The translations under genes were made by a program, and so were the position numbers. The notes below the pieces were generated by a model. The model was not told where the DNA came from. It made no database searches and was given only the letters and a program-made list of their open reading frames with translations. Source: Nautilus pompilius (Eukaryota; Mollusca; Cephalopoda; Nautilida; Nautilidae). From it: a DNA stretch of 64,000 bases. This document shows, piece by piece, positions 1-64,000 of the stretch. The stretch covers positions 806,001-870,000 of the forward strand of contig JACATO010000629.1 in NCBI GenBank assembly GCA_018389105.1. Reading direction: 5' to 3'. Numbering within the stretch: the first letter of the stretch is position 1; the number at the start of each line of letters is the position of its first letter.

Positions 1-1010
1 TCTGTAGTTAACCCATTCCATACAATAATGCTGTAAATGCCCATTTTTTTAGACACAGATATGGGTATTAATATTCAGCCTGATTTCACCACATATCTTG
101 GTATCTATCAGCCCTATTTAGATTAAAATGGTAACTAAACAAAACTCAAAGTTTATATCTGAGGCTGCTGGTCACATAAATGACACTGATTACACCTGAT
201 GCATTTGCCATGGTAAGGCCTATAATCATGAAATCTAATTCCATAATGCTCGTGTTGCACTGCAGAGGAGCCTATGCAAGAGTTTTGCTCTTCCTGGCAT
301 CTGCTATCCTACAGAACCAATCTCAAATATGTTGCAAAGAAATGAGAGTCCTGTTGTAGTGTGGCTTGGGAAAAGTCTACCAGATACAAAATAAGTCTAT
401 CATTGGATTAGTCTGACAAAAGTGGACAGTGCACAATTTAATCTTCTGGCAAATACATATCAAAGGACATCTTAAGTTACAAACCTCATGCCCAATGATA
501 CTGATTATTGAATAACACATTAAACTTACACCTGTCCTATGGGTGGAGTGTTCATAACAGTTTAATCAACTTAAATATAAATGTTTATTTTTGCAGAAAG
601 TATTTAAAGTATAGTGTTTGTATAGATGACATAAGAATGATTAGCATTAATATTCCCTTACAGAATTAATTTAAAATTTACATAAAAGTTTAATCTGTAT
701 TTTTAGTGTTTTATTATGGAAGGGCAGTCTTCTGATTCTGTTCTGAAATACTTTTTTTAAAAATAAAAATGTATGGTTTTACACTCCAACTTTAGTACAA
801 CTTCTATCTGTTTCTTGTTTTTCCATACATTTTCTGAAGGACTACTGTATGTATATTTCTTTTTAGTTTTAGGGAAAATACAGTGTTTTGTAGGGAGAGT
901 ACAGTTTTAAAGTATTTTTTAAAAAAGAGAACTGTAAACTTAAATAAATGGCAAAACACCAATTTAGCAATTTGACAAGTGAGTGAATGCTTCCTGTCTT
1001 TGTGGACCCC

Positions 1011-1250
1011 TGCTGTCTGGACTTCATGTTTGCAGAAGTGAGCTAGAAGGGTTAATTGTGAAGCAAGCTAGTTACCAGGGCATGAATGGGGAGGATCTTG
1101 AGCAGTGATTCAGGTGCAAATCAGTTAAGAGTTTACTACTGTTGGGTCCTCGACCACAAGTACCCCAACCCCCTGAAAAATCCCTACTAGAACTCTTCCG
1201 TTTAGCCATGAGAGGTTGCCAAAACCAAGCCATCACCCAAACAAACAAAG
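1011..1250 (-). repeat. partial SINE-like copy
   Basis: The stretch around 1183-1215 (ACTAGAACTCTTCC followed by a TTTAG...ATGAGAGG block) matches segments at 48846-48875 and 57765-57790. Those two belong to copies with a tRNA-like head to their right, so this is a piece of the same minus-oriented SINE family. The tRNA-like head is not evident here. Confidence 0.4.
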
Positions 1251-1476
1251 AAAAGCACCAAAATTCAACATTAAATTTAAAAATTAATTCCAGGAACTTA
1301 AAAAAAAAAAACATTAAATGAAGACAAACTTTTTTTTTTTTCATATGTAAGTACAAAGGTAAATTGATTTGATATTAGAACTTTCTGGAATTCACTCAGA
1401 GCCCAGAAATCACTTCAAAACTAATTAGCATCAACAACTGTTCGCTAAAGCCATCTGGGATTCATGTCGAAACACA

Positions 1477-1503
1477 TCAGCCAGGTTTTGCAATCAGCAC
1501 AAA
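1477..1503 (-). CDS. candidate terminal exon (coding part) of the host gene
   Basis: A strong acceptor on the minus strand (CTTTTACCTTTCACAG) precedes 1503. Read in the phase left by exon 2702-2861, the sequence gives eight codons (FVLIAKPG) and a TGA stop at 1479-1477. If real, this is the C-terminus of the host gene, and the AT-rich DNA from 1476 downward is its 3' untranslated region or beyond. A different frame stays open longer (to CADCKTWLMCF and beyond), but it is out of phase with exon 2702-2861. The short open length makes this tentative. Confidence 0.3.
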   Translation of the reverse strand, partial: FVLIAKPG

Positions 1504-2701
1504 CTGTGAAAGGTAAAAGAGGTGAAGAATTTGTTAGAAATAGATTCTGGAAAACTTTCAAAGGTTTCGAGAAATGTTTATATAAAAAACAAAAAGAAAA
1601 AAAAAAACAAACACCCAACAAAACAGAGGCCCTGCCAGAAAAACATAGCTGCCTCCAACCTGCCTGGTTGTGCATCACTATTGGCCGCTTGTTCAAACGA
1701 GAAATTCCAGCAGCAAAGCCATCTTCTGCTGACTGCTATGGAACATTAGTAAACTGCAGCTCAGGAAGAATTATGTTTAATATCAACAAACTGGTGATAA
1801 TGATTTATGAATATCGCAAAATATTTCCAAATGTTTTATATAAGCATACAACTTTGTTTCATAAAACCATAAATCAACAGGTTAATCTAAATATAGAACT
1901 TAATGAAAAATGCACTCTAAATTTTGTAAGACAAGGAACACTCAAAGACAGAAAGCAGGGGGGGTACCTTGAGATGTTCCTACTACTCAGATAATATTTC
2001 AAAGTACAATTTAGCTTATTTTCAGAAGAAAGGACTAAATCTGCACATTTTTTAGTAAAAAAAAAAAATTAATAATAATAATTTTTTTAAAATTTATTCC
2101 AGGACATAACTATCATTGAGATTCAATAAAAAATAGCCCCGCTGGTAATAACGGATAATCATGAACGAATTGCATCAGATTTTTATGAGCAGGGCCAAAC
2201 GTTGCTGCTTAATGCTGCTAAAAATACAAGAAGATATTCTGCAAAATAAAAAGCAAGAAAAAAACAAAACAAAAGGCATCTGGTGTAAATTTAAAGCAAA
2301 TTATATTAAAATTCCTTGAAAATATAATTAATCAAATTTATAATAATATTGTTATTATTAATAAAAGCTTATGATTGGCATTAGTAATACCTTTTTTTAC
2401 ATTCAATATGCAGGAAATATATTCAACCAGTAGTAAACATTAGCTTAAAATGTTTTTAATTTAACTACCATATATGCTGCCAATGACTTTTACCTTTCTT
2501 TCCCTATTTCCATTAATTGTCTAACATCAGTACCCCTAACATGTAATGTAGTCCATTGTGCTGTTTCTAAAAACAGTCTACACTAAGTAATGTTAGAATA
2601 AATCTGTAATGAAAAGTATTAACATATTTTTAAAGCATTCCTATCACAAATGGCTCAAAAAGATCATCACATGAAATAAAACATTAATTAACTTTATTTA
2701 C

Positions 2702-2861
2702 CCTGAGCTCTTCCAAGTAAATCTGGGTTACATTTGACCAAGTGTAAGATATAGACAACTGCTTTCTGTTCTTGTCTACAAAGGCTGGTACTGTCAACAG
2801 TTCATCTTGAACATCAGCTGTTGCATTTCTCTCCCTGTATATACCAAATGACTCTAGACTG
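2702..2861 (-). CDS. internal exon of the minus-strand host gene
   Basis: A 160-nt exon on the minus strand with acceptor TTTTGTCTTACAG and donor AGG then GTAAAT. After one base it is open for 53 codons in the only unstopped frame. The peptide contains ERNATADVQDELLTVPAF and, near its end, YTWSNVTQIYLEELR. Two N-x-T sequons (NAT and NVT) would permit N-glycosylation if the protein is secreted or extracellular. It is phase compatible with exon 6282-6370, about 3.4 kb upstream in transcript order. It ends on a codon boundary. The longest and best exon in the window; protein family not recognised. Confidence 0.75.
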
Positions 2862-3704
2862 CTGTAAGACAAAATGAAAATAGGTAAATCATAATGAAAG
2901 CAATTCAGTCCAACATTTTTCATTGATTTTTCCTTTCTATTAGTGTTTCACAAGGTAAATTTTTTCTACTAGCATGCATATATATACACACAATTTATTT
3001 TATTACATTCATCTTTTTCTCAAAGCTACAACTGTTACAGCCAAAATACCCATCACCAAACAATGCTTAAAATTAGATAATTTTTTCATAGGTATCTTAT
3101 CTATATTCTAAACTAATTACCACCTGTTTTCTAAATTAATTTTATTATTATTTTATAGCTGGTGCACACTGCCTCTGACTTTATGGAATTATTACAATTC
3201 AGTTTTTAAAATCATTCTTTGATGACATTTTTTGTGACGGTGTTTTGACAGACTACCAAAGACAAGTTTTGGAAGAGATGACACCTAACAACCCTACTTC
3301 AAGATGTTACAGCAGTGTCCAAAATGAGTGTACTATCCCATGATGCTTTTAAAACAAAATGTCCAGTGTTTACTGAGTGTGTTACAATGTAAAATTGCAT
3401 TTGAAACATAAAAAGCTGATTATTCCTTGTTTTGATGTTCACAGAGGCCCAGCATTAAACATCCACCTTAAAGAAGTCATTCCTTATGGAGATACAGCAA
3501 ACAATGTACATTGCACCAGTCAGGGTATAATCGCATTTCAGCTGATCAATGATTTTGATCACCACTGTATAAAGAACCACTCCCCCCAAAATAAAGAAAT
3601 AAAATGCAAAAAAAATACCATAAAAGAATTGAAAAACTATTAAAATAATGAAATAAAACAAAAAGTCAGGGGTATGGATCATCTGGACTATAAGATTGGT
3701 GTCA

Positions 3705-3800
3705 AGAAATGAAGTACTGCTGGTAGTTCAGTGGAGTCTAAGACTCTTAAGTGCTGAGGACTGACTCGGTGTTCCAAATTCTATTAATGGTGGGATGTAA
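3705..3800 (+). repeat. tRNA-derived SINE head
   Basis: The start looks like an internal Pol III promoter. A box A-like TGGTAGTTCAGTGG at about 3720 is followed 35 nt later by a box B-like GGTGTTCCAAATTCT. Order and spacing are those of a tRNA gene, but the stem pairing is decayed, so it is a tRNA-derived SINE rather than a functional tRNA. Confidence 0.5.
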
Positions 3801-6281
3801 CAGGGGATAACTAACAATAACTCACAAACTGATGTGATATTTTTTTTGTTTTTTGTTTTTATTTATTGATCATTAGATTTCTAGGTGATACAATAAAGAA
3901 ATTAATTAAGCACATGCAGGTCATATGGATTCTTGAACTTTGAAAAAGATCTAACATCCATGGATTGAATCAGTAGAACCATCTTTAGTTGGGGGGAAAA
4001 ATTGGAAAACTTCTTTTAAACTTTATACTGAAGATTAAGATTTTTAAAAAAACACAACCAAAACAAGTTCAAGTTAGTAATATATTTAAAATAATTTTAA
4101 TTGGAATATAAAGCATGAATATTCGTAAATTTTTTTTTTAAAGAATACTCATATCATCTCTTCTAGCATAGTAGTGACATGATAGGCAGACAGGGAATCC
4201 ATGTCTTTAGCTACTGTAGAGGAAAATGTAAGAAAAGAAAATCTTTGAAAAAAACAAGTCATTTGTAGAAATCTATGAATACAACCACTCAGAAGTAATT
4301 ATTCTTTTGAATGGGCAAGACTATGCATGTGATGAGATACCTAGTGGAAGACAATCAGGTTAGATATCTTTGTGGGCTCTTGGAAAATCTTTTCAATCTA
4401 CAAAGTAAGTGCCCTTAAGATATCTCATCAACTCATGCAGATACTCAGAAATTAGATAAATGATACAAATGTCTTTGAGCCTGCATCACCAGCCTTCACA
4501 TCTGTGAGTTTCAAACAGGCTTTGTGATAAGCATCTTCTCTTTAGACAATTGCTGATATGATGGATGTAGCCTGAACCTAATGAAGACAACCCGCTAAAG
4601 GACCATTCTCTCCTGCTGAAGTGCCGATTTCAATAAAGAATCATTCATGAAAATAGCCTGAAGAGTTCTGCTTCTGTAGGTCCTCTTTTTGTATCATTCC
4701 TTGTATATCAAATTCAAAAAATTTTCACTTTTAGGTGTTAAAAAAATCTTATCAAAATAATATTTTAAATTGTAATTTAGTAAATTATTTTTAAAATGCT
4801 TAATCTTAGCAAAGCAAGGAAACAATTTATTTCTAATTTCATAAATTTTCTACATTTATTTTTGAATTATTTTCTTTGAAAATACGTGTGACCTACTGTC
4901 TTCTGGACCTGGTTAAAATTATATATATATTGCTGTATGTATTCTGTAAACATTTTTAAAAGTTGATAGGGTCAGTATTTGTGAAAAAACTAGCACTTCA
5001 AACTTTGCTTTCACTCTTTTTTATTTTTCAAAATTTATGCTTAAGAATTTTAAAAAATCAAAACTTTTAAATGATTTCCCAATTGACCAGGCATCTTTAA
5101 ATATGTTCTGTGTTTGAAACTTGTAAGTATAAAACAAATGTTTTCCAAAACATTTGAATCTTAACGCCTTAAAAGGATATTGTTTGAATCTTAAAAATGT
5201 TACACGTCTTGAATTCTTTTTTTTTTTTTAAAGTTCCCTTTTGACAAATTATAATCTTCATCTCTGAAACTATTACATTTTTAAAAAAAAAAAAACATGC
5301 AGTAAAAGGAAAGAAAATTTCACAACCAGCTTCCATGAGAGAAAACCATACTGCAACAATTTAAAATCTGAATATACAGCGTTTTGTACAAAGCAGAAGC
5401 TGCAGTTTTTTTTTGTATACACCGAAGAATTCAGAAAAATTAACCAGTGAATTTTTTTCATACACAATTTATAAATATACCGAGTATGTTATATTTCTCT
5501 CACACAATGTATTTTTGGAACAATGTTTCAACAGAAACACTTCAGAAACAAACATGTAAACTGGCATTAACCAGGTTGTTCAAACATGTGCACATTTTGC
5601 TATATAAGTTATAAAAAATTCTTGCCCCACTGACTACCTATACCTATATCTTCCATTCCCTTCCTGCTTTTAAAGCTATATATATAAGTTTGTCTTGAGA
5701 AATAATTAGACTAACAAATAAAACACATATCTGTTCAATAAAGGTCAAACAATTAGAGGTTCCAGATTCTCAAAACTGTAATATCCTTCCAGTGATGATA
5801 CTGACACCATGAATAAAAGCTAACCAAGAATTTATATTGTTGGTCTTTTTTTACATTCATACATTTATCAATACTTCAGTACCTGTTTTATCCTGAGCTG
5901 ATCAACATGGTCAACTCTCATATAATCCACTGGTTTTAACCATTGTGCTCCCTTAGTCTGTATTCTGTTTTATTATTATTATCTTAAGCCTCTCATGAAC
6001 AGAAAGGCTCCATGATCTGTTCATCAATGTGTCCGGGTATGAATGTGAAACTATAAACTGAGCAGTATGGTAATGTAGTTTAAGCAAAATAGCTTTTTTT
6101 TAAAAAAAACCTGCACAATAATTTTTTCATGGAATATCAGAACATAGCCAGGGCAACCAGATGAAGTTGTATATCTATTCGTTTGGTTTGTAGCTAAGTA
6201 AATTCTTTTTGTTGTTGCTGTTGCTGACTTTCTACTTGGAATAGCGAGCTTCACTGCCCTGCAGTGTCACAATTTACTTAC
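3801..6281. other. AT-rich intron, no gene seen
   Basis: AT-rich sequence with many A and T runs. No coding signal, no terminal inverted repeat and no tRNA-like block recognised. The segment 4400-4640 is less AT-rich and may be an old repeat, but I could not classify it. Confidence 0.5.
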
Positions 6282-6370
6282 CTTAGTGAGCCAGCAAATG
6301 CCAGAAATTCCAATTTATGTCCTACTGTATCATGAATTATCCTAACTTTTCCAACTGTCTCCACATCAGC
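6282..6370 (-). CDS. internal exon of the minus-strand host gene
   Basis: An 89-nt exon on the minus strand. The acceptor is TTTTATACTTACAG and the donor is CTAAG then GTAAGTAAA, both close to consensus. It is open from its first base for 29 codons (starting ADVETVGKVRIIHDT, ending EFLAFAGSL) and leaves two bases, AG. The next exon, 2702-2861, opens with the single base C, which gives a Ser codon and keeps the frame. Alternating hydrophobic residues suggest beta structure. No family recognised. The junction quality and phase fit with both neighbours make this one of the better supported exons. Confidence 0.7.
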
Positions 6371-8639
6371 CTGTAAGTATAAAAGCCGGCCATTTACTCT
6401 TCCTACTAACATTTAAATAAGTGGTATCATGTACACAGGCGCAACGAACCAGTCCCCAAAATATAAGCTGTTGGAGCACTTTCGCTTTAGGTTTATTTAC
6501 TATTCAAAAGGACAACAACCAAAAAGACCAGAACTGGACTACTTTTTGAAAAGTTTCAAATTAATGTCCACAAACAAAAAGTCTTTTTTATTAGGCATAA
6601 ATGCTGTAAGAATTAATAAAAATGAAAAAAAAAAAAAGGTGCTTATTTTAAGTGCAACTAAACCACTTGCACTGAACCATCATAGCTAGCAGACACAAAT
6701 AAAAGTTAAGAATGAAATGTTTCATTACATATGATCACAGTTGATAATTTAAAAAATAAAAAAAATGTATGCATTTTCTTGTGGTAGTGTATAGCCAGAA
6801 AAAAGTGTAGTGCCATCTCCATGTTTTCACAATTGCCATTGCAGAGAAATAGAGACAGAGGTAGTGCTGATGTGTAAGAAATGGGGTTAAAAATTGTCCA
6901 TTCTGGTCTTTTTAAAGTAAAAAAAAAATGCTAACATGTATATCACCTGCAGTTATTTATTTATTACACTCACACACAAAAGCCAACAATGCAATAATCT
7001 GCTTCAGGTTATTTGTAAGTGTCTTTAAAAATTTTTCGATTAAAGAAAATGATAAACTGTTTTTTCCAAATAACTTCCTCGTTTAGAGACGTGTGGAATT
7101 TGCTAAAGAACTGAAGCTGTGGAAAAGAAGAAAACACGAGTCCTCTTTATTTTCATGCGAAGCCACACGAGAAGGAACAAAGAGTGAAAAGTCGCGTTAC
7201 TTTTAGTAGAAGCTGTCTCAAGCAACTCATTTTCTGAAAGTCTGACTACCTATTAAAAAAATGGAATTGTTGTTGCAAAAGTATGTCCAATATAGCAAAT
7301 TATGCTACCTAAACTTTTATTTCATTACCTGTTTAAATATATTAAAAGAAAGTAACTTCAATTCATTTGAAAAAAATTATTAAATATTTAACCATATGAA
7401 TAATCTAGCAACTTTGTACAATATGGCATCTGCCGCTTACAGCTATCAAGCAGTTTGTCTTATCTACCCAATTGTGTAGCTACTGAAATATGGACAGTGA
7501 CAGGCATATTATCTGAACATTGGATTGTCTACATGTGGCCATACTGCATTATGTGAATTTGATAGCAAAAAAAAACCAGAAATAGTGTTTAAAATGTGCT
7601 GGTATATCTAGTATCACTACTAAGCCATTAATTATGCGGGGTCAGCCAAATAATACAAATGAACAAACAACCACTGGAATGTATATATTTTAGGATCAAT
7701 CAAACTAATGGCCAGCCAATAAAATGCTACTCTGATAACCACAAGGCAAAATCTGTGTATCCAGTCTTCCACTGAACACCTGAGAAGAAATGGCACACAT
7801 CAAACAAATATGATGGTGGATCAGCCTGCTGGTATATAGTTCTTTGAAGACACATACATGGCTACAATCGATGTAAAATGGACCATTAGGAAAATGTGTA
7901 AAAACTCTGCCACTAATCCAGGCAGTCATTCATACTTATGTATTCCAAAAAATGTGGCTAAGTTTGCTTAGCCATAAAAGATCCCATGGAAGAATCAATG
8001 CAACAAGGATCTTAAAACAAAAAATGGCTTTGTGCAAAACCAAAACCTTACATATCAAAAATAAAATTGAGTTATTTTTGTAGTTTATATCCTGAGGTAG
8101 AAATGGAAATTCAAGATATTTTTCTTTTTCTTAAGACCAAACTGGTAGGAAAGGGTACATAGATCATACTAAGTAATTTCAAAATGAAATTGATATTTAA
8201 AGTGTAAAAATAAACAAAAAGGTTTACATTGAACGTTCGTTTTTTTTTTTTTTGATAATATAGATTCCATGTGCTTTTTGGGATAACCTCATTTTTATTA
8301 TACTTGTGACTACAATTTTGCCAACACTATGTAAGTATGTAGTTTTTATAAGCCATTTTATTAAAAAAGGAACAAAAAGCCACCTGTCAGTATCTATATA
8401 TCAGGTGCCATCTTAGAAATTGATTAACTGTATAACTTATTTTCAGAAACCAGCCATTCATAAAGCCAGAACTTCACTTAAATCAGTTAATGATTAATAT
8501 GCATGTCAGAAACATGGTAAGAAAATATTTTTTTAATAAATAGCAACAATTAAACTATTCAATAATTATAACTTATTTTTCAAGTTTTTCTGTCTATACT
8601 TTCATAGTTTTTCTTATAAAACTAAAGTAGAACCTAGTT
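6371..8639. other. intron, little recognisable content
   Basis: Mostly AT-rich. A good acceptor-like tract on the minus strand (TTTTCTTCTTTTCCACAG, about 7119-7136) is followed by 35 open codons, but no convincing donor follows, so it is not called an exon. The block 7690-7930 is less AT-rich and open on the minus strand for 74 codons; I recognise no motif in it. Confidence 0.4.
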
Positions 8640-8840
8640 CTGTATATCCTGCAACACATTAATACTCAGTCTATGATATATGATGGTCCCCTTTTGATTT
8701 TTTTTGGTCCATATACAACCACATTTGCTCAGTGATGTTCAAGCCAGGAATTTGTGCTGGCTATCCCATCACATTCTCAGTACCATCCACTTCTTTATCT
8801 CACAAATACTATTTCACCAAGCTAGATATAAGCTTTGAAT
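8640..8840 (-). pseudogene. Tc1-like transposase relic (3' part)
   Basis: On the minus strand the translation around 8705-8775 reads PAQIPGLNITEQMWLYMD. This is a clear decayed version of the Tc1 signature PDLNPIE(H/N)LW, which carries the third catalytic acidic residue region of the DD34D/E domain. A stop codon lies just upstream (MG*PAQ). The rest of the transposase and the inverted repeats are not identifiable, so this is an old fragment. Confidence 0.65.
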
Positions 8841-9349
8841 CATTTCATGCCAGTTCAAGACTATAAGATGATAATTAAAGAATTAATGATGCTACTGATT
8901 CAGAGTATTATGAAAATGTTTTGTAAATGTGTTTTCCTGAGTAGCAAGTGCATGCTTTGCATGAACTTTGTAAAATATCCATATGTTATCACTTGAATAA
9001 TACAAAGATAAATCCTGCAATTCAATAGCAAGTTTCAAATTATGATAAACTATGTCCAGTGCTAGGAATAATGATGTCATCTACAAGATGTCAAACCTAA
9101 TAAGATGTCATTAATCACACAATTTACACTGCTAAACAATTCATGAAACTCTGCTTTCCACCCAGCAAAGTCAAGAAACTCTTTACTGTACTTAAAAGAA
9201 AACTAAAGTCTGCAGATTTAAGTGAGACTATAAAAATAAATAAATAAATAAAATTACTATGTAGACAATTAACTTATAGTGAAGAAAGCAGAAACCCTGC
9301 AGGCACAATCTACTCATTATTGTAGCTCAGTTTTTAAAATTGAAATTTA

Positions 9350-9900
9350 GAACTGGGGATGGTATTGTCCAATGTAATGCCATGTAAGCAGCTCCCCAGT
9401 CAAATTTCCAGGCACTGCACCTCCATGACTGCGAGTCACCTGCTTAGTTGCGATGGTGAACTAACCTTTTCATTTATTGTCATCTCTGTGCTTTCCCTGA
9501 TTGCTGGTAGCACATCATTATTCCACTCAATACGTGTGTGATTATTAGTAGTTCTAAACTCTGTTCTTGCTTTGTACCATTTAGTCCACTCATTTTAAAC
9601 ATAGGAAGGGAGCTCTCTTTAGTGATTTACTTAACTAAGGGGGCTTGGGCTTGTCCCATCAATTTAACCCACTCCTGCTGTACCTGTAGGATTTGTGAAC
9701 TGTATCACAAACTTTGGATTCTATAGGGCCATGTAGTCCTCTTCATGTAGACTCATGATAGGATATTTCAACTAGATGATGCTTGGTCTCATACCATCAG
9801 GGTGTCTTAGGGTTTTCTGTATACTACAAACATTAATGTGCTACTGCAGCCATCTCATTCCTAAAAGTCATCAAATATTTTAAAGGTGAGTTTGATCACT
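9350..9900. repeat. unclassified moderate-GC block, probably an old repeat
   Basis: Less AT-rich than its surroundings, with short open frames on both strands that carry no motif I recognise. Probably a decayed transposon. No terminal repeats or tRNA-like boxes found. Confidence 0.25.
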
Positions 9901-10160
9901 GTGTACAGTAGACACTCCATTTTTATAGGAAGACTGGAAAAATATCTAATAACAAGTTCTGTGAGATTTGGTAGTCAGGCTATGATTGAATGTCATACTC
10001 ACATATATACACACACACGCATGCATTTAAGAAGTTCATTTTAGAGTAGCTCAAAATAATATCTTTTTTCCTTTGAGAAAGCAGAACCTGCTATAATCGC
10101 CTGTAGACATTGTTCATAACTTCATCCTAATCTGTTCACCTTCTCAGCTGATGCTGCTGA

Positions 10161-10600
10161 TTGTTGTTGTTGTTGTTGTTGTTGAGCAACAAGACGTTGT
10201 GGGTTATAAGTTGGGGGTTGTCGGTTGGGACACATCAGGAAGGTCCGGCGTGGAGGTCCAGTTCTCCCAGATGGTCAGGGCGCGGGTGGGGTCTACCGAG
10301 AGAGTGTCCGGAGGCGGTGGTTCAGCTGGTGGGCGGTGGATGCGGGGACAGTTGTAGATGACATGCCCCGCGGTCTCCTCCCCCATGCCGCATTTCCTGC
10401 AGATGGTGTCGACCGCTCGGTTGATTTTGGCGAGCCAATACTTCAACTCCGGGTGGTGACTGCTGCGCAGACGGCTCAGGATCACCTGCTCCCTTCTGCT
10501 CAGCTCCATCTCCGCCAGTCGGTTGACCTTCTCTCCACGGTCCCCGTAAACTCTTCTGGTTCTCTCGTGAGATGCCGGGTCGCCTCTTGTCGTCCGTCTT
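10161..10600 (-). mobile_element. 5'-truncated non-LTR retrotransposon (LINE) 3' end
   Basis: A strongly GC-rich island in AT-rich DNA, oriented on the minus strand. A 12-bp direct repeat, TGATGCTGCTGA, flanks it exactly (10149-10160 and 10601-10612) and is its target-site duplication. The element ends in an (AAC)n tail on the minus strand, seen as TTG repeats at 10161-10185. It encodes a C-terminal segment containing LSRREQVILSRLRSSHHPEL and the zinc-knuckle-like C-R-K-C-G...H...C, typical of the end of LINE ORF2 (RNase H/CCHC-like tail). The 5' end is truncated, as LINE insertions usually are. Confidence 0.85.
10204..10600 (-). pseudogene. LINE ORF2 C-terminal fragment
   Basis: The open frame continues upstream into flanking host DNA to a Met at 10755, but only about 130 residues, from the target-duplication boundary to the stop at 10204, belong to the element. 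Visible features are an R-L-R-S-x-H-H-P-E-L motif, then C-x2-C-x8-H-x4-C (CRKCGMGEETAGHVIYNC) and a Pro-rich end. This arrangement closes the reverse transcriptase ORF of several LINE clades of Jockey/I/CR1 type. No endonuclease or reverse transcriptase domain remains, so it cannot mobilise. The frame itself is unbroken, which suggests a fairly recent insertion. Confidence 0.75.
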
Positions 10601-10759
10601 TGATGCTGCTGAATAGCAGGTGACCAGAAGTTCTTTCCATGAAGCACAATGCTAAAAGTTAGCACTGTTACTGAAGTCTCCTCAACCCTGGCTTTTAATT
10701 CATGGTTTAATTCAGGTTTCCCAATACATTTTTCACATACAGCAGTTGAACACAATTTT

Positions 10760-13364
10760 AGAAAAAAAAATCAGTAAAGAATGATGTAGTCATAAAGTTG
10801 CTAGAAGTGAAATAAGTAAAAGCATGGAGCATCAAGACCTGCATTGAGCCAAAACACCAAGTCTTTGCAGAATAATTGAGCAACATATTTTTCAACATGG
10901 CAAGAATAATCCCAGCAAATGGCAGGTCTTTCCTGTCGGCTTTCTTTGTTACTAAATAATCATTAGGAAAAATCTAAAATATTAAGAACCAAAGAGTTAA
11001 ACACTGTAAAAAAAAGAAAAGGAAAAAAAAAGGCAACCTTTAAAAGAAGCAAACACCATTCAGAATTTAAATGCATGGCATCATTTTCATTTCTGCCAAT
11101 AAAAATGATTTGAAGTATGCAATACAACTTCACGACATGTAAGAACTAATAATCTGTTATCGACTGTATTCCATACTAATGATCTGGTCTCCACATATAA
11201 AGGTTCCATAAACATGGCTAAGCACCTATGAAATTGAATTACCAGTGTTTTCAGCCTAGAAGCTATTTCAGATCTACAAAATCAAATTATCTTCTAAGGT
11301 TCATTAAGAGGTCACCAAACAGTTAGAATAAATTTAATTTTTAAATGCCACATTTGGACTTCTCTAAATATACTTATTTTAGGTTTCTTTAACACAAATA
11401 AAAATAGTTCTATACCATAAGCAAAGAAAAAAATGCTAATAGTTCCATAAAAAATAATAAGAAAAAAGGAAAAGGAAGCATTATTGTGGTCACACAACAG
11501 TCTAAAGAAAGAGACAATGATAACTCAAGAAATCAGTCAGAATAGCTTTGCACACCTGTATATTTTCATTTCATCTAAAAGTCATTACTACAGATATTTT
11601 TTCAAACAGAATTCTTAATAAGGTGGGGATTGCACATACAACATTAATCTGCTGGTAAAATCCAATTAAAAAAAAATCTATAGTAATAATGTTTAGATTA
11701 GTTGGAATATTATTTGTGTGCTCCAAAAATTTGTAGACAATATATTTGTTAACTAGAATACCTTTGTTCGTAAATATTTAGTGGTGGTACCTGAAATTAA
11801 CTCAATTTCTTGCTATAATTTTATTCCAAATATCACCTAGTTATTATTTTAGGTTTTTCACACAGCATAGTTATTAAGTAATTCATTAAGATGCAGTTAG
11901 TTTATATAAATCTAAATAAGAAGCCACTTTATGGCAGTAAAGCATCCTTGTTAAAATCAAGCTTTGTATAATCATAGTTTAGATAACATACTTGAAATTT
12001 TCTTCTTATATTAAAACAAACAAAAAAGCTCTAGATATTGGAAATCGTTTTATTCCTGAAAATTATATAAATACTTGTTTCCTGTGCTGAAAATCAATCC
12101 ACAAACTCCTTAAGCAACAAATCCAGTTATTATTAAACCATGGAGTAGTTTTGTCAGTCACAGCGGTCATCATTACTCACTAGCATAGTTTGGTTACTGT
12201 GCAAAGAATGTTAAGGAATGTCTTGAAGATTTCAAAATAGACTGCAAATGTAAAAATAAGAAATGACTGTAATATTGATCTTCATTAGCTAAAAGGTTTA
12301 CACTGATCAACCATCCTCTTTTTTTTGGATCTATCTTTCATTTTTTTTTTTAAATATACTGAATTATCTTTTTGGTGAACCATGGCGTGAGAAACACTGA
12401 TACCGGGAATGATTCTCAAAGTTGAAAACGGAGAAACCACCAATTTCACAGAAAAAACAAAGCAAAAAGCAGACAAAATTGAATGTTACAAATTATTTAG
12501 CCATTAATCAAATTGCCTGGTGCATAATTCTGGCTCCAAAGCTATTGAAACCAAAAACTACAATTGTGCTGAACAGCTCTTCTATACACCTAATAAATGT
12601 ACCAGTGCAGAAGATGGTCAAATAAGCACATCACAGTCACTTGTCTAGTTAAGTCATCCATATGCATGTTAAATTCTACACCAACATTTTCACTTGTTTC
12701 TACCTCAAAATAAAGAGAAGATTAATGTAGTATGTTAAGAAAAAATGATAATTAATGATACTGAACTTGCCAGCCAATAAAAATAAAGGTCATAGCTATT
12801 TGGAATCATGTTTGCAGACATGCACAGTGTCCATTTTATGTGAGAAAGGTCAAGATTGGAGAAAACACACACAAAAAAAAACAAACAAGTATCCTTAACT
12901 ACTTTTTTATGCAAATAATGGTGGCCAACATTATGGATTCACCAATAAAATAATTCATTAAGCATGGAGGACAATATTTTTGAGCGACAAAAGTTGAAAA
13001 ATAGCCTTTTTTTTTAAAATCCACAACCACCATAACTTGGAAAAGAAGAAAAAACTTTAAACAAAAATATACTCATACATATAATTGTATGTACTAATAA
13101 ACTAATGTATGTATAAAATATAGGATATTTCATTCAAGTGTCAATAATTATAGGTGCTAGTGAGTGAGTATACATACATTCCAAGTCAGTTCATATGGTA
13201 GATTCATTTGATCAGCATTAGATGAAAAAATACCCCAAATTTTAAACTTTTAATCTTGAAATAAGGAGAAAATTACTAAGACATGGAAAATGATAAAACT
13301 ACAAAAAACAACAACAATAAACTATAAAGAAACTGGCAATCACAGAATATTACTTTTGCATTAC
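10760..13364. other. AT-rich intron, nothing recognised
   Basis: Long AT-rich stretch with A/T runs. No exon-like junction pair, inverted repeat or transposase motif seen. Confidence 0.5.
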
Positions 13365-13394
13365 CTTGGCAAATGCAATAATAAGATGGCATCT
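13365..13394 (-). CDS. candidate 30-nt microexon of the host gene
   Basis: On the minus strand a strong acceptor (GATTTGTTTTTTTGCAG) is followed only 30 nt later by a consensus donor (CCAAG then GTAATGC). The segment is exactly ten codons and is open in phase 0 (RCHLIIAFAK). It sits between two exons joined at phase 0 (33428-33527 and 6282-6370), so it could be included or skipped without changing frame. Short splice-like pairs occur by chance in AT-rich introns, so this is a candidate only. Confidence 0.25.
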
Positions 13395-14984
13395 CTGCAA
13401 AAAAACAAATCTTCTGCTGATAAATACATTCCAGTCAATGCAGAAGTACAACATATGCATTGTGTGCTAGTTATTTCATTATGTTGCCAATGCTCAGATT
13501 TACATGCAACAATATTTTAAAAAATACAAATAAACTTCAAGAAACATATACAACATATTTGAGCAATTTGTGAAAATATAGTTTCTTTTTTAAAAAAAAG
13601 ATTGATTTTGAATGCAGATAGCATTATCTATATACTCAACAAAATGTATTTTAAAACAGAAAAATAGCTTTTTAATAGTTCATAAAAAATTCTAATTGTT
13701 TGCTTACCACTTAGGTAATGCACTTTTTAAAAAGATTATTCAGAGAATACACAATCACTACTTCATTCCTAATCACATCAATATTCAAGAAAAAATTCAG
13801 CTGAAAAGCAGAACATTAGAAAACTAAGAGTTTATTTTCGGTGTAATCTAAGTCCATATCATGGTTTCTCCCTGTGAATGTTTTGTTAGCAAGTCACTGC
13901 TAATCCTCATATGTCAGTCTATGTTGGTCATCATCGCTGCAGACAGGAGTAAGTGTAGAACCATTCACAGCCAATCTGATGCTGATATAGCCTACATGGT
14001 TGTAGAGGGAGCAATACTATTATAGTGAAGGACAAATGAGAAGATTAACTAGCATGCTGTTCAGCTTGAAAAATTCAAGAATATTTGAGAAATTCCATAA
14101 TCAACACCTTTCTGGACTTTCCTGGTTAGTCTTTTAAAATTTAAGGAGATTTTTATTAAAAGAACATCAAACTCTTTTGTAAAACACTGCTTTGTGACAA
14201 CTTAGTGTTATTTTCTAAGGGATTTAATTAATTTAAACTTCCAACATTTTAAACATGCACAGGTGACTACCAGAGCCCTTTTATTCAAACAAAATATCTT
14301 AAACTACCGTGCATGAAAAGTTTATGAGGTAATAAGCAAAATTTTATTGGATTTTTAAGTTGCTGAAGTAGAGAAAATACATCATAAATACAAACAGCGA
14401 AATATTAAGAACTGAACAAAAGGACTTTTAAGTTTTAATGTGAAAAGATAGAGCTTATACAGGAGACCAGTTTATGAATGACCACTGACTGGTCAGGTAA
14501 CTAAACAAAAATACAAGCAAGAAGATGCAAAAATGTAAAGTGGAAAATAAAAATAAATTTCTCTGAAATAATCTGCACAGGATGTGAGACTGTATTTAGT
14601 ATTTCCAGAAAGGTATATATAGTTAGCATCTGTATAAATTAAAAAAAAAAGGGGGGGGAAAGGCTGAGTGTGCAGCACTAGCCTGCTGTAGGGAGATCAT
14701 TAGAGACTGAACCTGGTTTGGAAAAACCTTCTAAATCATCATCTCTTCTAGGTCTTGTACCAGTCTACTGGTGTGGGTTTGCTCCTACAACTAAACAGAA
14801 GAAAAAATCTGGTAGAATTTTTACATTTCCCGCTGAAGACAGATCCCACAACATGCAGGATTTCAAAGTTTTTTAGTAGTAATAGGGATTCTGCAACCAC
14901 ATCAGTGATTTTTGTTTTTTGTGTTTTGTTATAAACCAATGGCTGCAAGAGAGACAACCCTGGTGATGGGTCATAGTGCTACAT
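13395..14984. other. AT-rich intron, nothing recognised
   Basis: No coding or repeat signal beyond homopolymer runs; an A-run followed directly by a G-run lies near 14640-14660. Confidence 0.5.
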
Positions 14985-15180
14985 TTGTTCACTAAAAGGC
15001 ATTGTCAATTCTGTGCCACATGGGATCTGGCACTTGTGACTGAATCATTTTTTTCCTTAGATGCAGTAGGAAACCAGGGAGCCCAAAGGAATCCGATGCA
15101 GCCAGCTGGATGTGAGCGGGAATCAAACACAGGCTTCTAATGCTAACAGTCCAGTACTCTACCACCCTGCCACCAGCCTA
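14985..15180 (-). repeat. tRNA-derived SINE with conserved core
   Basis: At the right end, GCGGGAATCAAACACAGG (about 15116-15133) is the reverse complement of a tRNA box B. It is followed by a reversed box A near 15160-15178, so transcription would run on the minus strand. Inside, AGGAAACCAGGGAGCCC and the following bases resemble a GGAAACCxGAGxACCxGGAGGAAACCCAC block found in SINEs of many animals. The left part is degenerate. Confidence 0.6.
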
Positions 15181-16280
15181 ATGAATTAACTTTACAGATT
15201 TAGTTGCTGGCAAACACAAAATGAAGCAAAAACCACAACAACCAAGCAGTCCAAAATACGGTTACCATCAAAGAGTACAATTTTAATTTAAAGAAAAGAA
15301 AAACAGATGGACTTTACGAAACATTACATCTTTGTTCCTTTTAACTAAAACAAGTTTCTTCAAAAGATAAAACACTGTTAGAAAAACAAAAACAAAAATA
15401 AATCCATTTATTTTTTTAAAATATGTAGGAAGACAAAAGTGAACCTGTCATATAAATTACATAAACAGTAAAGCTAAGTCTACACTCTCTTCTTTTTTTT
15501 AAATAGACACTCATAATGTTTCTTTCACACTGTTATTTGGAACTACTAATGAAATGATGTGAACTATGAATGCAGATTATTATTACAACTATGCATTTAC
15601 AGCAGTCATTTTTCACAGACCATTTGCAAAACAATAAAAAGTTTAAAAGTGCCCTAGATATCCAAGTCTCTTCCTATGAGCCTAAAGACCAATGTAGTTA
15701 TTTATTTAATCCAAATTCAATTCAGAAATAGCACTAACAAACCAACTAAGAATTATTTCCAAAATAAAACCCACAACTAAACAAAATAATTTTTTGTAAA
15801 ATTACCTCTTTTAGTCATTAACATACCCAGAAGAAACAATAAAAATTATAAAATCTTAATGTTTACATTCACAATAAAGCTGTTATTATTCTCAAAATAT
15901 GAAGTATTCAGATTTTGTAGAATATGACATCATTACAAATAAAGCTATATACTAACTCAACTATTTTAGAGCACATTCTTTACACTTTCAGTTAAAAACA
16001 TACAAGGTTTGTTTTTATAACATTTAAACAAGGAAACACTATGTACATAGATTATCACAAAAAGCAACACACATTTCCAAGCCTGCAGTGGTTGTATAGT
16101 AAGTCCAAAAATGTTCATATTCTGGTTAACAAGGACCTGAATACTAAGGAAAAAAACCCAAAAATGACATTGCATGTACAACATGTAATGGTACAGTTAT
16201 CTTCTCTGGAATTGAGTAACCTTAGAAATTCATGTGTAAATCAACTCTCCCACTTAATGAACATACAGCTTTGCATAAGA
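15181..16280. other. AT-rich intron, nothing recognised
   Basis: No supported feature; the open frame on the plus strand from 16041 gains transposase-like content only from about 16280. Confidence 0.5.
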
Positions 16281-16717
16281 CCCATTACTACTTTCTCTAT
16301 AAATAAGGCAGCTAAGACCATCAGAATGATTCAAGGATGGATCACAAAGACTGTCATTGCCTCCAAGTACAATGTTAATCACAATGTCATTTCCAGAATA
16401 CTACCAAAGAAGGTACTATCAGATTGGCCAGTTCATGAAGATACATCATTCAGGTCAACCAATGTTACTATTACCAAAAGAAACAGGTTTTGAATAGCAC
16501 AATCTCTCCAGAATGATCTCCAAAGAGCATTCCACCATAAGATTTTGACATACAGCTTACAACAGGGTCCATGCTATAGTATATAGTCCAGACTACTACT
16601 GCTGATTAACCCTCTAACAAAACAACTTCACAGCTATGCATGAAATGGATAACACAACAATGGAACTGCAAGTTAAACTAACTACTGGCAGTGTTTTGTT
16701 CACTGATGAGACGAGAT
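16280..16717 (+). pseudogene. Tc1-like transposase relic
   Basis: Plus strand. The translation includes AAKTIRMIQGWITKTVIASK and then YNVNHNVISRI, matching the N-terminal helix-turn-helix of Tc1 transposases (AxGMLxxGxSxxxVAxxFxVxxSxISRL). Further on LTYSLQQG and finally VLFTDETRS appear, the last being the FTDESRF motif with the first catalytic Asp. Several stops and frameshifts separate these blocks. The relic stops abruptly at 16717, exactly where a hAT-like terminus (CAGGGTCAGCAAC) begins, so the rest of the transposase was probably displaced or lost through that insertion. Confidence 0.65.
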
Positions 16718-18480
16718 CAGGGTCAGCAACTTTTCAAGGGTGATGTACTGGATTACACTTTGTTCTCCCAATTTAAAGGTTAAGCATGCTGGTAGAGTTT
16801 AGACCACAATGACTGCATTTTGCAAACAGACAGTAAGAACAAATATTCCAGCCATAAGTGCAAATCAAGTTTAAATCAATTGAAACATGATGCTTTTACT
16901 TTAATGGTAATCACTCCAAACATCCCTCTGTTAGATTGGAAAGTCCTTGTTAGTAGTTAGAGGAATCCTTGCTTCTGCCTCCCTTGAGTCAGACTTTCAT
17001 TATCAGGTGTGTACTTGGATACTTTCAGGCGCACACAGGCTTCTGAGTGATCAGTCATCAGTCTGCTGTATGTGTGAAAATGTCTGCTCACAAAGGTATG
17101 TGAATTAAGGCTGACAGCTTGGCAAAATCAGTTTTTTCCAACCCGTTTTAATTTCTCAAGAAGTAAAGCCCAGCAGGTCCAAATAGAGGCCCAGAATTTT
17201 TTCCTTTAGTTTCGAGTTCAGTCCACAAATTTCGGCAGCATTTCAAATTATTCAGTGTTTATACACTGAAACAAAGACGTGTCCAGGTCACTCTTGTCCT
17301 TGTTGAAATGGTCAGGCTTAACATTCAACGATAGCATTGGTCCAGATAGTTGTAAATCTTGAAACCTCAGAAAACTCAGATTCCAGTGCTTACAAGAACA
17401 ACCCAGTCTTATTGACATCAACAGTGCAGTGTGATGATAACTCTTTGAGATGAGGAAAGTAACAATATGAAAATATCCCTGGAAAAACCTCCAGTTTGCA
17501 AGAAATGACTTAAAGCTTTCATGCAGATGCAAAACTGTTTGTCCTGGCCTCTGTAAGCAACGATCACAAACAAGCTCTCCAACCTCTCATTATCCAGTTC
17601 AGTGTAGTTTTGTCCTTTTTTTTAAATAAATCTTCTTGATAGTATCAAGGTATATTACAAAATGATTCAACACTTTGCCACAACTAAGCTAGTGGACATT
17701 ACCATAAAGATGAATGTCTGTACATGCACAGTTCATTTCTTCCAACAGAATTTTAAACTCTGTGAAGTACAGCCAAGCAAGAAACAAGGAAATTCACAAT
17801 TCTCAGTACAGTAGCCATTACAGTATTAATTTGGGAATCTCAGATTTTCTCAGAAGACTTTCTTGGTGAAAGATCCAGTAAAATTTAACGTTTGGATGGT
17901 CAATATTTTATCCTATTCTTTCCCACCATAGTAAGTACAAAAATCTCTCTATGAAACTTGTCTTTTCAAAATGTTTAATAAAAGCTTTCACAATGGCTTC
18001 AGCTTTTATTATTTCATACAGCAGTTGCAAGCAACAAAGTTCCCTTCCTATTACACCTAATTTTGAAGCAAAGTATCTCACAATAATGACAAAACCATTA
18101 ATATCAATGCTTTCATCTATTGCTACTGAAATTCTCAAAATACTACAATGCTCCAGTTTGCTGGTCTCTGACAGCATCTACTATTTAATTTAGAAACTGC
18201 TGAACAGTTATTGCAGAGACTGGTATTTCTTATTTGAGATAAAATCAAGTCCTTGGCAAACCATTAAATACACACTCAAGGCTATTCACTACTGACAAAT
18301 ACTTCCCTTAAATACTATCTGTAAATGGCTGACCATGCTTTGCAATGTGCAGTGCAATCTTGTAGTTTCTTTCTGTAGCTTAGTTTCTGTTATTCATATA
18401 TGCGAAAATACTGGACAGGTCATGTTTAGTGAGAGCTATTTACATTCCATAGCATCTGGCTTTTAAATTTTTGGTTCATA
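16718..18480 (-). pseudogene. hAT transposase relic (ZBED/GTF2IRD2-like type)
   Basis: Minus strand, many stops and frameshifts. At about 18312-18367 it encodes NYKIALHIAKHGQPFTDSI, matching the S-Y-x-I-A-x-x-I-A-K-x-G-K/Q-P block of hAT transposases. About 200 nt later, ISVAIDESIDINGFVIIVRY carries the first catalytic Asp (DESTD motif). Still later SFLANWRFFQ and LSFLRFQDLQ correspond to the helical region of ZBED5-like hAT proteins. The low-coordinate end carries CAGGGTCAGCAACTTTTCA (16718), a typical hAT terminus. The matching terminus at the other end was not identified. The C-terminal dimerisation domain is not visible. Confidence 0.65.
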
Positions 18481-21254
18481 TGCATGACCACATTTTAGTC
18501 AGTTTTAGCTATTGCATAACCATATAATGGCAAGCAGTTATTTAGTTGTCAGTGCAAAAGTCATTATACCTGCCAGCATCCTGCCATGTTTACAATCATT
18601 TCATTATCCACTTAGTTTTCATCTTCAAAATGATTCATTAACCAGTGACCATTTCTGGAGTGGCATTTAAAAAAGTGATTTTGTCCAGCCAGATACTGCC
18701 ATTAGCATGTATGCCAGAGGTTGCAAACCTCTAACCTAAATTTTGTCTAGACATCAACATGTATAAGCCATTTTCTGGAGATCAGCTGGGAAATAATATA
18801 CTGTCATTAGGTAGAATGATCAATTTGGTTTGGGTAGTCTAATATGGGCTAGCATTCAAGCTGGCTAAAGAATTGGTCTTTCATCGAGATTATCACACTT
18901 ACAGTAGTCATCCCTCTAGCCCATTGGCAACTATTTCTTTATTGGTGTCAACCGTTAAAATCTCCAAATTCAACTTTGGTTGTATATGCTTGGAACATCC
19001 TATGGAGCAGTGCTTGTAGTTGGAAAGTTCACCCACAGTCTCTTGATTACCTCAAAGTAGCTCTGGTTGAAGAATAGCACAACATCAAACAATGACAGTT
19101 GGATCATTTGACTTGGTCAATGCCAAGATGTGCACAAGCTTGTATTTGGGTCAATGGTGGTCACATTTTAAAGCTTTTTCTGCCAACATCAATTTGTCTA
19201 TGATCATTTATAGACTGGTGTCATTGCCATTTTACACTCTCATTTCAGACAGACAGTCATTTTGTTTTCATTGAACAATTTAATTTATCTTCCTCTGGCA
19301 TCAAGTATTTTTATGCAAAGTTTAGGTGAATATGCAGAGCCTCTTCAATTAAAATATGAACAAGTATAAATGTACCATACAAGCACTGAAAGCTTGGAAA
19401 TGTTAGTTACTTATTTTCTGGGGAAAAGTATAAATAATATTTTTTATAGTGCAGTTTATACTATTTTTTAAATAATAAACTACTACATTCCTTATAAAGG
19501 CAAAAAGACAGCTAAAAAGCATGTCCATTTATTTAGTTATTGAAAGTTCCTCACCATTTGGTATAGATGCAATTTAAAAAAAAAAAATTTCTCTACATTT
19601 TTCTGCCATTAGGAAAACATTTTTTAAACTGAGTAAATCAATAAGACAGATATTTTCTACCAGGAATCAAAATGTAGCAGCTAATTCAGAAGTGTTAACA
19701 TAGGCCATGCACGGATGCAAAGGGCAGACAAATGACATGCAGGGTGTCTGAGATGATTACAGACCTTGAAAAGCAAAACAGAAGTTTTTTTAATAAATAT
19801 GGAAACAAAAATAACAAACTAAAATTGACATGCGTAATAAAATATTTATTTAAAGGGAAGTTTGAAACAAATTTTTAGCTGTGAAAATATGAGAAAATAT
19901 TTTGGAGCTACAAACGACTGAAAAACAAGTCTAAGGCAATAGCTATTATGCCCAGAGAGAGGTATGATTTATCAAGCTTTCACATAAATCAGGCTGAAAA
20001 ATAATGTGGTTAATAATTATTTATAATTTTGAAAAACTTTATTCTATATAGGGTTAATAAAATGTGATCAAAATAACTTCTAAAATAAGATGTACGATAA
20101 GCAAGGTTGCTATTACACTAGGAAAGTTAAAATGAAACCAGTCTGAATATGATTATAGTGATGATTTTCCAGCCAGGTTTAAGATGAACACCCCTTGTGT
20201 GCGCGCGTGTGCGTATATATATACATGAGAGATAGAGAGTAATGAACATAATTGTAAATGCATCAATAAAATAATAATGAAGCAGATATTTTAAAAAGTC
20301 TGTAATAAATGTTCAAATATATTCTTTTTTTAGTCATTTATGAAACTGCCAACAAAAAAACAAACAAAAAAAAACCGATCACAAAAGAATTTTGTTAATT
20401 GGTTAATTTAAAGGAACTCCATTCTTGCAGGCTGAGACCTAAATTACATAATCCTACAGGAATAAAGCTGCTGCTTCAGTTGTTCAGTTTTCTTAACTGA
20501 CTGTGCTTAATTTAGCATCATATGTACAATAACTAAAGGATTCCATTAGTCAGCTTTGATATTTGTATTTGGAAAGGAAGAGGGATAATAAGTTTAATTT
20601 AAAATGTCTATTTAAAAGGCTTTATCAATAATGGGAATGCCTTGGTTATATTAACAAAATTCTCATTCTATGTTTATAGAATGTAAATAGATTTTAATTG
20701 CATTTTACCTGGATGCATAGATCGACTCCTAGATCCAATAAAGTTGTGATTTATTAAAATATTAATGTAACCTTGATTAGAAATTTGTTTCCCCAAACTA
20801 TTTATAGCCAAATTTGAAGCTTAGTAGCTAAAGTGTAGCTTGACCTGAGATAAAGTGTCTTCACAAATGTGATGATGTAAGTCAACTTAAACTTGGTGAG
20901 AGAAAGCCAGGATTATCCAGAGGTAATCCATTCAAAAGGGGCTGGCACAGAAGATAAACTATGCAGATACCATAGACAACAAAACCTAAACATGATTAAA
21001 GCATCAATTTTCATTGCCGGGTAAGTTATAAATTGTTAACTATCAGTCTTTTGGTTTATATATACATATATATTTCAGAGGTGGTATCATAATACATTCA
21101 TCTTGACCAATGTAAGATGAAAAATTAATTCATAAAATTAACCTTAAAATATGGAGAAAATAAGTATAAAGCATAAAAATGAATAGAGGAAAAAAGTGTG
21201 AAAATATATGAATAATTAATAGAGAAAGCTTATGACTGAATCTCTCTCTCTCTC
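18481..21254. other. intron, no supported gene
   Basis: The part 18660-19270 is less AT-rich and may be further transposon debris. AGAGGTTGCAAACCTCT at 18717 resembles a hAT terminus, but no partner was found. Beyond 19300 the sequence is plain AT-rich, with a mixed GT/GC/AT/GA microsatellite at 20195-20242. Confidence 0.4.
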
Positions 21255-21545
21255 TCTACCTGGGTACATGAGTTTGTTTATAATGTAGCAGCTGCTGCTC
21301 CCAAAAGGAACCAAACTTTCAGGTAGCAAGCAACGTAACCTGTGGAGTCAAGGGATATCTGACAGAAAACTCTTACCAGTCACACTGGCAGAATCATCCA
21401 CCAACCAGCTAATAACCAGGTAACTACTAGGTTAAAAAAGGTATTTGGAGTAAGAAAACTTGCCTAATTTTGCACTGCATGAGAAATGAACCTAGGTCTT
21501 CTTGACTGCAGTTGAGCATGCTATCTACCATGTTATGGAACCCCA
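21240..21545 (-). repeat. tRNA-derived SINE
   Basis: A (TC)n run at the left is followed by a body containing CACCAACCAGCTAATAACC (shared in form with the copy at 57.8 kb). The tRNA-like head at the right is reversed: box B complement GAAATGAACCTAGGTC at about 21483, then AGCATGCTATCTACCATG toward the 5' end. Orientation is minus. Confidence 0.5.
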
Positions 21546-23859
21546 ACGCATACACTTTTGTGCAGCCACATAATAGAAAAATGGCAAATTCAAATATTCT
21601 TTATTAAGCCATTATAATTTATAAATTTACAATTTCACTGTATTAAAAATTTATTTCAATATCACTTTTGCTGGGTGGTGTTTGTTATTGTAATGTGATA
21701 CCCATTAGACTGACAGAATATATTCATATATGTAAGCCTTGCAAGAGGGCAAAAATAGTTAAAACAAAATTAACCCATGCTCCACCGCTATCTGTTTAAT
21801 ATTCAATTAGAGATTAAAAGCAATAGACATACCTGAAATAATGTTTAAAATATATTAAATAACAAACTTTTCTTGTATGATTCATTAGTGTTTAGCATAT
21901 TTTTCAAAACCCTGGACAATTACTTCCATTTTTTTCAAAGTATAAAGTGTTACTGAAAAGTTGGTTTACAACAATAAAATGAATATATATGCCAACATTT
22001 GTGTGCATTGGATATATAAATATATTTTTAGGGTGAGTTTGATCATGTAATTAGAGTTTCCAGCAAGTGGAGCATCATTTGGGAGAGTCAGGTGATTGAG
22101 CAGAGCATGTGTCCACCCATTTTTAAAAAAAATGTTTTAAAATTTCATTTTTTGCGCATATGTTGGATGCCAGAGATTACAATCTTATTTATAAATAATT
22201 TAATCATTGTTATTAACTTTACTCATGTATATTTAGAAATGATATAGAAATTTTTTAAAAAGTTAGTAAAAAAAATTCAAACTTTCAAGATTTTTCAGCT
22301 CTACCATCAGAAGTTTAACCTTTCAACAGTAAATAAATAAAAAACCAAACTTCTTCCCCAATAGCCTAGCACCAGCTAACATTTCTGTTGAACTGGCTAT
22401 ACATTAGTGAACAGAGTCATAATGCAAAACATTAAAGGTTAGAGTGATACAGATTTGTTGCTACAAAATGATATTAATGAGTAAGATGATGCATTTCATA
22501 GACCCTTTGTCTCAGTCTAGAGATTTGAGAGGTAGTGAGATGTAAATACACCCAAAATGATATGCAAAGGATTAAAATATTTCTAAAGCTACATTTAACT
22601 TTCTCTTTTTATCCATGTTAAGCAACACATATAATCAGATACACAAAGAATGAAAAGCCTGAAACAAATTTGATGGCATTTCTTATAGAATTTACACAAT
22701 GAATTTAATTAAAGATTCATTAGTAGCTACTGCTCTAAAAATAAGACATGCTCTGTGAGGGCCTACAGACTTTGTCAGCTTCAGATGTTTCCACAGGGGT
22801 AGATAATGAATGAAACAACATTATACAGCAGCAAGATTTTCTTGCTGTACATTGGGCTGCACAAGTTCCATCAATTGAGGTAACTGCACAATGTAGGAGC
22901 AATGCTTACCATCAACATAATGCTTCGCTCTTTCCCTATTTAAAGTTGCTTAACTGTTTTGGATACAATTTTTTTGGAAAAATATCTGTGATGCCTTAAG
23001 TAGACTATCTGTATGCCAAAGCAAACATTGTAACTCTACTAAATGGCACATGGCATCACAGTGCTAAATCAACACCCACAGTTTGGCCATAAAGTCCCAA
23101 GTTTCTGGCAATCTTAACCAATAAAATTCAAGCCTGTAATTTCCTAATGACAATGTTGCAGTTATCTGCAAACAACCTGGACACACTGTGATAAACAGAT
23201 TCAGTAAAAAGTACCAGTCTCCTCACTTGTATACACCTCATCCTGATTTAATACTAGTATCCCACAGGTCAGAATAAAACAGAAAACCCCCCCAAAGTTT
23301 CTGTCTTTAAACAGTTAAAATGTCTTCACACTGTCAATCAAGACTTAACATATTACACCTTCAACAAGAGTATTATTAAATGATAATTTAATCTCTCCTT
23401 TCTTAGTGAGTACGTGTGTATTATACATTATAAATTCTCTTTGTAAGTGATTAAGACATCTCTAAAAATAAATTTTAAAAAGCAACTTTTAAAAGATGAT
23501 AAAAGAAAAGAAAGTTTACTATATTTATCCATCATATGTTAAACAATTACAAAAAATCCCCAGGAAATGATCTCAAAATCCACATCTTTATGGTCTGTTA
23601 AATAATTTCTTAAACTATCTCTTAACAATTTCCAAGATTCTTTAAACACTTAAAAATTTTATTTTCATGAGCTGTGTAGATATATGAATGCATATCTAAT
23701 TTTAAAATGTACACAAAATTAAAATGAAAAGTTAAAGTAATAATTTTGTTTTTTATTATTTCAAAAATCAGCAAGCAACCTACTGATAAAAATTCTAAAA
23801 TCAATATGCAATTTAATTTTTCACAGAAACTCCTTCAAGTCTTCTCAACAGAAAAAATT
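21546..23859. other. AT-rich intron, nothing recognised
   Basis: No supported features. The moderately complex block 22740-22960 has a donor-like GGTAAGC on the minus strand at about 22915 but no good acceptor partner. Confidence 0.45.
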
Positions 23860-24135
23860 ATGCACTTTTTAAATGAAATAAAATCATGCATTCTCACAGC
23901 ATGTACTTTTTAAATGATAAACTAATGCATCTTAAAATTATGTACTTTTTAAAAAATCCATTAATGTATGATGGACTTATGTGCATGACAAAGTTACGTA
24001 CTTTTTAGGAAATAAGCCAATGAATCTTGAAGCTATGTATCTTTTTAGAGAGTACATCAATGTAGCTTGAAATTATGTACATTTTTGGAAATAAACTAAT
24101 GCATCTTGAAACTGCATACATTTTTTAGACGAATG
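23860..24135. repeat. minisatellite, unit about 39 bp, seven degenerate copies
   Basis: Units of the form ATGTACTTTTTAAATGATAA then ACTAATGCATCTTGAAATT begin at 23860, 23901, 23940, 23996, 24035, 24075 and 24114. The spacings are 41, 39, 56, 39, 40 and 39; the third unit carries extra bases. Copies differ by several substitutions, so the array is old. No coding role is apparent. Confidence 0.85.
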
Positions 24136-24706
24136 GAATATTTATAGGGGCTTCTAATATAGCAAACAATTTTGCAAATCATTGAAAACAACAGATTTTA
24201 GATGAGGTCTGGCCTTGTATCAACAAGCTAATCAGTGAATACTAGTGTTCATGGTTCCCTATTAATGATATTTACTACTTTTATCAAACATAAAAGTGGA
24301 TACTTTTGGAAAGTGAAATCTTGAAGTTAGTTCAAGTGGAGACAATAATAAAGAGAAATGAAATAATGAAATGATTTTTTCTTCACTTTTTTCTTTGTTA
24401 TTTTATTATTGGCATACATAAACAATAACACCCATGAATAATTAACTTAATCATTTATTTTCTTTTTCAATTCCATGAGCATAAAGAAGTTTGTTGAAAT
24501 GATTTTTTTCTAACAAACAATCTATACATAGCAATTTTTTTTATTGTTATAAACCATTCTCTTTGGTAATATGGGACTTCCAAGATCAAAATGACATTGG
24601 CTGAAAAGTATATAATAAATCCTTCAGTTCAAAGAGAGCCTATCTGGATTGGGTCTCCCACTATAATGCAGTGCACAGGATTCATACTGCGAGAATGCAT
24701 TATAAG

Positions 24707-26586
24707 CAAGGGCGGATTGGGCTGCCAGGACACCGGGCAAAATCCCAGTGGGCCGGTGAGTCTGTGGGCTGGTGCCACCTGGCGCCTAGTCAGTAGGCTG
24801 ATAAGTTGATTGGCCTCTCTGGTTTCAATACTATTATGTGCTACTGAGCAACCTACTGCACTCTACATTAGTTGTAGCTGTCTGTATATGTAATTATATG
24901 TCGGAAGTTATCAACTTTATAACCAAATTAATGATGTCCTGGCCCCCAGGCCCTGTAGGTGAGAGACAAAATATGTTCCAGCAAATATACTTGAAATTTG
25001 GCTTTCCATACAGTCCATACTGTACTCGTACACCCAGCGGTCTCCTCTGCGACTTGCATCTAAGCCTCAATTATATTTTTTTTCCTTGTAAAGAACAAAC
25101 TCTTTCAAGGGCTGAGGTGCAGTGATTACTAATTTATGTACAATATAATATTATGCTCAAAAATTTTTTAATGAACTACAGTCATGCACCACATAACAAC
25201 ATTTTGGTCAATGATGGACCGCATATATGATGGTGTTCCCATAAGACTATGATGGAGCTGAAAAATTCCTATCACCTAGTGACGTTGTAGCTGTTGTTGT
25301 AACATCGTAGCGCAACACATTACTCAGTTGTTTGTGGTGATGCATGCGTAAACAAACCTACTGCTCTGCTAGTCATATAAAAGTATAGCACATACAATTA
25401 TCAGGCCTTTTTGTAAAGGCAAGTGGACAAATGCTCACATGATTTGGTTTACTATTCTAATCACATTATTAACTTGTGTTAAAGTATTTTACTTTCTCTA
25501 AAATGCACTGCCTAGCTATATTAATTGTACAATATGCTTTATATATATCACACATTTTCCCTTTTCGTAAAGGAACAATATTATTTACATTGTAGCTGGT
25601 ATTTGTTTAATGCTGAATATAGAAAAAATGTTTAACTTATTTATTTGAATAACTGCATATTGTATATAACATTCTCCTTCTTCAATAAAGATTATCACAT
25701 CATATGTATATCATCTTCTATTGAGTAACTGAGTTATTATTGTTTAATAATTTCAGTTTTGTGGAAAATCAGGCAATCATTTTATTTTTATATGTATGCA
25801 AGTAAATTTAATAAGGTCACAATTATAAGATTTCAACTTTATTCTGTGTATTCATAATTATTGAATGTCTATCTGTCTATATATATAATTATGTGTGTGT
25901 ATAACTTGAGTATTTTTTACCCTGTGTACAGGGATTTTTTAATGTGCAGTTCTAATTGAAAAAGTGCAATTCTGAAGGCAAATGCAAGCAGTTCAAATAC
26001 AGAGATGTAACAGTGATTCTTCAAATAACATCAAAACAAAAATTAAGATAATGCTTTCTTTTTATTTTTGGATGAAGTATTATATTCCTCATAGCTACAG
26101 AGACTGACAAAAATAACAGTTCTAAAACCAAATGCATTCTTGAATAAAGTGGATACACTCAGAGTACTCAGTGTTGTCTCAAAACAAAAAAAATTTTAAC
26201 TTTTATCTTCAGCTTACTTTTTGAGGACTGTTCATCAGCTTTGTCTGTTTCTCCATCTGAGTTATTTAACATGAAATATATGTTGGATGTGTCTTGTTCT
26301 TATTTCCTTTTTAAATGTTTGTTATTAAAATAAGGCTATTTTAGTGATCGAATCATAAGCCAATGGGATGAAGTACTTAATATTAACCTTAGAATATGTT
26401 CTAATACCCATTTCATATGGCCTCAAAATGTCCCTGTAATTGGTCAAATTTCATAATTTTTTCGGTGGCTTACAGCACCCAGAACCTCAGCTGTATGGGC
26501 TTGCTGTGGTCGCCAAAATCATAGCCTACATTAATGAGCTGATTTTAGGTTTGCCCAGGCTGTTTGGGGCTCCCAATTTGCCCCTG
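24707..26586. mobile_element. non-autonomous hAT transposon with TSD
   Basis: The left end CAAGGGCGGATTGGG (24707) and the reverse complement of the right end (CAGGGGCAAATTGGGAGCC, ending 26586) are imperfect terminal inverted repeats. They are flanked by an 8-bp duplication, ATTATAAG (24699-24706) and ATTATATG (26587-26594), with one mismatch. Eight-bp duplications and CA-starting ends are the hAT hallmark. The subterminal region contains ACACCGGGCAAAATCCCAGT and GGGCCGG blocks typical of a widespread hAT-type repeat. No transposase motif is visible inside; a Tigger-like fragment starts at 25179. Confidence 0.75.
25179..25411 (+). mobile_element. Tigger/pogo-type element fragment inside the hAT element
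   Basis: Begins CAGTCATGCACCACATAACA after a TA dinucleotide (25177-25178), the usual pogo/Tigger target. Further blocks (ATGATGGACCGCATATATGA, GGAGCTGAAAAATTCCTATC, ATAAAAGTATAGCACATACA) closely match, from memory, a Tigger-class repeat of mammalian genomes; I believe the Tigger3 group, but am not certain of the name. The similarity stops near 25411 and no right terminus was found, so it is a truncated end. Confidence 0.6.
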
Positions 26587-27000
26587 ATTATATGTGAAAC
26601 CACATTATAACAAGATACTTTCAAAAGTGCCAAGCCAGTAACCAGAATAATAGAGAACTACAGGTAAACTTATTAGAACACCTCATAAACAGATAAACCA
26701 TCTAATCTGATGTAATCAGACAGATTTCCAGTAACAAGATAAAAACAGTCAATTAAAATAATTCAAATTTTATTTCTTCTGGTAACAAAAATGTAAATAT
26801 ACATGTAAAACTGAAATATTTAAATCCATAGTCAATCAGTATTTGCTTATGCAGATTACATAAAAATATTTTGAGCATGCACAATTGTAGTCCATTTATT
26901 GAATGGATGAGTGTGTGCTGAATAAATCAGCAATTTTTTAACTATTTACATTTACTCTTAGTCTCTGCTTTTGTTAGATGTGTGATGTTCTAAAGTTGTA

Positions 27001-28520
27001 TTACACTTGCAGTGATTTTTCATTGGCTTCCAACCATCTCAGTGATTCTTTCAGGTAGTAGATTAGATGACCATATAGGATGATGGCAGTGGCTTGGTCT
27101 GTGTTGTCATCATCATTATTTTCTTCAGCTTGCTGGACATCTCGAGGGTTTGGATCTGTTACAAGGGGTGGGTATGCAGGGTTGGTCAAGTGATAGGATG
27201 ACCCCCTTCCCTAGCCTTTCTGTCTGATGTTTGATACAATTTCATGATGGAACTTGTTTATGAAAATTGCTGAAGTCACCCTGACTTTGGCATTATTAAT
27301 GATTTTAGGTTCAGATGATGGAAGCAGCATGGTTTAGAATATTTTCTGATAAGCAAAGTCAACTTGTGTTGACCTGTTTTGTTGCAACAAAGGACTGTTA
27401 ATGTTATCTTTATTTGTTTAAAGTTGGGCATATTGTTTGTGTGGATTTTTTGTTGCTAGTATCTTCTCTGATAACATTTTTAGTACAGGGCCATCTCATT
27501 GCAGTTGAAGATTTGTTCTTTGGTATATTCTCCTTTGTACAAAAATCTTTAATTCAGTGAGAAATAATGTTGTAACTGAATCATCTTTGGTTTGTTGTTC
27601 TCATCTTATAGTAACTTTCAAAATGCTGTGCCAGTTCTTTATTCTTGCGAACCATCCTTTTCTGGCTTCAAATTGCATCAGGATGCTAGTATTTTTATTC
27701 ATTTGCTGGAAAAACTTCTTAGCCTCTCTGCTGGGTAAACCAGGCATATATGCATACAGCTTTGTGAAGAGATGTTATTGGTATTTCAAACTTACTTTCA
27801 TGCTTGGTCACTGACATGCATCTTGATCAACACTCTCTTCTTCTCTAAACTTCCCATAAACCTTTGAATCAGCTATTGCAATTCTTTCAAAACAGATGCT
27901 TTGCTTATACAGCGCCTTCCTTGATCTGGTCAATGATTTTCAGTTTCTTGACGATGGTATAAGATTTTCTCTTTGGTGATTCAGTAGACATAATTTTCTG
28001 TTGATCACTGTATGGGTATCAGTGCAAGTAGAAATAACCATATTCTAATTTGATCCATATTCAGAGAAAAATGACATTCAGTTATGATGAGAAAATTTCA
28101 CTAGCTAAGCTCCTTAGTTACATGTTTTCAAGTTCATTGGCTGGGTGTAAGTCTAACCACACATTTTATTTTAATTAGGATAACAATGAAAGCATGGTAA
28201 TGTAGCAGTTAATAAAGAACAGTTTTGTGAATATTAGATATGTTTATTTAAATTCATATTTCTTATTGAGTTTGACTCAAAATTTAAAAGTTTTACAGTA
28301 AAGATTGATTTCATTGAATTTCTTGTTGGGTGGTGATCAGTATTATCTGGTGGAAGTTTGTCATTCATGGAGCATTCATACTTTAACAATGTTTGACACA
28401 GCAAAAAAACTGGAAATACGTCCTGAAAGGATAAATTTACATGAAAATTTTGGGGTCCAAGACAAGACCAGCATTATACTGAGTTCCATGCTATAGCAGA
28501 CTGTTATAGCAAGGCCAGAG
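27001..28520 (-). pseudogene. decayed Tigger-like (pogo) transposon
   Basis: Minus strand. The transposase start is visible at 27991 (MSTESPKRKSYTIVKKLKII), a CENP-B/pogo-type N-terminal helix-turn-helix. Downstream, ILMQFEARKGWFARIKNW corresponds to the second DNA-binding helix region (K-G-W-F-x-x-F/I-K). The acidic C-terminal region is open from about 27189 down to 27001 (DVQQAEENNDDDN then ILYGHLIYYLKESLRWLE). The catalytic DDE domain is unrecognisable or mostly lost between stops. GGCCTTGCTATAACAGTCTG on the minus strand near 28515 resembles the terminal region of Tigger-like elements; the opposite end was not found. Confidence 0.6.
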
Positions 28521-28804
28521 TATAATAGTTTTAGTTATGCATTTCAGCAGCTAACTATAAAAAAACATTTTCTAATAATAATGTAAAAAAAGTAAATTAG
28601 AAAGTAATATTAAGTGAACAAAAATAATTAAAGAAATATTATTGTTATTTTTTTGAAATTCAAATTAACTCACATTTCTGCAATTTCATTCAGATTTATA
28701 TATAATTAAACTTTCCAGTAAATACTGTTATTTAATCAATAATAATTGCAATTATGAGCAGCAAATTTTGTTTTATATATTTTCACTTTTATCATTAAAG
28801 TGAA

Positions 28805-28960
28805 ATTCTGGAGTAATGGATTAGTGTGTAGTGTGCTTGCTCATCATACCAATGACTGAGATTTGATCTATATTAGGTTCAATAAGAATTTTTCTATCTC
28901 TTTCTATTCTTCATGGGTTTTCTTCTACTTTGCTTTCAGTTCACCTTTAATCAGAAGAGA
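28805..28960 (+). repeat. tRNA-derived SINE
   Basis: A tRNA-like head at 28812-28875 (box A-like TGGATTAGTGTGTAGTG, box B-like GACTGAGATTTGATC) is followed by CATGGGTTTTCTTCTACTTT at 28913. That is the plus-strand form of the conserved core seen reversed at 15.06 and 48.9 kb. The head and core spacing support one SINE family. Confidence 0.5.
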
Positions 28961-29019
28961 GTTGTTTCAGATTTCTTTGTTAAGGTGGCTAAGTCAGCAA
29001 ACAGATGCTGAATAAACAT

Positions 29020-29185
29020 TTGTCTGTACTTTATCTTTAGTGATTGCCATAATGAACCAAACACCATCATTATATGGTATGTAAATGATATTAAATATGA
29101 AAGATAGTAAATGCCAAGTAAAGATGGTCTTTTGGTCATTCATGTTAGCCTTTAAAGATAAAGATAGCTTTTCATTCAATGGGAG
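29020..29185. repeat. dispersed repeat copy with inverted arms
   Basis: The segment GTCTTTTGGTCATTCATGTT then AGCCTTTAAAGATAAAGATA (from about 29129) recurs in this window. Its degenerate reverse complement is also present at 29028-29068, so the copy is arranged as two inverted arms around a short centre. Related copies lie at 39700-39765, 60740-60830, 62190-62285 (plus) and 61020-61100, 63600-63690 (minus). Confidence 0.5.
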
Positions 29186-29189
29186 CACT

Positions 29190-29801
29190 TTCATGATGAC
29201 CTTTGCTCTTACTCCTAGATAATCCTCTGAATCCCTCCATGGGCTACTCACTCAAATGGGTGATGGGTGACCATGCCATTTGGCAGAAAAGGGAGAGGTG
29301 TGTGTGTGTGTTTGTGTGTGAAAAAGGTAGACAGATAGCAGTATGCAATGACATAAAAATTTCACTGCAGCTGCTGTTTACTAAGTAACACTGAGTTATT
29401 AAAACTATAAAAAGTAATTAGAAAGAAATGAATAATTCTATATATTTAATTTACTTATGAATAAAAATTATTTTATTTTTTAAAAAAAAAAACAGATTTC
29501 AATAACTTTTAATACACTGAAGGCCCCCTGCCTGATCCCCTCTCACTCAGGCATTTTGATACTGGTCTGCACTTTAGATAAGAAACCAATGTTTCTCAGT
29601 GTTTTCACCACTGATGTTCCCAGTATCCTCTTGCACTCACTTCAACAACTACATTTTCCATCACCCCACCTTGATTTCTTGGCACAACTCTTCATAATTT
29701 GTCCTTTCCTTTTTGGTTTCCTCTTCTATTCGGTCTTCTTATAACGTAGTTAACTCAATTTAAAAAGCATGTCTTGTATTCTTTCAACAGATGATAAATT
29801 T
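29190..29801. other. intron with a short GT microsatellite
   Basis: A (TG)n run lies at about 29299-29320. The block 29510-29745 is pyrimidine-rich and of unknown origin. No gene. Confidence 0.4.
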
Positions 29802-29888
29802 TACTAAGGACATTCAAATGAAACAGGTGGAAAGGATACCACCACAGCAATCCTATTTCAGCTGGGTTTCATTTGAATGTCCATAGTA
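29802..29888. repeat. near-perfect 23-bp inverted repeat (foldback)
   Basis: The arms 29802-29824 and 29866-29888 are reverse complements with one mismatch (TACTAAGGACATTCAAATGA against TACTATGGACATTCAAATGA, then AAC), separated by 41 nt. The right arm and loop (CTATTTCAGCTGG...) have a relative at 60085-60130, so this may be a small foldback transposon. Confidence 0.6.
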
Positions 29889-30939
29889 CAAACAATCAGA
29901 ACTTTATCAAATCTTTTGGAGTAAGTGTTTCTACTTGACTCACCTGCAACCTACTGGTTGCTAAGCGTTTGGATGTCACAGCCTAAATAAATCTTTCCCC
30001 ACAATAGCAGCGCATGAGATAAAAGATTGGTAAAATGCAGAATTAAGTAACACCATTTCATAAATAGCTCACCAAAAATAAACACCGATGATGGCAACAA
30101 AGAATTCTCTTAAACATAGGTTCATTGGTTTTTTGTGTTACTTTTAATAATAAATATCGGAAAGCCCAGACTAACCATTTAACTTCCCTAAATAACATCG
30201 ACTGGAAGACCAAATCTTTACAATGGTTATATAACAGATTACATTACAGACCACAGTAAAATACAGGTGAAAGTAACCAATGACAGATAAAACCCAAAAT
30301 CCTGACAATAGCATGAAGTTATTTTGGCTTTAATTTTTCTTCACCTAAATTGCATTTGATTTGAATTTTGATATTCTAGAACCTGAGTATTGACATTACT
30401 TTAAACTTACAAAATAATAATTTTAAAAAAAGTTATTTTTCTGGCTGCTAACAAAGCTGCGTAATCCTCACTGTTAATCCTTTTGTCTGCCCTTATTTCT
30501 TTCTTCTGGGTGGGTGATTAAACAAAAATACTAATAATCTGAACTGTCAGCATAGTTAAAAATTTTACTTTTATCATTTTTAAATCAGAATTCATGAGGA
30601 AAAAAAGGAAAGTTTTGCTTTGAAGACTTTAAAATAAACTATCTTCTGGTTAATGAAATAAAAAAATTTCTCCCTCTTGTCAAACCTTTGTCTTGACTTA
30701 TTAAAGTTTCAGAAATGCTAAATGACAGGTACACTTATGTTGAATCACATCAAAGCACAATAATTAGCAATATGCTTCATAATTCTGAAGCAACCAGAAT
30801 GATAGTTTGGAAGAAATAAAAATTCTGCCATAGTATAAAAAAGTGTTAAAAAGCTTAGCTACTGAACCATTTACAAAGTACTAGCAAGCAACAGAGATTT
30901 CAATGCTTAATCAATTATCAATGTAATTTTCTGAAAATA

Positions 30940-32400
30940 CCAAACACTAAGACCCATGGAACACATAAAGATTTATCTGATGGAGAAAAGAATAATGACA
31001 ATTTTAAAGCAGCTTTAACATTTTGTGTTGAAGCTGGAGATATTGTCTTCCAACAACATCTGATGTGACATACATCAATTAGCAAACACAGAATGCCAAC
31101 ATACAGCATCAAAGATTCCAGCAACTTCTTCACTGAAGAGCCTCATAAAAAGTTTAGAGAAGGGAAATTTTACTACATACTGTTCTACATTTAAAAAAAT
31201 GAGCATCACTCTTCAGTATATCTTGAATGGAAAACTACATGAAAGCTTCTTGATCTCTTTTTTTTAGTATTAGTGATTTTACTGCAGCCAAAAATGCAAA
31301 ATTGATTCAAGAAACTTTGAATGAAAAGTATTTTGACATCTTACACGAGGGGGTCAAGGCTATGATGATTGTTCGAAAATGAATGGAAATCTTAGAGGAG
31401 TAAAATCTGTTATCAGATATGTATCTTTTACAGCAACTTGTACATATTGTGCAGTCATGTTTCTTTCAACCTATTTGTAAACCATACCACTAGTATCACT
31501 GTCATCTGGAATGCACAGGAAACAACAGGTGAAATTTGCTCTTTTTCCATACATCAGCATAACAACTGCAAGAATGCATACAAAAAATTGCCCTAAAAAC
31601 TTACTTTCTAGGCTGAAGTCATTGTTCATGACACGTTGAGTACAAGATGAGTCTGTTAACGTCTTTTCGGAATTTGTACCAACAGTAGTTGCAACTTTAG
31701 AAACCACTATGGAAAGTAGGAACAGGGAGACAGCACAAAAAGCAGCAGCTCATCTTTTTGTCATTTGATGTGGAAAATTTCTGATCATACTTCTTTGCAT
31801 GAACTACACAGACTCATCGCTTCTGCCCTTCCCTAAACAGCTTCAGTCTCAATCTACTAAACTTATGCAAGCTGTTGAGTTATGCAAGGACATAGAACAG
31901 TGTTTTCTGGAAATTCATAGTGTAAATAAAGATGAATTTTGTGCTATTTTTTGAAGGCAAATAAGTTAGCTAAAGAACATGAGTTTGACATTGAGATTCC
32001 GTGACTCATTGAATGTGCATTTCTTACACTGATCACCATATCATACAAGCTTCCTTTGTAGACACTGCAGACTGTCAAATCTATTGGAAAGTGAAAATGA
32101 ATGATGGTGCCATTACCTGAGCATTGCAGAACATCTGTGGAAATATTGTTGGCTACTCCAGAGCTTGTCTAACTTTTTCCAAACATTGCTAAATTGATCA
32201 ACATCTTCAGTATTCTCCCTGTCACTACATCCACTGCTGAGAGAACTTTCAGCACTCTATGACATCTGAAATCTTGCTGTGATCAACCATAGATGAAACC
32301 AGTCTTACTGATTCAACTCTCATGCCAGTTTACCAAAATCAATACACTGACATTGACTGGGTGGTACTCTAATTAGCTTATCTTTTATCTTTGTAAAATG
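30940..32400 (+). pseudogene. hAT transposase relic (ZMYM/TTF-type)
   Basis: Plus strand with many stops and frameshifts. In order: DNFKAALTFCVEAGDIVFQQ and TYSIKDSSNFF (about 30995-31125), matching the N-terminal region of the hAT family with TTF-type zinc fingers; then SQGYDDCSKMNGNLRGVKS (about 31350-31410), the second catalytic region (GQGYDGAxNMxG); then LFPNIAKLINIFSILPVTTS and TAERTFSTL (32180-32260), the C-terminal dimerisation domain with its A-E-R-x-F-S signature. All three landmarks are in the right order and strand. The inverted repeats were not located. Confidence 0.7.
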
Positions 32401-32439
32401 ATGCAAACTCACTGATTTCTAAATGAATTTGATGTTAAA

Positions 32440-33427
32440 ATTCTACATCTTCAGAAAATATTTTTTCACCCTTTTCTTTGGTAAAGTTGAATGATGTTCT
32501 TAGGCTTCCTTGGTATCTGGCTGAGTTCATGACTCTTAGGTATGCTTGTTAGTGTTTTAACTTATATTACTAATTTGTGAGATCTCGAAAATAATTAAAA
32601 AGCAATAATTTTGAAACTCATTAAAAATATTTATACTCACAGTATGTTTACATTGAGTTTATAAAACTAAAAATAAATCAGATTCAAGATTTACTACATA
32701 TGAAAGTTTAAGCAATTTAAATTTTCTGCATTCAATGGAGCATAAATGTGAAGAACTTTCTCAGTTCTTTGCTTGGTATATAAATATTATCAATGTGAAA
32801 ATACTTTGAACATTCATTATTATACCATGATTTTTTGTTTTATGTTTTTTTCATTATAATTCCATAAAATTCTTGTAAACTAATGTTTTCTTTGACATAA
32901 TACATAAATTAAATAATTAAACAAAAAGCAAACTTAAATGTAGATAAACAATAAAAAGGCTTTATTGTAATAATATTTTAGGACATGTTTCAACCCATGC
33001 TGCAGCGTAATTAATGTACTTGCAGAGGTGCATTTGTGTTGCTTCAATCACAGGTCTAACGATTCGGACATGATACAAGTCCATACACAGTGAACAGCGA
33101 ACATATCTTAATTAAAATGAGGAAATAAATATTTCATGAAGACTTCTTCACAAAATCAGTATAATCAGCAGCTACCCTGGATAATGCTTTGAATGTTAGT
33201 CATAGAAATCCAGCAACACTCAGAGAAAACTAGTCACATACATCATGTTGTGTTTTTATTATACAGGTCATGTAAAATCTGAGTTAGACAAATAATGATA
33301 CATCAATTCCAATTTATGTCAATTCAAAGTTAAATAAACACCAGTAAATTTTTTTACATTAAAAATTATGAATTCTATATTTAAGAGTAAAGGGTCATAC
33401 AGACAACTTTCTCTGGTGTTTACCTAC
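32440..33427. other. AT-rich intron, nothing recognised
   Basis: No exon, inverted repeat or transposase motif seen before the exon at 33428. Confidence 0.5.
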
Positions 33428-33527
33428 CTCATAGATATCTTTTGGTGCATAGGGCCAATTACCATATAGATTATCCACATAATTTGTACAACTGTCCAGT
33501 GTTCTTTCCTGTCCCCTCTCTGATGGC
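33428..33527 (-). CDS. internal exon of the minus-strand host gene
   Basis: A 100-nt exon on the minus strand with a strong acceptor (ATCTTTGCTGCAG) and a near-perfect donor (GAG then GTAGGTA). After one base that completes the previous codon there are 33 open codons, beginning PSERGQERTLDSC and ending WPYAPKDIYE. The other two frames are poorer: one is stopped and the other runs straight through into intron-like sequence. Composition is clearly less AT-rich than the flanks and looks coding. It ends on a codon boundary, and the next downstream exon (6282-6370) starts on one. I do not recognise the family. A single Cys and several aromatic residues are visible; there is no membrane segment or low-complexity sequence. 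Confidence 0.65.
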
Positions 33528-35499
33528 CTGCAGCAAAGATAAAATAATAGGTAAATGAATAGAAATCTAAGCCCAACATAAGGAATCTGTAAAATGTTAA
33601 CATCTGAATGTATAATGTCACATGACTATGATAATGTTAGAATTAATCACAGAGGTTCATGTATAGAAAAATATATTAGATAATATAATTCAAAATATAC
33701 ATTAGTCTGATTAAGCAATTGCTGTCCAATAAACAAACTTGCATTTGGTTTACTTCTTCAAAACTAAAACATCACCACTTACAGGATTACAAAAAACTCT
33801 GGCACAGATCTTGAAATAGCAAATTGTTTTTTTGATTAAATGGTTGTCTGAATCATGCAGACAAAGTATTTTATATCAAATGTGTAAAAGAAAAGATTAA
33901 CAAGTGCACAAGTTCCATCTGGAAGAAACAGGAAGTTTGAAATAGGGGATTCGCATTTAACATTTAAATATTTGAAAAAAAATTAAAATCCATTAGTTTT
34001 AGAAAAAATAAATGTCTTGTTTTAACATGCATAAAAACAATAACGAAAATTTATTTGTAGGTGGTGACTCAGATCAAACCAGTAGTCACCAACCAACTTC
34101 ACCATTGATACAAATCCATCATCAGTGAAAAATATATCAGAGATTTTCTAATGAAATCCATCAAAATATCATTATACAAATGCTATTCCAGCAGTTTTAT
34201 TTGATCATTCCTCATATTTTTCTATGTTCAACAAAATTAAGTTCATTAAGGTTTGTTCTTTTATCATAAAAACATCAAAACAATAATATTTTATTAAAAA
34301 ATTATCAAAAAAGCTGTCTCTCTCTGGAGAAATTTACCAGTCAAAGAGCAACAGAAAATATCTAAAGTTTTTTGGTTTTTTTTTAAAATCAATGTCCAAT
34401 TTCCTGTTAATTGTATTTTGCTTCACCAACAACAAAGGTAAAATTATTTTGTATAAGATGATCATGAAGATTGATAATCTAACTGTGTAAACCTATAGAA
34501 TTGCATCATTAAAGCTAGAATATCTGTGACAACTTATTATCTAAAATGTCAAAACTTGTACTATGGAGAGTGGTCAAAATTAGTACAGAATGAATAAAAG
34601 AATTTTTTATTGTTATTTCTTCTTTCCCCCCAAGGCAACCTGTAATAATGTGGAGCTGCACAGACTTCATGCAAAGAATTCTCCATGTCACTAAATTTCT
34701 GTAGTCACACACATATCACTGTCAAGAGGAAATATCTTAAATGCTAACTATACTCAAACTAAATGTCTCAATCGAATTAAACAAATGAAATAAATTACCA
34801 TCAGTATGTATTCATAAGGATAGTACAAACTATTCTAAAAACCTGTACCTATAAATACCTTAACCATGAAGTTTTTGTATAGAACATAGTTGTATTCTAT
34901 CTCCATTTCAGAAGTTAAACACAATTTAACCAGTTTTTCCATTATTCAAATTTAACTTTCAGCCTAAGAAATTTTGCTGTGTCTGTTAGTATTCATTTGA
35001 CAATGTTAAAATGTAGACTATAGAAATAATCAGGAAAAAATTAGGAAATACTGAAATGTTTATATTCTGAATTTGCTAATGAAAATATGAACCTTCCCTC
35101 AAAATATTGGAAAAAAAAAACCATTAAGAAATAACAGATTGCAACAAAGTCAGTCTGTGCTTACATATAATTAACATGTCAATAAAATTCCTTTTATAAT
35201 TTCTAAAATAATGTACTATAGTCAAAGTTACTCTGTTAAAACAGCTACACTTTGTTCAACACAAAGTTTTAACATATCTACTGAAGCTGTAAAAGGTATA
35301 AAAAAAAAATTCTCTAAATAATCATTCTAAGATTAATGTATCATCAAATGTGGCATAACTTTGATAGTGAGGCCAGAAATGCTGAATACAGCTTTAATAA
35401 TGACAAAAATAATCAGCACTTTGTGTAACATCTAATTACTGTCCTTTTCTTTCATGGACAATTTAGGGCGCTTTTAAAAAATGAACTTTGGAATTTGAA
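33528..35499. other. AT-rich intron, nothing recognised
   Basis: AT-rich with A/T runs. No supported feature. Confidence 0.5.
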
Positions 35500-38170
35500 T
35501 TTGCAGAATCCACCATTTTTTTTTTACATTTATCGAAAAAGTAAGTTATGCAAATTTTTGTTAAGATTAAATATTATTTTGAGGTTGCTCAAGTGTTTTA
35601 AATTTTTTTACATTTTAGGTACATTTTAGCTTATTTAAACTCTAACTCATTCTATTTTTGTTCTTTAGATATTAATATTCTAATTTTATAAAAAATGGCC
35701 ACCGCAACTCGATCTAAAAAAGAAATATGGCTCATCAGATCACCCAGTCCATCCCTTCCTAGTAACAAGTTTCCTTCCAGAAAAGAAATTCTAAAACTAT
35801 TGTTTTATCTTCACTGTGAAGAAAATAAAAATTTCATGGAAAGCATCAAAATAACAACAATCAGAGTGATGGAGATATCGCAAAATGAAAATATTCCAAC
35901 GAAGTACAAAGTGAATGTTTGTAAGCATATTCGTCTTCATAAAGAATGGCAAAGTCCCCCAAAAAATACATCTAGAAAGAGTGAAACGAATTTACGAAAT
36001 CAGAAAAGTTTAAAAGAGGTCTTAATGAACTCTTTGATATAGCACATAGGGATGCACTTCCTCTCATCAAAATTCCTGAGGATAAAGAGTTCTTAATTGC
36101 TCAACGTGAACCAAGCTGGAGAGGGAAATTGTACCTTTGGACAGAAAAGCAGCTCAAATGGCATTCAGGAAACAAAGAAGGAAAGAAGCAGAGAATAAGG
36201 CATGAAAAAGAAAAGAAAGAATCGACATCAAGATATACCACTGTAAATTTAGACTCTTCAACATCATCCTCAAGTGAAAGTGAACTATTAAATTCTAGCA
36301 TTCAACAAGAGTCAACAACACGTCCAAGAAAGAAAATAAGAGGTAGTACTGCAATAAGTATGGATGTTGCAGCAGCTCTGGATCGTACACAGATAAGTGA
36401 CAGGAAAGCAACCCACATTCTCATTCCTTTTGCTCTTCAGATGAAAAAGAATGCTACTGAGTTGTCTCTCAGTCCAAGTGCCATTCGGGCAAGACGGCTT
36501 CAATACAGGCAAGGATGTGCTGCAGAGATCAAAGCCTCTTTTAATTCAGATACCCCACTTGTTCTTCATTTGGATGGGAAATGGATGCAGAATTTAACTG
36601 GAAAGGAAAAAAATTGATTGCTTACCTATTATTGTGTCTGGAAATAAGGCAGCAAACTTCTTGCCATTCCAAAGTTTCTGGATTCTAAAGCAGCTAGGTC
36701 ATCCCAAATCATCAATGAAACACTGGATGACTGGGGTATGCGAGAAAAAACCAAAGACTTGTGCTTTGACACAACAAATGTCAACAGAGGAATTCGGGGA
36801 GGAGTTTGCATTCTAATTGAACAAGCCATTGGTTGTAATCTAATTTATTTTGCTTGCCATCATCACATATTAGAACTTTTGCTTGAAGCAGCATTCCTGG
36901 AACTTGTTGCACAAGATAAATCTAGGAGCCCCTGAATTACCATATTTGAAACATTCTGCAAAATTTGACCAACTTTAAACATTCAAGACTATACAACAGG
37001 ACATGGAGACCCTGATACAGCAGTTCTCCTCCAATCATGGCCCGATGAAATAATGAATCATGCACAACATCTCTTTCAGGATTCAGGAGAAACATCCAGG
37101 AGATGACTACAAAAAATTATTAGAACTTGTGGTTATTTTCCTTAGAGGAATTCCCTATGTACGAAATGATGTGCGGTTCATGGCTCCAGGAACACTACAT
37201 CAAGCACGATGAATGGCTTGCGTGATATATTCTTTAAAGATCTGGATGTTTCGTAAGCAATTTTTACATGCGTTTTTGCAAATACCAGCTACATCTGTAT
37301 GTTCATCACAGAGTGAACTTAACTGGGAAGGATTTAGATACTTCTGCCTCTTCGTGGCAAAGCATTATATTCGCTCCTGGTACTCTGCTCGCAATCCAAT
37401 ATCTGCTCCAAAACAGGATCTCTTACCCCTCCAAAGTTTGGAAAAATGTGAGATACCTGCTATCCATACTACTGGATTTAAGAGTTTTAGCCATCATCTC
37501 TGGTATCTTTCAGACGTTAATATTGCATTGGCTCTATTCGATGCATCAGTGTCTATAGCTGAAAAACAAAACATGGTTGGAAATATAAAAAAATGTTGAA
37601 GGCTTGGCAGATCCTGCTTGGAGTGTCTGGGTTCCAGAACCATTGGTGAAATCCCTGGCGGACTTCTCTTCTTCCCAAACTTTAAACTTTTTCCGAACTT
37701 TGGAAATTTCTTCTTTTTTGGACCTTGATCCATTTATCTGGGTGCAAGATGAATTGTTCTCCAAAGCAAAAGAGCTAATTTAATCTCTCAGTGTAACAAA
37801 TGATCATGCCGAAAGAGGAGTATCACTTACTCAATCCTTCACAAATAACCCCAGAACAAAGAATGAGTAGCAGCTCCAATATCTTCTTCAGTTAGTTGAA
37901 GACCACAGGAAGGCATTTCCAAAGGCCTCAAAAGGTGCATTGCTGATGTAAACTGTGTTATACCACTCTGTAATGATACTAGACACAGTATTAAAAATTT
38001 AAAGTTTGATATAAATATTTTTTTCTATTTTTGTAATTTTATATTATTTTAAACTAGCGTAAAACTTTGAAGGCTTTGAGCAACCTCTAAAACTTAATTA
38101 ACTTTTCTGAAATTTTGCAATTGTTACTTTTTTTAGTTACTTAATAAAATAAAAGCTTCTGTGTTGTGAT
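35500..38170 (+). mobile_element. hAT-like (DTT...CxHH) transposon relic with inverted ends
   Basis: A decayed element on the plus strand whose coding relic (35695-37950) is flanked by imperfect inverted sequences. GAGGTTGCTCAAG at 35581-35593 is mirrored by TTTGAGCAACCTC at 38075-38087, and similarity extends on both sides of these cores (GCAAATTTTTGTTAAG... against GCAAAATTTCAGAAAAG...). The exact outer ends and target duplication could not be fixed, so the limits given are approximate. Length about 2.7 kb suggests a once complete autonomous element. Confidence 0.55.
35695..37950 (+). pseudogene. transposase relic, hAT-like fold, family not firmly named
   Basis: Translation starts at 35695 (MATATRSKKEIWLIRSPSPS). 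After a frameshift near 36006 it continues as LNELFDIAHRDALPLIKIPE and FLIAQREPSWRGKLYLWTEK. Later landmarks are VLHLDGKWMQNLTGKEK (36560-36613), CFDTTNVNRGIRGGVCILIE then YFACHHHILELLLEAAF (36762-36890), and near the end NDHAERGVSLTQSFTNNPRT then NEQLQYLLQLVEDHRKAFP with an in-frame stop inside (37798-37920). The D...(D-T-T)...C-x-H-H...E order mirrors the hAT catalytic layout. Homologous uncharacterised proteins are known to me from several invertebrates. At least four frameshifts and several stops make it a pseudogene. Confidence 0.65.
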
Positions 38171-38250
38171 AATTTTTTATTAAAATTCTTCCATATATGA
38201 TAAAAGCACTCTAATGGACATGCACACAGAACTGACCAATGGCAAAGCAA
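38171..38250. other. AT-rich spacer
   Basis: Nothing recognised. Confidence 0.4.
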
Positions 38251-38259
38251 AACAATAAT

Positions 38260-38530
38260 TTGGTAGGGAGCATATGGGTATCCAGACTAAGATGTAATGC
38301 TTCACCTACAAGAGGGCCATTAAATACTGCCACTATTGGCGAAGAAGGAATCAACCAAAATTTGAGTAGTAGTGGATAAAAACTGGAAGTTCAAGAGAAA
38401 TTTCATATAAATAATCAGAAAGAAGCAACAAAACTCACACCCACTAACTGGATATCAAACACAGCCTTGGGCGAAAACCATGCCCCCCCACAATAGTAAG
38501 CAAGCAGTGCCACTCAAACTCACTGCAGTC
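38260..38530 (-). repeat. tRNA-derived SINE, degenerate
   Basis: At its right, GGATATCAAACACAGCC (38448) resembles a reversed tRNA box B. It is followed by AAGCAGTGCCACTCAAACTC near the 5' end. The body at 38380-38400 has a weak match to the conserved SINE core. Minus orientation. Confidence 0.4.
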
Positions 38531-38769
38531 TAATTGATGATGTAACACATATTACATCTTATCTACAGTTAATTTCTTAGGTTTCATGAACCAAGTATAT
38601 AAATACACATGCAAAGATGCCAAAACATGGTTAAACAAAGATGTTTTCTATTATTTTGGAGTTTGTTTTTGAAATTTGATATCTTCCATAGATGAGCCCT
38701 TTACAAGTGTTTACCATGTAAATAAATATATCTTGATCATTGTGACCCTCTATCTCAATACCCTGTCTA

Positions 38770-39058
38770 CAGTGCCGGATTTAGGACAAATGAGGCCCTG
38801 TGCTAGTTAAGTTATGAGACCCCTTACTTGGGCCCTGAAGGAGGTACAAACTACAAAGTAATGCTTCAACTGCTTTTGACAATTTTTTACGGACCAATTT
38901 CACTTTTATAACTTTTAGGAAAAACATTTGAACGTTTGACATTTGAAAAACATTGGAAAAATTCATTGTAAAAAAATTTTTTGGCAGGAAGACGGGCCCC
39001 CTGGCCAACGGGGTCCTGTGCTTAAGCACACCTAAGCACAATGGTAAATCCGGCATTG
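38770..39058. mobile_element. hAT MITE, 289 bp, with TIRs and 8-bp TSD
   Basis: The terminal inverted repeats are CAGTGCCGGATTTA at 38770 and TAAATCCGGCATTG ending at 39058 (one mismatch). They are flanked by CCTGTCTA (38762-38769) and CCTGTATA (39059-39066), an 8-bp duplication with one mismatch. Internal GGGCCC-rich segments (GAGGCCCTGTGC, CGGGCCCCCTGG) and lack of a transposase identify a miniature non-autonomous hAT element of the kind common in animal genomes. Confidence 0.9.
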
Positions 39059-39180
39059 CCTGTATAGCTTTTAACACAAGCTGTGTTCATAAACATTAAC
39101 TTTCAACCATCAATCTTACAAAAAGTCCTTTTAATCTGGTCTTAATGATGAGTAAAAAGAACCAAAAAATGCATGATATA

Positions 39181-39689
39181 TACAGGTGCATCTCAACAAA
39201 ATTAGAATATTGTGGAAGAGTTCATTGCACCTTTTCTTACCACACTTTTTCCTTCCAGTCAACTTTCCATGAATATGCTTTGATACAGCACTCTGCGAAC
39301 AGCCAGCCCTTTCAGCAATGACCTTCTGTGGCTTACCCTCCTTGTGGAGGGTGTCAATGAGTGTCTTCTGGACAACTGTCAAGTCAGCAGTCTTCCCCAT
39401 GCTTGTGGTTGTGTGTAGTGAACCAGACTGAGAGATTCATGGTATTTATATTGCATAAATAGTAATTTACTTAAACTCGAAATGGAATATTCTGATATTT
39501 GGAGATATGTTTTTTCTATTTTTTTTTTTCTGTAGGCCATAATTATCAAAATTAAAATTAAAAAATGCTTGAAACATTTTAGTTTACATGTAATGAGTCT
39601 GAAATATATACAATTTTCACTTTCTGAAATAACTGACAAAAAATATTGAACTCTTCCACGATATTTTAATTTTTTGAGATGCACCTGTG
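39181..39689 (-). mobile_element. internally deleted Tc1-like transposon
   Basis: The ends TACAGGTGCATCTCAACAAA (39181) and, on the other strand, CACAGGTGCATCTCAAAAAA (39689) are terminal inverted repeats. They continue into ATTA/TTAAAATAT and TGGAAGAGTT blocks and are flanked by TA on both sides (39179-39180 and 39690-39691). At 509 bp it is about a third of a full Tc1. This terminus type is known from Tc1-like elements of fish and other aquatic animals. Confidence 0.88.
39225..39400 (-). pseudogene. Tc1 transposase N-terminal fragment
   Basis: Minus strand, starting MGKTADLTVVQKTLIDTLHK at 39400, then VIAERAGCSQSAVSKHIHGK. This is the first helix-turn-helix of the paired-like DNA-binding domain of Tc1 transposases. 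After about 55 residues the frame runs into the opposite terminal repeat, so the catalytic DDE domain has been deleted. It might still bind the terminal repeats if expressed, but it cannot transpose. Confidence 0.75.
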
Positions 39690-39691
39690 TA

Positions 39692-41906
39692 TACACACAC
39701 ATATCAAAGATAGTAAATGTCATGAGAATTCCATGTAAAGAGTTCTTTAGTAGCCATTAAAGTGGCTTGTATGCAATCTGAATCATTTCCACATGCCGAT
39801 AATTTAGAAAACTTCCCATAATGCAACACTATAAAAACTCACAATTGCCTTATGAGTAGAAGTCAATAAAGTATCTAACAATCTTTGAAAGCAGACCCAA
39901 AGTTAACTCTTTTGTTGACACATTTTTTTAGCACAAATTATTTCCAGTAAAGTTTTATATTGTCATTTCTTCAAAAATTTTGCTTTATCTTCCATAATGA
40001 TTTGATAGCACTGAATTGTGGGAGGTTTTGTATATAAAGGTGCTTTAAAAAGAAACAATGATAATGATGCTTTGTTCAGTACTAGTCCAAACATGTTGCT
40101 ATTTTTTTTTTTCCCTTTCGACAGGATGAATTTTGGTAGATAATGTTTAAGTGGAAAATCATAACAATAAAACGAGGGAGGAGAGCTGACAAAATAATTG
40201 GTTTATTAGTGAAGTTCACCTTCATGAAATATATTTTTAACCTTATTAAGCCTGTACCAGTTATCTCACCACATGACACCACATAGCCAGTGGCATGGTG
40301 AAAGCAGGATGCTATATATAAACAGGTAATACTAAGTATATTCTGGAGGCAGCATTCAAGTGAGTGTGCAATAGATGATAACAAGCTGCAGCTCTTAATG
40401 AAATGTACGGGTGTAGAGGAATAGTTGGTTCTCCTTAAGTAGTAACCTATGTTAAGAAAGTGACCAAAATTGCACACTGTAAATCAAACAGACAATTATT
40501 ATGATGTTAATTTTAGATTCATATACTGTTTTATCAAACCAGCTGAGATGAAATCAGCCAAGATATTTTAAATAAACACAATTGTTGGTAAAGAAAGTAG
40601 TAATCCACTGACATGCATCAGCTTTGCATACTAAAGAGAAGCCACTACCTATCCAAAGCTAAAGTGTCACCAACCTGAAATCCCAGCACCTAGTGATATT
40701 TTCAGCAAGAATGTCAATGTGTCGATTAATAAAAAAATAAATAATCAAAGAAAGGTGAGAGAAATGTAGGGGATATCAAAACTGTTGTTCAAAATTAGCT
40801 CCAACACTTTTTAAAAAATGGATTATATAACTTTTTTTTTGTTTTTTAAAAACAATTTCATTTCCAATTATATTAGCAAAGAATCATTATTTATTTAAGC
40901 TGGACAGTGATAATCATTATGTACAAATAACTCCCTAAACTGAGAAATGACACCACTTTTAGTGTAGTCTAGTGTATGCACCAAAATTGGCCATGGTTAT
41001 GTTACTGTTGTCACGTGGACTGTGGTAAAATGACATTTAATTTTGCTTTGTGTAAACCAAAATGAATTTTGTATTTTATTTCAAATATCTGAAAAGTCTG
41101 TTGTCTAATAAAGTGTTAAAATTTTGCCCAGCAAAATCATGGATTATTATTAATAACAAAAGCTTTTAGAATAATAAAAAAAGAGAGAGTTGTGGTTAAC
41201 ACTACTAAACCTGTCTGGGATTTTAGATCCACTCATTCTGATCATCTTTATTTGCTGTTTCTGTTACAAATAAGGCAAATACAATCCAGGACCAAACAAA
41301 TAACCTGACTAAATATAATTTATCTTCATTGAAAAAGTAAATAAATAATAATAATAAAACAATTACCACATTTAGTCTAAAAACTACTGTGCTACTATAT
41401 TTATTATCAAACATGAATTCCATTTAGATAAAAGTAAGGACCTTTCACTGGATTATAAATATAGATCTCACTGGATTATAAATATTATTTTTTAAAATAT
41501 ATTTTCAAAGTAAAATGAATGGTATTTTAAAATAAGAGAATTTAATTTGTATTTACTTTATTCCAAACAGAGAACCCAAACCAACTCATCTTTATTCTGA
41601 TTTTCTTATTCAAAAAACAGCAATCAGTTTAAAAAGATTTTCATACTGAATAATAGTAATAAAAATTGTCAGAAACTGGAAATGAATATAAATACAAAAT
41701 GATTCTTTTATTTTAATTTTCAGACTAATCCCAAAAATTAGTAATATCAGTGCATGAGAGGGGGGGGGACACGTGTGTGTGTGTGTGTGTGTAAATAAAA
41801 CAAGTGCAAAGCACTCTGCCACCTCGTAAATTACCTGCTTTAAAATGCTAATGTTCACAAAAAATTCACTATCATCATAAAGTTTATTCTTTGCTTTTAC
41901 TCCAGA
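39692..41906. other. intron, one dispersed-repeat copy, otherwise nothing
   Basis: 39700-39765 (CAAAGATAGTAAATGTCATG) belongs to the dispersed family also seen at 29.1 and 60.8 kb. A long open frame on the minus strand at 40082-40477 has no recognisable motif and mixed codon content. A polypurine and (GT)n tract lies at 41760-41792. Confidence 0.45.
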
Positions 41907-41908
41907 TA

Positions 41909-43086
41909 CAGTCGACCCCCGCGTAATAACGGTTCGGTATTCACAGCCCCGGTTATTCGCGGAATTTTCCTTAGAACCTAACTAATAATTGTTCATGGAA
42001 ACCCCACATATTCGCAGAATCACAAATATCTTCCACGTTTTTTAATGCTAAATTATTAATAACAATATAATTTACTAATTTTGTAATATAAATACTAACG
42101 TAAATTCAGCAAAATATCAATATAAAATAAACGCTATTGGCTGAATTTTGAAAGTAGCCAATCCGAGAGCGTTATTCATTTCTCCTCGCTGCTGATTGGC
42201 TGCTGCCCATGAGGCGCTGTCTCGGGCAGATGCAGCGCAGCAGCCCCGCATCATCCAAGTTTACCGCGTGTAGCTATCTCGAGTGTTTCTCTGAGTGTTT
42301 CTCTGAGTGTTGTGTTTCTTGCAGCGTGTTTCTTAAAGTCCTAAGATGCCGCCCAAACGCCCTGCACCTTCTAAGGCTTCTGGCAATGAACCTAAGCACC
42401 AAAAAAAGGTTATGACACTCCAGGAGAAGGTACAACTGCTGGATATACTCTGGGAAGGAAAAAGTTATGCCGCAGTAGGTCACCATTATGGCGTCAACGA
42501 AAGCACCATACGCTACATAAAGAAGAACGAGGCAGCGATCAGGAGTACCATAGCAGTAAGTTTCTGTGAAAGTGCCAAAAGGGTAACGACAGTGAGAAAT
42601 AAGCACATCATCAGGATGGAATCTGCCTTGGCATTGTGGATCAGCGACTGCAAGAAGAAAAACATCCCCTTGGACAGTAACATCATCCGCGAGAAAGCGC
42701 GGAAATTATACCAGCAGTTCGCTACAGGAGACGAAGCAGAAGGCACCAAAGAACCGCAACCAGGACCATAGACAGCACCGGAGGCTGAAGATTTTCAAGG
42801 CAGCAAGGGATGGTTTGATCATTTCCAGAAACGGTTTAAAATAAAGTGTTTCCCTACATGGAGAGGCAGCATCTGCCAACAAAGAAGCCGCCGAGAAGTA
42901 CCCCGTACATTTTACTGTATTTTTTATTAAATTATTATTATACATTTACTTATATATTTTTTTATTATATTTTGACGTTTATAGGCATTTATAGGCATTT
43001 TTATGGACCATGTCCAATATTTGTGGTTTTTCACTCTTTGCGTGTGCTCTAGGAATGTAACCCCTGCGAACAACGGGGGACAACTG
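41909..43086 (+). mobile_element. internally deleted Tigger (pogo) transposon
   Basis: The left end CAGTCGACCCCCGCGTAATA and the reverse complement of the right end (CAGTTGTCCCCCGTTGTTCG) are terminal inverted repeats, with a TA duplication at 41907-41908 and 43087-43088. The CAGT start, CCCCC block, TA target and encoded CENP-B-type protein all identify the Tigger branch of pogo. At 1178 bp it lacks the catalytic half. It is one of the better preserved DNA transposons here. Confidence 0.9.
42346..42771 (+). pseudogene. Tigger transposase DNA-binding half, truncated
   Basis: Starts MPPKRPAPSKASGNEPKHQK. Residues about 25-70 (KVQLLDILWEGKSYAAVGHH then YGVNESTIRYIKKNE) form the first helix-turn-helix of CENP-B/Tigger proteins. 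ALALWISDCKKKNIPLDSNI then IREKARKLYQQF is the second (HTH-CENPB) domain. An in-frame stop follows at 42769. Beyond it FQGSKGWFDHFQKRF and, after a frameshift, HGEAASANKEAAEKYP continue the normal protein before coding similarity ends in AT-rich DNA. The DDE catalytic domain is therefore absent by internal deletion. The start follows a GC-rich leader containing repeated GAGTGTTTCTCT. Confidence 0.85.
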
Positions 43087-43202
43087 TATATTGAAGGTGC
43101 AATTTTGAATGTTTTGTGGGACAATTTAAATAAACGAAATACTTCTGGGTGGTAAAGTAAATTTCTCAGAGACTGACTTAAAACATCCTGTCATCAAATT
43201 TA

Positions 43203-45721
43203 CCATAAAGGGTCATGTATAGTGCGCACTCGTGTATAATGCACATTCCCATTTTCAAAGAAGAAAAGTGCCCAAAAAGCCTACACTTATGTATAATGCA
43301 CAGGGAATTTTCAAGGAAGTCACTAGTGACACCATTAACAGTTGCCAGAAATTCTCTGCAAGGAACGGATGTCATTAAAGAAACATAAATGCCATTTTTG
43401 AACATACAATAACATTTAAAAATGTATAAATAAAAACAGATTAATAATAAATCCATTTTTTACTTTTATTTATACATTAACTGGCATCTAGCCATTCTTA
43501 GCAGAGACTAGATGCAACAACAAAGAATGTCAACTGTTGAACATTTATATTAATCATCAAATCATAATAGCTAATGCTAATCATTGTGGAAGTCCATTCA
43601 GCGAGACTGTCAATCAACATGTTCGGTTATCCGTTAACCAATCAAATCGCAGCCTCAATTAAACAGAAAGATCTGTATAATAAAAAAATGTGCTAATTTG
43701 TAACCCCATTATACCCAAGATGAAGAGAACATCATACACTGTGAAGGAGAAAATAGTGATCATCCAGTTTGCTGAATCACACAGTAACAGTTGTGCTAGC
43801 CAGGAAAATTAAGTGCCGAGTCCAATGTAAGATTTTGGCGAAAGGGGAAGGATAAACTGCTTCTGATGCCCAAGACAAAAAGGGCAAACAGGGGGACTGG
43901 AGTCAGAGTTTGAGAGAAAGGGGAATTGCAGTCAGCACACTTGAAATCCTGATCACAGCGTTGAAACTTTTCAAGATCAAGTTGGGCAAGGGGAGAAATG
44001 ATGTAAAAAGTTCAGCGCTTCATAGATCTGGGTGTATAGTTCTATAAGGAAGGGATTTTCCATAAGACGATGGATTATCATCGCACAAAAGTTGCCAGCC
44101 GACCACGAGCAACAGCTAACCAATTTCCAGTGTAATGTGATTAACACCAGAAAGACACCGAACATTCCACCAGAGAGGATCGGCAATGCGGACCAGACAC
44201 CATTAACATTCGATCTGCCCTATGATACCACTGTGTCATTGAAATGAGCATCAACTGTGTCAGTATATACAACTGGAAACGAGAAGAACCATTTTAAAGT
44301 TAACTTGCTTAGCAGATGGTACCAAGCTGAAACCATATATCTTTCTCAAAAGGAAAACTATGCCTCAAGGGAAATTTCCAAAGGATGTTGTTGTAAGAGT
44401 TCAGTAAAGGGGGTGGATGAACAAGGAAGTGACATTCAGTGTGGGCCAGACAACCAGTAACACTAAAGCTGAGTTTGTTAGTTCTCGATGCTTTCAGGTC
44501 CTATCGTAATCCTTCAATTAAAGAGACCTTGAAGCGAGACCGAGCTTGCAATTATCTCTGGGGGAATGACATCCTTGCTCCAACCACTTGATATTGGTGT
44601 CAACCGACCCTACAAGACAGTGCTCAGGGCCCTCTGGAATGAGTGGATGTCAGGGGATAATCACAGCTTCACACCTGGGGGTATGAGGAGGATGCCAAAT
44701 TTGGTGGAGATTGACACTGGTTGAACCAACCTAGACTCAAATATCATGAGGAGTTTTAAGAAATGTGGAATATCAAATGCTCTGGATAGGACAGCGGATG
44801 ATGCACTATGGATGGACAATGATTCAAACAGTGAAAGTAACTACGACACTGACAAGGAGTATGATCTGATGATTATGGTAGCTGACAAATATCTCGACTT
44901 TGACTTCAACACTAGTGATGAGGATGAATTCAATGGATTTGACAGTGATGAGTGTTAGAACTTGCCAATGAATGCAAACTGACTGGAAACTTTTAATTAA
45001 AAATGTTGATTCTGTTTTGTTTTTCAGTGACTTATGTGACCTGGGCCACTATATTGTGTAATAGACAAATACAAAGTACAAACTAATTCCAGACTAAAAT
45101 AAAACTTCAACTTTTCTGATCTGTATCTGTAAAAGAAGCTGTAGTTAATCAAGACAAAATTGTGTAACTATTGTCCGCTAATTCATCACCAAAAAGGATA
45201 GGCTGAATATCCACTTTGAGAGACAAGTTTATAGCACACTTGGAGAATTGTCTCTAATGTGCTGCTATCTTTTGCAAATCCTTCAGTGATAGCTGGTTGG
45301 AAAAATTTTAATAGTCTGTATATTGATATTAACTAGTGAACAGAAAACAAATATTTCAATAATTTTGATTATAAATTAATACTGAAAGAGTCGAGTTTTA
45401 ATAAATAATTTTATACAGATGATTGATATTTTTCTTAGAATCTACATCTTCACTGAAAGAAAGGTAAAAACAAATGGTATCAGTCACGTGTGCATACCAC
45501 ACTACGTACAATACATCATTGAATATCAAATAATGCCTAAGTAAGTGCTTAAGAACTTGTGGAAAACCAAGTTGGCGGAACTACGGTGGCTACCGGACAT
45601 CTGCAGCTCATAGGCTCAAAATTTCTTCCACTAAAAGCCTACACTAATGTGTAGTGCGCACCTCAACTTCTTATTTATTTTTGGAAGGAAAAAAATGTGC
45701 ATTATACACAAGTTTTTATGG
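43203..45721 (+). mobile_element. decayed Tigger/pogo transposon, full length
   Basis: The left end CCATAAAGGGTCATGTATAG and the reverse complement of the right end (CCATAAAAACTTGTGTATAA), followed by TGCAC/TGCGC, are inverted repeats. TA flanks both ends (43201-43202 and 45722-45723). Related GTGTATAATGCAC motifs recur subterminally at 43234 and 43291. The 2.5-kb length and transposase remnants inside mark an old, once autonomous element of a pogo lineage distinct from the other two. Confidence 0.8.
43721..44958 (+). pseudogene. Tigger/pogo transposase relic
   Basis: Begins MKRTSYTVKEKIVIIQFAES at 43721, a CENP-B-type helix-turn-helix. At 44184 GNADQTPLTFDLP corresponds to the first catalytic block N-x-D-E-T-P-L-x-F-D-x-P, with the acidic pair altered to ADQ. 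ADGTKLKPYIFLKRKTMPQG then KFPKDVVVRVQ follows with frameshifts. The last part, 44746-44958, is open and reads SFKKCGISNALDRTADDALW then an Asp/Glu-rich tail, which is the standard C-terminus of this pogo group. Multiple stops and frameshifts elsewhere make it non-functional. Confidence 0.8.
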
Positions 45722-45723
45722 TA

Positions 45724-46110
45724 TTCTTTAATAGCAAAATCATATTTTTCAGCAATTCTTTGCATTGATGTTTAATGAATAAATCAATAAAAAAAACTAT
45801 TCAATAAACTCTGAAATTTTTGTGATGGTCTTTGTCATCTTTTATCCTTTGATAATATAAATCTAAATTTTTCATTCTAGGTAAGACAGGACATTTTGAG
45901 TTTGTTAACCATATCAAATGAGATGGATCTTTGCCATTTGTTCTAGAAAGTTTTTTTTTTTTTCCACACACAATTCAACATTCCAAGATACCTGACAGGC
46001 CTCCATCAGTCACACTTGTATATGTATGAATGTATGAGAATGCTGCAACAGGAGAAAAGCCATGGGTATGCTTGTGTGTGAAAGAGACCAGACAGACAGA
46101 CCAAAGTACA
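45724..46110. other. spacer between transposons
   Basis: AT-rich with a T-run at 45950. Nothing recognised. Confidence 0.4.
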
Positions 46111-46112
46111 TA

Positions 46113-47423
46113 TGAGGTCTGTCAAAAAAAGAAACCAAACTTTTTAAAATACAAATTTATTACTTTACTTACAATTTAATCAGACTTGTCTCCTTTAAAA
46201 TAGTTCCCTCCACTGTTGATACACTGCCCCAACGCTTTTTCCAGTTTTGGAATGCGTTTTCAGGGATAGTGCACAGTTCTTGTAGTGAATTTTTTTCAAT
46301 CTCTTCTATCGTCTGAAATCAGTGACCTTTATGGGTGGATTTCAACTTTGGGAACAAAAAAAAGTCCGCAGGGACCAAATCTTGAGAGTAGGGTGGCTGG
46401 GGGATGAGAGTCATCTTATGCTTTGCCAAAAGGTCATGGATAAGGAGTGACCCATGAGCAGGTGCATTGTCATGGTGCAGCATCCAGGTTTTGATTTTCC
46501 ATGTTTCAGGCCTCCTCCTTTGCACTGACTCTCTCCATCAGGACATCCAAGTAAAACTCTTTATTGATCATCGGACCATGTGGAACAAACTCATGATGAA
46601 CGACTCCAATCAAAAAAGACGATCAACATCAACTTCACATTTGAGGGACTCTGATGTACTTTTTTTGGTCGCGATGACGATAATCCAACCCACTGCAATG
46701 AGTGCCTTTTTGTTTTGATATCATAGCCATACACCCATGTTTCATCACCTGTTTTGCCACTTTTCAGAAAGCTTTCTTCAGCAACCGAACAATCAAAGAG
46801 CTCCTGGGTGACTGTGACTCGGTTATATTTTTGTTTATCTGTCAGCAGATGCGGCACAAATTTTGTGGCTACACGATGGATGTTCAATTTTTCTTTTAAA
46901 ATCATGTGGCACGAACTTTTACAGATGCCTACTTCTTCGGAAACTTCACAGACAGTCAGGTGACGATTTCCATGGATCACAGCATGCACTTTCTCAATGT
47001 GATCGTTGTCCGTTGTCGTGGAAGGTCGTCCAGATTTGGGATTGTCTTCGGTGGATGTTCTTCCCAATTTGAATGCTGGTGCCACTTGTGACATTGCATA
47101 CAGCTCAAACAATCCTCCACATAAACCTGTTATAACATTAGAAAAGTCTCTGTAAAAGTTTTTCCCAATTTGAAACAGAATTTCACACAAACACATTGCT
47201 CTTCAAGATCCTTCATTGTTCAACTTGCATCAAATCACCAAGTGCACTAAACAAACGTTCACTCTAGTGCGTGTAGGTCGATGAGTAACTGGCGTGGCAT
47301 TACGCGGTTATTATCAGACTGAAGGTCAAGGTCACTGATACACAGCACTCCAGTTGCAAGCACAATGTACTGGCTGGTTGGTGTGCTGTTTTAAAAGTTT
47401 GATTTCATTTTGGACAGACCACG
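46113..47423 (-). mobile_element. mariner-like transposon, near full length
   Basis: Ends TGAGGTCTGTCAAAAAAAGA and, on the other strand, CGTGGTCTGTCCAAAATGAA are terminal inverted repeats of about 28 bp. They are flanked by TA (46111-46112 and 47424-47425). Length 1311 bp is normal for mariner. The transposase runs on the minus strand but is interrupted. Confidence 0.9.
46319..47196 (-). pseudogene. mariner transposase, frame-disrupted
   Basis: Minus strand. The first part (start 47196) contains the helix-turn-helix and linker: EDNPKSGRPSTTT, then VHAVIHGNRHLTVCEVSEEV and GICKSSCHMILKEKLNIHRV. The catalytic domain follows with TGDETWVYGYD (first Asp, TGDETW). After a frameshift near 46590-46530 the C-terminal part reads MLHHDNAPAHGSLLIHDLLA (second Asp) and PPYSQDLVPADFFLFPKLKS (third Asp, 34 residues on: DD34D). 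All three catalytic Asp remain, and the final motif differs little from the family consensus. The break makes it a pseudogene, but it is the youngest-looking mariner here. Confidence 0.88.
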
Positions 47424-47425
47424 TA

Positions 47426-48730
47426 TAAACTTTTTACTGAGCTTTTCCAACATGGAGTCCATGGGCAGCTATATCCTTCAGAAACAGGGCCTGGAGAGAG
47501 TTGAAAATTTTACTCCATTTTAACTGTAGTTTGAACTTTACGGCACAGACAGCTTGTTTCCAGACAAGGACTGGTAATAACTAGGTTTTCCATGAGTGTG
47601 AGAATCAGTACATACATAAAAGGGCAAAAAATCTTCCAACTTATATAAAGTCCCCATCTTTTAAAATCATCTATCTAATGCATTTTAATTCAACATGTTA
47701 AAGTGAGCAGGCTGTTGCTCATGTCCATCACACATAATTATTCAATTTTTGTACTTTTATGTCTGAGTTGGTTTTGTTATGTTGACAATGAACAAAGGTT
47801 AGTTTGAAATATTCCTCAAGTTTTTTTTTTTACTTTTACACATTTTTTTGCCAGTTTTTACATTTTTCTTTTAAGTTTAAAATTATGATCATTTGCATAT
47901 AAGCTGAAAGTATGCAATAGGAAAAAAATCTCTCTTTAAAATTTTAAAAGTCTTAATCAGATCCCTATGTAATACAGGATATGCAAAACAAGGTGGCTTA
48001 CTAACTTTTTATAAATGTTCAAAATACCTGATATTCTTTCGTTTTCTAAATTATTCTAACAAAACTCCTCTCTAAATTATCAACAACACAATGAGGATGC
48101 CAAACCTGGTTCAGATACTCCAAGCAAAGTTGTAATTAAAGTAACAATAAGTTGTCTTCATTCTAAATCTCTGTTTGATAGACAAGAAATTCTATTTGCT
48201 TTAAAATATCAGTTGACTAGACTTTTTCCTTCTGATAGACTCTACAGTTGCAGGCCATCCTTTGAGCTTTGAGCCATTGTTTAGGACCTTTGAGATAGAG
48301 GGCCTAGCAAAAGATGGTCAGCCCCTCCACCAGCCATTATACTAGATACTAGATAGTATGACATCTTATTCATCATCACTGTTGATAATAATTATCTGAG
48401 CAGTATAAGTTCTTATTAAGATGACCTGTACACAAACACACACTTCACTTAGAAGGATTTACCACATAAACTGGTGATTTATATTCGTAACAAATTTAAA
48501 TCTTTCTGAAATTGACTGAGTAGCACCAACATAATTTTCTTCTTCTGCTTATTTGCATTTATTACTCTCCAGATATACAATGGCTTAAATAATGAAATTC
48601 CATAAGGAACACGAGTCCCCTTGGGAAAACAAGAGATTTACTGCTGTTAATAGCATTACTTGATCTGAAAATACCAAATGTCTTGTAATGATTAATAGTA
48701 AACGTTCTTTTGTTGTTGTTTTTGTTCTTC
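47426..48730. other. intron, no supported feature
   Basis: AT-rich with scattered moderately complex blocks (for example 48240-48340), none recognised. Confidence 0.45.
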
Positions 48731-48734
48731 ACCA

Positions 48735-49030
48735 GATTCTACAAGAGAAACTACCCTGACAAGGGAATACAGTGCCATGGTTATCTGTAGTATTATCCTG
48801 CATCATAAGAGTCTCAAATCTACCAACTTTTGCAAGGAAATCCTTACTAGAACTCTTCATTTTTAGATGTGAGAAGAAACTGGAGATCCTGGAAGAAAAC
48901 CACACTGTCTGCTGATGAAGAAAAATAAAATGGAACCATGCTATGGAAATCAGACAAACCAAGGTGACCAATGGCAGGAATTCAAAATTGGGCCTCGAGC
49001 CTTGGCTGTTCGGTAAATGTTTCATTAAAA
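48735..49030 (-). repeat. tRNA-derived SINE with conserved core
   Basis: Contains ACTAGAACTCTTCATTTTTA (48847), then AGAAACTGGAGATCCTGGAA followed by GAAAACCACA (48873), a good match to the GGAAACCxGAGxACCxGGAGAAAACCCAC block seen in several copies. The tRNA-like head is reversed at the right: GGCAGGAATTCAAAATTGGG (box B complement, 48972). Minus orientation. Confidence 0.6.
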
Positions 49031-51224
49031 AGTTCCTGAATCATCACTATTTTATTTAATTACCATATTTTCATGAATATATCCTCACATAAATCACTAA
49101 TCCTGTGAAAAACATTTCATATAGCTGGGCTACACTTATACTTTTCACTAACCCTAATTGACTGATGCTATAAACTTCTGAAATTTCATGGAAAGAATTT
49201 ACTTTACTCTATTTTTGTGTGACAAGAAAAGCAGGAAAAAGTGTACTAGCTAAAGCACAATGTGACAGAATAATCTTTCGGACACATTGCAAATAAATAA
49301 GCAAAGTTTTACAAAAGTTTAACGAGGACAGAAATTTAATAAAATGCTAGATTATCAACAACAGTTTTACAGTAAGATGGCAACTAGGATCTGGTCAAGT
49401 GATTCAATATGCAGCTCCTATCATTAAACAGTTTAAATTTAGCTGGCCATCATGTAGCTGCCGCTTAAAATTCCCTATTCATTTTCTATACTTCTCACAG
49501 AGGTTATTCTGTCCACGCATTCACTTGTTGGTGTGCTTTTCTGTTTCCATACTTTTGTCGGCATGGCCTCTAGTTTATCATGCCTAAATGTAAATTGTAT
49601 ACCGCTGAGTCTAAGCCAACAAAACTCTTAAAACTAGCAACAAAGCAGCAGCTTGGAAATTTTCTGTCAGTGAAAAAACCCAGTAATAGAGAAAAGAAAA
49701 AATATTAACTTGAAGAAGATGAATCCATAAAAGCATGCAAAATGAGAACCAAAAGTGAGATAGCCACACTTGAAAGTTACTAAATTGCATCTTGCAGCAG
49801 GCATGGATATGTTTTAAAATGAAGTGATTCTAATATCAGCTTTTATTGATTTGACAATAATTTTAGTGGTGATGATGTAGATGACCCTGACGAACAACTA
49901 CTATCATGTTGTTCTAATAAGTATATTTAAATAGTGTAATAGTGTTCAATAAAAACACTTTTTTTTTCTTAGTGCAATAGGTCAGTCATTCATTGTTCCA
50001 TTATTCATTCAATAATTTAGTTTAGGCCATAATAAAACTCTGATTGTAGACATCTTTTTTTGTTTGTTTCTACCATTAAAGATCAAAGAAAAATTTCTGT
50101 ATCCTAATTCAAGTTATCAAATCTGAAAACAAAGCAAAAGTGAAACAGCAAATGACTGTAGTTAAGTAAAAAAGATTTGGTACAGCCTGCCCACTGGGAT
50201 AGTCTGAAGAAATGGGGGGGATAGGTTTGTAAAATCCAGTATAAACCTGCAAGATACATGCATAGAAATTTGGTATAGATATCTGTCAATACTGACATTA
50301 TTGGCCATAAGGTGGCTTTAAATCATCATCATCATCATAATCTGACTCCAGGTGCAATTTCATCACTCAGTTATCTGGTGACAAGTTTAAGAAAGGCTGT
50401 TATGGGTTCACAAAAGTAAAACAAAGTAATGGATTAAAAATATATGAAAATAAAAGGATGGATCTACAAGCTAGCATGAAATAAATAGTAGAAGCTTGAG
50501 AATTTTAAAATAGAAATTAAGTGCTGTCTGGGCTATTAATCTGACAGAATGTATCCAAAAAAAAAGAAAAAGCAACATTTTCATATATTTAGATAACCAA
50601 TAAATACTAAAGGAATAGAATATCACTATTAATGGATCTTCATTGAAAGCCAGAACATGGATTATCCCATGCAATCATATAAAAGCTCAGTTCCACCACC
50701 ATGCAAGTGTGGAGTTTTATTTATTTCTTATGCCTAAGACATTTACTTATTCAGGACCATTAAAATTTTAATGTGGTCTGTCTAATTTAGTTCACAGATA
50801 CCAGAGAAAAGTTTAATTAATATCATAAGCTTTAAACATATAACATAAAAAAAATTTTTTTTCTAATATAAATGACAGGAAATTTAAAAGAAATTGAAAA
50901 TAATCATAAGCTAAATTTTATGCAAAGCTCAATATTATGAATACCTTTTTTAGTAACAATAAGCAAGTGAACTAGCAGCCATAGTTATTAATAATAGCAA
51001 ACTCAAAAGAAGCATAATTAAAATTTCTTTACCATAAGGAGCCACATATAAGCCATAATAGATTTATTTTTCTGTAGCAAAAATTCATTTTGCAGACAGT
51101 ACACTGATGCTTAGTTTGGTAATTTCCCATCAACTTATTAGTAGTTATACATTGGCAATCTTTCCCTACTTCCATCATTAGAGTTTAGTACTAAGGAGGA
51201 CAGTATCTGAGCAACAATGTTAAA
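49031..51224. other. AT-rich intron, nothing recognised
   Basis: No supported genes. A short (ATC)n run lies at 50322-50337. Confidence 0.5.
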
Positions 51225-51400
51225 CTACAGTAGGTGTTGTGTCATTGGCTCAATAGGCTAAAATCTTGATCAATCAACCAACAGGTGGTCACAGGATCAG
51301 AGCCGGCTGAAGCCACATGTACAATCTAAAAAAAGTAGAAATGCCCACTACAAAACCAACTGCAGCAAATTAACATCATTTGCGCTCAAAAACAACTATT
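51225..51400 (+). repeat. tRNA-derived SINE
   Basis: Box A-like TCATTGGCTCAATAGGCTA at 51243 and box B-like GGTCACAGGATCAGAGCC at 51287 are spaced as in a tRNA gene; the intervening region resembles an anticodon arm. The body beyond 51310 is degenerate. Confidence 0.5.
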
Positions 51401-51957
51401 CTTTGGACTAAAGCTTGATGATAGAGAAAATGTTTGAAACAAATTTATTAGTCAATTCTTTTGCTATTAATATAGTGAGAGCATTTGGAAATATCCAAAC
51501 TAAGTCTTTAACTTCTGTAAATAACATATTACTCATAACTTTCCCTTCTTATATTCAAATTAGTATTTTGTTATGCTCTAACTTCTTTTTTTAAAAAAAA
51601 AAACACTGCTCTAAAATATATTATAAATTATAAAGGTTATAAAGAGTGGCAAGTTAGCAAAACATGTCACCTTGACAAACAAACATGCTAACTATATTTC
51701 TATATTTGTTAAACTGATGCTTGCTTTGTTTTTGGTATCCAGCCATTTGCTTAAAGATTTCCAAAAGATTTTCAACATTAAAGCAACTAAATTTTAAAAT
51801 AAATTTTTGATATGGAAATGCAAACTCTCGTTAATGAGAATCATATATATGATTGAAACTATTACTATTAACTACTATCATTTATAATTTATTCACTTAC
51901 TCACACAATTCTGTAAATGAACATTTTTAATATAAAGTCTTGCACAATATTTCTATA

Positions 51958-54086
51958 CAGTCATACCTCGTTTTACGTCATTTCGACTTACGTCAGTTTA
52001 TGCAACTTTACATTACGTCAGTCAGCGAACATCTTGGAATCCCATAAAAATTTTAAAAATCACCTAGAAACCAATAAAAAAGTGCAAAATCACATAAAAA
52101 TAAATGTTAAAATATGTAAAATAATTTATAAATTATTTAAAAGCTTAAAAATTTTTTAAATATTGTGTACAGTACACTTATTAATTTACATGACGTTCGG
52201 TACCTATAGTTCCAGCGTTAGCCGTGTGGCAGCACTAGTTCTTGTCAGCTGATTCAAACTTGTGCTTGTGCATGTGTTTTTTGCAGCGTCTCGTTTGCGT
52301 TGAATTTGTGGCTTCGAAGAAAGTTCCTACTGATAGTTCTAATAGTGGTGCTACTAAGCGCCATGCTATATCGTTGGAAGATAAGCTGGCTATGATAAAA
52401 CACCATGAAAATGGTGAAAAGGTTGCTGGCATATCTCGTGCTTTTAGCTTGAATTGGACGACGGTATCGATGATCATTCATAAGGCACGGATTTTAGCCC
52501 ATGTCAAAGATGATGTTCCAGTGATGAAGAATACCATCATCAACAAGAAAAGAGGCAAGATCTACAAGGAAATGGAACATCATCTTTCTCTTTGGAATGA
52601 ACGGCAGACTCGTCAGCGTATTCCCATAAGCCAGCTGTTGATTAGAGAGAAAGCGTTGTCTTTGTTTAAAGACCTCAAGAAGATGATTCCCGACAAGAGA
52701 GACACAGAATTCAAGGGAAGTTCAGGATTGTTTATGCAGCTTAAGCAGCGACACAGTCTTCACAACGTCAAAATCCAAGACGAAAGTGTGTCGACCGACG
52801 AATTAGCTGCATCAGAATTCACAGAGAATTTGGCAAGGATTATTGAGAACGGATTTCTTCCAGAACAGATATTCAATGTGGATGAGACCGGTCTCTTCTG
52901 AAAGAGAATGCCAGATCGTTCATTCATAGCCAAGGAGGAGAAGGCTATGCCAGGCTTCAAGGTTGCAAAAGACTGTTTGACCCTTCTGTTGGGAGGCAAT
53001 TGCTCAGGCGACTTTAAGTTAAAGCTGCTGGTGGTGTATCATGCCCAGAATCCTTGAGTGCTGGAGATCATCCCCAAGGCCTCTCTCCCAGTTGTATGGA
53101 TGGCAAACTCAAAGGCTTGGGTGACTGTTGCCATTTTTGAGGATTGGTTCTTCAACCACTTTGTACCAGCAGAAGTATTGTAAGGAAAAGGGCATCCTGT
53201 TCAAGATCCTCCTTATTTTAGACAACGCTCCTGGCCACCCACAAAACCTTGTCGATTTTCATCCGAAAATCACCGTCGTTTACCCCCCCCCACCAACACC
53301 ACCTCTCTCTTGCAGCCGATGGACCAGGGGATCATTGCCATCTTCAAACATTACTACCTTAGGTGTATGCTTAGGCAGGTTGTAGCTGCAATGGAACTGG
53401 ATGACGATGTCACACTCCGTGACTTTTGGAAGGGATATGAAATCTACAAGAACCGCAACACATCACCATCAGCAGAATGCAGCAGGGCTTTGCGCACATC
53501 GAGAAAGTGCTTGCAATTTTCGAGATGGATCCCAATGCTCAACGTTTCGCAAAAATTATGGGGGCAGTTCATGACACTACTGTTCCTAATAGGATCCTAC
53601 ATGAAAAGAAGAGCAAGACTATTCAGGGCACTCTTGACCAGTTCTTGCAGTGCATCGAAAATCAACAGGAAAAACTTGAATAGTCTGCTGGAGAGCCTCA
53701 GCTGTCAACGTCAACATAGTCTCATCCTTTTCCTCTAACCTCCACCTCTGGCTTATCAAGCATCCAACCTGATTCACGATAGATTGTAATTCCCCATATC
53801 TGCTAGATTAACTACAAATGAACTTGTTCAAGTCAGGTGTGGTAAATTTTTTTGTTTTTTCTTTACATTAGTATCAATTAAAATGTATAAATTTATTAAA
53901 AAGAATGTAAAAATGTTGAACTATTGAACGACTTATTGTATTCCTACATGCCGATGTTATTGGTGACATTATGGGGTTATTTATTTATAGGGGTTTATAT
54001 GGGGTCTAGGTCGTTTTTTAAAGAGTTTATTTGACTTAAGTCGCACGTCTTGGAATGAATTAATGATGTAAGGTGAGGTATGACTG
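51958..54086 (+). mobile_element. full-length Tigger transposon with few lesions
   Basis: The left end CAGTCATACCTCGTTTTACG and the reverse complement of the right end (CAGTCATACCTCACCTTACA) are terminal inverted repeats. TA flanks both sides (51956-51957 and 54087-54088). The CAGxCATACCTCGTTTTA start is close to that of mammalian Tigger1 as I remember it. At 2129 bp the element spans both DNA-binding domains and the full DDE domain. Confidence 0.92.
52242..53683 (+). pseudogene. Tigger transposase with intact landmarks but stops and frameshifts
   Basis: An open frame from 52242 carries RHAISLEDKLAMIKHHENGE then KVAGISRAFSLNWTTVSMII (first helix-turn-helix), LSLWNERQTRQRIPISQLLI (CENP-B second domain) and FNVDETGLF (first catalytic Asp), ending at a TGA (52899) where the family has Trp. 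Reading resumes in frame with [21 protein letters not shown] second TGA follows at about 53056. Then LILDNAPGHPQNL (second Asp) and, after a frameshift at a C-run near 53284, LQPMDQGIIAIFKHYYLR (third Asp), with another shift before the C-terminal end at 53683. The true start may be a Met inside the called frame. Confidence 0.88.
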
Positions 54087-54088
54087 TA

Positions 54089-57005
54089 CTTGGATCTCTG
54101 TCATAATGAGTTGAACACCAAAGGTTTTTAATATGTTACAAATGTATACTTATTCTGTAATATATATATATATACAATAACTGTTCTAAAATTTATTTTC
54201 AGTTTTGGTGAATTCATCTCCTGCACTAAAATCTATCAGATTATTAATGGTAACTGCTCAGGATTTCCTGATACATTTTCACACACTTTCAATTTTTGCT
54301 ATGAGGTTGTTCTTGGTCATTTATTCCTCTATTAAACTGCTAAATCTTTGGGCTCTGGTGGGCCCAGGAAAGCAACAACTCTCCATTCTGCATTTTCCAA
54401 GCTACAGTGATTTTTTATATATAGAACTGGATATATGACATACTTTTCTGTATTCCTGCAGGCTATGGTGATTATAGCCATGGATCCCTTAATTGTATAT
54501 TGGATATAAATGTAAAAAGAAAAAATTTAGATATCCTTTAATAAATGATCTTTTACGCTCCTACCAAATGGCCACCAATGCCAATGTTTCAAATTTATTG
54601 CACTTGACAGCTTGTTGCAAATACACTAGATCAAAAACCTTGCCTAACCTTTCTTTAGACTGTTGTGCATCCAGATGATGTGAATTGGTAAAAGTTTTAC
54701 TCACTCGTGAAAACTACTGGGCATAATATGCATAGACTGCCAGCAATAACTTTCATTGTACCGCTGACCATTATAACAATTGTCTGCAGAAGCTGCTGCA
54801 TAATCTGTGAACAGTTATCTTGATGCTACAAGATTTGAATAATCATTGGTGATCCTTGCAAATCCAGCAAACAACATCCAATTATATTTTTGTAATCAGA
54901 GCAGAAAGCTGTACAGGATGCTGCTTTCCAGTGGTTACTCATAAGCAGATGCAAAATTTTAAAGCATACCTGCAGAAATTGAAAGATTTGTGGCAATATG
55001 GCAGGTGAACTGAACTGTCTTGGATCACTTAGTTACCTAACTGAGATTTGGCATCACAATTTCTGAGAAAATGGGTCTGCTTAAGCAACCCATTCATAGT
55101 GATGACTATATGCCTGAACATATCAAACACAATGTGCACATATTTTGGATGTGGAATTTTTATGATAGAGATCTGTACTTTTTGCCTGATTAGGCATCAT
55201 TTTAAAATGAATTGTCTCCATGAAAAAATTAATTTACTTTAAATATTCCTGACCTCTAATGCACATTATTATTACTCTTTTATATATCATGCTTAATAAA
55301 AATAGAAGAAAAAAATCTGCTTATTACACCCACAGGTGAGTTCTGCAACAAATACAAAAAGGATCTAAATGAAAAAAAAAACAAAAAAACAACAATCCAC
55401 ATGTGATATTACAGGCTTTTCCTTGCTGTCATGACTGACTCAAGTTATTTAATTATAGAGAGGTGCTGCCCTAGAAATACAAACCTTGTAGCAATGTTGA
55501 TTAAGTGAGATAGAGCACTCCACAGCCATGTTTTTCATATACAGATAACCCCCTAGCAGATGCATCCCCATCAGAAATAAAAAGCTGTCAAGAACTCTTG
55601 GCTCCAGTTAGCTACTCTAATCTAAGCAGTGTCTATAGGTTTTCTGTTAAGTTTGTTTACAATCTGAGCTGGTTGAGAACCCACAGGCAATTAACACACA
55701 TACACTCTCTCTTTTAAAAATAAGCCTTGCTTTAACCAGCTGATGAGTAGGTAAACTGAAGTGGGGTTCACACTTCATACAAAATGGGTTGACAAATGCT
55801 TTTAACATATTCTTTAATCCACAGAAACACAAATCAACTTTTGTGAGAAATGGTTAAATTACATTTAAATAATGTGTCTTTGTAGGATTATAATAAGACA
55901 ATAAATGAGATAAAAATGTTACCATTTAGTCTAGAGAGATATAATCATATGATATGCCTGTACTTAATTCAGATAATCTTCATAAAAAATAATATATTAT
56001 GTTCTATAAATTATAGTATACATCTGTAGTTGGATCACTGATCTAAAAAAAATTACTGCTTAATTGCTCTTTAATATATATATATAAAATACATATTTCT
56101 ACCATAATAATTAAAATATAGATTTTACATGTACATTTATTCTGTAACATGCATATGTACAAACACTTGTTTGAAAAGCCATTTTAAGTATTTGGTAGGA
56201 AAATCCTTGTATTTTGATAAATTATTTGATCCATTTGGTGAACTGCACCTTTGGGAATAGCTGGAAGCTATAATATGCGTTGTCAGGAATATGTTCCATA
56301 AAACTAACAACCAAGGCAACGGCTTTGCTTTTAAAAAGAAGATTCAGATCAGCACATTAATTCTATATGTTAAAACAGTATGAAGTAATTATTTACCTGA
56401 ATTAATGACTCTGTGAGATATATCTTTTCACTAAATATTCAGGCAGCTAAAGTCAAATGATATCATTAAATAGCTGAAGCTTCATGTTGAAACTCAATGA
56501 AAAATCATTATAATTCAAAATAGATTTATTGTAATTTGACAATTTGTTTACAGCGGATACCAAAACTAAAACTTTCATTTTTTTTTGTCATTGTTTTTAC
56601 TGTAAAATTAGCTTAGACTTCTCTTACAATATATAGCTGCCCACTCATTAATTTTCATCTACCTGTACAATAATTGTCCAATAATGAAACTAAACTTCTT
56701 TACTTACTCATATGATAAACACATTTGTAAAGAAACATCAAACATGAGAAATGGTAGGTTAAAAATGAACGAGTGTTATTTGCAACAATAAAAAATGTGC
56801 ATAAACTAAAATATTCTAGAATTTCTCATTATATTGCAGATTATTCTTGATCTTTCTGTTATGTTCTGAAAACTGTAAAAACTCTCCTTTTAATCTGGAA
56901 AACTATGGAGATTTCTGGGAATTTTTTCATAATTTTTTATAGAAATATCCATCTATGCCATTAGCATCTTGCGAATGAAGAAGTAATTTTTCAGCAAAAA
57001 AATAT
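54089..57005. other. AT-rich intron, nothing recognised
   Basis: A (TA)n run at 54162-54173. The block 54560-55010 is less AT-rich but has no recognisable coding or repeat motif. Confidence 0.45.
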
Positions 57006-57009
57006 TAAT

Positions 57010-58320
57010 CTTGAGTTGTGAAAATATACATGGAAAGTGTGTAAGTGATTGTGATAGACAACAAATTATTACATATTTCAAAATGGATCTGACACATTCA
57101 GAAATTGTTGAAATACTCGGGCTTCCAGTAAGAACTACTGGCAGGATTATTGAAAATCATAAGAAAACTGGACCCTTTTTCCATATGAAAAAAGGTGGGT
57201 CACTAAAGAAAATGTCATCAAGGAAAAGACAAGTTTTGACAAGACTTCAAAATTAAAAAAAAAAAAAGATAGATGGTAAATTAGCTAAAAAATTGGAAGA
57301 AAGTGTTGCCAAAAAATATCAGATAAATCTGCCAGAAGATATTTTGTAATAGACATCCCAAATAAAACACCAGAGCTTTCTGCAATACAAGAAGAAGAAA
57401 CTTCAATTTTTAAAGGAATACCAAAATTGGCAGTTAAAAGATTTGAGCAAGGTAAAATTTGCAGATGAAAGCTCAGTTAATCCTTTTGGTAATTGTGGTG
57501 CTTTGAGAGTCAGAAGAAAATCAAGTGAAAGATTCAAATCAAACTGTATTTTACCAACCCACAGGCACCTAAAAGATATCCACACCAAAATCCATTTTTC
57601 TGCTAATGGTAAAGGTAATTTAGTAATCCTACCAAAGGAAACATTGCTGCTGTTGTTCCATAATACTGTGCATTCCATAGCATGATACCCCCCCCCCAAA
57701 AGGCCAGTATCTCAGTGACAGATGAGTGAATCTGTAATGAGTGCAAAACACAATAATCCCAACTAGAATCCTTCATTTTTAGATATGAGATAAAGCCAAA
57801 TTGCCTGAAATAAACTCACCCAACCAGCTGGTAAGCAAGAGTGACAAGGTGAGATCACCCCCAACAGAAATCAAACCTGGCTCTCCAGCTTCATAGTCCA
57901 ACATCCAACCTAACCACTGGACCATTGAACACCACAGAAGGAAGATCAATAAATAAAAACTGGTATTCGCATATTTTAAAAACAGATTTTGTAGAATCTG
58001 TTAAGAAACTACATCTTGGTGGTAACTTTTGGTTTTTAAATACAAGGCTCCATGTCACACAGCAAAGAAAGTTTTCTCTTGGTTCAAGAACAATAAAATT
58101 CATTAGTATGAAGTCTGGCTTTGGAATTCTCTCTATTTAAATAAATTTAAGAACATATGAGCAATGGAAGAAATGATATAATGCAAAAAAAACATCCAAA
58201 GAACAGGAAAAACCATTAAGGAGGCTAAGGGAAAACACTTCATTACATGAGCCATTAGCTGAAACAATGTCAGGAAAAATGGGAGCAGTCATTAAATACA
58301 AAGATTACTGGTAAAAATAT
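57010..58320 (+). pseudogene. Tc1-like transposase relic interrupted by a SINE
   Basis: Plus strand. The N-terminal part reads MDLTHSEIVEILGLPVRTTG then RIIENHKKTGPF (57084-57178), the first Tc1 helix-turn-helix and linker. The catalytic start is LSKVKFADESSVNPFGNCGA (57441-57500), the F-S-D-E-S block, then KIHFSANGKGNLVIL. A SINE occupies about 57700-57915. The domain resumes with INKNWYSHILKTDFVESVKK and LGGNFWFLNTR (57946-58045), where the second Asp motif (QxDNxPxH) has decayed. NAKKTSKEQEKPLRRLRENT follows near 58181. Stops and frameshifts throughout make this an old inactive copy. Confidence 0.75.
57700..57915 (-). repeat. tRNA-derived SINE inserted in a Tc1 relic
   Basis: Carries AACTAGAATCCTTCATTTTT (57763) and CACCCAACCAGCTGGTAAGC (57817). 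The tRNA-like head is reversed at the right: AACAGAAATCAAACCTGG (box B complement, 57862) and CCAACCTAACCACTGGACCA (box A complement, 57903). A C-run and poly-purine segment lie at its left (tail) end. Its position splits the Tc1 coding relic, so it inserted later. Confidence 0.7.
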
Positions 58321-59350
58321 TAACAAAAATCAAGACTTTGTAGTTATAACTAAATTTTTCTGCTATAATTATATATTTAGTATCTTTTTTTTTTGTAAAT
58401 TTCCTTTAACATGTTTGTCAATAAATCTTGACAAAAACAAAACCACTTCTATCTGTCTTAAAGCCTTCATATTAAAAAAAAAAGAGAATAAAACATTGAA
58501 AATTACTGAATGAGTCAAATTGACTGGCCAGGGCTAAACTTACTAAGAATATAAAATTGTATGTTAAAATTTATTTGTTTTACAAAAAAAAAATCATTCT
58601 ATTTTTAAAGAGAAATAACAATCTACATGCTAAGTAATATTTGGTGATAACCTTTGTTTGCTGATCAAATTGCACCGTTTTTGGAAATTTTCTGTAAAGA
58701 AAAATTTACTATAGTATTTTGCATTCCACATTCAATGGCATTCCAGCTGTCATTAAATATACTAGAGCTGAGAAAGATGTGTCAATATTGGGGCAAATTG
58801 TGCATCAAATGCGATCTGAAGTAGCACAGGAAATTATTCTCTTTGGTCAAGAAATTGTAACGGACTGCTATGGTATGCTCTCCATTATATTCAGTGAATC
58901 AGAAAGAGATTAAAAAAAAAAAAAAAGTCTAAAAATTAAATTAAATGAAGCAAAGGAAAAAATAATAAAGAAAAGTAAATAAGAATTAAAAGAAAAAGAA
59001 AACAACTGCAATGTTGAAGTTATTTAATCTTTGAAGCATATGCTATTTAATATATGTAAACACCTTTTTATTTTAGGTGTTTCATTTTTAAAGACGACAT
59101 AATAAGATGGCAATAAAACAAGCTGTCACATGTTAAAAGTGTTTTACGTGAGTTCAACAAAATTTGATGGCTCCATTATTATACCCTGAAAACAACCTTG
59201 GAAGTAATGTGTCCTAACTAAACTAGCTTATCCTGGATGTTTGATGAAGACTGTTCAGAAATTCTCCTTAGAGGTTTCCTACAGGTTTTATTGTTTGGCT
59301 ATATTTAACTTAACTTAAAGATGCATTGCAAAGAATTTTATTTGAAACAT
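58321..59350. other. AT-rich intron, nothing recognised
   Basis: Short open frame at 58719-58913 without recognisable motif; A-rich runs around 58913-58926. Confidence 0.45.
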
Positions 59351-59354
59351 ATGT

Positions 59355-59357
<3 letters not shown>

Positions 59358-59410
<53 letters not shown>
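59358..59410. repeat. (CA)n microsatellite
   Basis: About 26 uninterrupted CA units. It produces spurious long Cys/Val-repeat open frames on the minus strand, which should not be annotated. Confidence 0.97.
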
Positions 59411-59414
<4 letters not shown>

Positions 59415-59546
59415 AAAACATATGAAAATAATCTAAAAAATTTGTTTGGATACAACAGTGTACAAGAGATACATGCATTGGGCACCAACTGAATAGTATG
59501 GAAGAGAAGAACACAGAAGAGATCCACAAATTCTGTAACTGGAAAA

Positions 59547-59583
<37 letters not shown>
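59547..59583. repeat. compound (GT)n(GA)n microsatellite
   Basis: A GTGTGT run passes directly into a GAGAGA run. Confidence 0.95.
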
Positions 59584-59584
<1 letters not shown>

Positions 59585-60559
59585 TTGAGAAAGATACATA
59601 ATGAAAACAACCATATCACTAATTAACAGTGTATTTTGAAATCATTATTTAAAGTCTCACAGTTAGATTACTGTAGAGTGGTTTCATTATATACTGTTGA
59701 AAAGTTATCCTTAAGCAGATCTACTAACATGTCGGTAAGATCAAGATCGCTGCTTGTGTTTACTTGTTTGTAATAACTATTCGTGCATACGGCAGGCCTG
59801 TAATAAGCAGTGAAGTTATTTGCTTTTTGCTTAAATGAATACATAAATACAAGGATTCATGTCAAATGAATGCTCATCCAAAACAAAAAATAAAATATGA
59901 ATAAAATTTTTATAACAGGTTTTTTTTGTGCTATGCAAAAATAAAACAAAATAATAAAACAGCAATCATCAGTTTAGATACTTCGTGTCATGCATATGGA
60001 ACCAAGTAACAATGATTTAGGAATATAAAAAAGTTTCCAGTATATTCATTCGAATAAAACTGACCAGGTACAAACAGTGATGCTATTTCAGCTGGAATTC
60101 ATTCCAGTGCCCCTAGTATTAGTGTCTTCATGGATATTTTTTTATTTTTCACAAAAGGTTTTATACACAGTGACAACCCAGAAACTATATCCAGTACTGA
60201 ATGACAGGGTTAGTTTCCAAACACTGGTTAATGAATATACAGTTTAATCCTGATGGTATCACACATAATGCTGCTTTAAACAGGTGCTCTCTTAAAAAGT
60301 ACAGTCTGAGTAAATCTTGAGCAAATGTTTCCTTTCTATTACTGTCAAGTTGTCTTAGGAAATTCTCTCAGTACTCACTTCTTGCTAATATAAAACTTAA
60401 AATAAATGCATTCAATTTTAAGTAGTTAAAAAAACAAACAAAAAATTGTATTAGGAAGCAAAGATCCATTTCGCCTCTTCATAAAATACCTAAACTAGAT
60501 TTGTAACAAACTGACGTGTTTCTGAGTATATAAAATTATATGGAGCAGCAGCAGCTTAC

Positions 60560-60626
60560 CATATTCTCACATTAGCAATGCTGCAATATGCCTTGCATGC
60601 CTCATCATCCAAGTTACATGGCAGAC
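60560..60626 (-). CDS. Cys-rich internal exon of the minus-strand host gene
   Basis: A 67-nt exon on the minus strand. The acceptor is strong (TTTTGTTTTTCAG) and the donor is ATG then GTAAGC. Only one frame is open: two bases, 21 codons, then two bases. The peptide reads LPCNLDDEACKAYCSIANVR and one more residue. Its three cysteines are spaced C-x6-C-x3-C, a spacing seen at the start of cysteine-stabilised alpha/beta peptides and other extracellular Cys-rich modules; this is suggestive only. The two overhanging bases TG join the G that opens exon 33428-33527 to make a Trp codon, so the phases agree. That would place a 27-kb intron between them, unless exons were missed. Function not recognised. 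Confidence 0.5.
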
Positions 60627-61139
60627 CTGAAAAACAAAATGAAATGTCAGTTTCAATGAAACACCAGTACAACCATTGCTGGAACAGAAATCATCTTAAC
60701 ATAAAGGAAAAAAAAGACTACTTTTATGTGGAATGTAGATGACGATGAATATAAAAGATAGCAAATGTCATGTACAGATGTTTTTTTTTTTTCATATTTT
60801 TTATGGCAGTCATTAAAGATTTACTTTTCTCCAATGAATATATATATTTTTTTTTATAGTTTGGAGCAGTGATTGATTAGGATTTAACAATTATTTCAAG
60901 TAGAACTGTATTATGTACTTAAGTATATGTTTTTTACCAATGTCATAATAATTGGAAGTAAATCCTGGAAAAGCATCTTAACTTTAAGAACAAAATGATG
61001 ATGGCCAGATAGAGACTTTGACGACCAGGAGAAGTATAATCATACATATCAGACCAAAATTCATCTTTAATGTCTGAATAAAGAACTAAAAGACCTGAAT
61101 GGCAAGATAGAAAAAGTTAGTAAATTAGTTTAGTTTTCC
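60627..61139. repeat. two copies of the dispersed repeat family
   Basis: A plus-oriented copy at about 60740-60830 (AAAAGATAGCAAATGTCATG then TACAGATG) and a minus-oriented copy at about 61020-61100 (AATTCATCTTTAATGTCTGA then ATAAAGAACTAAAAGAC). Confidence 0.5.
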
Positions 61140-61200
61140 AATCACCTTATGAGTAGCACATCTGACTAATGAATGCACATTTCTGCAATATTTCCATCAC
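61140..61200 (-). repeat. tRNA-like SINE head
   Basis: On the minus strand CATTAGTCAGATGTGCTACT then CATAAGGTGATTGG resembles the box A and anticodon region of a tRNA-like SINE head. The adjacent 61020-61100 segment may be its body. It also mimics a 37-nt exon with acceptor and donor, but the needed frame has a stop. Confidence 0.35.
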
Positions 61201-61469
61201 CATCTGCATATAGTATTGTTATTGTTTTAGTGAGGGTTTCTATTCTTGAAATGTTCAAGTGACTGTTGCTAAGTTTCTGATGTAGCGATATGACCAGCAT
61301 TTTAATCTACTTGAATATCTAGAAGATAAAAGAAAAACAACAGTAATCCATTAAGATCCAGGGTAAGTTGCATTAGGTCATTGTGCAATCTTTTGGAAAA
61401 CATCTATTGAAGATTCTAAAATGCCTGGCTAAATGCAGCAATTCATCATATATTGAAACAATAATATAA

Positions 61470-61800
61470 AATCTTTTTTATTTTGTAGACACCATCAGAA
61501 ACATCACTGTTTCACCTGGAAACATGCAGACTGGATTTGGAAAGCGTATTCACCTGTATTCAAGCTAAAAGGCTTTATAAGGAATAGACTTAAACAAGGC
61601 AATGACATGAACAATAGAACCATCCTAAGCATTGGGAGCATCAAGAAATCAATAACTTTTGTAAGTAACAACAAGTTGCATCCAGTTTCAGGATGCCTTC
61701 TATAAACAAGGTGAAGGAATGACCATTGGCTTATTTTCTTCTCCTTGTAATATCTTTATGGATCATTTCAATTAATCAGAAATAATGTATGATGATAGGA
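61470..61800 (+). pseudogene. Penelope-like reverse transcriptase relic
   Basis: Around 61700-61767 the plus strand encodes FYKQGEGMTIGLFSSPCNIF then MDHFN. This matches the block F-Y-x-Q-x-x-G-x-x-M-G-S-P-x-S-P-x-x-A-N-I-F-M-x-H-F/E of Penelope-like reverse transcriptases, with G-S-P decayed. Upstream, LSIGSIKKSITFVSNNKLHP could be the preceding strand. The YVDD catalytic motif is not identifiable downstream. Old fragment with frameshifts. Confidence 0.5.
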
Positions 61801-64000
61801 AGCCTAAGAATAGATAAGATGTTGAAGACTCACCCTTATCTGTCCATATGATAGATCGACCAGTTTATAGAAAAACAATATAACTAAGTCAAGTGGTGAA
61901 AGTGCTTAATCACCATATATATATATACACACAGGTTTAAGACCAGTTATAGCAAACCTAAGTATCCAAAAAATAAAAATACCATCACAAAAAGTTCTGC
62001 TGCAAAAATTACATCAATGCATGCAAAAATATTCCTTCTCAAGACCAAACCCTGATAATGGTGAATTGGAAAGATCTCTGAAATTAGTTGAATTACCACT
62101 ATTAGCGAGACCAAGTTTTATTTAAATGTCCATAATAATAAAGTGACTATGAAATCTCAAACCAATGCGTAATGAAAATGACCATCTTTACGTGATATTA
62201 AACACAAGCAAATTTCATGTACAGATGGTCATTTAGTTATTTGTTATTCAATATGAAGAAAATGACTTTTCATTTAGTGACAGACGTGAAGTATGGAGAA
62301 GCATTAACAGTTAGAAAGAACTATTTCTTTAAAAAAGATAAAGAAAAAGGAAGCTATTGTGCAAAGGTGTGGCCTGTTCGTTTATGGTATTTATGAGTGA
62401 GACCACATGAGAAACAAGGGTGGTAATGCAGCTGAAGATTAACATTTGATTATTCTTTAGTAATGTATTACACTTTAAATATTAAGTTAAACAAGTTTTC
62501 TGAACATACAGCTTGTGATATCGATTTGGTTGCACATCTATGGTTTACAACATTAACACACCAAAAGAACCCTTGTATATTTTCTGAATTTTCTTTTTTT
62601 TACATTATTAGCAAACAAAAATGGTTACTAATTACAAAATTTTGATAAGAAGCTGCTGGGGAGTCAATACAATAATAGTTTTTTTTTTGGCATTTTAACA
62701 TATTTTCAGTTTATTATCTTCCATAAAACTAAATTTTGTACTCTCTATGGGTTTATAAAGGCTTTATTTGAACTATCCATTGCATGTAAAATCATGCAGC
62801 AATGACAACTCATTATTTATTGTTTACATTAAATAAAATAGATGAAAAATATAAATTAAGTTTAGAAAATACTTTCACCTTTTATGTTCCCATAACTCAT
62901 GTGTTTATTGATGAGTAGATGTATAAATCCTCCAATGACTTAAAACAAGCAAATTACAAAATTCTTAAAACCAATGATACATTGCGTATCACTTACCTTA
63001 TTCAAATATTCCAACCATTTCTGACCTGATTGCCTGCCCAACAGAAAATAGAATAAAAATTTCCCAACATCCAATCATCTGATTCTGTACTACGAGTGTC
63101 TGAATGTTATTTACATAAAAAATCTATTTATAGATACTTTCTTTTTAACTAGGAAATTCAAAATAATTTGAATGGTTCTACCTTAAAATGGCATCAGCAT
63201 AAACTAGGCAGTCTCAGCCTTTGTAAGTTTTTCTGATAACTAAAATTGTGTAAACATCTTTTGAGTAAATCTGCTTTGAACCTTCATAAAACAAGCAGAA
63301 TCTGTCTGGTAGTGTGGATACCATGTCTGTACCACATATTTCAAGATGGGCCTGTTTAGTGATTTGTATAAGTGAACTACAACTTCAGCTGTTTTGAAAA
63401 TAATTCAAAGTAAACACTGCAATTAGCATTTTAGCAGCTTTACTACATATACTTTCACTTTACTTCTAACATTTGGTTACTATTTATATCAATTCCTTTT
63501 ACATATTTCTTTTTTTTACATTTCATTTATAGCCAAGTTATTATTACCCAACTTATAAAAGTCAACAAAACTAATGAAATTACACTTAACTGCATTAATC
63601 ATCATTTAATTACTTAAATCATTCACCAAATGAAAACTGATCTTTATTTCATCTTTAATGACTAACATAAAGAACTAAAAGACTTTGTATAGTATATGTG
63701 CTATTCAACATTGTGTGTATTGGCCTAATTGTACAATTTAGTGTCATATGCAAATTTTGATACAACTAGAAACAAACATTACCATCCAAGGCATTTGCAT
63801 AAAGGAGTGGCCCAAGTATTAAAGCTTATAATAACTTTTCATTTTCAGGAAAACACCAGCATTAATGGATACAGTTATTTAAATAATCAATAATCCACAA
63901 TGAAAAGTTGCTAGTAATAACAAAATGGGTAGTTTAACATTAACTGCACATGTGTAATTCTGTAAAATACGACAAAAATCCAGGTATAAAACATTCGTCT
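61801..64000. other. AT-rich intron/upstream DNA with two repeat copies
   Basis: Apart from the exon candidate at 62997-63033 I see two further copies of the dispersed family, at about 62190-62285 (plus) and 63600-63690 (minus). A short (TA)n/(CA)n tract lies at 61915-61934. Confidence 0.45.
62997..63033 (-). CDS. candidate internal exon of the minus-strand host gene
   Basis: A 37-nt exon candidate on the minus strand. It is preceded by a pyrimidine-rich tract ending TTGGGCAG and followed by a consensus donor, AAG then GTAAGTG. Only one frame is open (one base, then 12 codons: QSGQKWLEYLNK), ending on a codon boundary. The next supported exon (60560-60626) needs a preceding exon that ends one base into a codon, so the two cannot be joined directly. 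Either an exon lies between them unseen, or this is a chance splice pair. The peptide is too short to assign a family. Splice signals are good, but membership in the gene is inferred. Confidence 0.33.

Follow-up and report, generated by a model that had tools for sequence, protein, structure and literature searches.

The window, a 64,000-nucleotide stretch of Nautilus pompilius DNA within a 1.32 Mb contig of a 728 Mb genome, holds four minus-strand exons at the positions that an earlier note had proposed from reading the letters. All four are flanked by AG on the 5' side and GT on the 3' side, and each is open in frame:

60560..60626, minus strand: exon of 67 bases, entered with two codon bases and left with two; LPCNLDDEACKAYCSIANVRI
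33428..33527, minus strand: exon of 100 bases, entered with one codon base and left with none; PSERGQERTLDSCTNYVDNLYGNWPYAPKDIYE
6282..6370, minus strand: exon of 89 bases, entered in phase 0 and left with two codon bases
2702..2861, minus strand: exon of 160 bases, entered with one codon base and left with none; carries the sequons NAT and NVT

The junctions join as proposed (TG plus G for Trp, phase 0 to phase 0, AG plus C for Ser) across introns of 27,032, 27,057 and 3,420 bases. The spliced peptide is free of stops and contains the two predicted N-glycosylation sequons; its length is 138 residues rather than the 137 given earlier. On generic splice matrices, seven of the eight splice sites (5.1-7.9 bits) deserve to be called strong, as all had been; the exception is the donor of exon 2702-2861, AGG/GTAAAT, at 2.2 bits. 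The same exon, searched against the whole genome, matched itself and nothing else.

A shuffle control places the four exons above chance expectation. With limits that were set after the exons had been seen (acceptor at least 5, donor at least 2, length 60-250, total at least 13.5 bits), the minus strand of the window yielded five frames at four acceptors, which are exactly the four exons, one of them in two frames. They are the best splice-plus-coding candidates on this strand. In 60 dinucleotide shuffles, candidates averaged 0.17 and never exceeded two; under stricter limits exon 2702-2861 is lost. At the same total, the real sequence is richer in candidates than the shuffles are: the plus strand of the window gave five frames at three acceptors, that of the right flank eight at five, and that of the left flank none. 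Phase agreement at the junctions, which the earlier note had judged unlikely to arise by chance, is by itself weak evidence (approximately 1 in 27), and the case for the exon chain really rests on its continuation outside the window.

Exons in phase continue on both sides, which supports a single minus-strand host gene across the window as the best reading, as the earlier note had it. The window exons lie at 866,626 to 808,702 on the contig. Upstream, exon 889430-889553 ends in the phase required by 60560..60626; on the other side, exon 795863-795934 begins in the phase left by 2702..2861. Our model comprises 19 exons that run over approximately 284 kb, from a tentative first exon at 1,021,790 to 737,493, with 17 of 18 junctions in phase. 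Twelve exons splice to 498 open residues and seven further exons to 317 residues and a stop, with one exon missing between contig positions 780159 and 750340. Two exons of the model are uncertain. Within the first lies an intron-like stretch of 61 bases, which would interrupt the reading frame. The bridging exon 903660-903772 ranks fifth among 34 in-phase candidates on a bacterial LPMO-like profile, and on splice sites plus coding it is outscored by three rivals in that phase (13.8, 12.8 and 12.3 versus 11.8); it was chosen because it most resembles the missing part, PFRI.L...LLDH.PHN, a motif that we had expected before the exon turned up and that has no test value. The scan for the best terminal exon covered the contig below 745,000, and a stop near the window lay outside its reach. 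The output of an exon chainer run over 264 kb, which strung together transposon ORFs, was discarded as a gene model. We infer that all these exons belong to one transcript.

The earlier description of the gene as unrecognised holds for the window segment and not for its flanks. The 138-residue window peptide had no match in Pfam, and a similarity to vicilin in the PDB (E 1.3) was taken as chance. The flanks, in contrast, yield matches to the LPMO_10/NF043005, CHRD/chordin and plastocyanin-like profiles, several scoring under the curated cut-offs; when the assembled pieces, which lack one model exon, were run through hmmscan, LPMO_10, CHRD and PF02298 were the only families reported.

The five-exon upstream peptide scored 36.0 bits (E 6.5e-9) against NCBIfam NF043005, below its cut-off of 75, and 23.3 bits against Pfam LPMO_10 (PF03067), just above its cut-off of 23; adding the tentative N-terminus raised the latter to 24.2 bits. 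A profile built from bacterial relatives gave 15.9 bits, compared with 7.2 for the best of 2000 shuffles, and placed exon 889430-889553 first among 16,467 six-frame segments (E 0.0095; next 2.3). Regular-expression scans for LPMO motifs upstream did not pick up these exons, whereas the bacterial-relative profile did. Judged by sequence, the LPMO-like part is related to the SCE4755 family (NF043005; myxobacteria and others) without being a member of it. Approximately 95 domain positions align between the gene model and SCE4755/LPMO_10, and P-x-x-x-C-x-x-C-x-LQ and E-T-[IV]-[FY]-H are common to both. EETVYH lies opposite ETIFH of the bacterial profile (ETIFHPGHYR in the relatives), and its histidine, which we take to be the second, internal copper ligand of LPMOs, is thus kept. 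Unlike the bacterial proteins, the model has a C-terminal exon without a match, fused domains and a long gene, and the N-terminal histidine was not found in it: the tentative first exon gives ...SVLSQVRMVCPK, where the residues that directly follow the signal peptide include no histidine. Like the predicted protein, the AA15 LPMOs of arthropods and molluscs are secreted animal members of the LPMO superfamily; those of Thermobia retain ten cysteines and the catalytic histidine at the N-terminus (PMC5823890). By position, the Cys-rich start of the window peptide and exon 60560..60626 fall at the expected end of the LPMO-like domain; the LPMO profile score gains nothing from this exon, for which 958 of 1000 shuffles did as well. 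Exon 33428..33527, which has no family match of its own, would be a linker following the LPMO-like part.

Downstream, the clearest of the CHRD-like domains is the third. It scored 22.9 bits (E 1.7e-4) against Pfam CHRD (PF07452), with further scores of 22.3, 20.9 and 20.0 bits, all below the cut-off of 24.1. In a shuffle control none of 2000 was as good. Its three PDB matches were all chordin (E 1.1e-6 to 8.2e-6 for the whole sequence; 0.0019 for the best single stretch). The second domain was equalled by none of 1000 shuffles on a 4-sequence profile and by 26 of 2000 on one of 14 sequences, the first by 17 of 1000 and 68 of 2000 respectively. In pairwise comparisons, 6 of 500 shuffles were as good for domains 2 and 3, 173 of 500 for 1 and 2, and 200 of 500 for 1 and 3. 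Pfam matched neither domain 1 nor domain 2, and the two joined together found nothing in the PDB at E values up to 10. By pattern and position, exons 6282..6370 and 2702..2861 are possibly the first half and the second part of the first CHRD-like domain, whose assignment in the window exons is not significant at the sequence level. A scan of viral contigs with the CHRD consensus found no relative, and the 4-sequence profile had no hit at E ≤ 1 among 24 bacterial loci. The likeness to chordin lies in the third domain. Chordin has von Willebrand C domains around its CHRD domains. Such domains are named for chordin in PMC6071037, whereas Pfam found none in the assembled pieces (one exon missing), and the gene model, unlike chordin, has LPMO-like and cupredoxin-like parts and a membrane helix. 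A cephalochordate proteome paper was set aside, as it concerned ordinary chordin.

The exons that follow (130-residue query) matched Pfam PF02298, the plastocyanin-like profile, with 17.6 bits (E 0.0038; cut-off 20.8), aligning 67 residues over 61 of the 84 profile positions; other scores were 13.9 and 15.2 bits. Compared by eye with a phytocyanin/plastocyanin consensus, this cupredoxin-like domain keeps the two disulfide cysteines, whereas none of the four type 1 copper ligands (His, Cys, His, Met or Gln) is kept. One hydrophobic helix, by eye a likely membrane helix, comes next and is followed by the stop.

Taken together, the window is probably the inner part of one minus-strand gene for a single-pass membrane glycoprotein that serves in binding and is not an oxidase. 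Its product would start with a signal peptide and the LPMO-like part; two or three CHRD-type domains (CHRD being the repeated domain of chordin) and the phytocyanin/plastocyanin-like domain would follow, and one membrane helix with a short tail would close the chain. The window exons would encode approximately residues 224-362, at the junction of the LPMO-like part and the first CHRD-like domain. Because the copper ligands are apparently lost, we prefer to see in it a protein that binds outside the cell and not an enzyme; its copper-protein folds, devoid of metal sites, would bind matrix, sugar or a secreted ligand at the cell surface. Both this predicted function and the domains assigned to the window exons are inferred.

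Alternatively, two or more adjacent genes could share the strand, the LPMO-like one ending near or in the window and the CHRD/cupredoxin one starting in or after it, with the window exons belonging to one gene or split between them. The very long introns, the one model junction that does not fit (missing exon) and the lack of significant homology of the window exons to either side would suit this arrangement, which we consider unlikely, given that phases agree within the window segment and where it meets the flanking exons. It is less probable still that the single protein is active, as a membrane-anchored copper oxygenase with an electron-transfer cupredoxin that oxidizes surface or matrix polysaccharide: the LPMO_10 match at the cut-off, the conserved internal histidine and the cupredoxin-like domain that accompanies them in one chain are what such an enzyme would have, whereas the tentative N-terminus and the replaced cupredoxin ligand positions speak against it. 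That chance alone strung together four splice-like open stretches of non-coding DNA is very improbable, since the shortness of the exons and their low coding scores (0.5 to 5.3 bits, untrained model) are outweighed by the shuffle control and by the in-phase continuation into profile-matching exons on both sides.

Under the single-gene, binding-protein reading, the gene may represent a family of animal cell-surface proteins that has yet to be described, a tentative proposal in which an LPMO fold, CHRD repeats and a phytocyanin-like domain are joined in one membrane-anchored chain. The combination of LPMO-like, CHRD and cupredoxin-like domains with a membrane helix was not found in the literature searched, which held no paper with both 'chordin' and 'lytic polysaccharide monooxygenase'; orthologues may well be labelled uncharacterised in sequence databases. 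Here, raw sequence read without tools yielded coding exons separated by tens of kilobases, which led to a gene with this domain set. If the proposal is true, animals have a user of CHRD domains other than chordin, and retired copper folds may let it bind matrix sugars or ligands of the BMP type. Confirmation would link the LPMO superfamily to the CHRD repeats of a BMP antagonist, and would suggest, in a form open to test, how the folds of enzymes turned into recognition modules of the animal cell surface.

The earlier note had placed four exons on the minus strand of the window (60560-60626, 33428-33527, 6282-6370 and 2702-2861), and these positions were borne out: AG precedes and GT follows each exon, and the four joined give an open frame of 138 residues without a stop. 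The window corresponds to bases 806001-870000 of a 1,319,966-base contig (genome total 727,640,739 bases), whose interrupted genes mark the source as eukaryotic; positions of six or more digits are contig coordinates. A whole-genome search that skipped very common words returned a single match for exon 2702-2861, namely itself, and self-comparison of a 264-kb stretch found no repeats overlapping any of the four exons. Generic matrices served to score the splice sites, and a generic model the codons. With limits picked after the exons were known (acceptor at least 5, donor at least 2, length 60-250, total at least 13.5 bits), five frames at four acceptors passed on the window minus strand, i.e. 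the four reported exons, one in two frames; 60 dinucleotide shuffles yielded a mean of 0.17 passing candidates and a maximum of 2. Real sequence yields more candidates than shuffles: the window plus strand gave five frames at three acceptors, and the two flanks of ∼100 kb gave 0 to 11 passing frames per strand. Part of these real-sequence candidates are repeat-like ORFs or further exons of the same gene.

The window also carries transposase pieces on the plus strand, with CENP-B_N and HTH_Tnp_Tc5 in both 42337-42771 and 52239-52901 and DDE_1 in 53184-53738; we take 42337-42771 and 52239-53738 to be pogo/Tigger-type. On the minus strand, a helix-turn-helix ORF at 39131-39436 (HTH_38, 21.4 bits, under the cut-off of 27) is presumably Tc1-like, and ORF 46591-47202, which had no Pfam match at E 0.01, is taken to be mariner-like by its motif. 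Overlapping plus-strand ORFs of up to 210 residues at 35692-36935 belong to no convincing family (RHINO alone, 20.3 bits, below the cut-off of 25) and are possibly a mobile element. A GC-richer patch at 10148-10770, with long open frames on both strands and a weak zinc-knuckle match under cut-off, looks retroelement-like, and an AC dinucleotide microsatellite of 26.5 copies occupies 59358-59410.

Analysis of the flanks (706001-806000 and 870001-1030000) placed the following features on the strand of the window exons.

1021-1023 kb, minus strand: tentative first exon in a CpG-rich stretch; ATG frame MQAIGFVCVFVNLAPSVLSQVRMVCPK... extends as far as a phase-compatible donor
889430-889553, minus strand: upstream exon, encodes ADDYPVGKCSGSTYYITVKIPDIECKHCYLQVTLIDTDKQT
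744825-744931, 744073-744198 and 743738-743884, minus strand: CHRD domain (domain 3 of the gene model); Pfam CHRD E 1.7e-4, 22.9 bits, below the cut-off of 24.1
741768-741896 and 738589-738757, minus strand: plastocyanin-like exons; PF02298 E 0.0038, 17.6 bits, below the cut-off of 20.8
737493-737710, minus strand: last exon; 22-residue hydrophobic stretch, ends FERF-stop

When extended by window exon 60560-60626 and a portion of 33428-33527, exon 889430-889553 matched NCBIfam NF043005 (E 1.6e-4), a polysaccharide-monooxygenase-like family, the aligned part lying within the upstream exon. Against a profile of 22 of 24 bacterial loci resembling lytic polysaccharide monooxygenases (LPMOs; two partial loci excluded, loci gathered with a seed), the same exon ranked first of 16,467 six-frame segments, at E 0.0095 against 2.3 for the runner-up. 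Rank 7 (E 16) was segment 994395-994619, upstream on the same strand, whose PYTIRFEETVYH aligned to the bacterial ETIFHPGHYR, and exon 903660-903772 fits between the two in the required phase. Translated from the DNA, the joined peptide of five exons, including two window exons, reached E 6.5e-9 with NF043005 (36.0 bits versus a cut-off of 75), 23.3 bits with Pfam LPMO_10 (cut-off 23) and 15.9 bits with the bacterial profile (best of 2000 shuffles, 7.2). As a bridge, 903660-903772 ranked fifth of 34 in-phase candidates on the bacterial profile, with 18.0 bits against 23.2 for the top candidate and 15.2 with no bridge; several better-scoring candidates restore a glycine following the histidine motif, and three same-phase exons exceed it in splice-plus-coding total. 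In our judgement it is favoured for its resemblance to the missing LPMO part. Because window exon 60560-60626 brings no gain in LPMO score, with 958 of 1000 shuffled versions doing equally well, the window exons are tied to the LPMO-like domain via position and phase, not homology.

By eye, the MQAIGFVCVFVNLAPSVLSQVRMVCPK start of the tentative first exon looks like a signal peptide. This exon contains a 61-base intron-like stretch whose removal would break the frame; if the exon is right, the N-terminal histidine of active LPMOs is absent. Across 994-1030 kb in 1-kb bins, CpG observed/expected is 0.93 and 0.79 within 1021000-1023000 and 0.05-0.61 elsewhere, and 1021000-1023000 is a candidate promoter of the gene. 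Within a long intron lies a well splice-flanked 65-residue open stretch (926231-926428, minus strand, ESVARFSGSLIG...), out of phase with the model and with no match in Pfam.

Downstream, exon 795863-795934 is in phase with the last window exon and is followed by 791762-791918, 784157-784252 and 780159-780241, all in phase. One exon, which must enter in phase 0 and leave 1 base, is absent from the model between 780159-780241 and the tentative 750281-750340. The domain 3 sequence matched chordin alone in the PDB (three chains at E 1.1e-6 to 8.2e-6, the best single stretch reaching 0.0019), and none of 2000 shuffles did as well against a profile built from 14 CHRD sequences of plasmids. Domain 2 terminates in KITTKSSPDGELGGDL, a near-match to the end of CHRD; its pairwise comparison with domain 3 was equalled by 6 of 500 shuffles, its score with a four-sequence CHRD profile by none of 1000, and that with 14 sequences by 26 of 2000. 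For domain 1, which includes window exons 6282-6370 and 2702-2861, the figures were 17 of 1000 (four sequences) and 68 of 2000 (14 sequences), and it resembles CHRD in pattern only. The plastocyanin-like exons had no PDB cupredoxin match up to E 10. A separate downstream gene contributes exon 711937-712033 (minus strand, VFSDNYKLTIGVDFALKTLQVDEKTTVNLQL), with a weak Ras match (E 0.0034, under cut-off), which we take to be Rab32/38-like.

The resulting 19-exon model spans ∼284 kb, with the first exon and 750281-750340 as tentative members: 12 exons encode 498 open residues, one exon is missing, and 7 exons encode 317 residues and a stop. Eight N-glycosylation sequons lie in the two pieces, two of them in window exons. 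The modelled order is signal peptide, LPMO-like domain, two or three CHRD-like domains, cupredoxin-like domain, membrane helix and short tail, signal peptide and helix being assigned by eye. In-phase exons on both sides support the proposal that the four exons belong to one host gene. The description of that gene as unrecognised held in part: the window exons have no significant homology of their own, but the flanks relate the gene to proteins of the LPMO-like, CHRD and cupredoxin kinds.

AA15 LPMOs are documented for animals (PMC5823890). Within literature that excludes most subscription journals, no paper was found that combines 'chordin' and 'lytic polysaccharide monooxygenase'. Among the listed papers that matched two or more of the terms CHRD domain, LPMO and cupredoxin, 'CHRD domain' did not occur; in the other searches, the titles and abstract starts listed contained no LPMO-like/CHRD/cupredoxin architecture. 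Orthologues likely exist under other names.

Within the current model, the LPMO-like part keeps one of two copper histidines. In the cupredoxin-like part, judged by eye against a consensus, the two disulfide cysteines are kept and none of the four ligand positions is. Chordin, a CHRD-domain protein, binds and sequesters BMPs, according to PMC6071037. The protein would be anchored in the plasma membrane, its domains extracellular. Since one LPMO copper histidine is left, the cupredoxin ligands look replaced and chordin binds BMPs, we infer that it binds something outside the cell rather than acting as an oxidase.
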